In this document: positions 1-64,000 of the stretch, piece after piece
How positions within the stretch are numbered: the first letter of the stretch is position 1
How the letters are laid out: every line of letters begins with the position of its first letter
DNA from: Incurvaria masculella
Taxonomy: Eukaryota; Arthropoda; Insecta; Lepidoptera; Incurvariidae
DNA: 64,000 nt
Direction: 5' to 3'
NCBI GenBank assembly: GCA_946894095.1
Contig: OX335657.1
Coordinates: 8,556,001-8,620,000, forward strand
The notes under the pieces: generated by a model
Database searches by the model: none
Told to the model about the DNA's origin: nothing
What the model saw: the letters and a program-made list of their open reading frames with translations, nothing else
Position numbers and translations under genes: made by a program

Positions 1-3000
1 ATCCTGGCGGAGAGGGGAGGAATGAGTTTGATAAACGATCCGTTCTCAAAAGCCTAACGTCAACCACAAAAGGGTGCACTCATCCGACGAGTGAAGGACC
101 GCCTCGGCAGTTTAGTTCTTCACAAAATGTCTACCTCGCTGATACATTAGCGCTGGTAATGTACAGTTGCGGAAACGGAAAATTACCCAAGATATGGCTC
201 ACGATTTGACGCCGTGTTTATTATAAATCAACGTCGTCAATGCAATGGAGAGGGGACATCGGGTATTGTATGCTATCGTATTGCAAGGCCATTCGATCTA
301 GATATCAAGACATAACATGATAAGTCCCAGGCTTTGTTCAAACCATCTTTGCTCGGCAATAGAGACTCGCCTTATAATACAGCGTGTTTACAATGTGGAA
401 TATGCAATATTTCCAATCATTGCATTAATGGAGACTTGGTTGCCGCCGCGGGTGCTATTAACCTTTGCAGCCCAAATGAAACGAGACTACAGTTGCAGTG
501 AGACTAGATCGGACTATATAGCGGTGGGTTGCGCAGGCGCACAGACCGCGCCTTCCTTGCAAAATGTCAGGGCATCGTGTACGCGATTGCACTGCGCAAC
601 GGTTCGGTATCTCACCAGTTCATCCAATAGGGACGCCCCGTCGTGATCGTGGGCCGCCATCGATTGGATCGTACTTCTCGTCGGTTGCGACTTAACATTT
701 CTACGCATCCCGAGTTCAAGCCATGCCATGGAGTTTACTGAAATTCCAATTTGTTCCGTGACTCTTTGGACATTAATGAATCAGACGGGGAGCACAACAA
801 AAGTTATTTACGAGTCCCCTCAATTTCGCGCGTGAATCATAACCCAGGCAGAGTCGTGCCCGGCCGTACTCGATGGAGGGCCGGGGAGGGGGGAGCGGTC
901 GGGCCGGGTCGGGGCCGGGGAGTATCTGCAGCGGTGGGCGGCTGCGGGAATGTGGAGGGGAGGGGGGTGCGGGACGGCGCGGCAGGTCGGAGCCCGCGCC
1001 GGTCGATAGAGCGCGGGTGTTCCGCCACCGCCACCGCCTCCCGGGCGCGGCGCGGAGCGGCGGCGGCTGCGTGCGGGCGACATCACCCGTCCGACACAAT
1101 ATACTTTCACGTTGCATAACAACGTTACAAACACCCCCGCGGCCGGGACGTCCTGCCGCCCGCGTCCGCCGAGCGAACAATACGTCTTCTCCCCCGCCCG
1201 TTGCCGAGTCGACGGCCTGTCTGCCGTGCAATGAATAGGTAATTTACATATCGATTCCTCCAAAGTTACGGAACAGTAGAAAACTATGCATTGTCCGCTT
1301 TTTTTTATGTATTCGGCGACATAAGGAGTTCACCACGCCCTCAAAGAGGTGTCCGACGACGCCCATGGGATTAATATTTTTTACAGTACTCGACAATTTA
1401 CTCCTTGTGGGGTACGTTTGAAGGACTCCTGGCTGTACGTTGGGAAAAATACCTCCACAGTTTACTAAAAAAGGCTAGGTTGGTTCTAATTCGAGGAATG
1501 TAACAGTGAATGGGTGCATTCCCTGCTTATTGCGCGTTGAGCAATAGTAGAAAGGTGACGGAAGCAATCCGAAGAGCATTCTACCTGGTATAGACGTTAA
1601 CACAGAGAGAGATCCCACAACTCTTCGAGGTTAAGGGTCTCTCAATTCTGGGATATCTCGGGGGTCGTCGACGAGACGCAAAGCACGGCGCTGTATCGAA
1701 TCCAAGGAGCCTATAAGATTATGTACGCGTGTGAATAAAATACATAGCAACAAAGACGCGGTCCGAATCGTGCAAAGCTAATCATCGAGAGAAACACAAA
1801 CGTATGTAATTAATGTTGAACCGAACGTACCGTTACCTGCTAGTTCTCCAGTTGAACCGACCGCTGTGCCGGTTCATTTAACTGTATCGATGTGTCGGTA
1901 TAACAATAGGCGCAACGGAAAGCGACCTCCATGGCGCTGGCGGCGGCGGCACGGCACTCGTCGTTCGCTCGCTCGAAAGTAGAAATGCGAATTGTATAAC
2001 AATTTTCTATTGACTAAATAAAGTAGAACGCGCGTAGGTGTCAATGTACGCACGACCTGTGCAGCGTGTCACAGCTCTGCGGTGCTCTTAAACCCCACCT
2101 CTTTCAGGGGGTTTGTACGTCTGATAACGTGCCAGCTTCTATTTTTCGGAGATTTCGTATTCATGCAATAATTTGTTAGTGTTCGTATCTATCTATTGTA
2201 TCTACAGTATTGTCAACGACCTGACATCAAGCTTGGGTTACAAAAAATGAATATTTTCGTGAATTCGATGCCTCAGTATTTTTTCCAAATTAAGAATGTT
2301 TTTAGTAAAATCTCTCAGTACAATTTAAAGTATACTTAATTAGATATGCAATGAGATGAGGATCAGTTCAATAGTACAAGTATAACACGAATTATGAGTG
2401 AAGCGTCCACTGACTGAGCGCTAGCGTCAAAATCGGCCCCTCACTCCCGGCCCTATCTCACGGCGCGCGAAACAACCGATCCGTTTTGGCAAGGCCACGC
2501 TATAATATGGCATATAGCATAGATCGTAAGTATGTTAGTATAGCTACAGTAAGTTTCGCGCGGTAGACGATTTCGTTGCAAAAAAAGTTCATCGAATTCA
2601 CGTCAAAAACCAGCGTAAGTACCGTTAGGTACAGCGGCAGTCAAAAGTCAAAGTCGTGCGAGCGCAGAGCGGTGTGGCCGCGATCGATCCGCGTCTTAAA
2701 GTTCACGAGTCAAAATGCCACGCGTCCTCGAGTCCTAATGTCAGGCGAGACGGCGGCGGCGGAGGCGGCCCGGCGGAGGAAGAACCCCAGAACAAAAAGT
2801 TTGCGCAAACTTGGCAGACGGCGCGCGCTGGAAATAAAATGAAATGTCGCGGCTGCCTGCGCAGGCGACTTCTTGGAACCGATGACCGCCGCCACCGCGC
2901 CTCCGCCGCTGCCGTCCCGTCGCTGCGGATCCACGCGGCGCAGAACCCGCCGAACATTGCGCGCGTGCGCAGAACTAGCTAGACGCATCGTTTTTGCATA

Positions 3001-3690
3001 CAGTACATATGTATTATGTATTTTAAGCCTTCCCCAGGCAGAACAAGCAAAAGTATATCTTTTAGCTCGCAAGAAATAAGAGCGACAATCGGCCAGCGTT
3101 TCGCAAAAGTTTAGCGCGAACGTTCGCACGAACTTTGTGCACACTCGATTCTCGCTTTTGTTTCTTGCCAGCTAAGATGATCACACAATTTCGCGCGAGC
3201 GTCCAAGCTGTTTGTAAGAGGCTAAACGAATGTTTACTTTACAGTCTCGTCACCCTGTTATTGATCTACAAATGCGACTAAATTTGCACCGGTCAAAATT
3301 GCCAACAATTAAATGAATCGTATCGTATCTACATAAGTTTCATATTAACTGTACTGTAGTCTGCTTCAATTTGGGCATGTTTTCATAAATATAACCACAA
3401 ATTATGAGCAAATAGCGTTCCCGATTGTGATGTATCTTTTGCGAGAACGTTATCTCGCGGCGGTTGTCCGATGCGAGGAGACGCCGCGGCGGAGGAGCGG
3501 GGCGCGGCGCCGAGAACGACGCGTTTTCGGCGTTGCGCAAGTCGAAGGACGAAACGCCATAAACCCAAACGGCGGCGGTGGAACGGGCCGCCTGCGAATA
3601 CTGCGCGCTTGTTTCCTACCAGGATCCCTTCTGCCTCCGCCTGATTTAATCCTTTCGAGTCGGCGGCGCGGAGCTTATCAGAAATAAATT
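1..3690. other. Left flank, no recognisable gene; GC-rich patches
   Basis: I recognise no coding gene here. The stretch alternates AT-rich DNA with CpG-rich patches at about 833-1230 and 2400-3690. Long open frames in those patches occur on both strands at once and translate to low-complexity Gly/Arg/Pro/Ala sequence, which is what GC-rich non-coding DNA gives. A GTAAGT splice-donor-like site follows a short AG-rich stretch near 2613, so a 5' untranslated exon is possible but unproven. CpG richness without depletion is compatible with a promoter region of a nearby host gene outside the window. Confidence 0.5.
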
Positions 3691-3811
3691 ACGCCGCGCT
3701 CCATCTCTCCCTTCAGAGCAATAAAAATAAATGGGAACGCAGTTCGGGGCGAAATTCCTGCCGCGCTCCGCTGTAAGTGGCTATAATTCTGACGGCACGG
3801 AAACATTACGC

Positions 3812-4779
3812 TATCCGACTATACTTTTTTATCTAATGAATGATATTTTAGTTGAAGTTGATCATATCCGAGACCTTGGTATCATTTTGGATAAAGCTAT
3901 GCGGTTTCATCTACAAATAGAGCATATTGCCAAAAAGGCTTCTAAAATGTTAGGTTTTGTATCACGAAAAGCCAAAGTATTTAAAAAGCCCAACACACTA
4001 ATTTTATTATTTAACTCACTGGTACGAAGTATCCTCGAGTACTGCAGCACTGCATGGTGTCCAGTCTACAGCATTCATATTGATAGAATAGAGCGCGTAC
4101 AGAAACGCTTTTTGTATCATTTGGCATATGCAAACAATCTGTCTCGTACCCTACCTACCTATGAACAACGACTCGATCACTTCTGTTTGGAACCCCTGGC
4201 AGTGCGCCGTTCTCGGGCTGATATAGTGTTTCTACACAAAATTTTGGCTGATGTTATTGACTGCCCAGATCTTTTGGTAAAAATTAATATTAGAGTTCCC
4301 CGGATACAGAATAGAAGAAAACATATGTATCCATTCCAGGTCAGACACTGCAGGACAAATATCGGTCAACATTCGCCAATTGCTAGGATGTGTTCGCGTG
4401 CAAACGAATGGCGGGATAGTTGCGATATATTCGCAGGACCTTTAATATCTCTAAAGAAAATTAACTCGCTAAAATAGTATTTCACTTTATTCTTTTCTTT
4501 TTAACTTTAACTTTTTCTTTTTAATTTAATTTAATTTTTGTAAAAGTTTTTTTGTGTTTGAAATGTAAATTTTTCAGAAACCTCTGAATTTAAATGTAAA
4601 TGTTATGTAACAGATTTATAACCTATTTGTTCTATGTTTTGTTTGTTTTTATGCATGTTGTGTTCACTACCAGTGGAGTGTGCATATTTTTTAAAATGCC
4701 GCTTGTGATTCTCAGTGTATCCTGTGTACTACTCTGTTTGTGAACCTATAAATAAATAAATAAAAATAAAATAAAAATC
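3812..4779 (+). pseudogene. 5'-truncated non-LTR retrotransposon, end of reverse transcriptase plus 3' tail
   Basis: The open frame 3731-4477 carries the C-terminal part of a non-LTR (Jockey/CR1-like) reverse transcriptase. From about residue 28 it shows the pattern of the thumb and connection region: the 'DLGIILD' motif, then F..H...I..KA.K.LGF..R, then 'LVRSILEYCSTAWCP', and a charged tail. The catalytic YxDD core and everything upstream are absent, so this is a dead 5' truncation; the first 27 residues of the open frame are probably flanking DNA read through. An AT-rich 3' untranslated region follows the stop and ends in an (ATAA)n-type tail at about 4750-4779, the usual 3' end of such elements. 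It lies outside the giant transposon. The clade call is from motif memory only. Confidence 0.75.
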
Positions 4780-5640
4780 TAATGGCCGATTTCTAGCGCT
4801 GCGCTGTCGGAAATGAAATGACTCGAGAAGATTCCGTTACGTTCCTTTCCACCAGCGAAAAAGTCTTAAGGGCAAACATATATATATTTTGCAAGTTAAC
4901 ATTAATACAACACCTGACACGGCTCCGCACGGCGGGCGAACGTGGCGGTTCAAATTTAGCCAAACTGATCGACTGTCCCTGACATTCAAGCTGCACTGCC
5001 GTCGGATTTGATATTGATTTTAGATGTCAATGTCGTAAGCTATTATAATATCGGCTCAATAAGACCACTGTACCGACCATTACTTGGAGATGAAGTCGTG
5101 GCGAAAGCTGGACAACGACCAGTCGCGAGAAAAAATATGAAAGCATCCAACTAAAAGGGAAGGACACACAGTTGAATGATTCATCTTTGTTTACACGCTT
5201 CAATTTGTTTGCTCTACGCAACCATACACCATGACACATCGGCTGGATGTGGCTGTTACGAGTTGATACAAAAATGGATCGCTAAATGTGAAAGTTCCTT
5301 GCGCGCATGTCTCTTCCAACCCGTGCTTCCAACAGTGCTGCCCTACTTGTGAATTTACTTCAAAAGCGAACCGTTCTCACACGTGTACCTCAGCGAGGAC
5401 TTCGAATACGTAATACGAGCTCCGAAGGTGTTCTATTGCAATAACTTGCTGCGCATTAGGAGAGTGGTAGGTACGACATGTGTAAATTGTGCATAACATT
5501 GTCTTTTACGTGTGACAATAATGGAAGAATCGGACATTAGGAAAGTGTAGTCTCAAAAACTATATTTATCATAGTGTTCTTTTTGGCCACACTGTGAACA
5601 TGAACACTGTGTCGGCAAAAAAATTGTTCTGAACCCGAAG
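4780..5640. other. Unannotated spacer
   Basis: No gene, RNA or repeat recognised. Open frames are short and without family motifs. Confidence 0.4.
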
Positions 5641-5951
5641 TCCCAGTTGTCAGCTAAATTGGCGTTACGCCAACCGATCGACTGGCGTTTTCAAATGTAT
5701 GGAGAAATTGAGAGCGCGCGCGTCCGAGTTTGATTTGACAGCTTACTCAACGTTGCCGTAAATACGTCGACGTTGCCGTTTACGTCCACTCCGCGTTTTC
5801 ATACAAATCGGAAGTTTGAGTTTGACTTTGACAGCTTGAAGAAGTAAAACCACAGAATACCTATCTAGTGAAAACTTGTATGGAGTTTGACGTTTTTATG
5901 GAAAACGCCAGTCGATCGGTTTGCTGTAAACGCCAATTTAGGTGAGAACTC
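5641..5951. repeat. MITE with about 55-bp imperfect terminal inverted repeats
   Basis: The left arm contains CTAAATTGGCGTT...CCGATCGACTGGCGTTTTC, and the right arm holds its reverse complement near 5896-5951. The centre has a second inner pair of related motifs with TTTGACAGCTT. It is short, non-coding and AT-flanked, as for a non-autonomous DNA transposon. A piece of one arm recurs inside both giant elements (12347-12390 and 36348-36391), and degraded traces occur near 55688-55745. Confidence 0.7.
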
Positions 5952-6160
5952 AGGCAGACCACTCTGAATACCTATGCCTTTGCAAGAGAACAATTCAAAA
6001 ATCACTTTTTTAGAAAGTTTATCATTATATTGGTTGTACAGGCTGATTAATCATTGTTTATAAAGAAAATATATCAAAAACTGAGCACAGCGTCAAGGGG
6101 TGGTAACTAGATTTATGATACAGTTTTTCTTGAATCAGAACTTCTTGAACTCAGAAACCT

Positions 6161-6282
6161 AAGTTCGCTAATAGATAACTCCACTTTCGAGCGTTAGCGT
6201 TATGAGATAACCCCGGAATAATGTAAAATTGTACCAATTTTTTTGTTATCGAAAGTGGAATTATCTATTAGCGGACGCAGAC
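6161..6282. repeat. Palindromic MITE, family 'TCCGCTAATAGATAAC', copy A
   Basis: The sequence folds on itself: the left arm reads (AAG)TTCGCTAATAGATAACTC and the right arm ends with the inverse, GTTATCGAAAGTGG...ATCTATTAGCGGAC. The same family occurs at 6457-6619 and 60794-60948. Confidence 0.65.
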
Positions 6283-6290
6283 TTCATAAG

Positions 6291-6459
6291 CCTAAGCCCC
6301 GGTTGCACGAAGAAACAGCTGAGTTAATCAATGTTCAAACACGTCACTTTTAGTAAACCGCATAGAGTTCCTTCCATACTGTCCACATAAAGTGACGTGT
6401 TTGATCATACTTTGACGTGATTAGATTTTTTTGTTCTTTCGTGCACTCGGGGCCCTAAG
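6291..6459. repeat. Palindromic MITE with GCCCCGG-TGCACGAA arms
   Basis: The left arm is CCTAAGCCCCGGTTGCACGA and the right arm is the inverse of CTTAGGGCCCCGAGTGCACG. Inner motifs (AACACGTCACTTT and AAAGTGACGTGTTTG) are also inverted. It lies directly between two copies of another palindromic family, so this 460-bp stretch is a cluster of three foldback elements. Confidence 0.65.
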
Positions 6460-6619
6460 TCCGCTTATAGATAACCCTGTTTCGAGCGTTAGCATTATGA
6501 GATAACCTCGGAATAACACAAAATTTGGTATTGCTTTGTACAATTTTGTGTGATTCCAGAGTTATCTAATAACGCAAACGCTCGAAAGTGGGATAATCTA
6601 TTATCAGACTCAGACTTCA
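6457..6619. repeat. Palindromic MITE, family 'TCCGCTAATAGATAAC', copy B
   Basis: Arms read AAGTCCGCTTATAGATAACC on the left, and GGATAATCTATTATCAGACT with GACTTC on the right. It shares the inner GAGCGTTAGC...ACGCTCGAAAGTG pair with copy A. Confidence 0.65.
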
Positions 6620-7359
6620 GGACGCAAAACACCTCTATAAGGAAATGACTTGAAAGACACAATTGTACGCTCTGTCCTTGCGGTTTCATCACCACCGCAT
6701 TTATAAACACATTTGTGTTATCACGCGATGAGCACATCTACGCGAGTAGTCCGGCAGAGAAACAACAGAAAAAAAGACTCGTTCATCGTTTTGTGCCCCG
6801 GGTCGGTGCGAGCTCACCGTTAGTCGACACGCACGAGACAATTGGACAAACGACTGCAATAGAAAATGCGTTGCATCCGGTACGTCGCGTGACCGTTCTT
6901 TGTAATCCCCGGCTAAGAACTATTACAATGGTCTACTTTTGAGATTAAAATTAGAGACCTCGGTGTGCGAACCGAATTTAGCGTTCCCAGCAGTCTAGAA
7001 GTACTGCCCATATGCATATAAAACCCTGTTGTGCCATCTTAGGGGCGTGATGAGGAAAAACAATGATTTATCTCTCACTTTTCCTACAAGGCAATGGAAC
7101 CGCATCGGGCAAGAGCTTATTCACTGGCACACATGTACCTGAAGTGCCCTCACCCACACCTGCGCATTGGCTCAGAGAGGGTGCCTGCCTCCCGCGACAG
7201 AACCCGTCAAGTTAATAGACTCGCCGTGCGTTGCAAAGCGGTGTCCCCGAGGGGCAGCGGCGGCGATGGTCCACACGGTATGGGCATGTGTGCGAGTAGG
7301 CAAGTAGTGTATAGGTGTGCTGGGTGGGGTAGGTGTGCGCGTCTGGCGGTGCTGCGATG
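6620..7359. other. Spacer before giant element copy 1
   Basis: No gene recognised. Composition becomes moderately GC-rich from about 7090; the open frames there are overlapping on both strands and have no family motif. Confidence 0.4.
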
Positions 7360-7387
7360 GCGGTGTAACAGGCAGGAATGAATCCCC
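7360..7387 (+). repeat. Left terminus of giant element copy 1: TSD GCGG and TIR
   Basis: GCGG at 7360-7363 is the target duplication. The terminus TGTAA starts at 7364, and the 19-bp inverted repeat is 7369-7387. Its inverse is at 26212-26230, exact over 19 bp. Confidence 0.88.
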
Positions 7388-7444
7388 GGCAATTCTGAAT
7401 CCCCCACAATGGTCGCCATTGATCCCCGGTATTGTTTAATAAAC

Positions 7445-7494
7445 ACTGCCATAAAAGTAATGACCCTAACGACTATAAACAAACCACGCTCGCG
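7445..7494 (+). promoter_or_regulatory. Left subterminal motifs shared with the right end
   Basis: ACTGCCATAA (7445-7454) and TATAAACAAA (7474-7483, followed a few bases on by CGCG) recur in inverse orientation near the right end, at 26031-26040 and 26073-26082. Such short subterminal repeats are often transposase contact sites; the function here is inferred. Confidence 0.35.
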
Positions 7495-7499
7495 CCAAA

Positions 7500-8249
7500 C
7501 GCCCTCAAGTGGCTAGGAGGATGACGTAGGCAGCGGACGTAGGTAAATAGTGAATGAAGTGACGCTGTTAAACACTTTTAGGGTTTCGTTCCCCAAGATA
7601 AGGAATAACGTAACAATTATTGTGGGACCTGGTTGTTTGTCTGTTCATGCGTCTGTTCGTGTGTCTGTAGGGTGATTTATTCTCATAAAGGAAATAGGAT
7701 TGCGAGTGACTTTAGCCCCTATTTATTCTATGAAATAGAGTTAAAGAGTTGAAAATTGAAATTGTATATTGCTGCCTATTTTATTTTATGCAGAATATCA
7801 CTCACGGTGTTCGATCACAGAATACTTTTTTTGCTTCTACAGACATGCATCCCTTCATACATGCTCTTTGATTACGGGTGATTCTATTTTAACTTTAACG
7901 GAGCCACTGACTTATCGTGGTAATTCTTCTTGGTCATACAGGCTAGCCACTTCCACACACTTACCATCTGTGAATTCGCTTTGTCAATCTTTCATTATTT
8001 ATTCGTTCTACACTTGAAATTATCTTTACTAGGTTTTATGAAAAAGGAGGAAAGTAGGAAAAAAACGAAATAAGTATACCATAACTTTACATTAAGTAAA
8101 TCTTAAATGAATGGCATACATTTACAATTACAGGTTTTTGTAGTTAAATACATAGGCAAATCACAATAAGATATGGTTAATTTGATGTTAATGTAACTTC
8201 TAAGTAGTGTAGTCCTAAGCAAGTGTAAACGTTGTAATCCAAAATTACA
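7500..8249. other. Left unique part of giant element copy 1
   Basis: This is near identical to 31962-32711 in copy 2. It contains an open frame of 82 codons at 7769-8017 that is also open in copy 2, but it has no recognisable domain and is probably non-coding. Confidence 0.4.
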
Positions 8250-8505
8250 TAGTGGTCTAGTGGCTAGAGGACTTTCATGCGAGAGGTCTGGGTTCAAATC
8301 CTCGCCCCGGCCATGTTCCACTTTTGTTTCTCTTTCTGATTTGGATTAATTGATTATGAATGCAAGCTGTTCCATGGTTCGGAACTCATGTAAAACTTTA
8401 GGTCCCCTTCCCCTGCTTATTGGTAGGGTTAAACCCGCTCGGTTTGGTGGTGGCATGGTGAAACTATAATTAAAGTGGCAATGAAAAATTGTCCGTGTAC
8501 TCAAT
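8250..8505 (+). repeat. tRNA-derived SINE, short copy
   Basis: The head TGGTCTAGTGGCTAGAGG resembles a pol III A box and GGTTCAAATCC at about 8291-8301 a B box, spaced as in a tRNA. The body carries the family marks TTCCATGGTTCGGAA, GGTAGGGTTAA and GTCCGTGT. Confidence 0.75.
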
Positions 8506-8508
8506 CTA

Positions 8509-8920
8509 GCGGCTCGTAGCCTTGTGGCGCGGGGACTGGACTAGCGTACCAGAGGCCTGGGTTCAATACCGACTTGCACCACTGTCTTTCTCTTTCCGAG
8601 TTCGACAAGTGCATTTAGTCACGAATGCGAGCTGCTCCATGGTTCAGAATCCATATAAAACTGTAGGTCCTACCCTTCCCTAAAGTTTTGTAGGGAAGGG
8701 CATAAGCCTGCCCGGGTTGGTACCACCGCATTGGATGAAAAGATGGTCGAAGCGGCAATGAAAAATTGTCCGTGTTTTCCATCGAGTTCAATGTAGCAGT
8801 GCTCATAAAGGGAAGGTCCTGGCATGCCACCTCATTCCTTCGGGGATGTGGTGTATTGGGCTAATATCATAACGGTAGTTGTGTGGTATTAGCCATCCAT
8901 GTCAGGTCGCATAAAAAAAA
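8509..8920 (+). repeat. tRNA-derived SINE, near full length
   Basis: The head is GCGGCTCGTAGCCTTGTGGC, with GGGTTCAATACC as the B box. The body runs through GGTTGGTACCACCGCATTGG and GTCCGTGTTTTCCATC to AGCCATCCATGTCAGG, then an A-rich tail. Confidence 0.78.
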
Positions 8921-9039
8921 TAGATCAATGTAGTCGTGCTCATAAAGGGAAGGTTCTGGCATGGTACCTTATTCCTTCGGGAATGTAATGTATTAGATAA
9001 TAACGGTAGTTGTGTGGTATCAGCCATCCATGTCAGGGT
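8921..9039 (+). repeat. Second SINE 3' tail in tandem
   Basis: The last about 115 bp of the SINE (from CAATGTAG-CGTGCTCATAA to CCATCCATGTCAGG) is repeated directly after the preceding copy. Copy 2 of the giant element keeps only a shortened version at this place. Confidence 0.6.
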
Positions 9040-9685
9040 CCCCTCCGTCCCCTTTCTACCATCGCACAACGCGGAACAGACAGAAAATGCACCCGTTCAC
9101 TGGCGACATTCAAAAAATCTGAACCAACCAATCCTTTAGGTCATTTATCCATATGATCGGTAAACTTTAGAATTAGAAATACTCCCTGCCGAGATATTTC
9201 TCCCAAAATAAAACCTGGGGTCCTTCAAACATGGTGTGAAGAAGCACCTGGTGCGCCGGCATGGTTTTCGCAGCCCCCTTTAAAGTTCGAAAGCGTATGG
9301 GCGTCGTCGAGTACCTTAAGAGGTCCTGGCGTACGCCATATGCCGAGCTTAACATAAAGCAAAGTTCCATAAAAAACATCTGTTTGTAGCCTGGGCTTTG
9401 CTACAAGTTCATAGCTATACAATACATACATACAATACACATATACAAGCATAACTTCAAGTTCATGCACACCGCATAAAAAGCGAAATTTTCGGACTAT
9501 TCTCGGGTGAAATCTCTTAACATTTATATCCGGCATATTATTTTTGCCCTCAATTTATTTCTTGAATAGTACAGATAAGTCAGAAATATGTCTTAATGTC
9601 AATTTTTTTTTTAAACTTTGACATGCCGTGTCGGTTCCGGAACCTAAAATAATGCAATCGGCCGGCTGCATTTATTTCCATGAAT
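9040..9685. other. Unannotated element DNA shared by both copies
   Basis: No gene or repeat family recognised. A piece near 9390-9450 differs in sequence from the equivalent of copy 2 (34250-34280). Confidence 0.35.
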
Positions 9686-10472
9686 TTATTTATTTATTCA
9701 TTTATTTATTAAGCAGTCATCTGGTAGTAAACTACACTTGAAATTGTCATACAATATTCATCGTAAAAATACATTGCGCCTAACAATACAAAGAACAAAG
9801 TAGTAAACCGAGCTTTAAAGCGTAATAAATAATCTTAATTAATTAATTTAAACAACATAAATATAAATTGCCAAAGTTAAAGGTAATTAAAATTTAAGTG
9901 TATATGTAGGTGTAAAAAACCCTTGTCATAATATTAAATACAATGTAAGATTTTTAACACAAAAATAGATAAAATACATTAATAATATTCAGGTGTACAG
10001 AGCCCTCGTCAGAATATCTATTATAATCTACATTAGTCATATTTTTAAAACAATATAAAAAAATAATTATAATTTTAAATTTTTATTTTTAAATATGCAT
10101 ATCTTATGAAAAAGTCTAATCAGCAACATCATGGAAGAGAGTTTTGTCCGTTATAGCTTCAGTAATGGTATAATATGCTTTTTTTGTTAAAATATTTTTG
10201 ACCTTAAATTTAAAAGCATTTCCAGACAAGCTTCTAATTATTAATTCTAGGCATAGTAAACTGTTTTGGCAGCTTGCAGACCGCATAGTTCTCTGATCTT
10301 TTTAATTGAATAACAAGCGGAACTCAATTTATTTGCTAACTTATCTATGTGGGCTTTCCATGTAAGTTGCCTATCAAATATTAAACCGAGGAAATTGATT
10401 TCATTTGTGACAGAGAGGGATAATTCTTTTGCAGCATTAGAGATGTTGTAAATGTTGTAAATGGCTCTCAAT
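9686..10472 (-). pseudogene. Non-LTR retrotransposon 3' fragment, private to copy 1
   Basis: The minus-strand frame 10247-10489 contains 'FLGLIFDRQLTWKAHIDKL' followed by K.....S.CYSIKKIR, the C-terminal reverse-transcriptase pattern of Jockey-type elements. The minus-strand 3' end lies at the left, an AT-rich tail of repeated AAATA. Copy 2 has an empty site at 34498-34501, where the flanks (TTCCATGAAT and GTCGTAATAG) are joined directly. Only the trinucleotide AAT is duplicated. It is 5'-truncated and dead. Confidence 0.75.
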
Positions 10473-10667
10473 GTCGTAATAGCGGACAAAGTGATTCGTC
10501 CCCTTCCTTACATAGGTACTAGGTGGTAGGGTTATTCCCACAGGGGCTGCCACCATCGCATTTAATGAACCCATAAGAGAGAATGCCGCTGGCATTAAGT
10601 TGTACCTTTTGCCCGAATTTTGAGTGCAATGAACATATATAAATAAATAAATACATCGGCAATTCTA

Positions 10668-11033
10668 GAGCTCGTGGTCTAGGGGTTAGAGGACTTAGAG
10701 GACATAAAACACTCTCTTTCTCTTTCTAAGTTTGATAAGTGCATTTGTGCAAATGTGAGCTGTTCCATGGTTCGGAACCCATATAGAATTGTAGGTCCCC
10801 TTCCCCTACTAGGTGGTAGGGTTAAGCCCGCCCAGGTTGGTACCACCGCATAGGATGAAACTATGGTTGATGAGGCAATGAAAAGTTGTCCGTGTTTTCC
10901 ATCCATTTCAATGTAGCCGTGCTCATAAAGGGAAGGTCCTGGCACCTAATTCCTGCAGGAATGTGGTGTATTGGGCTAATATCATAACGGTAATTGTGTG
11001 GTAATAGCCATCCATGTCAGGTTGCAAAAAAAA
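10668..11033 (+). repeat. tRNA-derived SINE, B box lost
   Basis: The head CTCGTGGTCTAGGGGTTAGAGG gives an A box; the B box region is deleted. The body and tail match the other SINE copies, and it ends in an A run directly joined to the next repeat. Confidence 0.72.
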
Positions 11034-11390
11034 TCGGCCAAGTGCGAGTCGGACTCGCACACGAAGGGTTCCGTACCACGTACAAATTTTTCTTTAATAA
11101 AATTACGTTTTTTGTATAGATTAGTAAGTTAAATTAGTAAATAAAAAAATAATACAGATTAATACATTGAATATGTATTAAAGACAAAAAAAATATCATG
11201 TATTATTTTTTAATGTTACCTATTTGTTGTTATAGCGGCAAAATAAATACATACTCTGTGAAAATTTCAGCGGCCTACCTATTATGGTTCATGAGATACA
11301 GCCCTATGACAAACGGACGGACGGACGGCCGGACGGACAGCGGAGGCTTAGTAATAGGGTTCCGTTTTCACCCTTTGGGTACGGAACCCT
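11034..11390 (+). repeat. Dispersed repeat with (GGAC)n and terminal hairpins
   Basis: It starts with CGGCCAAGTGCGAGTCGGAC, where GCGAGTC-G-GACTCGC is a hairpin. It contains TATAGCGGCAAAATAAATAC and TTCATGAGATACAGCCC, a GGAC microsatellite, and ends with AGGGTTCCGT...ACGGAACCCT, a second hairpin. Other copies: 13158-13451, 23195-23492, 35062-35389, 37159-37470, 52693-52990, 56973-57257 and part at 47846-47990. Common in moths as far as I recall; the family name is not known to me. It is non-coding. Confidence 0.75.
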
Positions 11391-11639
11391 AAAAAAGAAC
11401 AAAGTCCGGCCCGTTTCTATTTTTGGAATTCCGACAGTGAATTTGAATTTTAATTCCCCACCTGTTCCGCGTTGCGAGATTGCGAAGGGGACGGAAGGAC
11501 AGCGTTATGCTGCTCCGACGAGTACTCTCTGGCCGACCAGGTAGAATCACACCATTTTGAAAAAAATGAAGGGAATGATACAGGGGATGACAATTTATAT
11601 GGCTCACCCAATATTGATGCTACATAATTGTACCTAAGG

Positions 11640-12318
11640 GTCGATTTTTTCCGGCAATTTTAGGGCTACTTAGCATTACGCTAAATTAACAGAGAAGGTG
11701 ACCAGTAGTATGAAATGCTTTTAACTTGAGAACCGATTACCCGATTTAGATGCGGTTTGTATCTAAGTCTAGCCTAAATCTGCGCATTAGTTGGCTATAT
11801 AACATCAGGCGTGAGCGTACAACACATATACGCATGGAAATTGGCGGAGTACATCACTCTAAATTACGAGAGACGTGACCGAACTACTCACTCAATTAAT
11901 ACGCGGATTGGATCTATGTTTAGGATCTATGGGCGCGGTCGGGTTTTAGATTGGTAACCGTTTTCGATGTTGAGGCTGGCTGTGGTTCGGATTCCTCTTA
12001 AAAATATAGTTTCTCTTTCTCACTAACGAGGTGATAAGGTTAATCCCGCCTGAGTTGGTACGTACCATCGCACTGAGTGAAAGATGGTCGAAGCAGCAAT
12101 AACAAATGTCCGTGTTTTTTATCCATGTCAATGTAGTAGTGCCAGTGCAGGATCGTCTCGGCGGCAAATACTTTTAAAAAACTTAAAAGAAATCGGCCCC
12201 AATGTGTTACATATTTTATTTTATCCATTGAATTTATATAAATGGCCATATCTAGATGTTTTCTTATTCAAACATGCCACATCGGTTTAACCAATTTTGA
12301 TAAAATTTCATAGGTAGA
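11640..12318 (+). repeat. Helitron-derived internal fragment
   Basis: It carries the same internal landmarks as the Helitron at 25017-25982 in the same order: CCGATTTAGATGCGG, TATCTA(A/C)GTCTAGCC, a GTTGAGGCT(G/A)GCTGTGG block and GCGGCAAAT(A/G)CTTTT. The middle is partly replaced by SINE-like sequence. No Helitron ends were found, so it is an old relic. Confidence 0.55.
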
Positions 12319-12346
12319 TAGATTGTTTAATCTGAGTGGTCAGTCT

Positions 12347-12390
12347 GAGTTCCCACCTAAATTGGCGTTTACGGCAAACCGATCGAGGAG
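12347..12390 (+). repeat. Arm fragment of the 5641-5951 MITE family
   Basis: GAGTTCCCACCTAAATTGGC followed by GTTTACGGCAAACCGATCGA matches one arm of that MITE. The partner arm is missing. Confidence 0.5.
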
Positions 12391-12754
12391 GCATTCATTA
12401 CGGGAGGAGGAACTGCAGGAGAATTCCAAATTATGGGTGGCGAAATTGGTAGACGCAATACCCGCGAATGGTATGTTTTTCTGGTTCGCGTCCAGCCTTG
12501 CAGTATATTCGTAAAGTAGTTCGTTTTACTGGGCTCTTTGTTCAATTAATGTGTCCTTGCTTCACGGTCGATTATACATACATACATATCACATTCCTTG
12601 AAATAAGCGACGTACCTACTTAGTACGAAAAAGTATATTTACTTAGGTTTTTTTATTTTTGATTAGAAAGGTGGGATTTAAAAAAACTACTTAGTTATAG
12701 CTAAAAGTAAATGAAACAAAAACCAAATGTATTACTTATCTTAATGAAACGAGC

Positions 12755-13026
12755 TAGGTGTGATGACTAATCTTTTTAAGATGTTTTTATTTTATCTTTG
12801 AGTAATTCACCTCCAAGTTTATTGTAAAAAAAACGCGCGAAAAATTCGAACTTACGGACCTTATACCTATGAAACAAGACACTATTTTACAATGCCAATG
12901 ATCATCAGACATCTAGTTCGATGAAATAACTCTTTGGAGTACAATTTTAGATATTTGACAAGAAATATGCGCATGATCTTCTTTCGACGTTTGTATGGGA
13001 AGTTGAGCGGGATGGCCCGCCTTAAG
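12755..13026 (-). repeat. TTAA-type MITE, truncated, minus strand
   Basis: Read on the minus strand, it starts with TTAAGGCGGGCCATCCCGCT at the right and covers about half of the family body (GATCTTCTTTC, ATCGAACTAGATGTCTGATG, CTTAAAAAGATTAGTCATCA). The other terminus is lost. Confidence 0.68.
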
Positions 13027-13157
13027 TAGGAGTTTGAAATACCGGCCCTCAATGTCTTATAATATCATTCTATACAACTACCATATTTAGAATTAAAAAG
13101 CGTAAATACAAAAAATCTAACAACGAATAAATGAAAATCAGTATAAATATATTTTTT

Positions 13158-13451
13158 AGGGTTCCGTACCCAAAGGGTATCAACGGAACCCTACTATCCG
13201 TCCGTCCGTCCGTCCGTCCGTCCGTCCTGCCGTCCGTCTGTCACAAAGCTGTATCTCATGAACCGTAATAAGTAGGCAGCTGAAATTTTCACAGAGTGTG
13301 TATTTATTTTGCCGCTATAACAACAAATAGATAAAATTTAAAAATAATAAAAATTAAAGGGGGCTCCGATACAAAAAACCTATTTTTTGTGGTTAATCTT
13401 GTGCGTTGGTACGGAACCCTTCGTAGGCGAGTCCGACTCGCGCTTGGCCGG
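13158..13451 (-). repeat. Dispersed (GGAC)n repeat, minus strand
   Basis: Same family as 11034-11390 in reverse: it begins with AGGGTTCCGTACCCAAAGGG, has a TCCG microsatellite and ends GAGTCCGACTCGCGCTTGGC. Confidence 0.75.
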
Positions 13452-13455
13452 TTTT

Positions 13456-13560
13456 TCGTGGCTGGACATGGATGGATAATACCACACCTACCATCATTAT
13501 ATTAGCCCAAAACACCATTTTCCCGAACAAATTAGGTGCCATGCCAGGACCTTGAAAATT
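13456..13560 (-). repeat. SINE 3' tail, minus strand
   Basis: It contains the inverse of the tail block (GACATGGATGGATAATACCA ... GGTGCCATGCCAGGACCTT). Its inner side is cut off at the junction with the following retrotransposon. Confidence 0.65.
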
Positions 13561-13568
13561 GCCAGGAA

Positions 13569-15015
13569 AAATGAAAAAATTGAAAATGAAAATGTTTATT
13601 ATTGATAATGCTTACAATTACAATTAGATAAAGCTTATACTTACTTAATTTCTAAATTGTATTCTATACTAAATTATAAGTGTAAATAAAGAAAATGAAA
13701 TTATCTTATATAACGAAAACATTATAAAGGTAACAAGTAACTTAAACATTAGTAGCTAAAGTAAGATAATTAAAATAAATAAACAGCATATATCAACAAA
13801 AGGACCAAACACAGCTGTGACTAGGCTGACATATTGCTAAGGCTAGTCGCTGATTTTAAGTTTGGCCTATTTCACATTAGTGACGTTTCGTAATATTATG
13901 TTACATTAGGTTTAAAAGTCAAGATAAAAGACCAAAATCAAACCTGTTCATACAATTAGCACACAAATAAGTATCTTTAAATATACTGTACAACCAAACA
14001 AGGTGAACAAACCAAATGAGAACTAAAAATGCTTTGGACGATGAGTTTCTTGGATGAGCGGAGTATTTAGCGTATGAAAAAATAAAGATAGAAACATTAA
14101 ATAAAAAATAAAAAAAACTATATAGCTGTCAATATTTGTTGTGAGAGAAGATAACGTTTAATTTTTTTTTTTAAACTATGTATGGTAATAATTTGTCGAA
14201 TAGGAGGAGGAATATCGTTCCAACACTTGGACGCTGCGAACTTAAAGCTGCCTCGAAATGAGGAGCCATGATGCTTAGGAACAGATAGCTGTACTCCGGA
14301 CCCACGCGTGCCATACCTATGACTCTCCTTGCCACTTTAGTCTACTCCATAAGGGTGTGGGACTCTGTGACATAATAACTTTAGCAACTTGAGTGGCCAG
14401 GTGGAGTGTACGACGATTTTCCATTTTAAGAATATGTAGCTTGTTCAGAATGGGAGTTATATGAGAGCGTCTCTTAATATGCTCACAGAACCGAATACAC
14501 GCGTTTTGAACCTGTTGGACTCTTCTAGACGTTTTTTTATGTATACAAGGGCCGTAGACAACATCTGCATAATTAAGTTGCGAAAGAATCAGTGTCTCTG
14601 TTAGTTGATGTCGAACCTTGGTACTAAGATATTGTCGTATTTTATATACGCTTTTGAGTTTACCGAACGATCTTCCAACCTTTTCGGCAATGTGTTCTCC
14701 ATACCGGAGTTGACTGTCCATCTTGAGACCAAGGTTTCGCGCAGTTTTAACAATGGGCAGAACTATTCCATTCATCATAATAAGTGGGTTTCTAGACAGC
14801 ACTTTTTTTTAAGTATTTTTGTTTCCCAGTACTAAAACCAAGGACTTCTGGGGATTTAGCGCTAGTCCATTACTCGCTGACCACTGCCAAACACTCCTCA
14901 AATCAATATTAATATTATTAACGGCCTCAAGTTGAGGGCACAGCCCTATATATGAAATATATAAATAAAAGGACGGACGAATTGAGACATTCTCTTTTTC
15001 AAACTCCCGCAAAAA
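13569..15015 (-). pseudogene. Non-LTR retrotransposon 3' part, minus strand, frameshifted
   Basis: Two minus-strand frames (14809-15012 and 14317-14802) together give the C-terminal third of a Jockey-like reverse transcriptase. It has 'NGLALNPQKS' (the region after the YxDD catalytic site, which is absent), 'NLGLKMDSQLRYGEHI', 'LSQLNYADVVYGPC' and 'VQNACIRFCEHIKRR'. The frame is lost near 14805, in a T-run followed by TAAG where copy 2 has TACAG. It is broken again near 14315, where copy 2 has two extra bases. Copy 2 (38728-39594) keeps one open frame of 288 codons. The A-rich 3' end is at 13569-13600. Since the element was already inside the giant transposon before the copies separated, the breaks here arose later. 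Confidence 0.75.
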
Positions 15016-15029
15016 CTATTTTTATTACC

Positions 15030-15367
15030 TATATCTGAAGTGACATCTGATTGGGGCAGCCTCTTTCAAAGTGCACGTTTTTGTCAAGTGGTGTTTGAGA
15101 AAGATTTCAAAAACATGTCATCGAATGAGTTAAGTGGATGTTACGGCCGAATTCTTACCACATCTCTGTGTAAAAAGTAGAATACTCGAAAATTATTCCT
15201 GCTTAGTTTATCACTCGCAAGACGACTTCACGCGAGACCGTTTCGTCTTTAGCGATTTCATCCATTTTTAAAAAACATTTTAATATCGATGTATTTTGGC
15301 TGTTTTATTTAAGCCAACAATTGTGCTATTTTCTGAGTGAAAGTTGCAGAGAAGTCAATATCTGAAG
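15030..15367 (+). other. Possible 5' untranslated exon of the 44-codon spliced gene
   Basis: The stretch ends in CTGAAG|GTATGT, a good splice donor, at 15367/15368. The nearest strong acceptor downstream is TTTTCTTGCAG at 17178, directly in front of the candidate first coding exon. The same donor is kept in copy 2 at 39949/39950. No start codon with a long frame occurs in it. Linking it to the downstream exons is inference; a transcription start is not visible. Confidence 0.25.
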
Positions 15368-15856
15368 GTATGTATGTGTTCTTGTATATTTTTGTTAATT
15401 TGTCATGTTTCAATTGCAAGCCCTGTATCAACCAACTGCAAGCACAGTCAAAATGTGTTCCTACCATGTAATGATTATTCCATGCATATATGAAATAATC
15501 TTGAAGGCTTGAAACATTTATTAATTTTAGGTTTTTTTACATAGTCACATGCCAGTGGCTGTGGTCTTAGCCATGCATATCGTATTTCATACAAAATAAA
15601 AGTCGCGCTGTTTTGCATTTTAAGACCATTAAAAATATAAAATATTAAAATATTAGAATGGAGCCCGCTGGCGCGACCTGCGTGACATTGTGTTAGGTAT
15701 GCAATAAATAATGTGTTACCTGTCAGATCCTAGCCCAAAGGTTACTTGGACTTACGTTTAATAAATTTCTGAATTTTATAAATGACAACGGAACTATGTA
15801 GGTGCCGTACCAAGTACTTAATTATTGCTTTGCTTGGCTACATTTAATTTAACGAA

Positions 15857-16008
15857 ACACACGGATATTTTTAATTGCCACTTCGACCATCTTTTTAACC
15901 AACTTCATGTTAAATACGATGGTTCTAACCCACCCCGTGCTTAGTACCGACTACCTACCACCTAGTCGGTACGAAAGGGGACCTACAGTTTTACGTGGAA
16001 TCGGAACC
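15857..16008 (-). repeat. SINE body fragment, minus strand
   Basis: Inverse of the SINE middle (GCCACTTCGACCATCTTT ... CTACCACCTAGTCGGTAC ... GGACCTACAGTTTTACGTGG). Confidence 0.6.
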
Positions 16009-16058
16009 AGGTCCAGCTTAAACGTTTGAATTGTCAGCCCTCAAATTCAAATAAAAAA

Positions 16059-16371
16059 AGCGCGAGTACTTGCTCTTCATGCCCGAGTTCACGAGGTCGA
16101 TCCCCGCCCCGTTCTTGCACCTCTTTTTTTTATTGGGATAAAATGTATTTCATCATGATTGCAAGCTATTCCATGGTTCGGAATCCATGGTAACTTTGTA
16201 GGTTACTTTCTCTACTAGGTGGTTGGGTTTTAAGCCCGCCCGGGTTGGTACTATCTCATTTTAGTGATCGCATTGGATAAATAATAAATGGTAGAAGCGG
16301 CAATAAAATCCGTGCTTTCCGTACAGCCCAATGTAGCTGTGTTCGTAAAGAGAAACCCTGGGAAGGCACTG
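16059..16371 (+). repeat. tRNA-derived SINE, diverged head
   Basis: The head region has CACGAGGTCGATCCCCGCCC where the B box is expected. The body keeps TTCCATGGTTCGGAATCCAT, AAGCCCGCCCGGGTTGG and the middle to GGGAAGGCACT. Confidence 0.62.
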
Positions 16372-16372
16372 T

Positions 16373-16769
16373 GGAGCGGCTCGTAGCTAAGTGGCGCGGG
16401 GATTTGCCTTGCATACCAGAGACCTGGGTTAAAATCCTCGCCCCATTAATGCACCACTTTCTTTCTCTCTCTGAGTTGGATAAGTGCATTTCGTATTCCC
16501 TACTAAGGAATAGTCCTTAGTAGGGAACACGAAATGCACTTATCCAACTCAGCCCGCAGGGTTTAAGCCCACCGGGTTGATACCATCGCATTGGATGAAA
16601 AGATAGTCGAAGCGGAAATGAAAAATTGTCGGTGTTTTCCATCCAGTTCAATGTGGCCGTGCTCACAAAGGGAAAGTCCTGGTATGGCACCTAATTTCTT
16701 CGGGAACGTAGTGTATTGGGCCAATATCCATCCATAATAATAGCTATCCGTGTCAGGTTGCATAAAAAA
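16373..16769 (+). repeat. tRNA-derived SINE with an internal inverted duplication
   Basis: The head GCGGCTCGTAGCTAAGTGGC and B box GGTTAAAATCC start a normal copy, but the part after the tRNA-like head has become a long hairpin (16471-16552). After it the SINE body resumes at AAGCCCACCGGGTTGATACC and ends in AAAAAA. Confidence 0.7.
16471..16552. repeat. 82-nt near-perfect hairpin inside a SINE
   Basis: The arms are 24 bp perfect, one mismatch, then 14 bp perfect, around a 4-nt loop (ATAG). The outer arm is ordinary SINE sequence; the inner 14 bp (TTCCCTACTAAGGA) also resembles the SINE. Copy 2 has the same hairpin at 41050-41131, so it existed before the copies separated. Confidence 0.85.
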
Positions 16770-17200
16770 GGCACCTTATTCCTCTGAGAATGCGTTGTGT
16801 TGAACTTATATCATGACGGTGGGTGTGGTATGAACATGATGGTTCGTATCTCTAGCAGAAGTCAATGAATATCTGCGTCTACACGTTCTGAATTTTGTGA
16901 AAATCTAAACTGAGTCAAATGAGAGCAATCATTCAATCTATAAACACAATATAGCAGTATGATTTTTCGAATTTCGAAAAGTGTGCTGACATAGTTAAAT
17001 AGATTATGAATAGTTTATAAAAGATTATACAATTTAACGAACTGTCTAGATTTAGTTTAATTTTCAATTGGAACCGACACATCTAAGTTTGCCTCAAGGA
17101 AGAAGCCAGAGAAATTTCTTATTTTCAGTATTTATTATGATAATAATTAAGTTTACTATTTTGCATCTTTTCTTGCAGGGCAACTTACATATAGTTAGAC

Positions 17201-19050
17201 ATGTTCACACCGTTCAGACCATGGGAGAGAGGAGTTGAACTGCAGGACAAAGGTATTTTAATTTGCAGCGAGGCTTGATATTTACTTACAAAATAACAAA
17301 AAATACTTACAAAAGCTCCGTTTTCTGTCCATTTTTATGTGTGTATTGTCCATATTGTATTTATCTGATTTCTAGCGTATTTAGCAATAAAACGATGTTA
17401 TGTGATATTCAATCGCTGTCCTGTTTATAAAACATTTCAACTTCTAAACGCGAGAAAGTCAGAACTTTTATCGTACACTAATGTTATAAGGAGGTAAAGT
17501 TTGTATGTTTGGATGAAGGAGGTAATATCCGAAAGTGCTATTTTTTTATTGATACACTCAAAGTCACAGACTGAATTCCATGCGGGCACAGCTAGTCACA
17601 GAAGAAGTTTTAAAATTTCAATTACTTTATTTACAAGTTTCAGTTACTTTATTTCGTCCATTAGGTGTATATTACATACTCGGATTCGTCAATTATTCGG
17701 GTTCGATTAATCTCTGGCGAGAAACTTCGCCTGGTTTGTCTTTTTTTCTTTGATATTTACTAACTAGTTAACAATTGCTCAAATATGTATAACTAATGGC
17801 TCTCTGAACTGTAAACTTCGCGAGTCTGTGTTTTTGAACTTGACCGCCTGTGTATGTACATATGTTTAATTGTTCTGGCCGTGTCCCTGCCAAACTTTCT
17901 GTTTCCTTGACAGACTAGGATGAATCTTTGTAATTTCATTAGAAATGACTCACTAATTGTCTTATATGAAATAGTATTTGATCATAGACTTTGAAGTTAA
18001 AGCTTAAGGCGGCCCATCCCGCTCATCTCACCATACAAAAGGGGAAAGAAGATCGCGCCCATATTTCTTGTCAGAGATCCAAAATTTTGCTCAAAATAGC
18101 TTTATTTGATCGAACTAGATGTCTGATGACCATTGGCATTGTAAATTTGTGTTTGGTTTCTAAGTTATAAGGTCCTAAAGTTCGAATATTTCGCGCGTTT
18201 TATACAATAACTTTGGAGGTGGATTACGCAATGATAAAGTAAGAACATCTTAAAAAGATTAGTCATCAGACATAGCTTATTTAATCAAAATTTATAACCT
18301 ATTTGGTTTTTGTTAGATTTTTGACTACAGCCGTCGTGGTTTACTTTTAGCTATAAGTCGTTTTGAAATTAAAATTTTCGTAAATCTTACCAAATCATAC
18401 ACTATGCACATTGTCTTTTTCGTGGACATATTGCATCTTCCTCATCACGGAGCCTGTCTTATTCTTTGAAACAGAGAAGGTCCCAGAGCGCAACAGCACG
18501 GTTTTGTACCGTGCCCGCGAATGAGTTAGGCCCGCCGGGTTGGGCCACCTTAAGACCCCGAAAGTAGGGTGATAATTTTATCTTCAGACAGATATGACGG
18601 CTAATATTGTATTAAGGTTTTAAAAAAAAAATGCTCTGATTTTAGCTCCAATTTTACAGCAAAAAAATAATATAATTGTATTTCTTTCTGCAGCTAGTGT
18701 TGGATTTGAAAAGGAGTTGGAAGGAAGATGTGACCCAGATTTAAAAGAAAGTAAGTATATATACTTAAAATACATTGGTCCACTTTTTTGCACACGTTGC
18801 ACCTGTCCATGCATTACATACATACATTACATAAAATGCATTTACTTTAGAGCATAATGAGGTGATTAAGTTCTATACAATTGCTCATACCTGTTTCCTC
18901 AGTCAAATTAAGAGATATTTTTTCTGTAAATTAGCACATTCAACTAAGAGTCTATACGTTTTTTTAAATAAATTAACTTGTAACAATATTATATACCTCT
19001 TTGTATTTGTATTCATATTTTCAGAGGCGTATATCAGGAATATCAGTTAG
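17201..19050 (+). CDS. Candidate three-exon gene for a 44-residue peptide
   Basis: Exons 17201-17252, 18694-18750 and 19025-19050 join in a consistent frame. All three are preceded by strong acceptors: TTTTCTTGCAG at 17178 before a 22-nt leader, TTTCTTTCTGCAG at 18693 and TCATATTTTCAG at 19024. The donors are AAAG|GTATTT and GAAA|GTAAGT. The start has a purine at -3. The peptide begins MFTPFRPWERGVELQDK, continues with an acidic middle containing 'GRCDPDLKE' and ends 'AYIRNIS'. I do not recognise the family, and there is no signal peptide or membrane segment. The three exons are base-for-base identical in copy 2 (41780-43642). Intron 1 holds a TTAA MITE. It could be a captured host exon series, a small accessory gene of the transposon, or chance splice sites. 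The gene model is inference. Confidence 0.35.
18008..18549 (+). repeat. TTAA-flanked MITE, complete
   Basis: TTAA occurs on both sides (18004-18007 and 18550-18553). The ends are GGCGGCCCATCCCG at the left and CGGGTTGGGCCACC at the right, which are inverted repeats with few mismatches. The 542-bp body is non-coding. TTAA duplications suggest a piggyBac-type machinery, but the ends do not begin with the usual CC. Other copies: 42599-43140, 47288-47829 and 59195-59738, with truncated or degraded ones at 12755-13026, 20100-20176, 36756-37026, 45853-46214 and 57910-58365. Confidence 0.75.
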
Positions 19051-19365
19051 CTTATAAAAAAAACAAAAAAGTACAGATGTTTATTTAATGTGCAAAATAT
19101 CAGAAAATACATATTAATTTGACTGAGGAAATGGGTACGAGACACTGTATTCGACTTGATCACCTCATTATCCTCTTCATTAACCCCGCGCGACTTAGTG
19201 AGATGTCTTCGGATGAAACATGGTCGAAGAGGCCATGAAAAATGGTCGTGTTAAGATTTAGTTAAGATTGTGTTAAGATTAGAACACTAATAGGTAAGGA
19301 TTCAAAATTAAATTCCTAAGGTGGTAAATATGACACTGATACATTATGCACGAAATCTCCGCGTT

Positions 19366-19540
19366 TTTAACCGACTTCAAAAAAGGAGGAGGTTCTCAAT
19401 TCGTCGGAATCTTTTTTTTTTTATTTATGTTCACCGATTACTCGAAGACCTCTGGACCGATTTGGAAAATTCTTTTTTTGTTCGAAAGGGTATACTTTCT
19501 AGTTGGTCCCATTTTTTTTTATCAAAATAACAAACATCGA
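19366..19540 (+). repeat. Dispersed 'ACCGACTTCAAAAAAGGAGG' repeat
   Basis: AACCGACTTCAAAAAAGGAG is followed by GTTCTCAATTCGTCGGAATC, a T-run, and an ACTCGAAGACCTCTGGACCG block. It is preserved in copy 2 at about 43965-44140. The motif is familiar from moth genomes as a dispersed repeat; its boundaries are not clear here. Confidence 0.5.
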
Positions 19541-19875
19541 ATTTCTTAAGCCCGCAAACCCAGAATGTGATTTTTTAGTTACAGTAGCTTTCTTTTAGGG
19601 TGAGATTGTTCAGTATGAGAGGTGTTTTTTTATTCAAGGGGGGGTAAAAGAGGGAAAATTGTACACATTTCTATCTCTAGGGCCGCTGAACCCAGAAATG
19701 TCAGCGTAGGTTTTGTTTTAGATGGGAATGCTTACGAAGAAAATATTTTTGGAAATTCTACTATTCGGGGGGGGGGGGGGGGAAACAGGTCCAAACATTT
19801 AGGTGAAAACCCCTCATGTTGAGATTTCCGAAACAAATGATCCTAGAAACTTAAAATTTTCAGTGACTTGTTTTT

Positions 19876-20080
19876 AAATCCCGCCCGGGTTCGTACCATC
19901 GCATTGGATGAACGATGGTCGAAGCGGCAATGAAAATTGTCCGTGTTTTCCGTCCAGTTCAATGTAGCCGTGCAATATAAGGAAGGTCCTGGCATGGCAC
20001 CTAGTTCCCATGTGGTGTGTTGGGCTAATACCATGACAAAAAGTTTGGTATTAGCCATCCATGTCCAGTCACATAAAAAA
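19876..20080 (+). repeat. SINE body fragment
   Basis: It runs from AAATCCCGCCCGGGTT through GTACCATCGCATTGGATGAA to AGCCATCCATGTCCAGTCAC and an A tail. The tRNA-like head is missing. Confidence 0.65.
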
Positions 20081-20225
20081 CTACAGTAGAGAGAGTTTGC
20101 ATGGGATAGTGAGGTGCGCATGATCTTCTTTCCAATTTGTATGTGGAGTTGAGCGGGATGGCTCGCCCACCTTAAGTCAAAAAGTTACGCCACCACTAAA
20201 AAGCAAAAAATAAAATATTTTTAAA

Positions 20226-20362
20226 GAAAAAAGGACCGCCTTCAAAAAAACCGAAACTAAAAAGCAAAAAATAATTGGTTACTTTTAATTAATGTACGAC
20301 AAGCTATTTTAATACTAACTAATTATGTACAATTTCTTAATTTTTAATCATCTTTTGAAGTC
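20226..20362. repeat. Remnant left arm of the foldback element
   Basis: This equals the left arm (44795-44946) of the complete foldback element of copy 2, up to CTTTTGAAGTC. Immediately after it, the sequence continues with transposase codons. The junction marks the left breakpoint of a deletion of about 4.85 kb in this copy. Confidence 0.65.
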
Positions 20363-20365
20363 TAC

Positions 20366-21893
20366 ATGGATTCGCTACAGCCTGTGCCAGTTCCGTCCAG
20401 AGTTATGGCTCAAATCGGTATAGACATATGTTCTCTACCAGAAGTTGATGGCCTACGCTATATCGTGGTCGCCATTGACTATTTTTCAAAATGGATCGAA
20501 GCGAGAGCACTCGAAAACAAATCGGCCAAGTCAGTTGCAACATTTATCTACGAAGAAATAATATGTAGGCACGGCTGTATAGAAACAATTATAAGCGACC
20601 AAGGTCGGGAATTTTGTAACGCCCTTGTCGAAGAACTTCTACAACGGACTGGGGCGAAACATCGCGTGACTTCACCTTACCACCCACAGGCTAACGGTCT
20701 TGTGGAAAGAGCGAATCGGAGCATAAAAAATACTTTGCTCAAAGTTCTTGAGGAAAATGTTGAGCAATGGCCAAATGCACTGCACGGTGTCCTCTTTGCT
20801 ATGCGCTCAGCCCCTCATACATCCACAAAATTTTCACCCTTTTTTATATTGTACCATAAACAGGCCCGATTACCAATTGATGTCCAAAATCTTCCAGCCG
20901 TGGAACACGCAGATTCACCACCTAAAATTCAGTTTAATCAATTCAATACAGTTTAATGAAGTGTTGCAGATGATGACTAAAGTTAACCAATCTCTGCACA
21001 CATCTATTTCAAGAAATATAAAGGCTGCGCAAGAAGTGCAAAGAAATAGTTATAACCAGCGACATTTAACTGGAATTAATTTAAAAGAGAGCCAATCTGT
21101 GCTACTTATAAATGCCAGACGTCTAGATAGAAAGGGTGACAAATATCAACTTCCCAAATCTGGTCCTTATAAAATCATCTCAATAAATGATCGTAAGCGT
21201 GTAGTTTTGATGAATAAAAATGGTGTTATTTTACGTACCAAGTATCCCCTTAAGCGTCTCGTAGCTCTGAAAGAAACTGATACATCAACTTTCCCCCAAA
21301 ATCCAGACTGTAGTGTTGAGTCCTCTGCCCAGACTGTAAATAGTGATGAAATGTTAGAGATAATCGAGAGTAATAAAACAAATACAAATGAAAGTTTATT
21401 TTTTAAACCCGTATCAGGCGACTGGCAGGAAAAAATGGCCCATAATCTTGGAGTACCTATCTACAAAGTAAATCATTCTCAGAACTCAAAGCTAGGGAAA
21501 CCGAATACCTGCCAAGAAATATTAGGGGATGGCAACTGTTTTTTTCGCTGTCTATCATACGTGATCACTGGGGTTCAAACGTTTCATGATACCATTCGAA
21601 GCTGTTTGATTTCGTTTATGTTACAAGATGTTAGAGTACAAAATTTCCTTGGAAATGTAGATATACGGACATATTTGCAATCCACCCATATGGCACTGGA
21701 CCGCACCTGGGCAACGGAGACAGAGGTGTTTGCAAGTGCATTATTTTTTAATGTAGACATACAGGTCTACCTTAATAATCACTGGCTCCGATTTAGCCGG
21801 ACTGGGTCACTTGATGACCCACCCTCTCTAACTGCCATCTATCTGTATAACCGAGGGGGCAATCACTTCGAGGTAGTGACATCTGTAGTTTAA
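20366..21893 (+). pseudogene. Ginger-like transposase (integrase core, GPY/F, OTU), N-terminally truncated and frameshifted
   Basis: Frame 20366-20956 holds an integrase core: D20 in 'IGIDICS', D78 in 'IISDQGREF' and E114 in 'HPQANGLVERANRS', a D,D35E spacing. It is expected to cut and join element ends in the nucleus. The second frame, real from about 20950, holds a GPY/F-type module ('SGPYKIISIND', then 'KNGVILRTKYPLKRL') and a C-terminal OTU cysteine-protease domain. The OTU domain has a 'DGNCFFR' nucleophile motif and ends 'GGNHFEVV' with the expected histidine. Between them, copy 2 has 45 bases where this copy has 16 different ones, giving a frameshift. The N-terminal HHCC zinc region and the probable promoter are deleted. 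Gypsy-type integrases of LTR elements are the alternative, but there is no gag, RT or LTR. OTU domains have been reported in Ginger1 transposases, as far as I recall. Confidence 0.85.
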
Positions 21894-22236
21894 CATTAAT
21901 ACCAAAAAAAAATATTGTTATCTCAAATGGAGATTCGAATGGCCATTGTTTAGGAAAGTGGCAAAATACGTTACAGTACATAATATAATTTATTCTCGTT
22001 ATGAAATCGCATATATAACAGGTAATCTCTGCACTTAAACTAATGTAAAATACAACGGCTGGCGTCTGTCCTTATGTATGTCTGCCTATTAAGAATTAGA
22101 ACTATTTTTGTTTAATTTTAATGCAGTTTATATCTACATGATTTTTTTAAACGTACATGAATTTCTAAAATACTACAACTACTGCCATGATATAAGCCAA
22201 AAACGCAACTATGTATTTGCTATGACTTGACCTTTC

Positions 22237-22590
22237 ATGGGATGGAAAACACGGAAATGTTTTGCCGGGAACGGTTCAAATAAACACAGGGAAACATATG
22301 AAGACGTTTTGAGGACCTTTAACATGACAGATAACCCTAATAATTACGAACGAATGCTTAAACTTTGCAAACCGTTTCTAGCAAGATGTATTGTATTGTA
22401 TTGTATTGTTTATTCATCATCCATAGACAGTACACTGCACTCGGATTTGTCATATTTTAGCATTGGCCAGTTCAGCAAAACAAAACACAGCGAAGAAGAA
22501 CTGGAAAGAAACTCTGCTGTTTTTTTTTTTCAACGTCCACTTAGTCTATGTTTACAAAAGTGTTTGTCAATTATTTTAACAAAAACATAG
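22237..22590 (+). CDS. Hypothetical frame downstream of the transposase
   Basis: A 117-codon frame starts 344 bp after the transposase stop, on the same strand. The first about 50 residues ('SNKHRETYEDVLRTFNMTDNPNNY' and following, seen in part) look like normal protein, but the second half runs over a TTGTA microsatellite. Copy 2 has a 103-codon version (51693-52004) with a few substitutions and a different end. I do not recognise it. It could be the remnant of a longer frame or chance. Confidence 0.2.
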   Translation: MGWKTRKCFAGNGSNKHRETYEDVLRTFNMTDNPNNYERMLKLCKPFLARCIVLYCIVYSSSIDSTLHSDLSYFSIGQFSKTKHSEEELERNSAVFFFQRPLSLCLQKCLSIILTKT

Positions 22591-22635
22591 GTAAAACACT
22601 AAATTAACATGAAACTTTGTATTATTTTTTTTTGT

Positions 22636-23075
22636 TCACTGTCGGTTGGACACGTTTAGAGGATTCGAATATAAAAAAGAACCATTATTTTTATGTATAT
22701 CAGATTGCACATTTTCGTTTGCATTTGCATCCAATGGAATGAATGCTAAATTGGATGTTTTCATAACATAATTACAATTTTGAATTTGGTGTGCAAGGGC
22801 TCTTAGTCCCAGGTTATTAAGAGCTCCATGATTGTTATAACATGGTCTCAATAGTGAATTTAAATCTAGGAAAGTAGTATTTGGTACACTGTTTGTAAGT
22901 GTATATATATTTGTATTAGTTCTATAGGCAGTAGCATTAATGTTGTGCGAATTATTTGTGAAATGTGGCATATACAACAGGGAACTACATAATTTACACA
23001 TTTCGTAAATATGTTCACATCAGCATTTGAACCTGCATTGCCCACTAACAAAATAACAATGTCATTTTCCCGCAT
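22636..23075 (-). pseudogene. Broken SGNH/GDSL-hydrolase-like frame, convergent to the transposase
   Basis: Two overlapping minus-strand frames make one candidate protein. Frame 22866-23075 starts 'MRENDIVILLVGNAGSNADV', like the block III region of SGNH hydrolases where a G-N motif helps the oxyanion hole. Frame 22636-23001 gives 'NNSHNINATAYRTNTNIYTL', 'TTFLDLNSLLRP' and 'GALNNLGLRALAHQIQN', which matches the usual C-terminal order and spacing. However, the DxxH catalytic motif expected at the end is not visible (NNHGALNN instead). Copy 1 also lost about 40 bp that copy 2 retains at 52446-52486. The N-terminal GDS serine motif was not found upstream. The family call is tentative, and both copies are broken. 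Confidence 0.35.
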
Positions 23076-23194
23076 CCCATTGACCTTGATGAGTTAAGTG
23101 TAAAAGAAATGAAGCAACCTCTTTTAGTAGACGATCGGTTAAATTAATTCGAAGACTTCAAATGATACTCCTATAATACTTCAGAACAAAAAAA

Positions 23195-23492
23195 CCCGGC
23201 CAAGTGCGAGTTTGACTCGCACACGAAGGGTTCCGTACAATCGTAAAAGATTTAACACAAACAAATCACGTTTTTTTGTATGGGGCCTCCCTTAAATTTT
23301 CATTTTTTAAAAATTTCACCTATTTGCTGTTATAGCGGCAAAATAAATACACACTCTGTGAAAATTTCAGCTGCCTACCTATTACGGTTCATGAGATACA
23401 GCCCTGTGACAGACCGAAGACTGGGCGGACGGACGGACAGCGGAGGCTTAGTAATAGGGTTCCGTTTTCACCTTTTGGGTACGGAACCCTAA
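23195..23492 (+). repeat. Dispersed (GGAC)n repeat
   Basis: It starts GGCCAAGTGCGAGTTTGACT and ends TTTGGGTACGGAACCCTAAA, with only a short GGAC run. Same family as 11034-11390. Confidence 0.75.
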
Positions 23493-24585
23493 ACATTACA
23501 ACGGATCTCAGGAACTGAATAAAAGTTAAAAGTTAAATACGGAAATATGACGATTACGAGTGCAGCGAGCTGTCTATCGATGATAAATAAAATACAAATA
23601 TGCTTAAATTGTTTAAATAAAACATATCCGCGTATCTTGTTGTTCTTTTGTAAAATTTTTACCTCAATCGTCTCAATAGGCATTTAAGTTCAGACATAAT
23701 AAGCGCATCGGCCATGGGTCAATTAACTTCTTAACGGATTGAAAGTGTAGAAAATTACTGTTCGTGACGGGCCTTACAGATTGCGCCGTAAGATAACATG
23801 TCTAAATAAATTATAATATAATAATGCTTTTTATAAGTACATTTGTAAACTTTATCAACCTATGTTTTAGAAGATAAGATTGAAAAAATAGCAGTTAAGG
23901 ATTGTGAGAATTGTGAACTTTATTTTGTTGAAATAAAATCCACTAATTAATGTCTTTAACTGGGATGAGGGTATCAGGGGTGCTGTGCTTTTAAATACTT
24001 ACATGGAGACTAGTGGATGAGATTAATGTAAGACTGAAGAAAATCATGCCTGGAGGCCATTTAATGAGTAGTTCAACAACATTTTTATATAACAATTAAT
24101 GGGTCGGATAATGGGTTAATAATGCATTCATGGCCTATTGGAAAGTCCATTAATTGTTATATGATATAGGGGACGCCATGCTTGCTTTCACTGTAAGGTG
24201 CAACACTCGCAACAGTCACCAAGCCGGCAATTAATTGACGTTTTCACAACCAATAGCTAGCACATGCGCTACTGGACCCCCATTCTGGGACTGCAGTTGA
24301 TGGCGGGCCACCCCGATCAAGCCTTTTATTGCGAAACTCCGAGTGCACCTGCTCCCAGAAAAAGTAAGACTAATAAACAACGCCATCGCGATCGCGCCAC
24401 GGCCTGCGAGCCACACCACTCGCCGCGCCTAGCCGTCGCCCGGCTCTTTAGGGGTGTATGAGTAGAAACCCCAAAGCTGAGAATCGTAGGCCAGGGAAGC
24501 CACCCACTGCCTTACCAGCGGGGTCATTTCGAAGCAATTGACTGATTCGTCAGAAATCAGCTCTACCGAATTTCGATTCGGTTTA
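23493..24585. other. Unannotated element DNA shared by both copies
   Basis: No gene or repeat family recognised. It is nearly identical to 52991-54091, except around 24396-24450, where the two copies carry different GC-rich inserts before CGGCTCTTTAGGGG. Confidence 0.35.
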
Positions 24586-24866
24586 GGCTGGCCGTGATTC
24601 GGATGCCACGTAAAATTGTAGGTCTCCTTCTTTATTTACCAGGTGGTAGGGCTAATCCCGCCTGGGTTGGTACCATCGCATTGAACGAACGATGGTCGAA
24701 GCGGCAATGAAAATTGTCCATGTTTTCCATTCAGTTCAATGTAGACGAGCAATATAAGGGAAGTCCTGGCATAGCACCTAGTTCCTATGTGGTGTGTTAG
24801 GCTAATATCTGACGGCTAGTTTAGTATTAGCCATCCATGTCCATTTACATAAAAAAACATAAAAAA
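24586..24866 (+). repeat. SINE body fragment
   Basis: GGCTGGCCGTGATTCGGATG to TTAGCCATCCATGTCC and an A tail. The head is missing. Confidence 0.6.
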
Positions 24867-25016
24867 AGAATGTCACGCATCACCGGTCGAACTCATGAAG
24901 TAAATCCCCACGCCCATGAGCTCCAAGACACTCTATTATCTAGACATCTTGGAGTCTGTTTTTATATTCGGAATCTTAAATTAAAGAGAAAACCTCGTTT
25001 GAAGCTCGTAATGTAA

Positions 25017-25982
25017 TCTAATAAATATTATAAAGGGGAAAGTTTGTAATAATGGATGGATGGATGGATGGATGGATGGATGGATGGATGGATGTTTGTT
25101 ACTCTTTCACGTAAAAACTACTGAATGGATTTTAATGAAACTTTACAATAATATAGCTTATACATCAGAATAACACATAGGCTACAATTTATAAAGATAT
25201 TGTGCCCATGGGCTTTAGAACTTTCATGGGGCTGCGAAAACGATGCCGGTAGCGATACTTCACACCTGGGGGAGCGGGGCCGGGGGCGGCGGCGGGCGCG
25301 GCGGCGGGCGCGGCGGAGGGGGCGGGGTGGGCGGTCCGACGGGGGCGGGTGCGGGGAGGGGGGGGCGGGTACAGCTTGGTATTTCCCGCAACTTTAGGAC
25401 TACTTGGTAAAATCCTTGAGAACCAATTACTCGATTTAGATGCGGATTGTATCTACGTCTAGCCTGATTATACTCAAAACCTATAGGCTACATAATATAA
25501 CGCTTCATTACCTGAAGGGTGAGTAGAGAGTGTTCAATTCTTATAACTTGCGAACCACTAACCCGATTTATGTGCGTATTTTATCAATGTATAGGATCTC
25601 TGGGAGCAGTCAGGTTCGAGATGGGTTACTGTTTTCGATGTTGAGGCTAGCTGTGGATTGGAGTCCACGCAAAACTTACCTACATTACACGTTACTTACT
25701 TACTAGATAAACAATGTTGCAGTGCAAGTGCAGAAAGGTTCTGGCGGCAAATGCTTTTTTTTAAATAGCCACCAAATGTCAACGAAGCTCTAAATGGGAA
25801 TTATTGGATGTTACTCACTAAATCATGCTATTTCGGCTCGAACGATCTTGATTAAATTTGGTACATGGATACATCGTCCTGGACCAGTTTGACCCTATTT
25901 TGGACCAGTCATGTGGGCTATTTTTTATCCATGAAATAATTTAGCCGACACTAACCCGAGCGGAGCCGGGTACCGCAGCTAG
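25017..25982 (+). mobile_element. Non-autonomous Helitron, private to copy 1
   Basis: It starts TCTAATAAATATTATAAAGG, soon followed by (GGAT)n and TTTGTTACTCTTTCACG, the typical 5' region of moth Helitrons. It ends ACCCGAGCGGAGCCGGGTAC then CGCAGCTAG, that is a 3' hairpin and a CTAG terminus. It is inserted between A and T: copy 2 reads ATGTAA|TATAATATAAG uninterrupted at 54522-54533. There is no target duplication, as expected for Helitrons. No Rep/helicase is encoded. The centre (25262-25380) is a very G-rich insert that may be captured DNA. Confidence 0.85.
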
Positions 25983-26030
25983 TATAATATAAGATGTAAT
26001 ATAAGAGTATGTACCTACCACCTATTATTA

Positions 26031-26082
26031 TTATGGCAGTTTGTCAACGGAGCGGCGGTGACGCGTCTCGGTTTTGTTTATA
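26031..26082 (-). promoter_or_regulatory. Right subterminal motifs
   Basis: On the minus strand TATAAACAAA (26073-26082) and ACTGCCATAA (26031-26040) repeat the left subterminal motifs. Their order relative to the end is reversed. A transposase-binding role is inferred. Confidence 0.35.
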
Positions 26083-26211
26083 CAACTCGAAGCACTCGAA
26101 TCTACCTCCCATTCACTTTGTCGGCCGCCTTGTTTGGTATTCAACTTGATTTATGATCATAAAACGACATAATTAGTGTCAAATTACTGTAAACAGGGGT
26201 TCACTTTTAGA

Positions 26212-26239
26212 GGGGATTCATTCCTGCCTGGCACAGCGG
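26212..26239 (-). repeat. Right terminus of giant element copy 1: TIR and TSD GCGG
   Basis: The inverted repeat is 26212-26230, then GC and ACA to 26235. The target duplication GCGG is 26236-26239. Confidence 0.88.
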
Positions 26240-26274
26240 TTGTCGGTGACGATCGATGGTAATAGACTAGGAGG

Positions 26275-26815
26275 TCGCAACAAAAATGGTAAAGACAACG
26301 TAAATGGCTGAAACTGGGTTCACGGTATAAAGACCAACCTTCTGAAGCTAAATGTGACAGTCTACCTGCGCGAAGTGGTTGCGTTACCTAGATAAGGCGC
26401 ATGAAAAAGTAGTTATCGTTACAAGAAAAATACACGATAAGGTAAATGGCTGCAAATAATGTAACATGAAAGTATCATTACATAGTTACTTTGTAATACC
26501 AAAACTGAACAAATATTTGGTTCCATTTCGTAGTTATAGGCGATTTAGGTTACAGACATAAGTTTAGGTATATTTAAGCATTTAATTAAAAAACCGACTG
26601 GTTATGGTTGTATAATTAATAGGTATCAATATGTTCAGACAATCAGTATATTCATCAGCAGGTACATACAAACATCGATTTTATATAGCCAATCTAGATA
26701 ACGCAACCACTAGGCGCAGGCAGACCGACATATTTAGCATCAGAGGGTTGCTCTCTAACATGTCAACCCAGATTCAGCCATTTACCTTATCGTGACCAAA
26801 AACGTCGTGACCTCC
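26275..26815. repeat. MITE with about 130-bp inverted repeats
   Basis: The left arm GGAGGTCGCAAC...GTAAATGGCTGAAACTGGGT...AGTGGTTGCGTTACCTAGAT is mirrored by the right arm ending GTCGTGACCTCC. The AAGGTAAATGGCTG motif also recurs in the centre. Non-coding, in the spacer between the two giant elements. Confidence 0.7.
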
Positions 26816-26994
26816 CGGAATATAAGTGGAGCCGTGTTGGGCGGCATTCGACATCGACCGAACCTCTACGGGGGCCAACCGAGGGGTTTGCATCGAGACG
26901 GATTTTTGACTGCTGCGCCCGAGAGCCCATCAGTCGGGTCTTCACGATTGCCTCCTATCACATACGCATTATGCTCGTCGGAGCGATAGTTTAA

Positions 26995-27362
26995 GAACGG
27001 CCCGTAAGCTATGCTCCCCATACAAACGTAGTTTACTAATCATTTGGAAACCGCTATTTTAATTAAATTGATATTTAATATCTAATATCAGGTAACAAAT
27101 ATCTGTGTCTGCATGCTTTTGTTTTTTTGAAAAATCCAAACCGAATGAAATGAATGCAAAAATAAAACCTTCATACGAATTTTGTTTTCTCTGTGGTTTG
27201 ACCCAGAATACATTTACCGAAAAAACAAAGACATGCAGACACAGATATTTGTAGCCTAAGATTAGATAACAAATATCAAGTAAGTTGGAACAGTAGTTTT
27301 CAAATTATTAGTAAACTACGTTTGTATGGGAGGCGAAATTTTCAGGTGCTTACGGGCCGACC
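26995..27362. repeat. MITE with GGCCCGTAAGC ends
   Basis: The left arm (GGCCCGTAAGC...CCATACAAACGTAGTTTACT) is mirrored at 27312-27362. Inner motifs ACAAATATCTGTGTCTGCAT and its inverse make a second stem. Confidence 0.7.
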
Positions 27363-27484
27363 TTAAGTGACTGAATGCACTTATTTAAAAGAACGATCCC
27401 CATTTAATTATAATGTGTTTCTGAGATATAATTTACAAAACTGAATAGACTATCGGTTAGAGGTAGCTGACGTACGCCCATTGC

Positions 27485-27591
27485 CACCACCTCCAGCTAC
27501 AAAAATCGCAAAGTCACTTTTTGGTTACACCATACAAATTTGCCATGTCACCGAAAGTTACTTATCGGATTTCAGGTAACTGGCGGTGGTG
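27485..27591. repeat. Short palindromic MITE, CCACCACCTCCAG family, copy A
   Basis: About 107 bp, with CCACCACCTCCAGCTAC at one end and TGGCGGTGGTG at the other, and inner TTTTGGTTACACCAT. Sister copies at 28857-28963 and 57706-57813. Confidence 0.62.
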
Positions 27592-27682
27592 AAACATTGA
27601 AACATTTGTTCGATTCGCTTTACTTCACAGACGGACCTGGCAACGGAATTATGGCCGAGATATCAAGCGCCTAGGTTAGATT

Positions 27683-27780
27683 TTTTTCTGTGACCTGACA
27701 TGGATGGCTAATTCCACACCCACTGTAACGATATCATCCCAACACCATTGGGTGCTCGCATGTGCGAACAATGCCAGGGA
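27683..27780 (-). repeat. SINE 3' tail fragment, minus strand
   Basis: GACCTGACATGGATGGCTAA to CAATGCCAGGGA is the inverse of the SINE tail. It is not inside a giant element. Confidence 0.55.
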
Positions 27781-28856
27781 ATATCTTACCGTATATTTTG
27801 AATAACAAGCACCTATTTGTTTCTATAATCCTTTATCTCTATCAATTTCCCATACTAGAGGCGATAACTCTTTTATATGCTCTTTTCTTAGCCAGGTTTT
27901 TGAAATGTTTTCTTCTAAAATATATTATCGAAATCTACTTCAGCATTTTTTTTAATATACATACCCTTTAGTTTGAAAAATATTGGCTAATAAACATTGA
28001 AATGTTTTTTTACTGAAAAATACAGACTTTTTCAAAACAATTAAATGATACGGACATAGAATGAAGATTTCTCAAGTGATAAAAACATTTGATTGAAATC
28101 TGACAACTTTTAGGGGTAGGGAAACGTTAGATCCTGGAAGACGATTTCGCTAGTTTAGTCGCAGTCGCCGTGCACAATTGTGCCTTGGCCAATGGACAAA
28201 GAATGCATTTCTTAAAATTTTCAAATCTTCAAAATTAAGCTAAACTCGCAATAATTTAACCCGCGAGGCAACATGTCCTCGATAATCGCCGTAAATACTC
28301 ATTCTTAGCGTTTCAAAGATAGATTCGCTAATATTGCGTAGTTATTCAATAGAAAACGGGAAAGAAAGAAATTCTAGAATAATATTTAAATTTAATAGAA
28401 AACCATGAAAAAATATATACATTTTGATTAGCACATTTTGCTAATGAGGGAGATTTTTTAAATTAAATCCCTAAAAGGTTGAAAGGGCCGGAAAAGTTTG
28501 TATGGAGAAAACTGTTCCTGTGTGCGGACATTCATCCGAATGCGATAAAGCTTTGTTGAGTTGCCGTGAGCACGTCTGCGAAAGATTCACCAGGCTCCGC
28601 TGGAATTAATGTCTAAAACGTCATTGGGCCGAGAGGAGTCAGCTAGTCTCTTATATTGACCGACATCACACTTCTCATTTCAAATGCCCTCGCTTAAAAC
28701 GTCCAGTCTTCGTCAGAAGCTGGTATGTAAGTAACATTCCCGTTGTCTTATTTTTTCCTACTACCTCCATGCCAGTTAAAATACTTCGCCGCTAAAATTT
28801 TTCCTCGGGCAAAGAATTTATTAATTTATTTTCTCAACTGACTGACCCCTGATTTT
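27781..28856. other. Spacer without recognised features
   Basis: AT-rich; no gene, RNA or repeat family recognised. Confidence 0.4.
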
Positions 28857-28963
28857 ACCACCTCCAGCTTCCTTAAAACCGATGGTTACCTTTCGGTTAC
28901 GTTGCATATTGACATGGTGTAACCGAAAGATAACTTTGAGATTTTTGTAGCTGGAGGTGGTGA
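28857..28963. repeat. Short palindromic MITE, CCACCACCTCCAG family, copy B
   Basis: CCACCTCCAGCTTCC at the left and GTAGCTGGAGGTGGTG at the right, with the inner pair CTTTCGGTTAC and GTAACCGAAAG. Confidence 0.65.
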
Positions 28964-29689
28964 AAACGGGCGTAAAGGTAGTACTCCTAGTATTATTTAA
29001 GTAACCGATATTTCCACGAATCGTTTTTGATACATATATATATTATTTAAAATTTTGCACAATTTGCAAAGTCACTGGTTTAATTCAGAGTGTCCAATTA
29101 CTATTGCTGCAATTGGAGCCTCACCTATAAACATTCACCACATCCATGAAAAATGACCCCCACAACAGTCGGAAGACTCAAGGCCAGTCCACACCGACGC
29201 GACGGGGTAGTGGCGGGTAGGCAGTAGGCAGGCATGCCACGCAAGTATTATACACCTAAGGGCATTCCACATAAACACAATTACAAACATACAGGCAGCC
29301 CACTTTAAAAAGGAGGTAGGAATATACAGTATATACGTAACATTTAATTAATAACTCTCGTTTATGTAGTGTACAAAACATTTATTTCAAATACAACTTA
29401 TTTAAAATTTCGCACCCTTCTTCCATCACGCCAAATTGGTTCAGTCGGTACATCTTACTACGGTAACGAGTGCCATTTCGAAAGCAAAAGGACACATTAT
29501 AGATATGCCAAATCAGGTAACGGCATCATGCAATAGATAAAATGAAAAGACGAGGAAAAACAAGAAGAAAACACTTAAGCTTTAGGGCAGGTACGTACAT
29601 ACATTTAGTGTTATGTACAGATTAGGTATGCAATCCCCTTGTACCTACGGTCCATGAACGATTCGATAGCGATTGACGGTATCACAATA
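28964..29689. other. Spacer without recognised features
   Basis: AT-rich with scattered short poly-purine runs; nothing recognised. Confidence 0.4.
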
Positions 29690-30135
29690 TACGACGACAT
29701 TTAAATTTGCTGCCGCCGCTAAGAACGCCGGCGAAAACAGCGCGCCAGTCGCGCTCGACGTGCTCCCGGACATGGCTGCGTCCGATCCGGGCTTCCTCCG
29801 AGCCCCGTCCAGGGCGGCGGCGGCGCAGGCACACCTCGACGAGCGCACAGTCTGACGGAGTGGAATCGAACCGAACGTCGAACTGAACGGAGGGCAAAAA
29901 CGGTGAGCGGGCGCGAGTGGAGTCGCCGCACCGCGCCCGGCCAGTCGCCCGCACAAACAAATACAGCTAGAGCGGGCGGGGACGGTGCCGTGCGGGCGGT
30001 GCCGGCGGTGCGGGGCGAGGGGCGCGGGTCGCTGTGCGCGCGCACCGTCCCCGCGGCCCCGCGCCCGCCGCCACATCGATCGCCCGCCACATCGCCGCGC
30101 CACACCGAACGCCCCGACACTACCGGCCGCCACCA
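29690..30135. other. CpG-rich patch of the spacer
   Basis: The composition jumps to strongly GC-rich with many CpG. Open frames exist on both strands in several phases (for example 29645-30136 minus and 29903-30256 plus), with Arg/Pro/Ala-rich translations and no domain. A promoter or untranslated exon of a host gene is possible. It does not belong to the giant elements. Confidence 0.4.
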
Positions 30136-31821
30136 CATTGCCAATTTTCTTTGGTCGTATTTTAATTATATTTTACTTAGTCTCAGTCCGCATAAAGACT
30201 TCAAAATAAATCTTCATTTTATAGTTGGTAAATATCTTTACTTGCATACTCCATAGCAAAAACTGTGGGCATAGTATTCTGAGTGTAGAAAATATTTTTT
30301 TTGTAGGTTGAAAAAAAAAAACATCGAGGGGCCTTTAACTGCGCTTTCGGTTTGAAACAGATTACTTATAAGATCTAAACATCCTCCAACCATGTACATA
30401 CCTACCTTAATAACACCAAGAACAAGTCTGCCTATCTACACATGCATTTACTTATTTTATATTTTGGGACTGACCCGCCAGGTCTGCCTAAATCGAGGCC
30501 CGGCCAACCTCTATCCATATTCTGTGCTGCGACCACACCGTCACATCTACATACGCCTGTCTCTATACTATAGATGGCTCCATAACATCTATATATAACT
30601 ATCTAACTATAAATTACACTGAAAACCAGAACCCCCGCACAAGTTGGCAACAACGCTTTGCTGGCGAGTCGGAAAACGGGTAGGACACAAGTACCATCAA
30701 AGCGAGTTCCAACACCACTCGACGCAAAACAAGCATACTGCCTATATGTACCATAATGTAGATACATGTATGTACGATCGGTGCTCAACTATCTATCTAC
30801 CGATCTACACAAACATGTGAGCGCGCCTGGCAAACAGGCTTTAGGTATGTAGGTAGATATACCTATTGTAATGCTCATAACCACAAATTGGTAGTTTTTT
30901 GCTTATTCAATTAATTTATGTAGGTACCTAATGTGTTTTGTACCTATTTGCTATTCTCTATTCTCGCTATTTGACTATTCTCGACTTTTAACGTTGAAAT
31001 ACCTAATGTCTCGTTGAATTAGTAACGCCAGTGATTTCGCTTCCTTTGATTTAAAACTTTCCCCATACCTACGTAGCTTGCATCCAAAAGTTCAATTGCG
31101 TAAGTAGGTAATTGAAAATTTATGCAGTCGTGGTGTGCTGGCATAGGTATTCTTAGGTTGAGATAAATAGTCGAAAATGAAACTGAAAGTAATGAAAAGT
31201 AGTACCTACCTAGGTAGGTACTTTCTCACGATCAATTTTTCATAAAATATTTGGGATATTCTTATTTTTCTCAGCCGAACATGTACCTAGGTAGAGTATC
31301 CATTTGATTAGGTATCACGCAGTAAAATCAGATGTAATTAGTACTACGCAGCACAACTTGCAGAGGACAGACTGGTTGCGATTTCTGCCCGATTTCCGAA
31401 GCTTAACGCGAAATATTTTTTAGATTGTGAAGATTAATTGTTCCAGTAGGTATTCAATTCAAAAAAATATCCGGCACGGTACTCAAAACCAATTCTACAT
31501 AATGTAGAAGCCAAGAACGGTAGAAGCACTACGCAACAAAAACAAGAAAGGCAAAACACGTCTCGATCCAAGCGGAGCTCTGCTCGAAGTGGCTGCTATA
31601 CATGTCTGTTCTATACGTAAAGAATTGTGAGTACGCTATACACATCCTATAGATAGACAGATAACGCTGTCTATAGTGGCGCGGCGTTGCCAGTTCTCCG
31701 CGCGCGAGCGAGCAGGGGCCGCGCGGCCGCACCGAGTCGGGTAGATCGCTTGAGCGCTCTCTAGCACCGCACCAATACTCCCACAGACTTACTTTGTATT
31801 CGAACGCATTGATGTACGGGA
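30136..31821. other. Spacer without recognised features
   Basis: AT-rich, with many TACCTACC/GGTAGGTA words on both strands, a common low-level motif in moth DNA. A short GC-rich patch lies at 31675-31745. No gene recognised. Confidence 0.4.
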
Positions 31822-31849
31822 CCGCTGTAACAGGCAGGAATGAATCCCC
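31822..31849 (+). repeat. Left terminus of giant element copy 2: TSD CCGC and TIR
   Basis: CCGC, then TGTAA at 31826-31830 and the 19-bp inverted repeat at 31831-31849, identical to copy 1. Confidence 0.88.
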
Positions 31850-31961
31850 GGCAATTCTGAATCCCCCACAATGGTCGCCATTGATCCCCGGTATTGTTTA
31901 ATAAACACTGCCATAAAAGTAATGACCCTAACGACTATAAACAAACCACGCTCGCGCCAAA

Positions 31962-32711
31962 CGCTCTCAAGTGGCTAGGAGGATGACGTAGGCAGCGGAC
32001 GTAGGTAAATAGTGAATGAAGTGATGCTGTTAAACACTTTTAGGGTTTCGTTCCCCAAGATAAGGAATAACGTAACAATTATTGTGGGACCTGGTTGTTT
32101 GTCTGTTCATGCGTCTGTTCGTGTGTCTGTAGGGTGTTTTATTCTCATAAAGGAAATAGGATTGCGAGTGACTTTAGCCCCTATTTATTCTTTGAAATAG
32201 AGTTAAAGAGTTGAAAATTGAAATTGTATATTGCTGCCTATTTTATTTTATGCAGAATATCACTCACGGTGTTCGATCACAGAATACTTTTTTTGCTTCT
32301 ACAGACATGCATCCCTTCATACATGCTCTTTGATTACGGGTGATTATATTTTAACTTTAACGGAGCCACTGACTTATCGTGGTAATTCTTCTTGGTCATA
32401 CAGGCTAGCCACTTCCACACACTTACCATCTGTGAATTCGCTTTGTCAATCTTTCATTATTTATTCGTTCTACACTTGAAATTATCTTTACTAGGTTTTA
32501 TGAAAAAGGAGGAAAGTAGGAAAAAAACGAAATAAGTATACCATAACTTTACATTAAGTAAATCTTAAATGAATGGCATACATTTACAATTACAGGTTTT
32601 TGTAGTTAAATACATAGGCAAATCACAATAAGATATGGTTAATTTGATGTTAATGTAACTTCTAAGTAGTGTAGTCCTAAGCAGGTGTAAACGTTGTAAT
32701 CCAAAATTACA
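31962..32711. other. Left unique part of giant element copy 2
   Basis: Counterpart of 7500-8249 with scattered single-base differences. The 82-codon frame (32231-32479) stays open with one substitution, but no domain is seen. Confidence 0.4.
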
Positions 32712-32967
32712 TAGTGGTCTAGTGGCTAGAGGACTTTCATGCGAGAGGTCTGGGTTCAAATCCTCGCCCCGGCCATGTACCACTATTGTTTCTCTTTCTG
32801 ATTTGGATTAATTGATTATGAATGCAAGCTGTTCCATGGTTCGGAACTCATGTAAAACTTTAGGTCCCCTTCCCCTGCTTATTGGTAGGGTTAAACCCGC
32901 TCGGTTTGGTGGTGGCATGGTGAAACTTTAATTAAAGTGGCAATGAAAAATTGTCCGTGTACTCAAT
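32712..32967 (+). repeat. tRNA-derived SINE, short copy
   Basis: Counterpart of 8250-8505, with the A box and GGTTCAAATCC B box kept. Confidence 0.75.
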
Positions 32968-32970
32968 CTA

Positions 32971-33250
32971 GCGGCTCGTAGCCTTGTGGCGCGGGGACTG
33001 GACTAGCGTACCAGAGGCCTGGGTTCAATACCGACTTGCACCACTGTCTTTCTCTTTCCGAGTTCGACAAGTGCATTTAGTCACGAATGCGAGCTGCTCC
33101 ATGGTTCAGAATCCATATGAAACTGTAGGTCCTACCCTTCCCTAAGGTTTTGTAGGGAAGGGCATAAGCCCGCCCGGGTTGGTACCACCGCATTGGATGA
33201 AAAGATGGTCGAAGCGGCAATGAAAAATTGTCCGTGTTTTCCATCGAGTT
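32971..33250 (+). repeat. tRNA-derived SINE, 5' part, interrupted
   Basis: Counterpart of 8509-8770. It is interrupted at CGAGTT by a retrotransposon insertion and resumes at 33811-33890 with a shortened tail. Confidence 0.72.
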
Positions 33251-33810
33251 GAAATGAAATGAAAATGAAAAAATTCTTTATTTGCAAGCCTGCAAGCATG
33301 GTTCACAAAAAGGCGGAATTAATGCCATGAGGCATTCTCTGACATTCAACCTTAGAGACGTAGGAGAGGTGCGGTGTGGCGGGCAAAAGAAAAAAATAAA
33401 AAACTAAAAACTAAAGAAAATATTAAGTATCTTAAAAAATATTTTAAAATGAAATGGAAATATATATATTTTCATAAAATAATCGTACATAAAAATAGGC
33501 TTATAATGTATAGTACTTAATATTAACAGATAGATACATACAAATATTTACACATATAAATATATAAATATATACCTTTATATTCAATGCACAAAAGAAA
33601 CAATGTGTCTCTTGAATCAGTAGGATCAGTAAAAGCAAATAACTACTGATTAAATAATACAAGTCAAAAATCGAGGAACAGACATTTGAGACGCTCTTTA
33701 AATATGTGAATAGAATAGGATATTCGTACATCAAGTGGAAGCTGGTTCCACATACGTGCAGCTCTAACAGTAAAAGAATCAGTGTAAAAAGAAGAATTAT
33801 GTCCCGAGTT
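33251..33810 (-). pseudogene. Non-LTR retrotransposon 3' fragment, private to copy 2
   Basis: On the minus strand, the frame 33664-33852 includes 'SFYTDSFTVRAARMWNQLP' followed by DVR and IFKERLKCLF, the conserved last segment of many Jockey/CR1-like reverse transcriptases. The A-rich 3' end (a GAAAT-type repeat on the minus strand) is at the left. CGAGTT is duplicated at 33245-33250 and 33805-33810; copy 1 has the uninterrupted CATCGAGTTCAATGTAG. It is 5'-truncated and non-functional. Confidence 0.8.
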
Positions 33811-33890
33811 CAATGTAGCAGTGCTCATAAAGGGAAGGTCCTGGCATGGCACCTTATTCCTTCGGGAATGTAATGTATTAGATAATAACG

Positions 33891-34693
33891 GTAGTTGTCC
33901 GTCCCCTTTCTACCATCGAACAACGCGGAATAGACAGAAAATGCACCCGTTCACTGGCGACATTCAAAAAATCTGAACCAACCAATCCTTTAGGTCATTT
34001 ATCCATAGGATCGGTAAACTTTAGAATTAGAAATACTCCCTGCCGAGATATTTCTCCCAAAATAAAACCTGGGGTCCTTCAAACATGGTGTGAAGAAGCA
34101 CCTGGTGCGCCGGCATGGTTTTCGCAGCCCCCTTTAAAGTTCGAAAGCGTATGGGCGTCGTCGGGCACCTTAAGAGGTCCTGGCGTACGCCATATGCCGA
34201 GCTTAACATAAAGCAAAGTTCCATAAAAAACATCTGTTTGTAGCCTGGGCTTAAATGTGACGCCAGGACGTATGTATAACTTCAAGTTCATGCACACCGC
34301 ATAAAAAGCGAAATTTTCGGACTATTCTCGGGTGAAATCTCTTAACATTTATATCCGGCATATTATTTTTGCCCTCAATTTATTTCTTGAATAGTACAGA
34401 AATATGTCTTAATGTCAATTTTTTTTTAAACTTTGACATGCCGTGTCGGTTCCGGAACCTAAAATAATGCAATCGGCCGGCTGCATTTATTTCCATGAAT
34501 GTCGTAATAGCGGACAAAGTGATTCGTCCCCTTCCTTACATAGGTACTAGGTGGTAGGGTTATTCCCACAGGGGCTGCTACCATCGCATTGAATGAACCC
34601 ATAAGAGAGAATGCCGCTGGCATTAAGTTGTACCTTTTGCCCGAATTTTGAGTGCAATGAACATATATAAATAAATAAATACATCGGCAATTC
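33891..34693. other. Element DNA without recognised gene
   Basis: Counterpart of 9040-10667, lacking the retrotransposon of copy 1; the empty site is at 34498-34501. Confidence 0.4.
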
Positions 34694-35061
34694 TAGAGCT
34701 CGTGGTCTAGGGGTTAGAGGACTTAGAGGACATAAAACACTCTCTTTCTCTTTCTAAGTTTGTTAAATGCATTTGTGCAAATGTGAGCTGTTCCATGGTT
34801 CGGAACCCATGTAGAATTGTAGGTCCCCTTCCCCTACTAGGTGGTAGGGTTAAGCCCGCCCAGGTTGGTACCACCGCATAGGATGAAACTATGGTTGATG
34901 CGGCAATGAAAAGTTGTCCGTGTTTTCCATCCATTTCAATGTAGCCGTGCTCATAAAGGGAAGGTCCTGGCACCTAATTCCTGCAGGAATGTGGTGTATT
35001 GGGCTAATATCATAACGGTAATTGTGTGGTAATAGCCATCCATGTCAGGTTGCAAAAAAAA
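34694..35061 (+). repeat. tRNA-derived SINE, B box lost
   Basis: Counterpart of 10668-11033. Confidence 0.72.
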
Positions 35062-35389
35062 TCGGCCAAGTGCGAGTCGGACTCGCACACGAAGGGTTCC
35101 ATACCACGTACAAATTTTTCTTTAATAAAATTACGTTTTTTGTATAGATTAGTAAGTTAAATTAGTAAATTAAAAAATAAGACATAAAAAACATCATGTA
35201 TTATTTTTTAATGTTACCTATTTGTTGTTATAGCGGCAAAATAAATACATACTCTGTGAAAATTTCAGCGGCCTACCTATTATGGTTCATGAGATACAGC
35301 CCTATGACAAACGGACGGACGGACGGGCGGACGGACAGCGGAGGCTTAGTAATAGGGTTCCGTTTTCACCCTTTGGGTACGGAACCCTA
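35062..35389 (+). repeat. Dispersed (GGAC)n repeat
   Basis: Counterpart of 11034-11390, about 30 bp shorter in the AT-rich part near 35165-35195. Confidence 0.75.
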
Positions 35390-35637
35390 AAAAAGAACAA
35401 AGTCCGGCCCGTTTCTATTTTTGGAATTCCGACAGTGAATTTGAATTTTAATTCCCCACCTGTTCCGCGTTGCGAGATTGCGAAGGGGACGGAAGGACAG
35501 CGTTATGCTGCTCCGACGAGTACTCTCTGGCCGACCAGGAAGAATCACACCATTTTGAAAAAAATGAAGGGAATGATACAGGGGATGACAATTTATATGG
35601 CTCACCCAATATTGATGCTACATAATTGTACCTAAGG

Positions 35638-36319
35638 GTCGATTTTTTCCGGCAATTTTAGGGCTACTTAGCATTACGCTAAATTAACAGAGAAGGTGAC
35701 CAGTAGTATGAAATGCTTTTAACTTGAGAACCGATTACCCGATTTAGATGCGGTTTGTATCTAAGTCTAGCCTAAATCTGCGCATTAGTTGGCTATATAT
35801 TAACATCAGGCGTGAGCGTACAACACATATACGCATGGAAATTGGCGGAATACATCACTCTAAATTACGAGAGACGTGACCGAACTACTCACTCAATTAA
35901 TACGCGGATTGGATCTATGTTTAGGATCTATGGGCGCGGTCGGGTTTTAGATTGGTAACCGTTTTTGATGTTGAGGCTGGCTGTGGTTCGGATTCCTCTT
36001 AAAAATATAGTTTCTCTTTCTCACTAACGAGGTGATAAGGTTAATCCCGCCTGAGTTGGTACGTACCATCGCACTGAGTGAAAGATGGTCGAAGCAGCAA
36101 TAACAAATGTCCGTGTTTTTTATCCATGTCAATGTAGTAGTGCCAGTGCAGGATCGTCTCGGCGGCAAATACTTTTAAAAAACTTAAAAGAAATCGGCCC
36201 CAATGTGTTACATATTTTATTTTATCCATTGAATTTATATAAATGGCCATATCTGGATGTTTTCTTATTCAAACATGCCACATCGGTTTAACCAATTTTG
36301 ATAAAATTTCATAGGTAGA
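35638..36319 (+). repeat. Helitron-derived internal fragment
   Basis: Counterpart of 11640-12318, with the same block order and no ends. Confidence 0.55.
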
Positions 36320-36347
36320 TACATTGTTTAATCTTAGTGGTCAGTCT

Positions 36348-36391
36348 GAGTTCCCACCTAAATTGGCGTTTACGGCAAACCGATCGAAGAG
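36348..36391 (+). repeat. Arm fragment of the 5641-5951 MITE family
   Basis: Counterpart of 12347-12390. Confidence 0.5.
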
Positions 36392-36755
36392 GCATTCATT
36401 ACGGGAGGAGGAACTGCAGGAGAATTCCAAATTATGGGTGGCGAAATTGGTAGACGCAATACCCGCGAATGGTATGTTTTTCTGGTTCGGGTCCAGCCTT
36501 GCAGTATATTCGTAAAGTAGTTCGCTTTTCTGGGCTCTTCGTTCAATTAATGTGTCCTTGCTTCACGGTCGATTATACATACATACATATTACATTCCTT
36601 GAAATAAGCGACGTACCTACTTAGTACGAAAAAGTATATTTACTTAGGTTTTTTTATTTTTGATGAGAAAGGTGGGATTAAAAAAAACTACTTAGTTATA
36701 GCTAAAAGTAAATGAAACAAAAACCAAATTTATTACTCATCTTAATGAAACGAGC

Positions 36756-37026
36756 TAGGTGTGATGACTAATCTTTTTAAGATGTTTTTATTTTATCTTT
36801 GAGTAATTCACCTCCAAGTTTATTGTAAAAAAAACGCGCGAAAAATTCGAACTTACGGACCTTATACCTATGAAACAAGACACTATTTTACAATGCCAAT
36901 GATCATCAGACATCTAGTTCGATGAAATAACTCTTTGGAGTACAATTTTAGATATTTGACAAGAAATATGCGCATGATCTTCTTTCGACGTTTGTATGGG
37001 AAGTTGAGCGGGATGGCCCGCCTTAA
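36756..37026 (-). repeat. TTAA-type MITE, truncated, minus strand
   Basis: Counterpart of 12755-13026. Shared truncation shows the MITE was already broken before the copies separated. Confidence 0.68.
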
Positions 37027-37158
37027 GTAGGAGTTTGAAATACCGGCCCTCAATGTCTTATAATATCATTCTATACAACTACCATATTTAGAATTAAAAA
37101 GCGTAAATACAAAAAATCTAACAACGAATAAATGAAAATCAGTATAAATATATTTTTT

Positions 37159-37470
37159 AGGGTTCCGTACCCAAAGGGTATCAACGGAACCCTACTATCC
37201 GTCCGTCCGTCCGTCCGTCCTGCCGTCCGTCCTGCCGTCCGTCCTGCCGTCCGTCTGTCACAAAGTTGTATCTCATGAACCGTAATAAGTAGGCAGCTGA
37301 AATTTTCACAGAGTGTGTATTTATTTTGCCGCTATAACAACAAATAGATAAAATTTAAAAATAATAAAAATTAAAGGCGGCTCCGATACAAAAAACCTAT
37401 TTTTTTGTGGTTAATCTTGTGCATTGGTACGGAACCCTTCGTAGGCGAGTCCGACTCGCGCTTGGCCGGT
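37159..37470 (-). repeat. Dispersed (GGAC)n repeat, minus strand
   Basis: Counterpart of 13158-13451. The microsatellite differs: copy 2 has CCTG interruptions between TCCG runs, copy 1 a purer TCCG run. Confidence 0.75.
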
Positions 37471-37475
37471 TTTTC

Positions 37476-37571
37476 GTGGCTGGACATGGATGGATAATAC
37501 CACACCTACCATCATTATATTAGCCCAAAACACCATTTTCCCGAACAAATTAGGTGCCATGCCAGGACCTT
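37476..37571 (-). repeat. SINE 3' tail, minus strand
   Basis: Counterpart of 13456-13560. Confidence 0.65.
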
Positions 37572-37618
37572 CCCTTACCCTACCGCCAAGCAGGTGAAGG
37601 GGTATGACATAAAGAACT

Positions 37619-38162
37619 GGAGGATTGTACCTACGTCTAGCCTGATTCTACTCAAAATTTATAGGCTACATAATATAACGCTTCATTACCAGAGGGGTGA
37701 GTAGAGAGTGTTAAATTCCTTTAACTTGCGAACCACCGATTTATATGCGTATTTTATCAACGTATAGCATCTCTGGGAGCAGTCAGGTTCAGGATGTGTT
37801 ACCGTCTTCGATGCTGAGGCTGGCTGTGGGTTGGAGTCCACGCAAAACTTACCTACGTTACACGTTACTTACTTACTTACTTACTAGGTAAGCAATGTAG
37901 CAGTGCAAGTGCAGAAAGGTTCTGGCGGCAAATGGTTTTTTTAAATAGCCACCAAATGTCAACGAAGCTCTAAATGGGAATTATTGGATGTTTCTCATTA
38001 AATTATTCTATTTGGGCTCAAACGATCTTGATTAAATTTGGTAGATGGATACATTGTCCAGGACCAGTTTGACCCTATTTTAGACCAGCCATGTGGGCTC
38101 CATTTTATCCATCAAATAATTTAGCCAACACTAACCCGAACGGAGCTGGGTACCGCAGCTAG
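37619..38162 (+). repeat. Helitron 3' part, ends in CTAG
   Basis: Its blocks are those of the Helitron at 25017-25982 (GTCTAGCCTGATT, GGGTGAGTAGAGAGTGTTAA, CTCTGGGAGCAGTCAGGTTC). It ends AACGGAGCTGGGTACCGCAG followed by CTAG at 38159-38162. The 5' half is missing. Copy 1 has nothing of it at the equivalent place (13553-13569), where only a short junction remains. Confidence 0.7.
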
Positions 38163-38163
38163 T

Positions 38164-39600
38164 TGAAAATGAAAATGAAAAATGAAAAAATTGAAAATGA
38201 AAATGTTTATTATTGATAATGCTTACAATTACAATTAGATAAAGCTTATACTTACTTAATTTCTAAATTGTATTCTATACTAAATTATAAGTCTAAATAA
38301 AGAAAATTAAATTATCTTATATAACGAAAACATTATAAAGGTAACAAGTAACTTAAACATTAGTAGCTAAAGTAAGATAATTAAAATAAATAAACAGCAT
38401 ATATCAACAAAAGGACCAAACACAGCTGTGACTAGGCTGACATATTGCTAAGGCTAGTCGCTGATTTTAAGTTTGGCCTATTTCACATTAGTGACGTTTC
38501 GTAATATTATGTTACATTAGGTTTAAAAGTCAAGATAAAAGACCAAAATCAAACCTGTTCATACAATTAGCACACAAATAAGTATCTTTAAATATACTGT
38601 ACAACCAAACAAGGTGAACAAACCAAATGAGAACTAAAAATGCTTTGGACGATGAGTTTCTTGGATGAGCGGAGTATTTAGCGTATGTAAAGTAAAGATA
38701 GAAACATTAAATAAAAAATTAAAAAAACTATATAGCTGTCGATATTTGTTGTGAGAGAAGATAACGTTTAAATTTTTTTTTTAAACTATGTATGGTAATA
38801 ATTTGTCGAATAGGAGGAGGAATATCGTTCCAACACTTGGACGCTGAGAACAGCTTAGGAACAGATAGCTGTACTCCGGACCCACGCGTGCCATACCTAT
38901 GACTCTCTCCTTGCCACTTTAGTCTACTCCATAAGGGTGTGGGACTCTGTGACATAATAACTTTAGCAACTTGAGTGGCCAGGTGGAGTGTACGACGATT
39001 TTCCATTTTAAGAATATGTAGCTTGTTCAGAATGGGAGTTATATGAGAGCGTCTCTTAATATGCTCACAGAACCGAATACACGCGTTTTGAACCTGTTGG
39101 ACTCTTCTAGACGTTTTTTTATGTATACAAGGGCCGTAGACAACATCTGCATAATTAAGTTGCGAAAGAATCAGTGTCTCTGTTAGTTGATGTCGAACCT
39201 TGGTACTAAGATATTGTCGTATTTTATATACGCTTTTGAGTTTACCGAACGATCTTCCAACGTTTTCGGCAATGTGTTCTCCATACCGGAGTTGACTGTC
39301 CATCTTGAGACCAAGGTTTCGCGCAGTTTTAACAATGGGCAGAACTATTCCATTCATCATAATAAGTGGGTTTCTAGACAGCACTTTTTTTACAGTATTT
39401 TTGTTTCCCAGTACTAAAACCAAGGACTTCTGGGGATTTAGCGCTAGTCCATTGCTCGCTGACCACTGCCAAACACTCCTCAAATCAATATTAATATTAT
39501 TAACGGCCTCAAGTTGAGGGCACAGCCCTATATATGAAATATATAAATAAAAGGACGGACGAATTGAGACATTCTCTTTTTCAAACTTCCGCAAAAACTA
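38164..39600 (-). pseudogene. Non-LTR retrotransposon 3' part with a 288-codon open frame
   Basis: The frame 38728-39594 is open for 288 residues and covers the C-terminal part of a Jockey-like reverse transcriptase. From about residue 49 it has 'NGLALNPQKS', then 'ARNLGLKMDSQLRYGEHI', 'LSQLNYADVVYGPC', 'VQNACIRFCEHI', and at the end 'SASKCWNDIPPPIRQI' and a Lys-rich 'LKKKFKRYLL'. The catalytic YxDD site and all upstream domains are missing, so it is a 5' truncation although the remaining frame is clean. The A-rich 3' end begins at 38164, right after the Helitron CTAG. Copy 1 has the same insertion with two frame breaks. Confidence 0.78.
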
Positions 39601-39611
39601 TTTTTATTACC

Positions 39612-39949
39612 TATATCTGAAGTGACATCTGATTGGGGCAGCCTCTTTGAAAGTGCACGTTTTTGTCAAGTGGTGTTTGAGAAAGATCTCAAAAACATGT
39701 CATCGAATGAGTTAAGTGGATGTTACGGCCGAATTCTTACCACATCTCTGTGTAAAAAGTAGAATACTCGAAAATTATTCCTGTTTAGTTTATAACTCGC
39801 AAGACGACTTCACGCGAGACCGTTTCGTCTTTAGCGATTTCATCCATTTTTAAAAAACATTTTAATATCGATGTATTTTGGCTGTTTTATTTAAGCCAAC
39901 AATTGTGCTATTTTCTGAGTGAAAGTTGCAGAGAAGTCAATATCTGAAG
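39612..39949 (+). other. Possible 5' untranslated exon of the spliced gene, copy 2
   Basis: Counterpart of 15030-15367 with the same CTGAAG|GTATGT donor. Single-base differences do not touch the splice site. Confidence 0.25.
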
Positions 39950-40437
39950 GTATGTATGTGTTCTTGTATATTTTTGTTAATTTGTCATGTTTCAATTGTA
40001 AGCCCTGTATCAACCAACTGCAAGCACAGTAAAAAGGTGTTCCTACCATGTAATGATTATTCCATGCATATATGAAATAATCTTGAAGGCTTGAAACATT
40101 TATTAATTTTAGGTTTTTTTACATAGTCACATCACAGTGGCTGTGGTCTTAGCCATGCATATCGTATTTCATACAAAATAAAAGTCGCGCTGTTTTGCAT
40201 TTTAATACCATTAAAAATATAAAATATTAAAATATTAGAATGGAGCCCGCTGGCGCGACCTGTGTGACATTGTGTTAGGTATGCAATAAATAATGTGTTA
40301 CCTGTCAGATCCTACCCCAAAGGTTACTTGGACTTACGTTTAATAAATTTCTGAATTTTATAAATGACAACGGAACTATGTAGGTGCCGTACCAAGTACT
40401 TAATTATTGCTTTGCTTGGCTACATTTAATTTGACGA

Positions 40438-40590
40438 AACACACGGATATTTTTAATTGCCACTTCGACCATCTTTTTAACCAACTTCATGTTAAATACG
40501 ATGGTTCTAACCCACCCCGTGCTTAGTACCGACTACCTACCACCTAGTCGGTACGAAAGGGGACCTACAGTTTTACGTGGAATCGGAACC
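40438..40590 (-). repeat. SINE body fragment, minus strand
   Basis: Counterpart of 15857-16008. Confidence 0.6.
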
Positions 40591-40639
40591 AGGTCCAGCT
40601 TAAACGTTTGAATTGTCAGCCCTCAAATTCAAAAAAAAA

Positions 40640-40950
40640 AAGCGCGAGTACTTGCTCTTCATGCCCGAGTTCACGAGGTCGATCCCCGCCCCGTTCTTGC
40701 ACCTCTTTTTTTTATTGGGATAAAATGTATTTCATCATGATTGCAAGCTATTCCATGGTTCGGAATCCATGGTAACTTTGTAGGTTACTTTCTCTACTAG
40801 GTGGTTGGGTTTTAAGCCCGCCCGGGTTGGATCTCATTTTAGTGATCGCATTGGATAAATAAATAAATGGTAGAAGCGGCAATAAAATCCGTGCTTTCCG
40901 TACAGCCCAATGTAGCTGTGTTCGTAAAGAGAAACCCTGGGAAGGCACTG
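40640..40950 (+). repeat. tRNA-derived SINE, diverged head
   Basis: Counterpart of 16059-16371. Confidence 0.62.
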
Positions 40951-40951
40951 T

Positions 40952-41348
40952 GGAGCGGCTCGTAGCTAAGTGGCGCGGGGATTTGCCTAGCATACCAGAG
41001 ACCTGGGTTAAAATCCTCGCCCCATTAATGCACCACTTTCTTTCTCTCTCTGAGTTGGATAAGTGCATTTCGTATTCCCTACTAAGGAATAGTCCTTAGT
41101 AGGGAACACGAAATGCACTTATCCAACTCAGCCCGCAGGGTTTAAGCCCACCGGGTTGATACCATCGCATTGGATGAAAAGATAGTCGAAGCGGAAATGA
41201 AAAATTGTCGGTGTTTTCCATCCAGTTCAATGTGGCCGTGCTCACAAAGGGAAAGTCCTGGTATGGCACCTAATTTCTTCGGGAACGTAGTGTTTTGGGC
41301 CAATATCCATCCATAATAATAGCTATCCGTGTCAGGTTGCATAAAAAA
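40952..41348 (+). repeat. tRNA-derived SINE with internal inverted duplication
   Basis: Counterpart of 16373-16769. Confidence 0.7.
41050..41131. repeat. 82-nt near-perfect hairpin inside a SINE, copy 2
   Basis: Identical arms and loop to 16471-16552, including the single A/C mismatch in the stem. Confidence 0.85.
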
Positions 41349-41779
41349 GGCACCTTATTCCTCTGAGAATGCGTTGTGTTGAACTTATATCATGACGGTG
41401 GGTGTGGTATGAACATGATGGTTCGTATCTCTAGCAGAAGTCAATGAATATCTGCGTCTACACGTTCTGAATTTTGTGAAAATCTAAACTGAGTCAAATG
41501 AGAGCAATCATTCAATCTATAAACACAATATAGCAGTATAATTTTTCGAATTTCGAAAAGTGTGCTGACATAGTTAAATAGATTATGAATAGTTTATAAA
41601 AGATTATACAATTTAACTAACTGTCTAGATTTAGTTTAATTTTCAATTGGAACCGACACATCTAAGTTTGCCTCAAGGAAGAAGCCAGAGAAATTTCTTA
41701 TTTTCAGTATTTATTATGATAATAATTAAGTTTACTATTTTGCATCTTTTCTTGCAGGGCAACTTACATATAGTTAGAC

Positions 41780-43642
41780 ATGTTCACACCGTTCAGACCA
41801 TGGGAGAGAGGAGTTGAACTGCAGGACAAAGGTATTTTAATTTGCAGCGAGGCTTGATATTTACTTACAAAATAACAAAAAATACTTACAAAAGCTCCGT
41901 TTTCTGTCCATTTTTATGTGTGTATTGTCCATATTGTATTTATCTGATTTCTAGCGTATTTGGCAATAAAACGATGTTATGTGATATTCAATCGCAGTCC
42001 TGTTTATAAAACATTTCAACTTCTAAACGCGAGAAAGTCAGAACTTTTATCGTACACTAATGTTATAAGGAGGTAAAGTTTGTATGTTTGGATGAAGGAG
42101 GTAATATCCGAAAGTGCTATTTTTTTATTGATACACTCAAAGTCACAGACTGAATTCCATGCGGGCGCAGCTAGTCACAGAAGAAGTTTTAAAATTTCAA
42201 TTACTTTATTTACAAGTTTCAGTAGTTACTTTATTTCGTCCATTAGGTGTATATTACATACTCGGATTCGTCAATTATTCGGGTTCGATTAATCTCTGGC
42301 GAGAAAAAAGCGATAAGAAACTTCGCCTGGTTTGTCTTTTTTTCTTTGATATTTACTAACTAGTTAACAATTGCTCAAATATGTATAACTAATGGCTCTC
42401 TGAACTGTAAACTTCGCGAGTCTGTGTTTTTGAACTTGACCGCATGTTACATATGTTTAATTGTTCTGGCCGTGTCCATGCCAAACTTTCTGTTTCCTTG
42501 ACAGACTAGGATGAATCTTTGTAATTTCATTAGAAAAGACTCACTAATTGTCTTATATGAAATAGTATTTGATCATAGACTTTGAAGTTAAAGCTTAAGG
42601 CGGCCCATCCCGCTCATCTCACCATACAAAAGGGGAAAGAAGATCGCGCCCATATTTCTTGTCAGAGATCCAAAATTTTGCTCAAAATAGCTTTATTTGA
42701 TCGAACTAGATGTCTGATGACCATTGGCATTGTAAATTTGTGTTTGATTTCTAAGTTATAAGGTCCTAAAGTTCGAATTTTTCGCGCGTTTTATACAATA
42801 ACTTTGGAGGTGGATTACGCAATGATAAAGTAAGAACATCTTAAAAAGATTAGTCATCAGACATAGCTTATTTAATCAAAATTTATAACCTATTTGGTTT
42901 TTGTTAGATTTTTGACTACAGCCGTCGTGGTTTACTTTTAGCTATAAGTCGTTTTGAAATTAAAATTTTCGTAAATCTTACCAAATCATACACTATGCAC
43001 ATTGTCTTTTTCGTGGACATATTGCATCTTCCTCATCACGGAGCCTGTCTTATTCTTTGAAACAGAGAAGGTCCCAGAGCGCAACAGCACGGTTTTGTAC
43101 CGTGCCCGCGAATGAGTTAGGCCCGCCGGGTTGGGCCACCTTAAGACCCCGAAAGTAGGGTGATAATTTTATCTTAAGACAGATATGACGGCTAATATTG
43201 TATTAAGGTTTTAAAAAAAAAATGCTCTGATTTTAGCTCCAATTTTACAGCAAAAAAATAATATAATTGTATTTCTTTCTGCAGCTAGTGTTGGATTTGA
43301 AAAGGAGTTGGAAGGAAGATGTGACCCAGATTTAAAAGAAAGTAAGTATATATACTTAAAATACATTGGTCCACTTTTTTGCACACGTTGCACCTGTCCA
43401 TGCATTACATACATACATTACATAAAATGCATTTACTTTAGAGCATAATGAGGTGATCAAGTTCTATACAATTGCTCATACCTGTTTCCTCAGTCAAATT
43501 AAGAGATATTTTTTCTGTAAATTAGCACATTCAACTAAGAGTGTATACGTTTTTTTTAAATAAATTAACTTGTAACAATATTATATACCTTTTTGTATTT
43601 GTATTCATATTTTCAGAGGCGTATATCAGGAATATCAGTTAG
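41780..43642 (+). CDS. Candidate three-exon gene for a 44-residue peptide, copy 2
   Basis: Exons 41780-41831, 43285-43341 and 43617-43642 are identical in sequence to those in copy 1, and every splice signal is kept. The introns have collected small differences (for example an extra T near 43550). Exon identity beside intron change is what purifying selection would give, but the exons total only 135 bases, so the contrast is weak. The same reservations about function apply; I recognise no family. Confidence 0.35.
42599..43140 (+). repeat. TTAA-flanked MITE, complete
   Basis: Counterpart of 18008-18549, in intron 1 of the candidate gene. TTAA at 42595-42598 and 43141-43144. Confidence 0.75.
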
Positions 43643-43964
43643 CTTATAAAAAAAACAAAAAAGTACAGATGTTTATTTAATGTGCAAAATATCAGAAAAT
43701 ACATATTAATTTGACACGAGCACGAAATGGGCACGAGACACTGTATTCGACTTGATCACCTCATTATCCTCTTCATTAACCCCGCGCGACTTAGTGAGAT
43801 GTCTTCGGATGAAACATGGTCGAAGAGGCCATGAAAAATGGTCGTGTTAAGATTTTGTTAAGATTGTGTTAAGATTAGAACACTAATAGGTAAGGATTCA
43901 AAATTAAATTCCTAAGGTGGTAAATATGACACTGATACATTATGCACGAAAATTCCGCGTTTTT

Positions 43965-44140
43965 AACCGACTTCAAAAAAAGGAGGAGGTTCTCAATTCG
44001 TCGGAATCTTTTTTTTTTTATTTATGTTCACCGATTACTCGAAGACCTCTGGACCGATTTGGAAAATTCTTTTTTTGTTCGAAAGGGTATACTTTCTAGT
44101 TGGTCCCATTTTTTTTTATCAAAATAACAAACATCGAATT
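43965..44140 (+). repeat. Dispersed 'ACCGACTTCAAAAAAGGAGG' repeat
   Basis: Counterpart of 19366-19540. Confidence 0.5.
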
Positions 44141-44458
44141 TCTTAAGCCCGCAAACCCAGAATGTGATTTTTTAGTTACAGTAGCTTTCTTTTAGGGTAA
44201 GATTGTTCAGTATGAGAGGTGTTTTTTTATTCAAGGGGGGGTAAAAGAGGGAAAATTGTACACATTTCTATCTCTAGGGCCGCTGAACCCAGAAATGTCA
44301 GCGTAGGTTTTGTTTTAGATGGGAATGCTTACGAAGAAAATATTTTTGGAAATTCTACTATTTGGGAACAGGTCCAAACATTTAGGTGAAAACCCCTCAT
44401 GTTGAGATTTCCGAAACAAATGATCCTAGAAACTTAAAATTTTCAGTGACTTGTTTTT

Positions 44459-44668
44459 AAATCCCGCCCGGGTTGGTACCATCGCATTGGATGAACGATG
44501 GTCCAAGCGGCAATGAAAATTGTCCGTGTTTTCCGTCCAGTTCAATGTAGCCGTGCAATATAAGGAAGGTCCTGGCATGGCACCTAGTTCCCATGTGGTG
44601 TGTTGGGCTAATACCATGACAAAAAGTTTGGTATTAGCCATCCATGTCCAGTCACATAAAAAAAAAAC
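44459..44668 (+). repeat. SINE body fragment
   Basis: Counterpart of 19876-20080. The upstream run of 14 G found in copy 1 (19768-19781) is absent here. Confidence 0.65.
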
Positions 44669-44794
44669 AGTTTAGAGAGTTCGCATGGGATAGTGAGGTG
44701 CGCATGATCTTCTTTCCAATTTGTATGTGGAAGCCCACCTTAAGTCAAAAAGTTACGCCACCACTAAAAAGCAAAAAATAAAATATTTTTAAAG

Positions 44795-45837
44795 AAAAAA
44801 AGGACCGCCTTCAAAAAAACCGAAACTAAAAAGCAAAAAATTATAGGTTACTTTTAATTAATGTACGACAAGCTATTTTAATACTAACTAATTATGTACA
44901 ATTTCTTAATTTTTAATCATCTTTTGAAGTCGGTGCCTTGGGTAGAGGTCCTTTAGGGCTGTAAGTAGTTAGATTAATATCACCTATCGCTAAGAAAGAA
45001 ATATAAGCAGGTAGCTATGTACTTACATTTACCTACTTAAACAAAACACAAAAACAAATATTAAATAAACAAACAGGTCGGAAAAACGTATGTTTGTAGG
45101 CATTTAGGCAAGTACTTTGTAACTTAAATATACCTTATACTTAAACTAAATACCTAACACAGTTAAAACAAAATAAACACAAGAAAACCCTACAAACTAA
45201 ACAAACAAACCAATATAAAAACAACGACCACTTATATGGTAAATATTTAGGTAGGTGTAGCTTGTACTTTCTATTCTACCTAAATACCTACATAATACAA
45301 AATAAAAAAAATAAAAAATAAAAATGAACAGAAAACAATAGGTAGCGATTTTGAGGTGTCTGCTCTCAACTACGTGTCAAAACGAGTGTGCGGTTAGTAC
45401 ATATGTCTTCAATTTCGGCAGAAATCGTCTCGTTCAGACAACGATGTCGTAAGAAGTACCAATCCACAGAGCAGGGAATTAACATACTCCTTCACCAGTG
45501 CGCGCCTTTATGAAGCCGAAAGTACTAATAATCGTTGAAACCCAATTTCAGTACGCTGCGCTGTATCGATATCAGCTTGCACGAAAACCAACGCTGACTC
45601 AGGTTGTTTACGCTCTCGTAGCCTTCTGGTGCGTTCGGCTGAAATAGTGTCTGTTCGGTTAGGTTAGGTTAGCGTGCAGAGCGAACTCTACCCAAGGCAC
45701 CGACTTCAAAAGATGATTAAAAATTAAGAAATTGTACATAATTAGTTAGTATTAAAATAACTTGTCGTACATTAATTAAAAGTAACCAATTATTTTTTGC
45801 TTTTTAGTTCCGGTTTTTTTGAAGGCGGTCCTTTTTT
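44795..45837. repeat. Foldback element with about 150-bp arms
   Basis: The left arm 44795-44946 and right arm 45686-45837 are nearly perfect inverse copies (AGGACCGCCTTCAAAAAAAC ... CGGTGCCTTGGGTAGAG). The about 740-bp centre is AT-rich, has many ACCTAC words and no coding frame. Three TTAGG units occur near the right arm (45657-45672). Only the left arm survives in copy 1. Confidence 0.78.
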
Positions 45838-45852
45838 TATTTAGAAATATTG

Positions 45853-46214
45853 TTATACAATAACTTTGGAGGTGCATTACGCAATGATGTAGTAAGAACA
45901 TCTAAAAAGGATTAGTCATCAGACATAGCTAATTTAATCAAGATTTATAATCTATTTACTTTTTGTTACATTTTTGACTACAGCGGTCGTGGTTTACTTT
46001 TAGCTATAAGTCGTTTTGTAATTAAAATTTTCGTAAATCTTACCAAATCATACACTAGGTATGCACATTGTCTTTGTTGTGGACATGTTGCATCTTCCTC
46101 ATCACGGAGCCTGTCTTTTTCTTTGAAACAGAGAAGGTCCCAGAGCGCAACAGCATGGTTTTGTACCGTGCCCGCGAATGAGTTAGTCCCACCGGGTTGA
46201 GCTACCTTAAGGTT
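45853..46214 (+). repeat. TTAA-type MITE, 5'-truncated
   Basis: It starts within the body (ATACAATAACTTTGGAGGTG) and runs to the right end CGGGTTGAGCTACCTTAA. It is in the region that copy 1 has lost. Confidence 0.68.
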
Positions 46215-46378
46215 GGGTTAAGCCCGCCCGAGTTGTACCACCGCATTGGATAAAAATATGATTGGAGAGTGTAGCCGTGCCAGGGAAGGTCCTGGCATGG
46301 CACCTAGTTCCTTCGGGAATATGGTGTATTGGGCTAATATCATAACGGTAGTTGTGTGGTGCTAGCTATCCATAGAAT
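46215..46378 (+). repeat. SINE body fragment
   Basis: GGTTAAGCCCGCCCGAGTTG to GTGCTAGCTATCCATAG, with an internal deletion. Confidence 0.6.
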
Positions 46379-47283
46379 GTAATATGTATGTATGCATAAT
46401 CGATCGTGAAGCAAGGACATATTAATTGAAGAAAGAGGTCAGTAAAAATAACTACTTTACGAATATACTGCAAAGCTGGACCCAAACCAGAAAAACATAC
46501 CATTCTCGGGTTTTGCGTCTACCAATAATTGCAATACACCTGCTGTATACCCATAATTTGGAATTCTCCTGCAGTTCCTTCCTCCCGTAATCGATGCCTC
46601 CTACTAACATAGTGTTTCAGATTATACCTACATATATTTATTTAACGCTTTATCTGCGTTGCGGCCACAGAAATCGGAATTATTAACTAGAACGGTCAAG
46701 AAGTCAGCTTAGTATGGGAACCGAGCGTGTCAAGCTTGGCACCCACACAACCACATAAAATACACAGATGTCTCCCGACGCGCGGCGCAACCATTCGTGT
46801 GGGGCGCATCCACCTGCGTCAAACACATACATCGAAGTGTCGGTGCGCGGGTAGCGCACTACCACCTTCTCAGGTCACCCGTCGGCGAACGCGTCGAGCT
46901 GGGGATTGACGAGTATCGATAATTGTTATTTTTACTATCGATACAATTAATTTCTCATAGAAATAGATAGGTAGTTCTTTTATTTCGTTTTCTGCGTTGT
47001 TAGGAAGTAAAATTACCAGTTCAATATTTAAATTATGTCACGGTGCAATGAACTGTTATAATTCATACCATATGGTAGGGAAATTAGAGGAAAAAAAACG
47101 TTTTTTTCTCGAATTTAACTAAAAGTAAAATTTAATTGTATTAACTTGCCATATAGCTGTATTAAATTAGCATTAAGAACACTTGAGATTCACTGGGCTT
47201 TTCTACAACTAAAGAACTAAATATACAAACAGGATGTTAACGGAGTTATGGCCCAAACGTTAACCAGGTTTCCCTAGGCATAT
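46379..47283. other. Element DNA with one arm of an inverted repeat
   Basis: 46431-46481 and 46655-46690 are the inverse of sequences near 48555-48652. The part 46390-46610 is the inverse of the 12390-12590 stretch of copy 1. No gene recognised; the 60-codon frame at 46727-46909 has no family. Confidence 0.4.
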
Positions 47284-47287
47284 TTAA

Positions 47288-47829
47288 GGTGGCCCATCCC
47301 GCTCATCTCCCCATAAAAAAGGGGAAAGAAGATCACGCCCATATTTCTTGTCAGAGATCCAAAATGTTGCTCAAAATAGCTTTATTTGATCGAACTAGAT
47401 GTCTGATGACCATTGGCATTTTAAAATTGTGTTTGGTTTCTAAATTATAAGTTCCGAAAGTTTGAATTTTCTGAGCGTTTTATACAATAACTTTGGAGGT
47501 GGATTACGCAATGATAAAGTAAAAACATCTTAAAAAGATTAGTCATCAGACATAGCTTATTTAATCACGATATATAATCTATTGGGTTTTTGTTAGATTT
47601 TTGACTACAGCGGTCGTGGTTTACTTTTAGCTATAAGTCGTTTTGAAATTAAAATTTTGGTAAATCTTACCAAATCATACACTATGCACATTGTCTTTTT
47701 TGTGGACATGTTGCATCTTCCTCATCACGGAACCTGTTTTATTCTTTGAAACAGAGAAGGTCGCAGAGCGCAACAGCACGGTTTTGTACCGTGCCCGCGA
47801 ATGAGTTAGGCCCGCCGGATTGGGCCACC
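47288..47829 (+). repeat. TTAA-flanked MITE, complete
   Basis: TTAA at 47284-47287 and 47830-47833. Ends GGTGGCCCATCCCG and CGGATTGGGCCACC. Confidence 0.75.
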
Positions 47830-47845
47830 TTAAAGCAAAAAACCG

Positions 47846-47990
47846 ACCAACCGGCGTCGGACTTGCACACGAGAGGGTTCCGTACCGTCGTAAAAGATTT
47901 AACACAAAAGAAACAACTTTTTTGTAATATGTGTAATATTGAAATTTTACCTTTGTTCTTATAGCGGCAAAATAAATACACACTCCGATC
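47846..47990 (+). repeat. Dispersed (GGAC)n repeat, 5' half only
   Basis: ACCGACCAACCGGCGTCGGA to TATAGCGGCAAAATAAATAC. The microsatellite and 3' hairpin are missing. Confidence 0.55.
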
Positions 47991-48483
47991 GATATAATGA
48001 ATTTCGTTATCAAAATGTACTCTGTAGCCTAGCGATACAAGCGACCGCCTATTTTTACTGGACAATATGCAAGTAATGAAAACTTTTTTTAACTAAAACA
48101 TAACTGTAATAATAGAAACATCGATAACGCTAATTCTTGGTGTCATCATTACCTACTACCCAAATAAGCAAAATAAACGTTCAAACGCACTCAAATTTCA
48201 TATCGAAATAACCATAACACTAAGAAATAAAATCGATAGCACTCATTATTTGTCACATCACTACCCAACGCGACTGCGTTAGCGGAGAAATTCTTTCGAA
48301 AAATGATTTAAATATACAAATAACTGTTTTAGAATTGGCTTACCTATGAAATGTGATGCCATTGTTTTTGTAGGACACGTTCTCGTTTCGGTTTTTGCAG
48401 ATCCGCACTGAACAATTAGGCATTTCGACAATATTCTGGACAAACGCGCGCGCGCCGCGACCGGGTACGAACTGAGCGGCCGG

Positions 48484-48560
48484 CGTGACGTCACGTTTGC
48501 TTTTGTCACCAATTTTGGGTATAAGGCCGCCACGGAAATCGCGCGCGTCGCCCGTTCTAG
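48484..48560 (+). promoter_or_regulatory. Candidate transposase promoter
   Basis: CGTGACGTCACG (48484-48495) is a perfect 12-bp palindrome containing the CRE core TGACGTCA. TATAAG follows at 48520-48525, and the DNA around is GC-rich with CpG, unlike its surroundings. A start would be expected near 48550. The transposase codons open 0.8 kb downstream behind a splice acceptor-like TTATGTTTCAG (49351). The copy 1 deletion removes this region. The promoter role is inferred. Confidence 0.3.
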
Positions 48561-48600
48561 TTTAGTATATTCCGATTTCTGTGGTTGCGGCCATCGACTG

Positions 48601-48652
48601 CGAAGATTTCGTAAAGTAGTTCTTTTTACTGGGCTCTTTCTTCAATAATTAA
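48601..48652 (-). repeat. Right arm of a 2.2-kb-spaced inverted repeat
   Basis: TTCGTAAAGTAGTTCTTTTT...GGGCTCTTTCTTCAAT is the inverse of 46431-46481. The pair encloses a TTAA MITE, a partial dispersed repeat and the candidate promoter. Confidence 0.5.
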
Positions 48653-49377
48653 AACCCTAGTAAATAGGTGTAGCAAGCATATAGATTTGAAAGAATATGA
48701 GCAACTCATTAAAGCCATTATAATAGTCTATATTTTAATATTTCGATTTTTTTTCTACGGGTGTGTACTCTTAACCGACGCTGAGATAAAATAATATAAA
48801 TGGAGCTGTATAGGTCCATAAAAATCACAAAGTTTTTCGTGCATTGCATTTTTCTTTTTTGTAAAACATTTTTAAAATGTATCGAATTGCATAATTAGAT
48901 TCACTCATTTTGACAGAAAGAAAAATAAATTAAAAATGGCGGGAAACAAAATTTTACTAAATGGTTTCTTTTTTTAAACTATTCCTTTATCATGTCATCA
49001 AAACTAGCCAGGTACAAATATTACAGGCAAACACATTTTATTACAAGTTTATACATACTATATGCGAAAAGACCTTTTCCTCGACCTATTATACAGAATT
49101 GGTCCGGTCTGAAAACCAGCGCTGTGACATCAGTACACTGGTTGACATGTTCATGCTGAGATTACACCTTTTTTGTCATACGCAAAAATGCATTTTTTTT
49201 TCAACAAAACGTTAAAACGATTACATAAATGTAAAGTTACCACCTACTTGTAATTATGTACATTAAGATATGGGATGTTTTTCGTGATGATATTTTTATA
49301 TAGGTATATATTACCACAATCGAAGTATTTAATAACTAATTTATGTTTCAGGATATTTTAGAAGAAAGGACGTCGAC
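48653..49377. other. Possible transposase 5' intron
   Basis: AT-rich, no repeat recognised. It ends with TTATGTTTCAG at 49351 in front of codons GYFRRKDVD that are in frame with the start at 49378. An in-frame stop lies just upstream of the acceptor. The 84-codon frame 48961-49215 has no recognised domain. Confidence 0.3.
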
Positions 49378-51349
49378 ATGGAAGAAATTCTACGATTTAA
49401 GACGTGTAATCGTTATCCTGCGGATTTAAAAACAAAAAGTCAAAAATCAAATTTCAGGCGGCATTGCCGACTATTTTCACTGCAGGGAGGCCAGTTATAT
49501 TATACCCGCGTTCATAAGAAACGCACAAATGCTGAAACTGAATTTGATATAGTTAATAGAAGACTAGTTGTTATAGATAAAAATCAACAGATATCTATTA
49601 TAAAAGCTTTTCATGAAGGTTTGTCCAGTAGTGTGGAGGCCACAGCTCTCTCTGGGCACAGAGGTAGAGATAAAATGATTGAAATGCTCCGAGCCAGATA
49701 TTATTGGCCTTATATGTGTGTGCAAGCCAGGGATTATTGTTATAAATGTTTAACTTGCCAAAAAGTAAATCCTGCATCATTAAAAGTCGTGGATTCGCTA
49801 CAGCCTGTGCCAGTTCCGTCCAGAGTTATGGCTCAAATCGGTATAGACATATGTTCTCTACCAGAAGTTGATGGCCTACGCTATATCGTGGTCGCCATCG
49901 ACTATTTTTCAAAATGGATCGAAGCGAGAGCACTCGAAAACAAATCGGCCAAGTCAGTTGCAACATTTATCTACGAAGAAATAATATGTAGGCACGGCTG
50001 TATAGAAACAATTATAAGCGACCAAGGTCGGGAATTTTGTAACGCCCTTGTCGAAGAACTTCTACAACGGACTGGGGCGAAACATCGCGTGACTTCACCT
50101 TACCACCCACAGGCTAACCTAACGGTCTTGTGGAAAGAGCGAATCGGAGCATAAAAAATACTTTGCTCAAAGTTCTTGAGGAAAATGTTGAGCAATGGCC
50201 AAATGCACTGCACGGTGTCCTCTTTGCTATGCGCTCAGCCCCTCATACATCCACAAAATGTTCACCCTTTTTTATATTGTACCATAAACAGGCCCGATTA
50301 CCAATTGATGTCCAAAATCTTCCAGCCGTGGAACACGCAGATTCACCACCTAAAATTCAGCAGCATTTAATATGTGATGAGACGGAAGAACATTTTGATA
50401 TTGTACAGTTTAATGAAGTGTTGCAGATGATGACTAAAGTTAACCAATCTCTGCACACATCTATTTCAAGAAATATAAAGGCTGCGCAAGAAGTGCAAAG
50501 AAATAGTTATAACCAGCGACATTTAACTGGAATTAATTTAAAAGAGGGCCAATCTGTGCTACTTATAAATGCCAGACGTCTAGATAGAAAGGGTGACAAA
50601 TATCAACTTCCCAAATCTGGTCCTTATAAAATCATCTCAATAAATGATCGTGACGTGTAGTTTTGATGAATAAAAATGGTGTTATTTTACGTACCAAGTA
50701 TCCCCTTAAGCGTCTCGTAGCTCTGAAAGAAACTGATACATCAACTTTCCCCCAAAATCCAGACTGTAGTGTTGAGTCCTCTGCCCAGACTGTAAATAGT
50801 GATGAAATGTTAGAGATAATCGAGAGTAATAAAACAAATACAAATGAAAGTTTATTTTTTAAACCGGTATCAGGCGACTGGCAGGAAAAAATGGCCCATA
50901 ATCTTGGAGTACCTATCTACAAAGTAAATCATTCTCAGAACTCAAAGCTAGGGAAACCGAATACCTGCCAAGAAATATTAGGGGATGGCAACTGTTTTTT
51001 TCGCTGTCTATCATACGTGATCACTGGGGTTCAAACGTTTCATGATACCATTCGAAGCTGTTTGATTTCGTTTATGTTACAAGATGTTAGAGTACAAAAT
51101 TTCCTTGGAAATGTAGATATACGGACATATTTGCAATCCACCCATATGGCACTGGACCGCACCTGGGCAACGGAGACAGAGGTGTTTGCAAGTGCATTAT
51201 TTTTTAATGTAGACATACAGGTCTACCTTAATAATCACTGGCTCCGATTTAGCGGGACTGGGTCACTTGATGACCCACCCTCTCTAACTGCCATCTATCT
51301 GTATAACCGAGGGGGTAATCACTTCGAGGTAGTGACATCTGTAGTTTAA
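49378..51349 (+). pseudogene. Ginger-like transposase (HHCC, D,D35E, GPY/F, OTU), two frameshifts
   Basis: The first frame (49378-50154) has an N-terminal 'YPADLK' and 'LYYT' region, then the zinc-binding HHCC part (H79, H94 in 'SGHRGRDKM', C124 and C127 in 'CYKCLTCQK'), 'YYWPYM', and the integrase core with D157 and D215. A 5-bp tandem duplication (CTAAC) near 50117 shifts the frame just before the catalytic Glu. The second frame (50130-50660) continues through Glu to the GPY module. A lost base near 50651 ends it, and the third frame (50663-51349) carries the OTU domain. The OTU nucleophile Cys is in 'DGNCFFR', the mid motif is TWATETEVFASALF, and the His is in 'GNHFEVV'. The total is about 655 codons. 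The true start may lie in an upstream exon. Copy 1 is intact at both of these break points. Confidence 0.88.
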
Positions 51350-51692
51350 CATTAATACCAAAAAAAAATATTGTTATCTCAAATGGAGATTCGAATGGCC
51401 ATTGTTTAGGAAAGTGTCAAAATAAGTTACAGTACATAATATAATTTATTCTCGTTATGAAATCGCATATATAACAGGTAATCTCTGCACTTAAACTAAT
51501 GTAAAATATAACGACTGGCGTCTGTCCTTATGTATGTCTGCCTATTAAGAATTAGCACTATTTTTGTTTAATTTTAATGCAGTTTATATCTACATGATTT
51601 TTTTAAACGTACATGAATTTCTAAAATACTACAACTACTGCCATGATATAAGCCAAAAACGCATCTATGTATTTGCTATGACTTGACCTTTC

Positions 51693-52004
51693 ATGGGATG
51701 GAAAACACGGAAATGTTTTTCCGGGAACGGTTCAAATAAACACAGGGAAACATATGAAGACGTTTTGAGGACCTTTAACATGACAGATAACCCTAATAAT
51801 TACAAACGAATGCTTAAACTTTGCAAACCGTTTCTAGCCAGATGTATTGTATTGTATTGTATTGTTTATTCATCATCCATAGACAGTACACTGCACTCGG
51901 ATTTGTCATATTTTAGCATTGGCCAGTTCAGCAAAACAAAACACAGGGAAGAGGAACTGAAAAGAAACTCCGCTGTTTTTTTTTTCAACGTCCACTTAGT
52001 CTAA
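51693..52004 (+). CDS. Hypothetical frame downstream of the transposase, copy 2
   Basis: Counterpart of 22237-22590. A different length of T-run near 51977 changes the C-terminus, so the real end, if any, is before it. Confidence 0.2.
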   Translation: MGWKTRKCFSGNGSNKHRETYEDVLRTFNMTDNPNNYKRMLKLCKPFLARCIVLYCIVYSSSIDSTLHSDLSYFSIGQFSKTKHREEELKRNSAVFFFNVHLV

Positions 52005-52109
52005 GTTTACAAAAGTGTTTGTCAATTATTTTAACAAAAACATAGGTAAAACACTAAATTAACATGAAACTTTGTATTATTTTTTTTGTTCACTGTCGGT
52101 TGGACACGT

Positions 52110-52573
52110 TTAGAGAACGAGATTCGAATATAAAAGAGAACCATTATTTTTATGTATATCAGATTGCACATTTTCGTTTGCATTTGCATCCAATGGAATG
52201 AATGCTAAATTGGATGTTTTCATAACATAATTACAATTTTGAATTTGGTGTGCAAGGGCTCTTAGTCCCAGGTTATTAAGAGCTCCATGATTGTTATAAC
52301 ATGGTCTCAATAGTGAATTTAAATCTAGGAAAGTAGTATTTGGTACACTTTTTGTAAGTGTATATATATTTGTATTAGTTCTATAGGCAGTAGCATTAAT
52401 GTTGTGCGAATTATTTGTGAAAGGTGGCACATACAACAGGGAACTAATAAATAATTTATTTTTTTGCGTCCACACATGTCTACTACATAATTTACACATT
52501 TCGTAAATATGTTCACATCAGCATTTGAACCTGCATTGCCCACTAACAAAATAACAATGTCATTTTCCCGCAT
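52110..52573 (-). pseudogene. Broken SGNH/GDSL-hydrolase-like frame, copy 2
   Basis: Frames 52325-52573 and 52110-52499 overlap as in copy 1. This copy keeps an extra about 40 bases that add 'DMCGRKKINYLLVP', the beta-strand segment that precedes 'NINATAYRTN' in this type of fold, making the SGNH reading more plausible. A frame change lies within that addition. There is no serine motif region upstream and no clear DxxH at the end. Confidence 0.38.
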
Positions 52574-52692
52574 CCCATTGACCTTGATGAGTTAAGTGTA
52601 AAAGAAATGAAGCAACTTCTTTTAGTAGACGGTTGGTTAAATTAATTCGAAGACTTCAAATGATACTCCTATAATACTTCAGAACAAAAAAA

Positions 52693-52990
52693 CCCGGCCA
52701 AGTGCGAGTTTGACTCGCACACGAAGGGTTCCGTACCATCGTAAAAGATTTAACACAAACAAATCACGTTTTTTTGTATGGGGCCTCCCTTAAATTTTTA
52801 TTTTTTAAAAATGTCACCTATTTGCTGTTATAGCGGCAAAATAAATACACACTCTGTAAAAATTTCAGCTGCCTACCTATTACGGTTCATGAGATACAGC
52901 CCTGTGACAGACCGAAGAATGGGCGGACGGACGGACAGCGGAGGCTTAGTAATAGGGTTCCGTTTTCACCTTTTGGGTACGGAACCCTAA
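52693..52990 (+). repeat. Dispersed (GGAC)n repeat
   Basis: Counterpart of 23195-23492. Confidence 0.75.
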
Positions 52991-54091
52991 ACATTACAAC
53001 GGATCTCAGGAACTGAATAAAAGTTAAAAGTTAAATACGGAAATATGACGATTACGAGTGCAGCGAGCTGTCTATCGATGATAAATAAAATACAAATATG
53101 CTTAAATTGTTTAAATAAAACATATCCGCGTATCTTGTTGTTCTTTTGTAAAATTTTTACCTCAATCGTCTCAATAGGCATTTAAGTTCAGACATAATAA
53201 GCGCATCGGCCATGGGTCAATTAACTTCTTAACGGATTGAACATAGTGTAGAAAATTACTGTTCGTGACGGGCCTTACAGATTGCGCCGTAAGATAACAT
53301 GTCTAAATAAATTATAATATAATAATGCTTTTTATAAGTACATTTGTAAACTTTATTAACCTATGTTTTAGAAGATAAGATTGAAAAAATAGCAGTTAAG
53401 GATTGTGAGAATTGTGAACTTTATTTTGTTGAAATAAAATCCACTAATTAATGTCTTTAACTGGGATGAGGGTATCAGGGGTGCTGTGCTTTTAAATACT
53501 TACATGGAGACTGGTGGATGAGATTAATGTAAGACTGAAGAAAATCATGCCTGGAGGCCATTTAATGAGTAGTTCAACAATATTTTTATATAACAATTAA
53601 TGGGTCGGATAATGGGTTAATAATGCATTCATGGCCTATTGGAAAGTCCATTAGTTGTTATATGATATAGGGGACGCCATGCTTGCTTTCACTGTAAGGT
53701 GCAACACTCGCAACAGTCACCAAGCCGGCAATTAATTGACGTTTTCACAACCAATAGCTAGCACATGCGCTACTGGACCCCCATTCTGGGACTGCAGTTG
53801 ATGGCGGGCCACCCCGATCAAGCCTTTTATTGCGAAACTCCGAGTGCACCTGCTCCCAGAAAAAGTAAGACTAATAAACAACGCCATCGCGACTCGGCGC
53901 GCCTAGCCGTCGCCGCCCCAGTGCCCATGTTGTCTACGGATCTACCCGCGCCGGCTCTTTAGGGGTGTATGAGTAGAAACCCCAAAGCTGAGAATCGTAG
54001 GGCAGGGAAGCCACCCACTGCCTTACCAGCGGGGTCATTTCGAAGCAATCGACTGATTCGTCAGAAATCAGCTCTACCGAATTTCGATTCG
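52991..54091. other. Unannotated element DNA
   Basis: Counterpart of 23493-24585; no gene recognised. Differs at 53890-53955, where this copy has GGCGCGCCTAGCCGTCGCCG and then a unique stretch. Confidence 0.35.
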
Positions 54092-54378
54092 GTTTAGGCT
54101 GGCCGTGATTTGGATGCCACGTAAAATTGTAGGTCTCCTTCTTTATTTACCAGGTGGTAGGGCTAATCCCGCCTGGGTTGGTACCATCGCATTGAACGAA
54201 CGATGGTCGAAGCGGCAATGAAAATTGTCCATGTTTTCCATTCAGTTCAACGTAGACGAGCAATATAAGGGAGGTCCTGGCATAGCACCTAGTTCCTATG
54301 TGGTGTGTTAGGCTAATATCTGACGGCTAGTTTAGTATTAGCCATCCATGTCCATTTACATAAAAAAACATAAAAAAA
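54092..54378 (+). repeat. SINE body fragment
   Basis: Counterpart of 24586-24866. Confidence 0.6.
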
Positions 54379-54521
54379 GAATGTCACGCATCACCGGTCG
54401 AACTCATGAAGTAAATCCCCACGCCCATGAGCTCCAAGACACTCTATTATCTAGACATCTTGGAGTCTGTTTTTATATTCGGAATCTTAAATTAAAGAGA
54501 AAACCTCGTTTGGAGCTCGTA

Positions 54522-54533
54522 ATGTAATATAAT
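54522..54533. other. Empty Helitron site
   Basis: ATGTAATATAATATAAG is uninterrupted here; copy 1 has a 966-bp Helitron between A and T. Confidence 0.8.
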
Positions 54534-54756
54534 ATAAGATGTAATAAAAGAGTATGTACCTACCACCTATTATTATTATGGCAGTTTGTCAACGGAGCGG
54601 CGGTGACGCGTCTCGGTTTTGTTTATACAACTCGAAGCACTCGAATCTACCTCCCATTCACTTTGTCGGCCGCCTTGTTTGGTATTCAACTTGATTTATG
54701 ATCATAAAACGACATAATTAGTGTCAAATTACTGTAAACAGGGGTTCACTTTTAGA

Positions 54757-54784
54757 GGGGATTCATTCCTGCCTGAGACACCGC
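54757..54784 (-). repeat. Right terminus of giant element copy 2: TIR and TSD CCGC
   Basis: The inverted repeat is 54757-54775, then AG and ACA to 54780; the target duplication CCGC is 54781-54784. Confidence 0.88.
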
Positions 54785-56024
54785 CATCACATCATGCCTA
54801 TCTACATCTATACTCACCATATACATATCCATATGCATGCAAGAACCGCACGCAATGCCGAGTACGATGTTATGCTATACATACGAATTTATGTTTCTTG
54901 CGGGGTTAGCGTAGCACATACCTATAATTTATACAGCCGTGTATAATGGAGAGACTGCATTCGAATTCTCCCTAATTTACGGCCTTCCTAAGTTTATTAT
55001 TGAAAGCTTTTTGTTTCGATCAATGAAAGCTAGCCGAAAAAGGGAACTAGGTAGGTATAATGTAAAAAAAGCGTTGGTCTTCCGCACATTCCGACAGCGG
55101 TCCCTGATAGGCAAAAGGAATGCCCTGCCCAACTAAAATTCGCCTGCAAACATTCATAAAGTGGAGCTAAAATAATCATTGGGAATTACGTACTGACGAC
55201 ACGTTACTCGAGGTTTACTGCAGATTGTATTTCAGGCTTAGTCGGTCGTTTCGCTTATTCAATGCAGTGTTGGTAGTAAAAGACCAGACGTTAAATAACG
55301 CAACTCGTGTTTATCTGCATTATAATTTACGTGAAGCGTTCAAACAAAGCGTCCGCAACATGCCAACTGTCCGTTTGATTAGCCAGTGACATTACGTACG
55401 GGCCATCGCATGGTCGTTAGTAGTTAGAGTCGGGACACGTCTCGGCTGGAAGTGGAGTTCGCTTTCGGCCTAGAGATTGCCGGCTAAATTGGTCTGCATT
55501 ATTGCGCTAATGGCTCCGTGACCTAATGCGGTGTCTGTAATGTTCTATTCGACGCGTTGCCGCACCGCCGTTCCGCGCCGCAACACCGCGTTGACGCACT
55601 CATCCTGAAATGGGATCCAATTCGCTCGCGAACAGCGAAATGAGAAACCTACGTCAGTATGGGCAAAGAATGTATGGGTAGTCAGAGTTCTCACCTACAT
55701 CGGCGTTTACTGAGCCTCTAGTCCGACTTGTCACCTAAATTGTGCGCGCAGTGAACGTTAACTGAGTCGTTACCCTATCAATTCCCCATGCTACGGGCGA
55801 TAACTGCTTTCATGCACTTAATGTTTTTCTAGGTTTTTTAAATTTTGGATTCCAAAATATATTATAGAAATATATGTCTGTATTTTTTAATTATAGACAT
55901 ACATTTCTATCTATGTGTATCTATGCCAATAGTAGCTCTACGCGCATTCGACCGACATGCTCATTCGGCGCCGCCATATCTTGAGGAAAGTACGTTTTTT
56001 TTAATGAAATTGTGCATGGAGGTA
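54785..56024. other. Right flank without recognised gene
   Basis: Open frames up to 65 codons without family motifs. A degraded trace of the 5641-5951 MITE family is seen near 55688-55745 (GAGTTCTCACCTACATCGGC). Confidence 0.4.
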
Positions 56025-56355
56025 TATTAGCCCTCCACACCTACTGTCATGATATTAACTCAACACACCACATGGGAATTAGGAAAAACGGAAAACATTT
56101 ATTGTCGTTTCGACCACATTTTCATCCAATGGGATGCTACCAACCGGGCGGGCTTAACCCTACCACCTAGTAGGAGAAGGGGACCTAAAGTTTTACATGG
56201 ATTAGGAACCATGGAGCAGCTCGATTTTGTGAAGAAATGCACTTATCCAACTCGGTAAGAGAAAGAAAGTGGTGCATGAACGGGGCGAGGGTTTGAACCC
56301 AGAACGCTGGTATGCTAGGCAAGTCCCGTGCCACTAGGCTGCGAGCCGCTCGTAA
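56025..56355 (-). repeat. tRNA-derived SINE, full length, minus strand
   Basis: Read on the minus strand: head GCGGCTCGCAGCCTAGTGGC (A box), GGTTCAAACCC (B box, at about 56294-56304), CCCGTTCATGCACCACTTTC, TTCCTAATCC-type body, GGTTGGTAGCATCCCATTGG and the tail with a shortened CCATC part. It is the best preserved head in the window and outside the giant elements. Confidence 0.8.
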
Positions 56356-56972
56356 ATTATACTAAACGCTATAAAAGGATAGTAACTTTTTACGATACTT
56401 TTCTAGTTGTTGAGGTTACAAAATCTGGTTGCAATCGAACAACGCGTGGAGACGGCACTGTTGGCACTGTCGCGGCCCCCTCCTCGTATTTCTGCACACC
56501 ACAAAGACGCGAGCAGCGCTGGCAAACACCCCTCCAGTCGGCAAAAAAACAGGGTTTCCGACGCATCTTCGTCGCTGCATTTCTCGGAACCCCGCGGGGC
56601 GCGGCGAGCACATGTCGAATGTCGATCGTGTTTGCACAGCAACTTTAGGGGCGCCCCTATTAGTGAACGAATTTAGCTTGCGAACAATAATATAATCGAC
56701 GGAATTTTTGGTACGTCTTTTTTGGATAGGCTTCCTTTCGGTTTTAAAATCATTGACATAAATGTTACTACTACGTAAGGACAGGCCCTTCCATACAACA
56801 CACATGGAGCAAAAAAAGTGGTGTTCTATGCGTCGCGGGGACACCACTTCGTCGCCAACTCGTCAGTTAGCCGCTCGCTGTCGTCATGCGCCTATGAGCG
56901 TCGCATCTGACTAATAATGGGCCCCAAAAATGCCCAATTGGGTGGTAAAACCGTGCAAAAATGACATAAAAA
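56356..56972. other. Right flank without recognised gene
   Basis: Several overlapping frames on both strands around 56390-56700 reflect moderate GC content; no domain seen. Confidence 0.4.
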
Positions 56973-57257
56973 ACAGGCCAAATGCGAGTCGGACTCGCAC
57001 ATGAAGGTTTCCGTACCATCGTACAAGACTTAACACCATAAATAAAAATCACGTTTTTTGTATTGTATTATTATTTTTTTAATTATTTATATTTTACCGG
57101 CAAAGTAAATACACGCTCTGTGATTTCAGCTGCCTACATATTACAGGTAATGAGATAGAGCTCTGACAGACAGACGGACGGACGGACGGATGGACGGACG
57201 AACAGCGGAGGCTTAGTAATAGGGTTCCGTTGGCACCCTTTGTGTACGGAATCCTAA
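56973..57257 (+). repeat. Dispersed (GGAC)n repeat, diverged
   Basis: AGGCCAAATGCGAGTCGGAC to TGTGTACGGAATCCTAAAAA. An older copy outside the giant elements. Confidence 0.7.
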
Positions 57258-57705
57258 AAACGCAAAGAAAGACAGAATATCGAAATACGGCAACAGGCGA
57301 CAGAATTGTATAAAAGGGCATATCTTACCTTATACATATCGCTGTTTAAAATGGCTGGCGTGAAATGTTGTTAATGGTAGCAAAATGATTAAATGATTTC
57401 TAAATTGTCTCTCAAGCCGGATCTGCAGATGCTTATTTCAAACATGTCAGCGGTAATGTATCAGCACGGTCCTATCCAACGCCACACTCTTTTCAGCCGT
57501 GCTAACAAACATAATTATAGCTTACAACATTTACTTAAATTTGCTTACGACTACGATTTCAAATTTGGCATGCATAAATGCAAATTTAAGCATGGTTATC
57601 GAGTCGCACGATCAAGGTCGATTCGGGCAAAATTACCAACATTTAAATCACGTGGCGGCTGACCGTGATCCCAGGCTGATCATTTGAGCGATATACGGCC
57701 ACTTT
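57258..57705. other. Right flank without recognised gene
   Basis: An 89-codon frame (57393-57662) with His/Lys-rich C-terminal part has no family match that I can see. Confidence 0.35.
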
Positions 57706-57813
57706 CACCACATCCAGCTACAAAAATCCCAAAGTTATCTTTCGGTTACACCATGTTAATATGCAAGGCAATCGAAAGTTGAATATCGGTCTTCAGGCAG
57801 CTGGGGGTGGTGG
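57706..57813. repeat. Short palindromic MITE, CCACCACCTCCAG family, copy C
   Basis: TCACCACATCCAGCTAC at the left, GCAGCTGGGGGTGGTGG at the right. Confidence 0.6.
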
Positions 57814-57909
57814 ATATCAGGCGATGGTCGGAAGCAAACTTAAATGTTTTCCCGCCGAACGCCATTCGAACGTGGAAAAAGGATATATCTATAAGGATAG
57901 AAGGATATA

Positions 57910-58365
57910 TAATATATATATCTTGTCGGGGATCCAAAATTATACTCAAAACAGCTTTATTTGATCAAACTAGATGATATATGACCATTGGCATTGTAAT
58001 GTGCTTAGTTCTAAGTTATAAGGTGCGAAAGTTCGAGTTTTTTGCGTCTTTTGCATTCAATAAGTTTGGACGTTGGATTACTCAACGATAAAACTAAAAC
58101 ATCTTAGTCATCAAGCCTAGCTTGTCCCATTAAGTTTTTGCTTGATTTTTGACTACAACCTTCGTAATTTACTTTGAGATGATTCGTTTTGTAATTAAAC
58201 ATTTAGTAAATGTAACCAAATCAAACACCATTGTTTGCTTTGTGGACGTGTTGCATGCTCCTCATCACGAAGACTTGTCTTTCTTTAAAACAGAGTCAGT
58301 GCCAGAGTGCAATAGAACGATTTTGTTCCGTGCCCGCGAATAAGTTAGTCCCGCCGCGTCGGGAA
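57910..58365 (+). repeat. TTAA-type MITE, old degraded copy
   Basis: Keeps the body order (TCAAACTAGATGATATATGA, TTGGACGTTGGATTACTCAA, CTCCTCATCACGAAG, GTGCCCGCGAATAAGTTAGT) with many changes; the TTAA ends are not recognisable. Confidence 0.6.
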
Positions 58366-59194
58366 GGGCAACAGACAGTATAAGCAGCTCGTCCCCATCC
58401 ATGTGTTGAACCAGGGTTCGGCTACTTTCTAACTTGATGCTTTTTGAAGTAAGCCCTCAATATTGTCAGATCTCTCCTCAAGTTTCGTGTAGGGTTTCCA
58501 GCCTAGAAAGATTACCTACGCCCCACAGGACTGCCGGCCGATGAATTAGTCTCCCGTTGACAAAATGGCTCCCAATCGCCCCGCGTCGTGTCGATTGAGC
58601 GAGTTGCGGACGCAGCGGGCGAAAAGGCGGCGCGGCGGCCGCGCGGCGAGACGCGAGCACGAGTTGGCGCAAATGGCGATGCCACGCTCGCGCGCCGTCA
58701 CGCCGATAGCCGGCCCCGCGGTACCTACCTACACAACAACGTGACTCAGCCATTAATTTACTTGCTTGCCGCCGACAGTGCGCCTGCGCCCGGCTCCCCC
58801 CCCCCCCCCCGCCCGCACCCCGCCGTCACACCGCTACGCCCCCGCCGCCCGCCGCTCGCGGCAAATCATTCTACGTGGTCGAATAGCCCGCCACCGCCAC
58901 CGCTTTACACGAGCGTGACAATTGGTGCATTTGCAACCACCGAGAGCCTGGCAGCCAAAAGGCAAACCGAATACATCATAATATTATGTCTAGAGTGCTA
59001 TCGAATGAGAGTTTTCTTCAAGGGGCAGACATGTCCGGCAAGTTTAGCGCAGATGCGTATTCTGTCAGAATAAAAGGAGATAACCAAGGGGTAGACTGAT
59101 ACTGCAGACAACCTCACGCCGTCCCATATGGCATTGGGCCCATATGGACCCAAGTAGTCTTACGCAACACAATCTGACAGTTGGGTAAATTTAA
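58366..59194. other. GC-rich patch and flanks
   Basis: 58590-58870 is CpG-rich with a run of 12 C near 58797-58810. Both strands are open in places (58588-59073 plus, 58478-58753 minus) with no domain. A host promoter is possible. Confidence 0.4.
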
Positions 59195-59738
59195 GGTGGC
59201 CCAACCCGCTCATCTCCCCATACAAACGGGGAAAGAAGATCACGCCCATATTTCTTGTCAGAGATCCAAAATTTTGCTCAAAATAGCTTTATTTGATCGA
59301 ACTAGATGTCTGATGACCATTGGCATTGTAAAATTGTGCTTGGTTTCTATGTTACAAGGTCCGAAAGTTCGCATTTTTCGCGCGTTTTATACAATAACTT
59401 TGGAGGTGGATTACGCAATGATAAAGTAAGAACATCTTAAAAAGATTAGTCATCAGACATAGCTTATTTAATCAAGATTTATAATCTATTTGGTTTTTGT
59501 TCGATTTCTTACTACAGCGGTCGTGGTTTACTTTTAGCTATTAGTCGTTTTGAAATTAAAATTTTCGTAAATCTTACCAAATCATACACTATGCACATTG
59601 TCTTTTTTGTGGACATGTTGCATCTTCCTCATCACGGATCTTGTCTTATTCTTTGAAACAGAGAAGGGACCTTCAGACGCAACAGCACGGTTTTGTACCG
59701 TGCCCGCGAATGAGTTAGGCCCGCCGGGTTGGGCCACC
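59195..59738 (+). repeat. TTAA-flanked MITE, complete, best ends
   Basis: TTAA at 59191-59194 and 59739-59742. Ends GGTGGCCCAACCCG and CGGGTTGGGCCACC are exact inverse copies over 14 bp, so this copy shows the family termini best. Confidence 0.8.
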
Positions 59739-60793
59739 TTAAGTCGTCCAATGAACTATCCAGCAGGGAAGGAGGCAAGGGATACCTAGCATTTTCGTTA
59801 TTGCGTTCCATAATACAGGAAGAGGAGCTAAGTTTCATCAGCAAGTGGGAAGGCGCTCAACACGGCGGAAGTTCCAGACTTGTTCTAAATACGGCCCGGA
59901 GCGGATGCAAAATGTTTATGAAATGTGCCCCGCAGTAAATATTTACAACAAACCTAGCCGCGGTACGCGCTACCTGATCTCAAGCAAACATTCCAACGTA
60001 AACACTCAGGTAAATAAAGTAACTATAGTATACACTTTAGCAGCACTGCGCCAAGCATTCGCGAGTATTTCCAAGGTCCATGGCTAATTCATCAGTTTGC
60101 ACCTATTCGGTCATTAAGGATATACCTACAAAATAATAAGGTTAAAGTAAGTAATGTTGCAGAAGCCTGGCCCTAAAAATAGACATGAATAAATCTGCAA
60201 TTTCCGACTTTAAACATCCACGGATTATCCGTGAATATTTCGAAGCACACGCCAATTTTAATAGGAAAACAATGGAAGTCCGTGGGGAAAACTCGTGTAA
60301 ATTATCAGCTGTGTGTAATGATTATGGAATAATTAGGAGCCAAAAGTATATAGTAAGTACTTTCTGGCTTGTCGATGGGAGCACACAGAACGCAGCGGTA
60401 ACGAAATTGTTGCCTACCCGCAACCACACCTGCAATCGTAACAGAAAATGCAATGAACCATAGAAGAGAAAAGGAACGAGAAGTGCCCATGTGGGCGTTA
60501 CTCGGTTCACCGCCGCGTCGTATGGACATATTGTGCATACTCTTGTTGGAAGCCTATGCCATGAAATACTATCCTATAGATATAATAAATAAAGAAAAAA
60601 AATTAGGTGCCACACAGTTCAGCCAGCACCGAGGTGCGAGAAAGTGCTCCTGAAATTCGTTCGTCAAGTCCGTTCGCACCAACACAATTCATTCAATACG
60701 TCTGCGATTGTGTTTGCGTGTGGCGTATACGATTAAGTTAGTTTTGTAGTTTTAGAAAATTGGCGACAGCCATGTTCTTTTTTTATCTAAGTG
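59739..60793. other. Right flank without recognised gene
   Basis: A 92-codon frame (60185-60463) has an ordinary composition but no recognised domain and overlaps minus-strand frames. Confidence 0.35.
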
Positions 60794-60948
60794 AAGCCCA
60801 TGTCCGCTAATGATGGAGTTACCACGTTCGAGCGTTTGCGTTATGTGATAACCCCGGAATCCAATAACAAATGATGCGTGATTCCAGGTGTATCTCCCAC
60901 AACACTAACGCTCGAAAGTGCAGTTATCTATTAGCGGACTTGGGCTTC
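60794..60948. repeat. Palindromic MITE, family 'TCCGCTAATAGATAAC', copy C
   Basis: GAAGCCCATGTCCGCTAATG at the left is mirrored by TATTAGCGGACTTGGGCTTC at the right; the inner ACGTTCGAGCGTTTGCGTTA and its inverse make the rest of the arms. GAAGCCCA at the very ends defines the termini best of the three copies. Confidence 0.7.
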
Positions 60949-61852
60949 TGAACGAACCATTCTGAAACGTTGGCATTGTCAGCGACAAAAAACGCCTAAG
61001 CCATATAGCACAAACCGTTAATCCTATTACTATATATCAAAACCTACCAACTTACGAAGACTATGTATAAATGAACGGTTATTCAAACAAATCCGGACAA
61101 AAGTCAAGTATTCAAACAACTACGTGAACGTTCAATGTCATAGCAATGTCAAACGATCGATGCAGACGCGTCGAAACATGGCACAACACATTGACATTAG
61201 TTCGTATGAAGTACGAACGCTTAATAATACACGGGTATTTAAAAGAGACAAGTAGGTAGATAGGTAAAGGCTGTACCACTATCCTGTGGCTACACCGTTT
61301 ATTACCTGACTGCGCTACGCAAAAGAGGTTAGGTAATGTGTTTTATCTATTATTATATTATTAAATATTATTTATATTATTAAATTCGTTATTGAAGCAA
61401 AGGTTATTCAAAGCGAGTCTTTAGTGCTAGTGTAAATCCGAATACAACACAGGAGTTGCACTAATGAATAATACGCAGTTATTCCTAACGTTTCTAAGGA
61501 CCATTCGATCAATTAAACACTCATTTATATGGTAAAGATATTGTTGCGCACATAGCGCACACTACAACTAGTTAAGCGACCAGTTATCGGCTATGTATAA
61601 AAAGCTTTATAAAACCTACGTTTTCTCGGTGAGCGATGACGTACTTGGTCGATGTTTTGCATTCAACGACGGAGGCATCGTCAGCACCCATTGATGCCCT
61701 AAAGTTACGCCTGACAGGCCAGTTAGTTAAAAGCGGTTACTATGTCTCCGTCGTGTTGGAGGAGAAACATGTCAAGTGTAGCACCGCGCACCGGGATATG
61801 GACTTCACCTCCATGACCGGGACACATTCCGTTTTGCAAACAGCAACCAGTG
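60949..61852. other. Right flank without recognised gene
   Basis: No gene recognised. An 85-codon frame (61636-61893) runs into the hairpin that follows and has no domain. Confidence 0.35.
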
Positions 61853-61913
61853 ACTGTTTTGGTATTTATTATCTAGTCAATCTATACGACTAGATAATAA
61901 ATACCAAAACAGT
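61853..61913. repeat. Perfect 26-bp hairpin
   Basis: The left arm ACTGTTTTGG...ATCTAGTC (61853-61878) and right arm (61888-61913) are perfect inverse copies around a 9-nt loop. No copy of it is seen elsewhere in the window. Confidence 0.9.
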
Positions 61914-61924
61914 AAATACATCAG

Positions 61925-62155
61925 TCTTATTCGGAGTGACCCTGTCATAACTTAAATACGGGATTAGCACCGGACTAACCGTACAAAAACCGGTTTATTC
62001 CGACCTTAATTTGCCTACTAAAGTTAGTCCGCACACTCTGAAATACTGCTGATAATCCTTTAGAGTGGGCGGAATAACCTTAATACGCCGGTTTTTGTAT
62101 GGTTAGTCCAGTGCTAATCTCGTACTAAGTTTGGTCAGGTTCTCTCTGAATACGA
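61925..62155. repeat. MITE with about 80-bp inverted repeats
   Basis: GGGATTAGCACCGGACTAAC and CGTACAAAAACCGG on the left are mirrored by CCGGTTTTTGTATGGTTAGT and CAGTGCTAATCTCG on the right; the outer parts GTCTTATTCGGAGTGACCCT and AGGTTCTCTCTGAATACGAC also pair. Confidence 0.68.
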
Positions 62156-62259
62156 CTTTTAGGTTTTAGAAAAAGTGCCTAACGTATAAAAAAACCAAAA
62201 TGATGTAAAAAGCGAAAAATTCGTATGGACACGGCGAAGGATGGAGACAGGGAAGCGAG

Positions 62260-62620
62260 CTATTCGTGCAACCGACACAAGGCGAAGACGGCCGAGCCCG
62301 TCAGCCGATAACGGTATCGGGCCACGATAAAGAAGAGCGCGCCACGAACGCGGCGGCTTCACTGCGCCACCGCGGCGGCGGCACGCTGCAGCAAAACGAC
62401 GAGCGTCGAACAAGTACAGTTCGCCGCGGGTTATCGCACTCTTATGTCAGCGACGACGCCGTGTCGCGCTCGGCCCGCGCACTCCTGCGCACACTCGGAC
62501 ATTTGAATCCATCATCGCGTTTACGGCCGCAACTTTGACGAAGGACGCGGCGAGACGCCGAGACGCTGCCGCGCGTTTTATGGACCCATCGACCGGCGGC
62601 ACGACGAACCGAGCGATATC
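62260..62620. other. CpG-rich patch of the right flank
   Basis: Open frames on both strands (62266-62538 plus, 62159-62413 minus) give Arg/Ala/Ser-rich translations without domains. A host promoter is possible. Confidence 0.4.
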
Positions 62621-63567
62621 TCGTAAATTAATAGTGCAACTTTATAGTTACTACCTACCTATATTAGCCAGTGCGCAAACGCTTCCACGTGCGCATGCGG
62701 AAACGATTATCTACCTTTTCATATGTAAATGAAAGAGCGCGAACTTTTCGACAGGCACCGATCTCGTTTTACAATCGGTGGCAGTGTGATAGGCACATAA
62801 ATACATACATATCATGCCTAACTTTACATTATCTAGAGCGGAGCGGAGCAGTATTATCTCCGACCGAACCTTTTAGCTCTCGCACACAAACATGATAAGC
62901 TTTGTCTGACACGAAAGCGTAATACAAAGCGACGTTGAATGGTACACTCCACGAATACGGTTCAAAGGGCGCGGGACGAGCGAATATAGTTCGTATGCTC
63001 ATTAGCATATGTACGCAGGTGGCGGGCAATCTGAATTCCGGCATAATGTCTACGGCGTTTGTATTGAAAGGGGCTCACACGAAAGCAAATGGCGGCGAAA
63101 GATTTCTGATGAACCGGGGAGCAAGGCTGAATGGGTGAATACACACTTCATCAGGGAGATCTGAAGCAAAAACTCTCAGGCGAATAGGTCTCGCTTTTGT
63201 TTCGTTTCAAAAGGGTTGTGGAGGTGAGTACACTTAGGAAGATTAGAAAGTATTCGTACTATTATGAGAGTACGTAGACATTTATAAAGGATTACAAATG
63301 AAAAAGGACAAAGCTAAAAGGCATAATAAACGACAGTGAATTAATAATAAAACCAGGTCAATTTATTTGTTTTGTTTTATTATACATATTTTAAATTGAA
63401 TTTCCTTTATTTTTAATGACGTCTGTTATTATATTCTTAGCAGGATGACAAACTCACCAACTTCGGAGAATGAGTCTAGAATACCAATATGTAGTATTTC
63501 CGAGGGGTTAGTCACTCGAGCAAAAAGTGTACACCAGATTCCCAGTAGTCAAGATTTCCTTGGGATT
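62621..63567. other. Right flank without recognised gene
   Basis: Nothing recognised; AT-rich from about 63230. Confidence 0.4.
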
Positions 63568-63570
63568 TCT

Positions 63571-63770
63571 AGATTCCTAAAGATTTCCAAAGACTACCAA
63601 AGATTCTTAGAGATTCCTAAAGATTTCCAAAGATTCCTGGAGATTCCTAAAGATTTCCAAAGACTACCAAAGATTCTTAGAGATTCCTAAAGATTTCCAA
63701 AGATTCCTGGAGATTCCTAAAGATTTCCAAAGACTACCAAAGATTCTTGGAGATTTCAAATATACTGGGA
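63571..63770 (+). repeat. 10-bp-unit tandem repeat with a 70-bp higher-order period
   Basis: From 63571 the sequence splits exactly into 10-mers of the type AGATTCCTAA. The order A (AGATTCCTAA), B (AGATTTCCAA), C (AGACTACCAA), D (AGATTCTTAG), A, B, E (AGATTCCTGG) occurs at 63571-63640, again at 63641-63710, and starts a third time at 63711. Degenerate units (GACTACCAAAGATTCCTAGA) continue to about 63930. The frame through it (63445-63690) is a by-product. Confidence 0.88.
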
Positions 63771-64000
63771 TTTCGTAAGATTTCTGAGGACTACCAAAGA
63801 TTCCTAGAGACTACCAAAGATTCCTAGAGACTACCAAAGATTACCTGGATTTTTAAGGACTACCAACACATTTTTGGTACATTCCAATGATTTCGGGATT
63901 TCTAAAGATTCTTAGTGACCACCAACGATTCATAGAGACTTATAATTGCGCGTTGCGCGCAGCACGTGTCCGTGACGTCATCGCAGACAGGCGGGCGGCG

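Follow-up and report, generated by a model that had tools for sequence, protein, structure and literature searches.

Ginger1 transposons and the two copies in the window

In the first description of the Ginger group, the Ginger1 elements are tabulated at about 2.6–7.1 kb (the longest being 7,091 bp), with inverted repeats of about 40–270 bp, termini of the form TGTNR and target duplications that are mainly CCGG (75%) or CCGT/ACGG (24%) (Bao, Kapitonov and Jurka, 2010; PMC2836005). Much larger cut-and-paste elements are published from animals, among them Teratorn, a 180-kb fusion of piggyBac and a herpesvirus with 18-bp inverted repeats (PMC10175614). A set of Ginger1-derived gene copies turned out, according to one account, to be segmental duplications of 7–11 kb (PMC12863088); this case is a fair warning, and segmental duplication was tested for the copies described here. 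In the open-access literature available to text search, no giant Ginger element was found, and sequence strings of the element had no match in the text of papers.

We compare with these systems a window of 64 kb, i.e., the whole stretch of DNA that was analysed. The window contains two copies of a real, unusually large Ginger1 element, an observation that was confirmed by our analysis (Table 1). Both copies have the same orientation and are separated by 5,590 bp (26236–31825). The 19-mer CAGGCAGGAATGAATCCCC, preceded by TGTNN, is found exactly at all four element ends, and no further site with four or fewer mismatches was detected in the window, nor any in five plain shuffles. The terminal repeat comprises 19 exact bp, 24 bp with TGTNN and about 41 bp when imperfect matches are counted. 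The original prediction had both copies end in TGTAA plus a 19-bp inverted repeat: the inverted repeat stands at all four ends, but TGTAA only at the left ones; read inward, the right end of copy 1 is TGTGC and that of copy 2 TGTCT. The 9-mer TGAATCCCC occurs six times in the window, every time within the element ends. The 4-bp flanking duplications were read as predicted on both sides of each copy (GCGG for copy 1, CCGC for copy 2); the chance of two matching duplications is about 1 in 65,000 by arithmetic assuming equal base frequencies.

The empty sites of the two copies have GATGGCGGT in common, in opposite orientation, and agree at 11 of 20 bp. Since random pairs of GCGG sites in the window reach such likeness (a run of at least 9 in 1.1% of pairs, 11/20 in 11%), an extended target preference is taken as a hint only. 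Beyond the window, the 19-mer was absent from viral_contigs; genome_contigs contains it exactly once, in a Deltaproteobacteria bin, which was set aside since by arithmetic about as much is expected from chance in 257 billion bases. When viral_contigs was scanned starting from the protein, eight pattern matches and no relative resulted. The evidence base consists of two copies, 5.6 kb apart, within one 64-kb window.

Table 1. Coordinates of the two element copies and of the features within them (window positions).
Feature	Position	Strand	Remark
Ginger1-like element, copy 1	7364..26235	+	18,872 bp
Ginger1-like element, copy 2	31826..54780	+	22,955 bp
Copy 1 left target duplication	7360..7363	.	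GCGG; ends read directly
Copy 1 right target duplication	26236..26239	.	GCGG; ends read directly
Copy 2 left target duplication	31822..31825	.	CCGC; ends read directly
Copy 2 right target duplication	54781..54784	.	CCGC; ends read directly
Copy 1 left 19-bp terminal repeat	7369..7387	+	
Copy 1 right 19-bp terminal repeat	26212..26230	-	
Copy 2 left 19-bp terminal repeat	31831..31849	+	
Copy 2 right 19-bp terminal repeat	54757..54775	-	
Two TGAATCCCC motifs	7379..7404	+	At 7379 and 7396, 17-bp spacing
Copy-1-only stretch, 787 bp	9684..10470	.	Inserted later, or lost from copy 2
Copy-1-only stretch, 966 bp	25018..25983	.	
Copy-2-only stretch, 593 bp	37571..38163	.	Later insertion
Copy-2-only stretch, 4,854 bp	44935..49788	.	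Includes zinc-finger part of transposase gene
Copy 1 deletion junction (4.85 kb)	20358..20366	.	AAGTC, then 4-bp filler
550-bp TTAA-ended repeat	18004..18553	.	Nested in copy 1
289-aa ORF	38728..39597	-	Probably nested remnant; no Pfam match
Copy 1 transposase remnant	20348..21893	+	Catalytic core, GPY, OTU; without zinc-finger part; frame broken near 20937
Copy 2 transposase, N-terminal part	49378..50154	+	YPYY-like motif, H2C2 zinc finger, catalytic core
Copy 2 transposase, next frame	50118..50660	+	Third catalytic residue (E), GPY motif; no Pfam match of its own
Copy 2 transposase, next frame	50654..51349	+	OTU-like domain

Transposase genes and interior content

The domains of the predicted Gypsy-integrase-like transposase with an OTU domain were recovered. 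Pfam profiles match copy 2 at Integrase_H2C2 (E = 1.2e-13) and rve (E = 1.9e-14), and the best solved-structure match of the integrase core is Ty3 (E = 1.3e-13). A YP...F...YY motif, judged by eye against the wording of PMC2836005, precedes H2C2 and is aligned with relatives. The catalytic triad of copy 1 is spaced D-57-D-35-E (DD35E), and both copies contain KSGPYKI, whose GPY is aligned in the relatives reaching so far (P0001, P0007, P0009 and P0123). The OTU domain is weak in Pfam, with E values of 5.1e-4 (copy 2) and 1.1e-3 (copy 1) that are both under the curated cut-off, but it is backed by a match to the OTUD1 structure spanning the DGNC motif (E = 7.4e-4), by the relative P0122 (34% identity over 42%), which is a strong OTU (E = 4.5e-27), and, by eye, by a later GNHFEVV stretch. 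From its YPYY, H2C2, DD35E, GPY and OTU features, the predicted transposase is that of a Ginger1, an assignment made on domains and motifs.

The transposase genes of both copies are broken; with frames disrupted in each, neither encodes a whole transposase now. The copy-2 frame crosses the point of the copy-1 deletion and relatives are aligned on both sides of it, which indicates that 4,854 bp were lost from copy 1. The AAGTC of the deletion junction is found at both edges in copy 2.

Of the interior, about 20 kb, it had been proposed that most consists of nested older repeats. This is borne out only in part: nested repeats are present, and 33% of each copy matches some other place in the window (18–19% matches outside both elements). 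The TTAA-ended repeat of copy 1 is found as the same insertion in copy 2 at 42595–43144, with other copies at 47284–47833 (copy 2) and 59191–59742 (outside the elements). From 25444 on, the 966-bp copy-1-only stretch and the insert at 37571 that is confined to copy 2 belong to one repeat family. The 289-aa ORF has one relative (39% identity over 88%), and its sequence is suggestive of the C-terminal portion of a non-LTR reverse transcriptase. No cargo gene was found in the 27 of 54 copy-2 ORFs of at least 70 aa that were scanned, the remaining 27 being all but one shorter than 100 aa. A FYVE match at 47653–47964 (E = 0.0092) was rejected, its 16.5 bits being far below the cut-off of 27.8. Neither Rfam (at gathering scores) nor ARAGORN reported RNA genes.

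Probable transposition of a long unit and its alternatives

We consider it likely that the two copies represent, in a genome probably from an insect, a Ginger1 DNA transposon that has grown to about 21.8 kb, partly by insertion of other repeats and mostly upstream of the transposase gene. This size is an estimate, obtained by adding the 4,854 bp missing from copy 1 to 16,919 aligned columns (21,773) and counting the copy-specific stretches as later insertions. The alignment was used with 144 columns (8786–8929) excluded as misaligned; these account for 72 of the 267 differences counted in the full alignment. With one of the 17 bins set aside, substitutions amount to about 1% (167/15,775) and are evenly distributed (chi-square P = 0.24). 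When this bin, the second, is included, divergence is uneven (chi-square P = 0.0005); the bin contains a misaligned microsatellite, which mainly explains its excess, 15 of its 28 differences falling in 9429–9450, adjoining or inside that microsatellite. Across all 17 bins, dispersed repeats carry 56/5,428 substitutions and the remainder 139/11,347 (Fisher P = 0.32). Homology between the copies ends at 7361/31823 and 26238/54783, no more than 3 bp from the termini, and the flanks, compared over about 1 kb beyond each end, have only matches of 15–23 bp in common (best E = 0.14). Unrelated flanks together with an even divergence of about 1%, repeats included, fit a unit of about 21.8 kb that transposed and not a segmental duplication. 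These results, with the separate 4-bp duplication of each copy, support the original prediction that the element moved as a unit.

The alternative that survives best, although we judge it improbable, starts from two separate short Ginger1 insertions, one of which later received the long interior of the other through gene conversion or break-induced repair. The closeness and likeness of the copies favour conversion, and the right ends are unlike at two adjacent bases (positions 4–5, i.e., two of the three differences in the last 250 bp); however, the copied tract would have to exceed 16 kb and end inside both termini, and there is no step in divergence between the ends (2/250 on the left, 3/250 on the right) and the interior. 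Gene conversion over the whole length could likewise even out divergence.

Segmental duplication of one old insertion, the long form never having transposed, is in keeping with two copies 5.6 kb apart in identical orientation. In its simple form, which had been named beforehand as the contrary case with matching outer flanks, it is refuted by flanks that proved unrelated; homology stops at the termini, and each copy has a matching 4-bp duplication of its own, so that we hold this explanation to be very unlikely. A short unit around the transposase was also looked for and ruled out, no second, shorter pair of termini being present near the gene within 4 mismatches in the window. An element of another kind, a Polinton/Maverick or an LTR retrotransposon, is highly implausible: the core is Gypsy-like with Ty3 as its best solved match and Polintons reach comparable sizes, up to 40 kb (PMC10175614), but polymerase, capsid, protease and reverse transcriptase domains are absent from the 27 of 54 copy-2 ORFs (at least 70 aa) scanned, no direct repeat of both ends appears among the 80 of 199 self-matches listed, and OTU, GPY and YPYY in combination are Ginger1 traits as described in PMC2836005.

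Proposed history and comparison with known systems

For the preferred reading, transposition of the long Ginger1 unit, the Gypsy-integrase-like DD35E transposase would have bound the element ends, perhaps at the TGAATCCCC motifs, excised the whole unit and joined it to a nearby staggered 4-bp CCGC/GCGG target. Alternatively, both copies may derive from a third copy. With lesser weight, copy 1 may have been the donor: gap repair with the sister chromatid as template would have refilled it but stopped early, leaving the 4.85-kb deletion with its short homology and filler. Afterwards the copies would have changed independently by insertions and loss of reading frame.

The different target sites of the two copies, with a similar degree of divergence along nearly their entire length, suggest that a simple cut-and-paste enzyme moved about three times as much DNA as the largest element in the first description of the Ginger group (PMC2836005). 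If true, a unit of about 22 kb moved without a visible replication gene, a plain integrase-type transposase carrying about three times the length of the longest Ginger1 (7,091 bp, PMC2836005), and nested repeats travel along with the element. If further copies exist, the load limit would be measurable directly within one genome. It is a tentative and rather doubtful extension that a Ginger1 lineage has passed the usual size limit of cut-and-paste elements and routinely moves units of more than 20 kb, repeats included, by means of an integrase directed to CCGC and of ends that are exact over only 19 bp, and so could carry host sequence around.

Polintons/Mavericks carry polymerase and capsid genes of their own, whereas neither a capsid gene nor a polymerase gene, protein-primed polymerase B included, was found in the 27 copy-2 ORFs scanned. 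They are alike in having a Gypsy-like integrase, inverted termini and, at up to 40 kb, large size, as described in PMC6431247 and PMC10175614. Like Teratorn as presented in PMC10175614, the present element is of the cut-and-paste type, far over the usual size and bounded by short inverted repeats; unlike Teratorn with its herpesvirus replication genes, it has a transposase gene only, in the ORFs scanned. The claim that it is unusually large for an animal genome accordingly stands among Ginger elements and falls among animals at large, and we limit it to Ginger because larger animal cut-and-paste elements such as Teratorn are published (PMC10175614). With Ginger1 as characterised in PMC2836005, the copies share YPYY, the H2C2 zinc finger, the DDE core, GPY and a C-terminal OTU in the transposase, TGT termini and a GC-rich 4-bp target duplication with a CCG core. 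They differ in an exact terminal repeat of 19 bp (about 41 imperfect) against 40–270 bp, in right termini that, unlike the left TGTAA, do not fit TGTNR, and in a CCGC/GCGG duplication whose fourth base departs from CCGG and CCGT/ACGG (PMC2836005). The largest difference from the Ginger1 elements tabulated there is the one originally predicted, 19–23 kb against about 2.6–7.1 kb (PMC2836005).

Shared ends and separate target sites of the two copies

Reading the ends directly, we find that both large Ginger-like units of the original prediction are real, with shared termini and a 4-bp duplication on each side. All four element ends carry the 19-bp repeat CAGGCAGGAATGAATCCCC in exact form; no further site with up to 4 mismatches was detected in the whole window, and five plain shuffles gave 0 matches. 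The predicted TGTAA is present at both left ends and is replaced at the right ends, read inward, by TGTGC and TGTCT. The 9-mer TGAATCCCC occurs six times in the window, always inside element ends (two copies per left end and one per right end), and its variant TGAACCCC occupies the second position at the right ends. These motifs may be transposase binding sites.

The right-end bases adjoining the 19-bp repeat on the outside differ (GC at 26231-26232 vs AG at 54776-54777, + strand), accounting for two of the three differences of the last 250 bp. The empty target sites (7356-7363 with 26240; 31821-31825 with 54785-54788) have GATGGCGGT in common in opposite orientation, a sharing with a chance of about 1% given the shared GCGG.

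Elsewhere in the window, a 248-aa ORF lies to the left of copy 1 (3731-4477); it may resemble the C-terminal portion of a non-LTR reverse transcriptase, and a Pfam search of it returned no match. A tandem array with periods of 30, 40 and 70 bp is located near the right edge (63571-63842). Stretches at 742-1243, 29645-30256 and 58561-59073 are open in several frames with translations that look GC-rich, and could represent CpG-rich DNA instead of genes.

Features of the two element copies (window coordinates)
Feature	Position	Length	Remark
Copy 1	7364-26235	18,872 bp	GCGG on each side; ends read directly
Copy 2	31826-54780	22,955 bp	CCGC on each side; ends read directly
Copy 1-only stretch	at 9684	787 bp	pairwise alignment
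Copy 1-only stretch	at 25018	966 bp	pairwise alignment
Copy 2-only stretch	at 37571	593 bp	pairwise alignment
Stretch absent from copy 1	44935-49788 of copy 2	4,854 bp	alignment
Transposase gene, copy 2	49378-51349		spread over three frames
Nested repeat		550-552 bp	TTAA at either end of all 4 copies

Divergence between the copies

Between the termini the copies are collinear, with 267 differences and 41 gaps over the 16,919 columns of the whole alignment. Excluded from the divergence count were 144 columns (copy 1 8786-8929) where dissimilar stretches, 130 bp of copy 1 opposite 553 bp of copy 2, had been aligned by force; they account for 72 of the 267 differences, and 195 of the remaining 16,775 columns differ. 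Counted per 1,000 columns (17 bins, the last of 775), the differences numbered, in order, 8, 28, 11, 7, 11, 15, 10, 10, 5, 6, 12, 15, 15, 11, 17, 6 and 8. Evenness over all 17 bins was rejected (chi-square P 0.0005), bin 2 being the outlier, with 15 of its 28 differences within 9429-9450, at a tandem repeat (9417-9448); without it, 167 of 15,775 columns differ (chi-square P 0.24). Difference rates were alike in dispersed-repeat columns (56 of 5,428) and other columns (139 of 11,347; all bins, Fisher P 0.32), and thus the nested repeats have been separated as long as the rest of the unit. The outermost 250 bp hold 2 differences at the left and 3 at the right, without a step relative to the interior, and comparison of the flanks of the four ends (about 1 kb each) revealed nothing beyond matches 15-23 bp long, the best at E 0.14.

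Alignment order, divergence pattern and unlike flanks fit transposition of the long form, that is, the movement of the whole ~20 kb as a unit that had been predicted. Two short insertions might instead have undergone conversion over more than 16 kb from one to the other, which demands more than long-form transposition.

The unit is estimated to have measured about 16,919 + 4,854 = 21,773 bp at duplication. The 593-bp insert belongs to one repeat family with part of the 966-bp insert (88.7%); the two have the same 3' end at different places and are therefore taken as separate later insertions. The 4,854 bp were lost from copy 1, since the transposase frame of copy 2 is continuous across the deletion point and relatives align on either side. 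Copy 2 has AAGTC on both deletion edges and copy 1 a single AAGTC with a 4-bp filler, as in end joining; unfinished gap repair after excision could have produced this deletion.

Transposase and nested repeats

The transposase gene of copy 2 is preceded by 17.5 kb of element on the left and followed by 3.4 kb on the right. As predicted, its integrase is Gypsy-like, with two Pfam domains (Integrase_H2C2, 1.2e-13; rve, 1.9e-14). The predicted OTU domain is weak in Pfam (5.1e-4, under cut-off) and gains support from OTUD1, matched across the DGNC motif, and from P0122, a relative with a strong OTU domain that is 34% alike over 42% of the query. The catalytic residues in copy 1 are spaced D-57-D-35-E. 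For the N-terminal part, the top-scoring relative shows 54% identity; the named relatives among the 120 of 262 matches listed come from thrips (Frankliniella fusca), cotton aphid and the fungus Rhizophagus, and phylloxera is named for the C-terminal part. The frames are disrupted in both copies, at different places, and therefore neither copy makes a whole transposase. Past the OTU part lies a closely alike open frame in each copy (22231-22590 in copy 1; 51687-52004 in copy 2), the latter without a match in a Pfam search.

Among the 54 open frames of at least 70 aa overlapping copy 2, the domain scan covered 27, and only 49336-50154 exceeded a curated cut-off. Nested repeats are present, although the prediction that they make up most of the element compares with 33% of each copy matching another location in the window (at least 60 bp, E to 1e-5, aligned counterpart copy excluded). 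Since 18-19% of each copy matches sequence outside the elements, host repeats are nested inside. Two of the four copies of the TTAA-ended repeat are the same insertion, one per element. An insect host is suggested by certain named transposase relatives and by a repeat (at 35053-35391 and elsewhere) that may resemble repeats of moths. CpG observed/expected was 0.96-1.33, showing no depletion.

Comparison with Ginger1 and other large elements

No earlier report of a giant Ginger element was found in the open-access literature searched. Polintons supply their own replication genes. Larger DNA elements on record include Polintons, Helitrons, Teratorn, which also supplies its own replication genes, and fungal Starships (PMC10175614). 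By its protein, the element described here matches Ginger1 as defined by Bao and others (PMC2836005). The Ginger1 sizes tabulated there run from 2,649 to 7,091 bp, far below both copies, and the 19-bp length of the exact terminal repeat departs from Ginger1 as well. Likewise, the right ends TGTGC and TGTCT fall outside the TGTNR given for Ginger1, and the fourth target base differs (CCGC/GCGG vs CCGG and CCGT), whereas the CCG core of these Ginger1 targets is retained.
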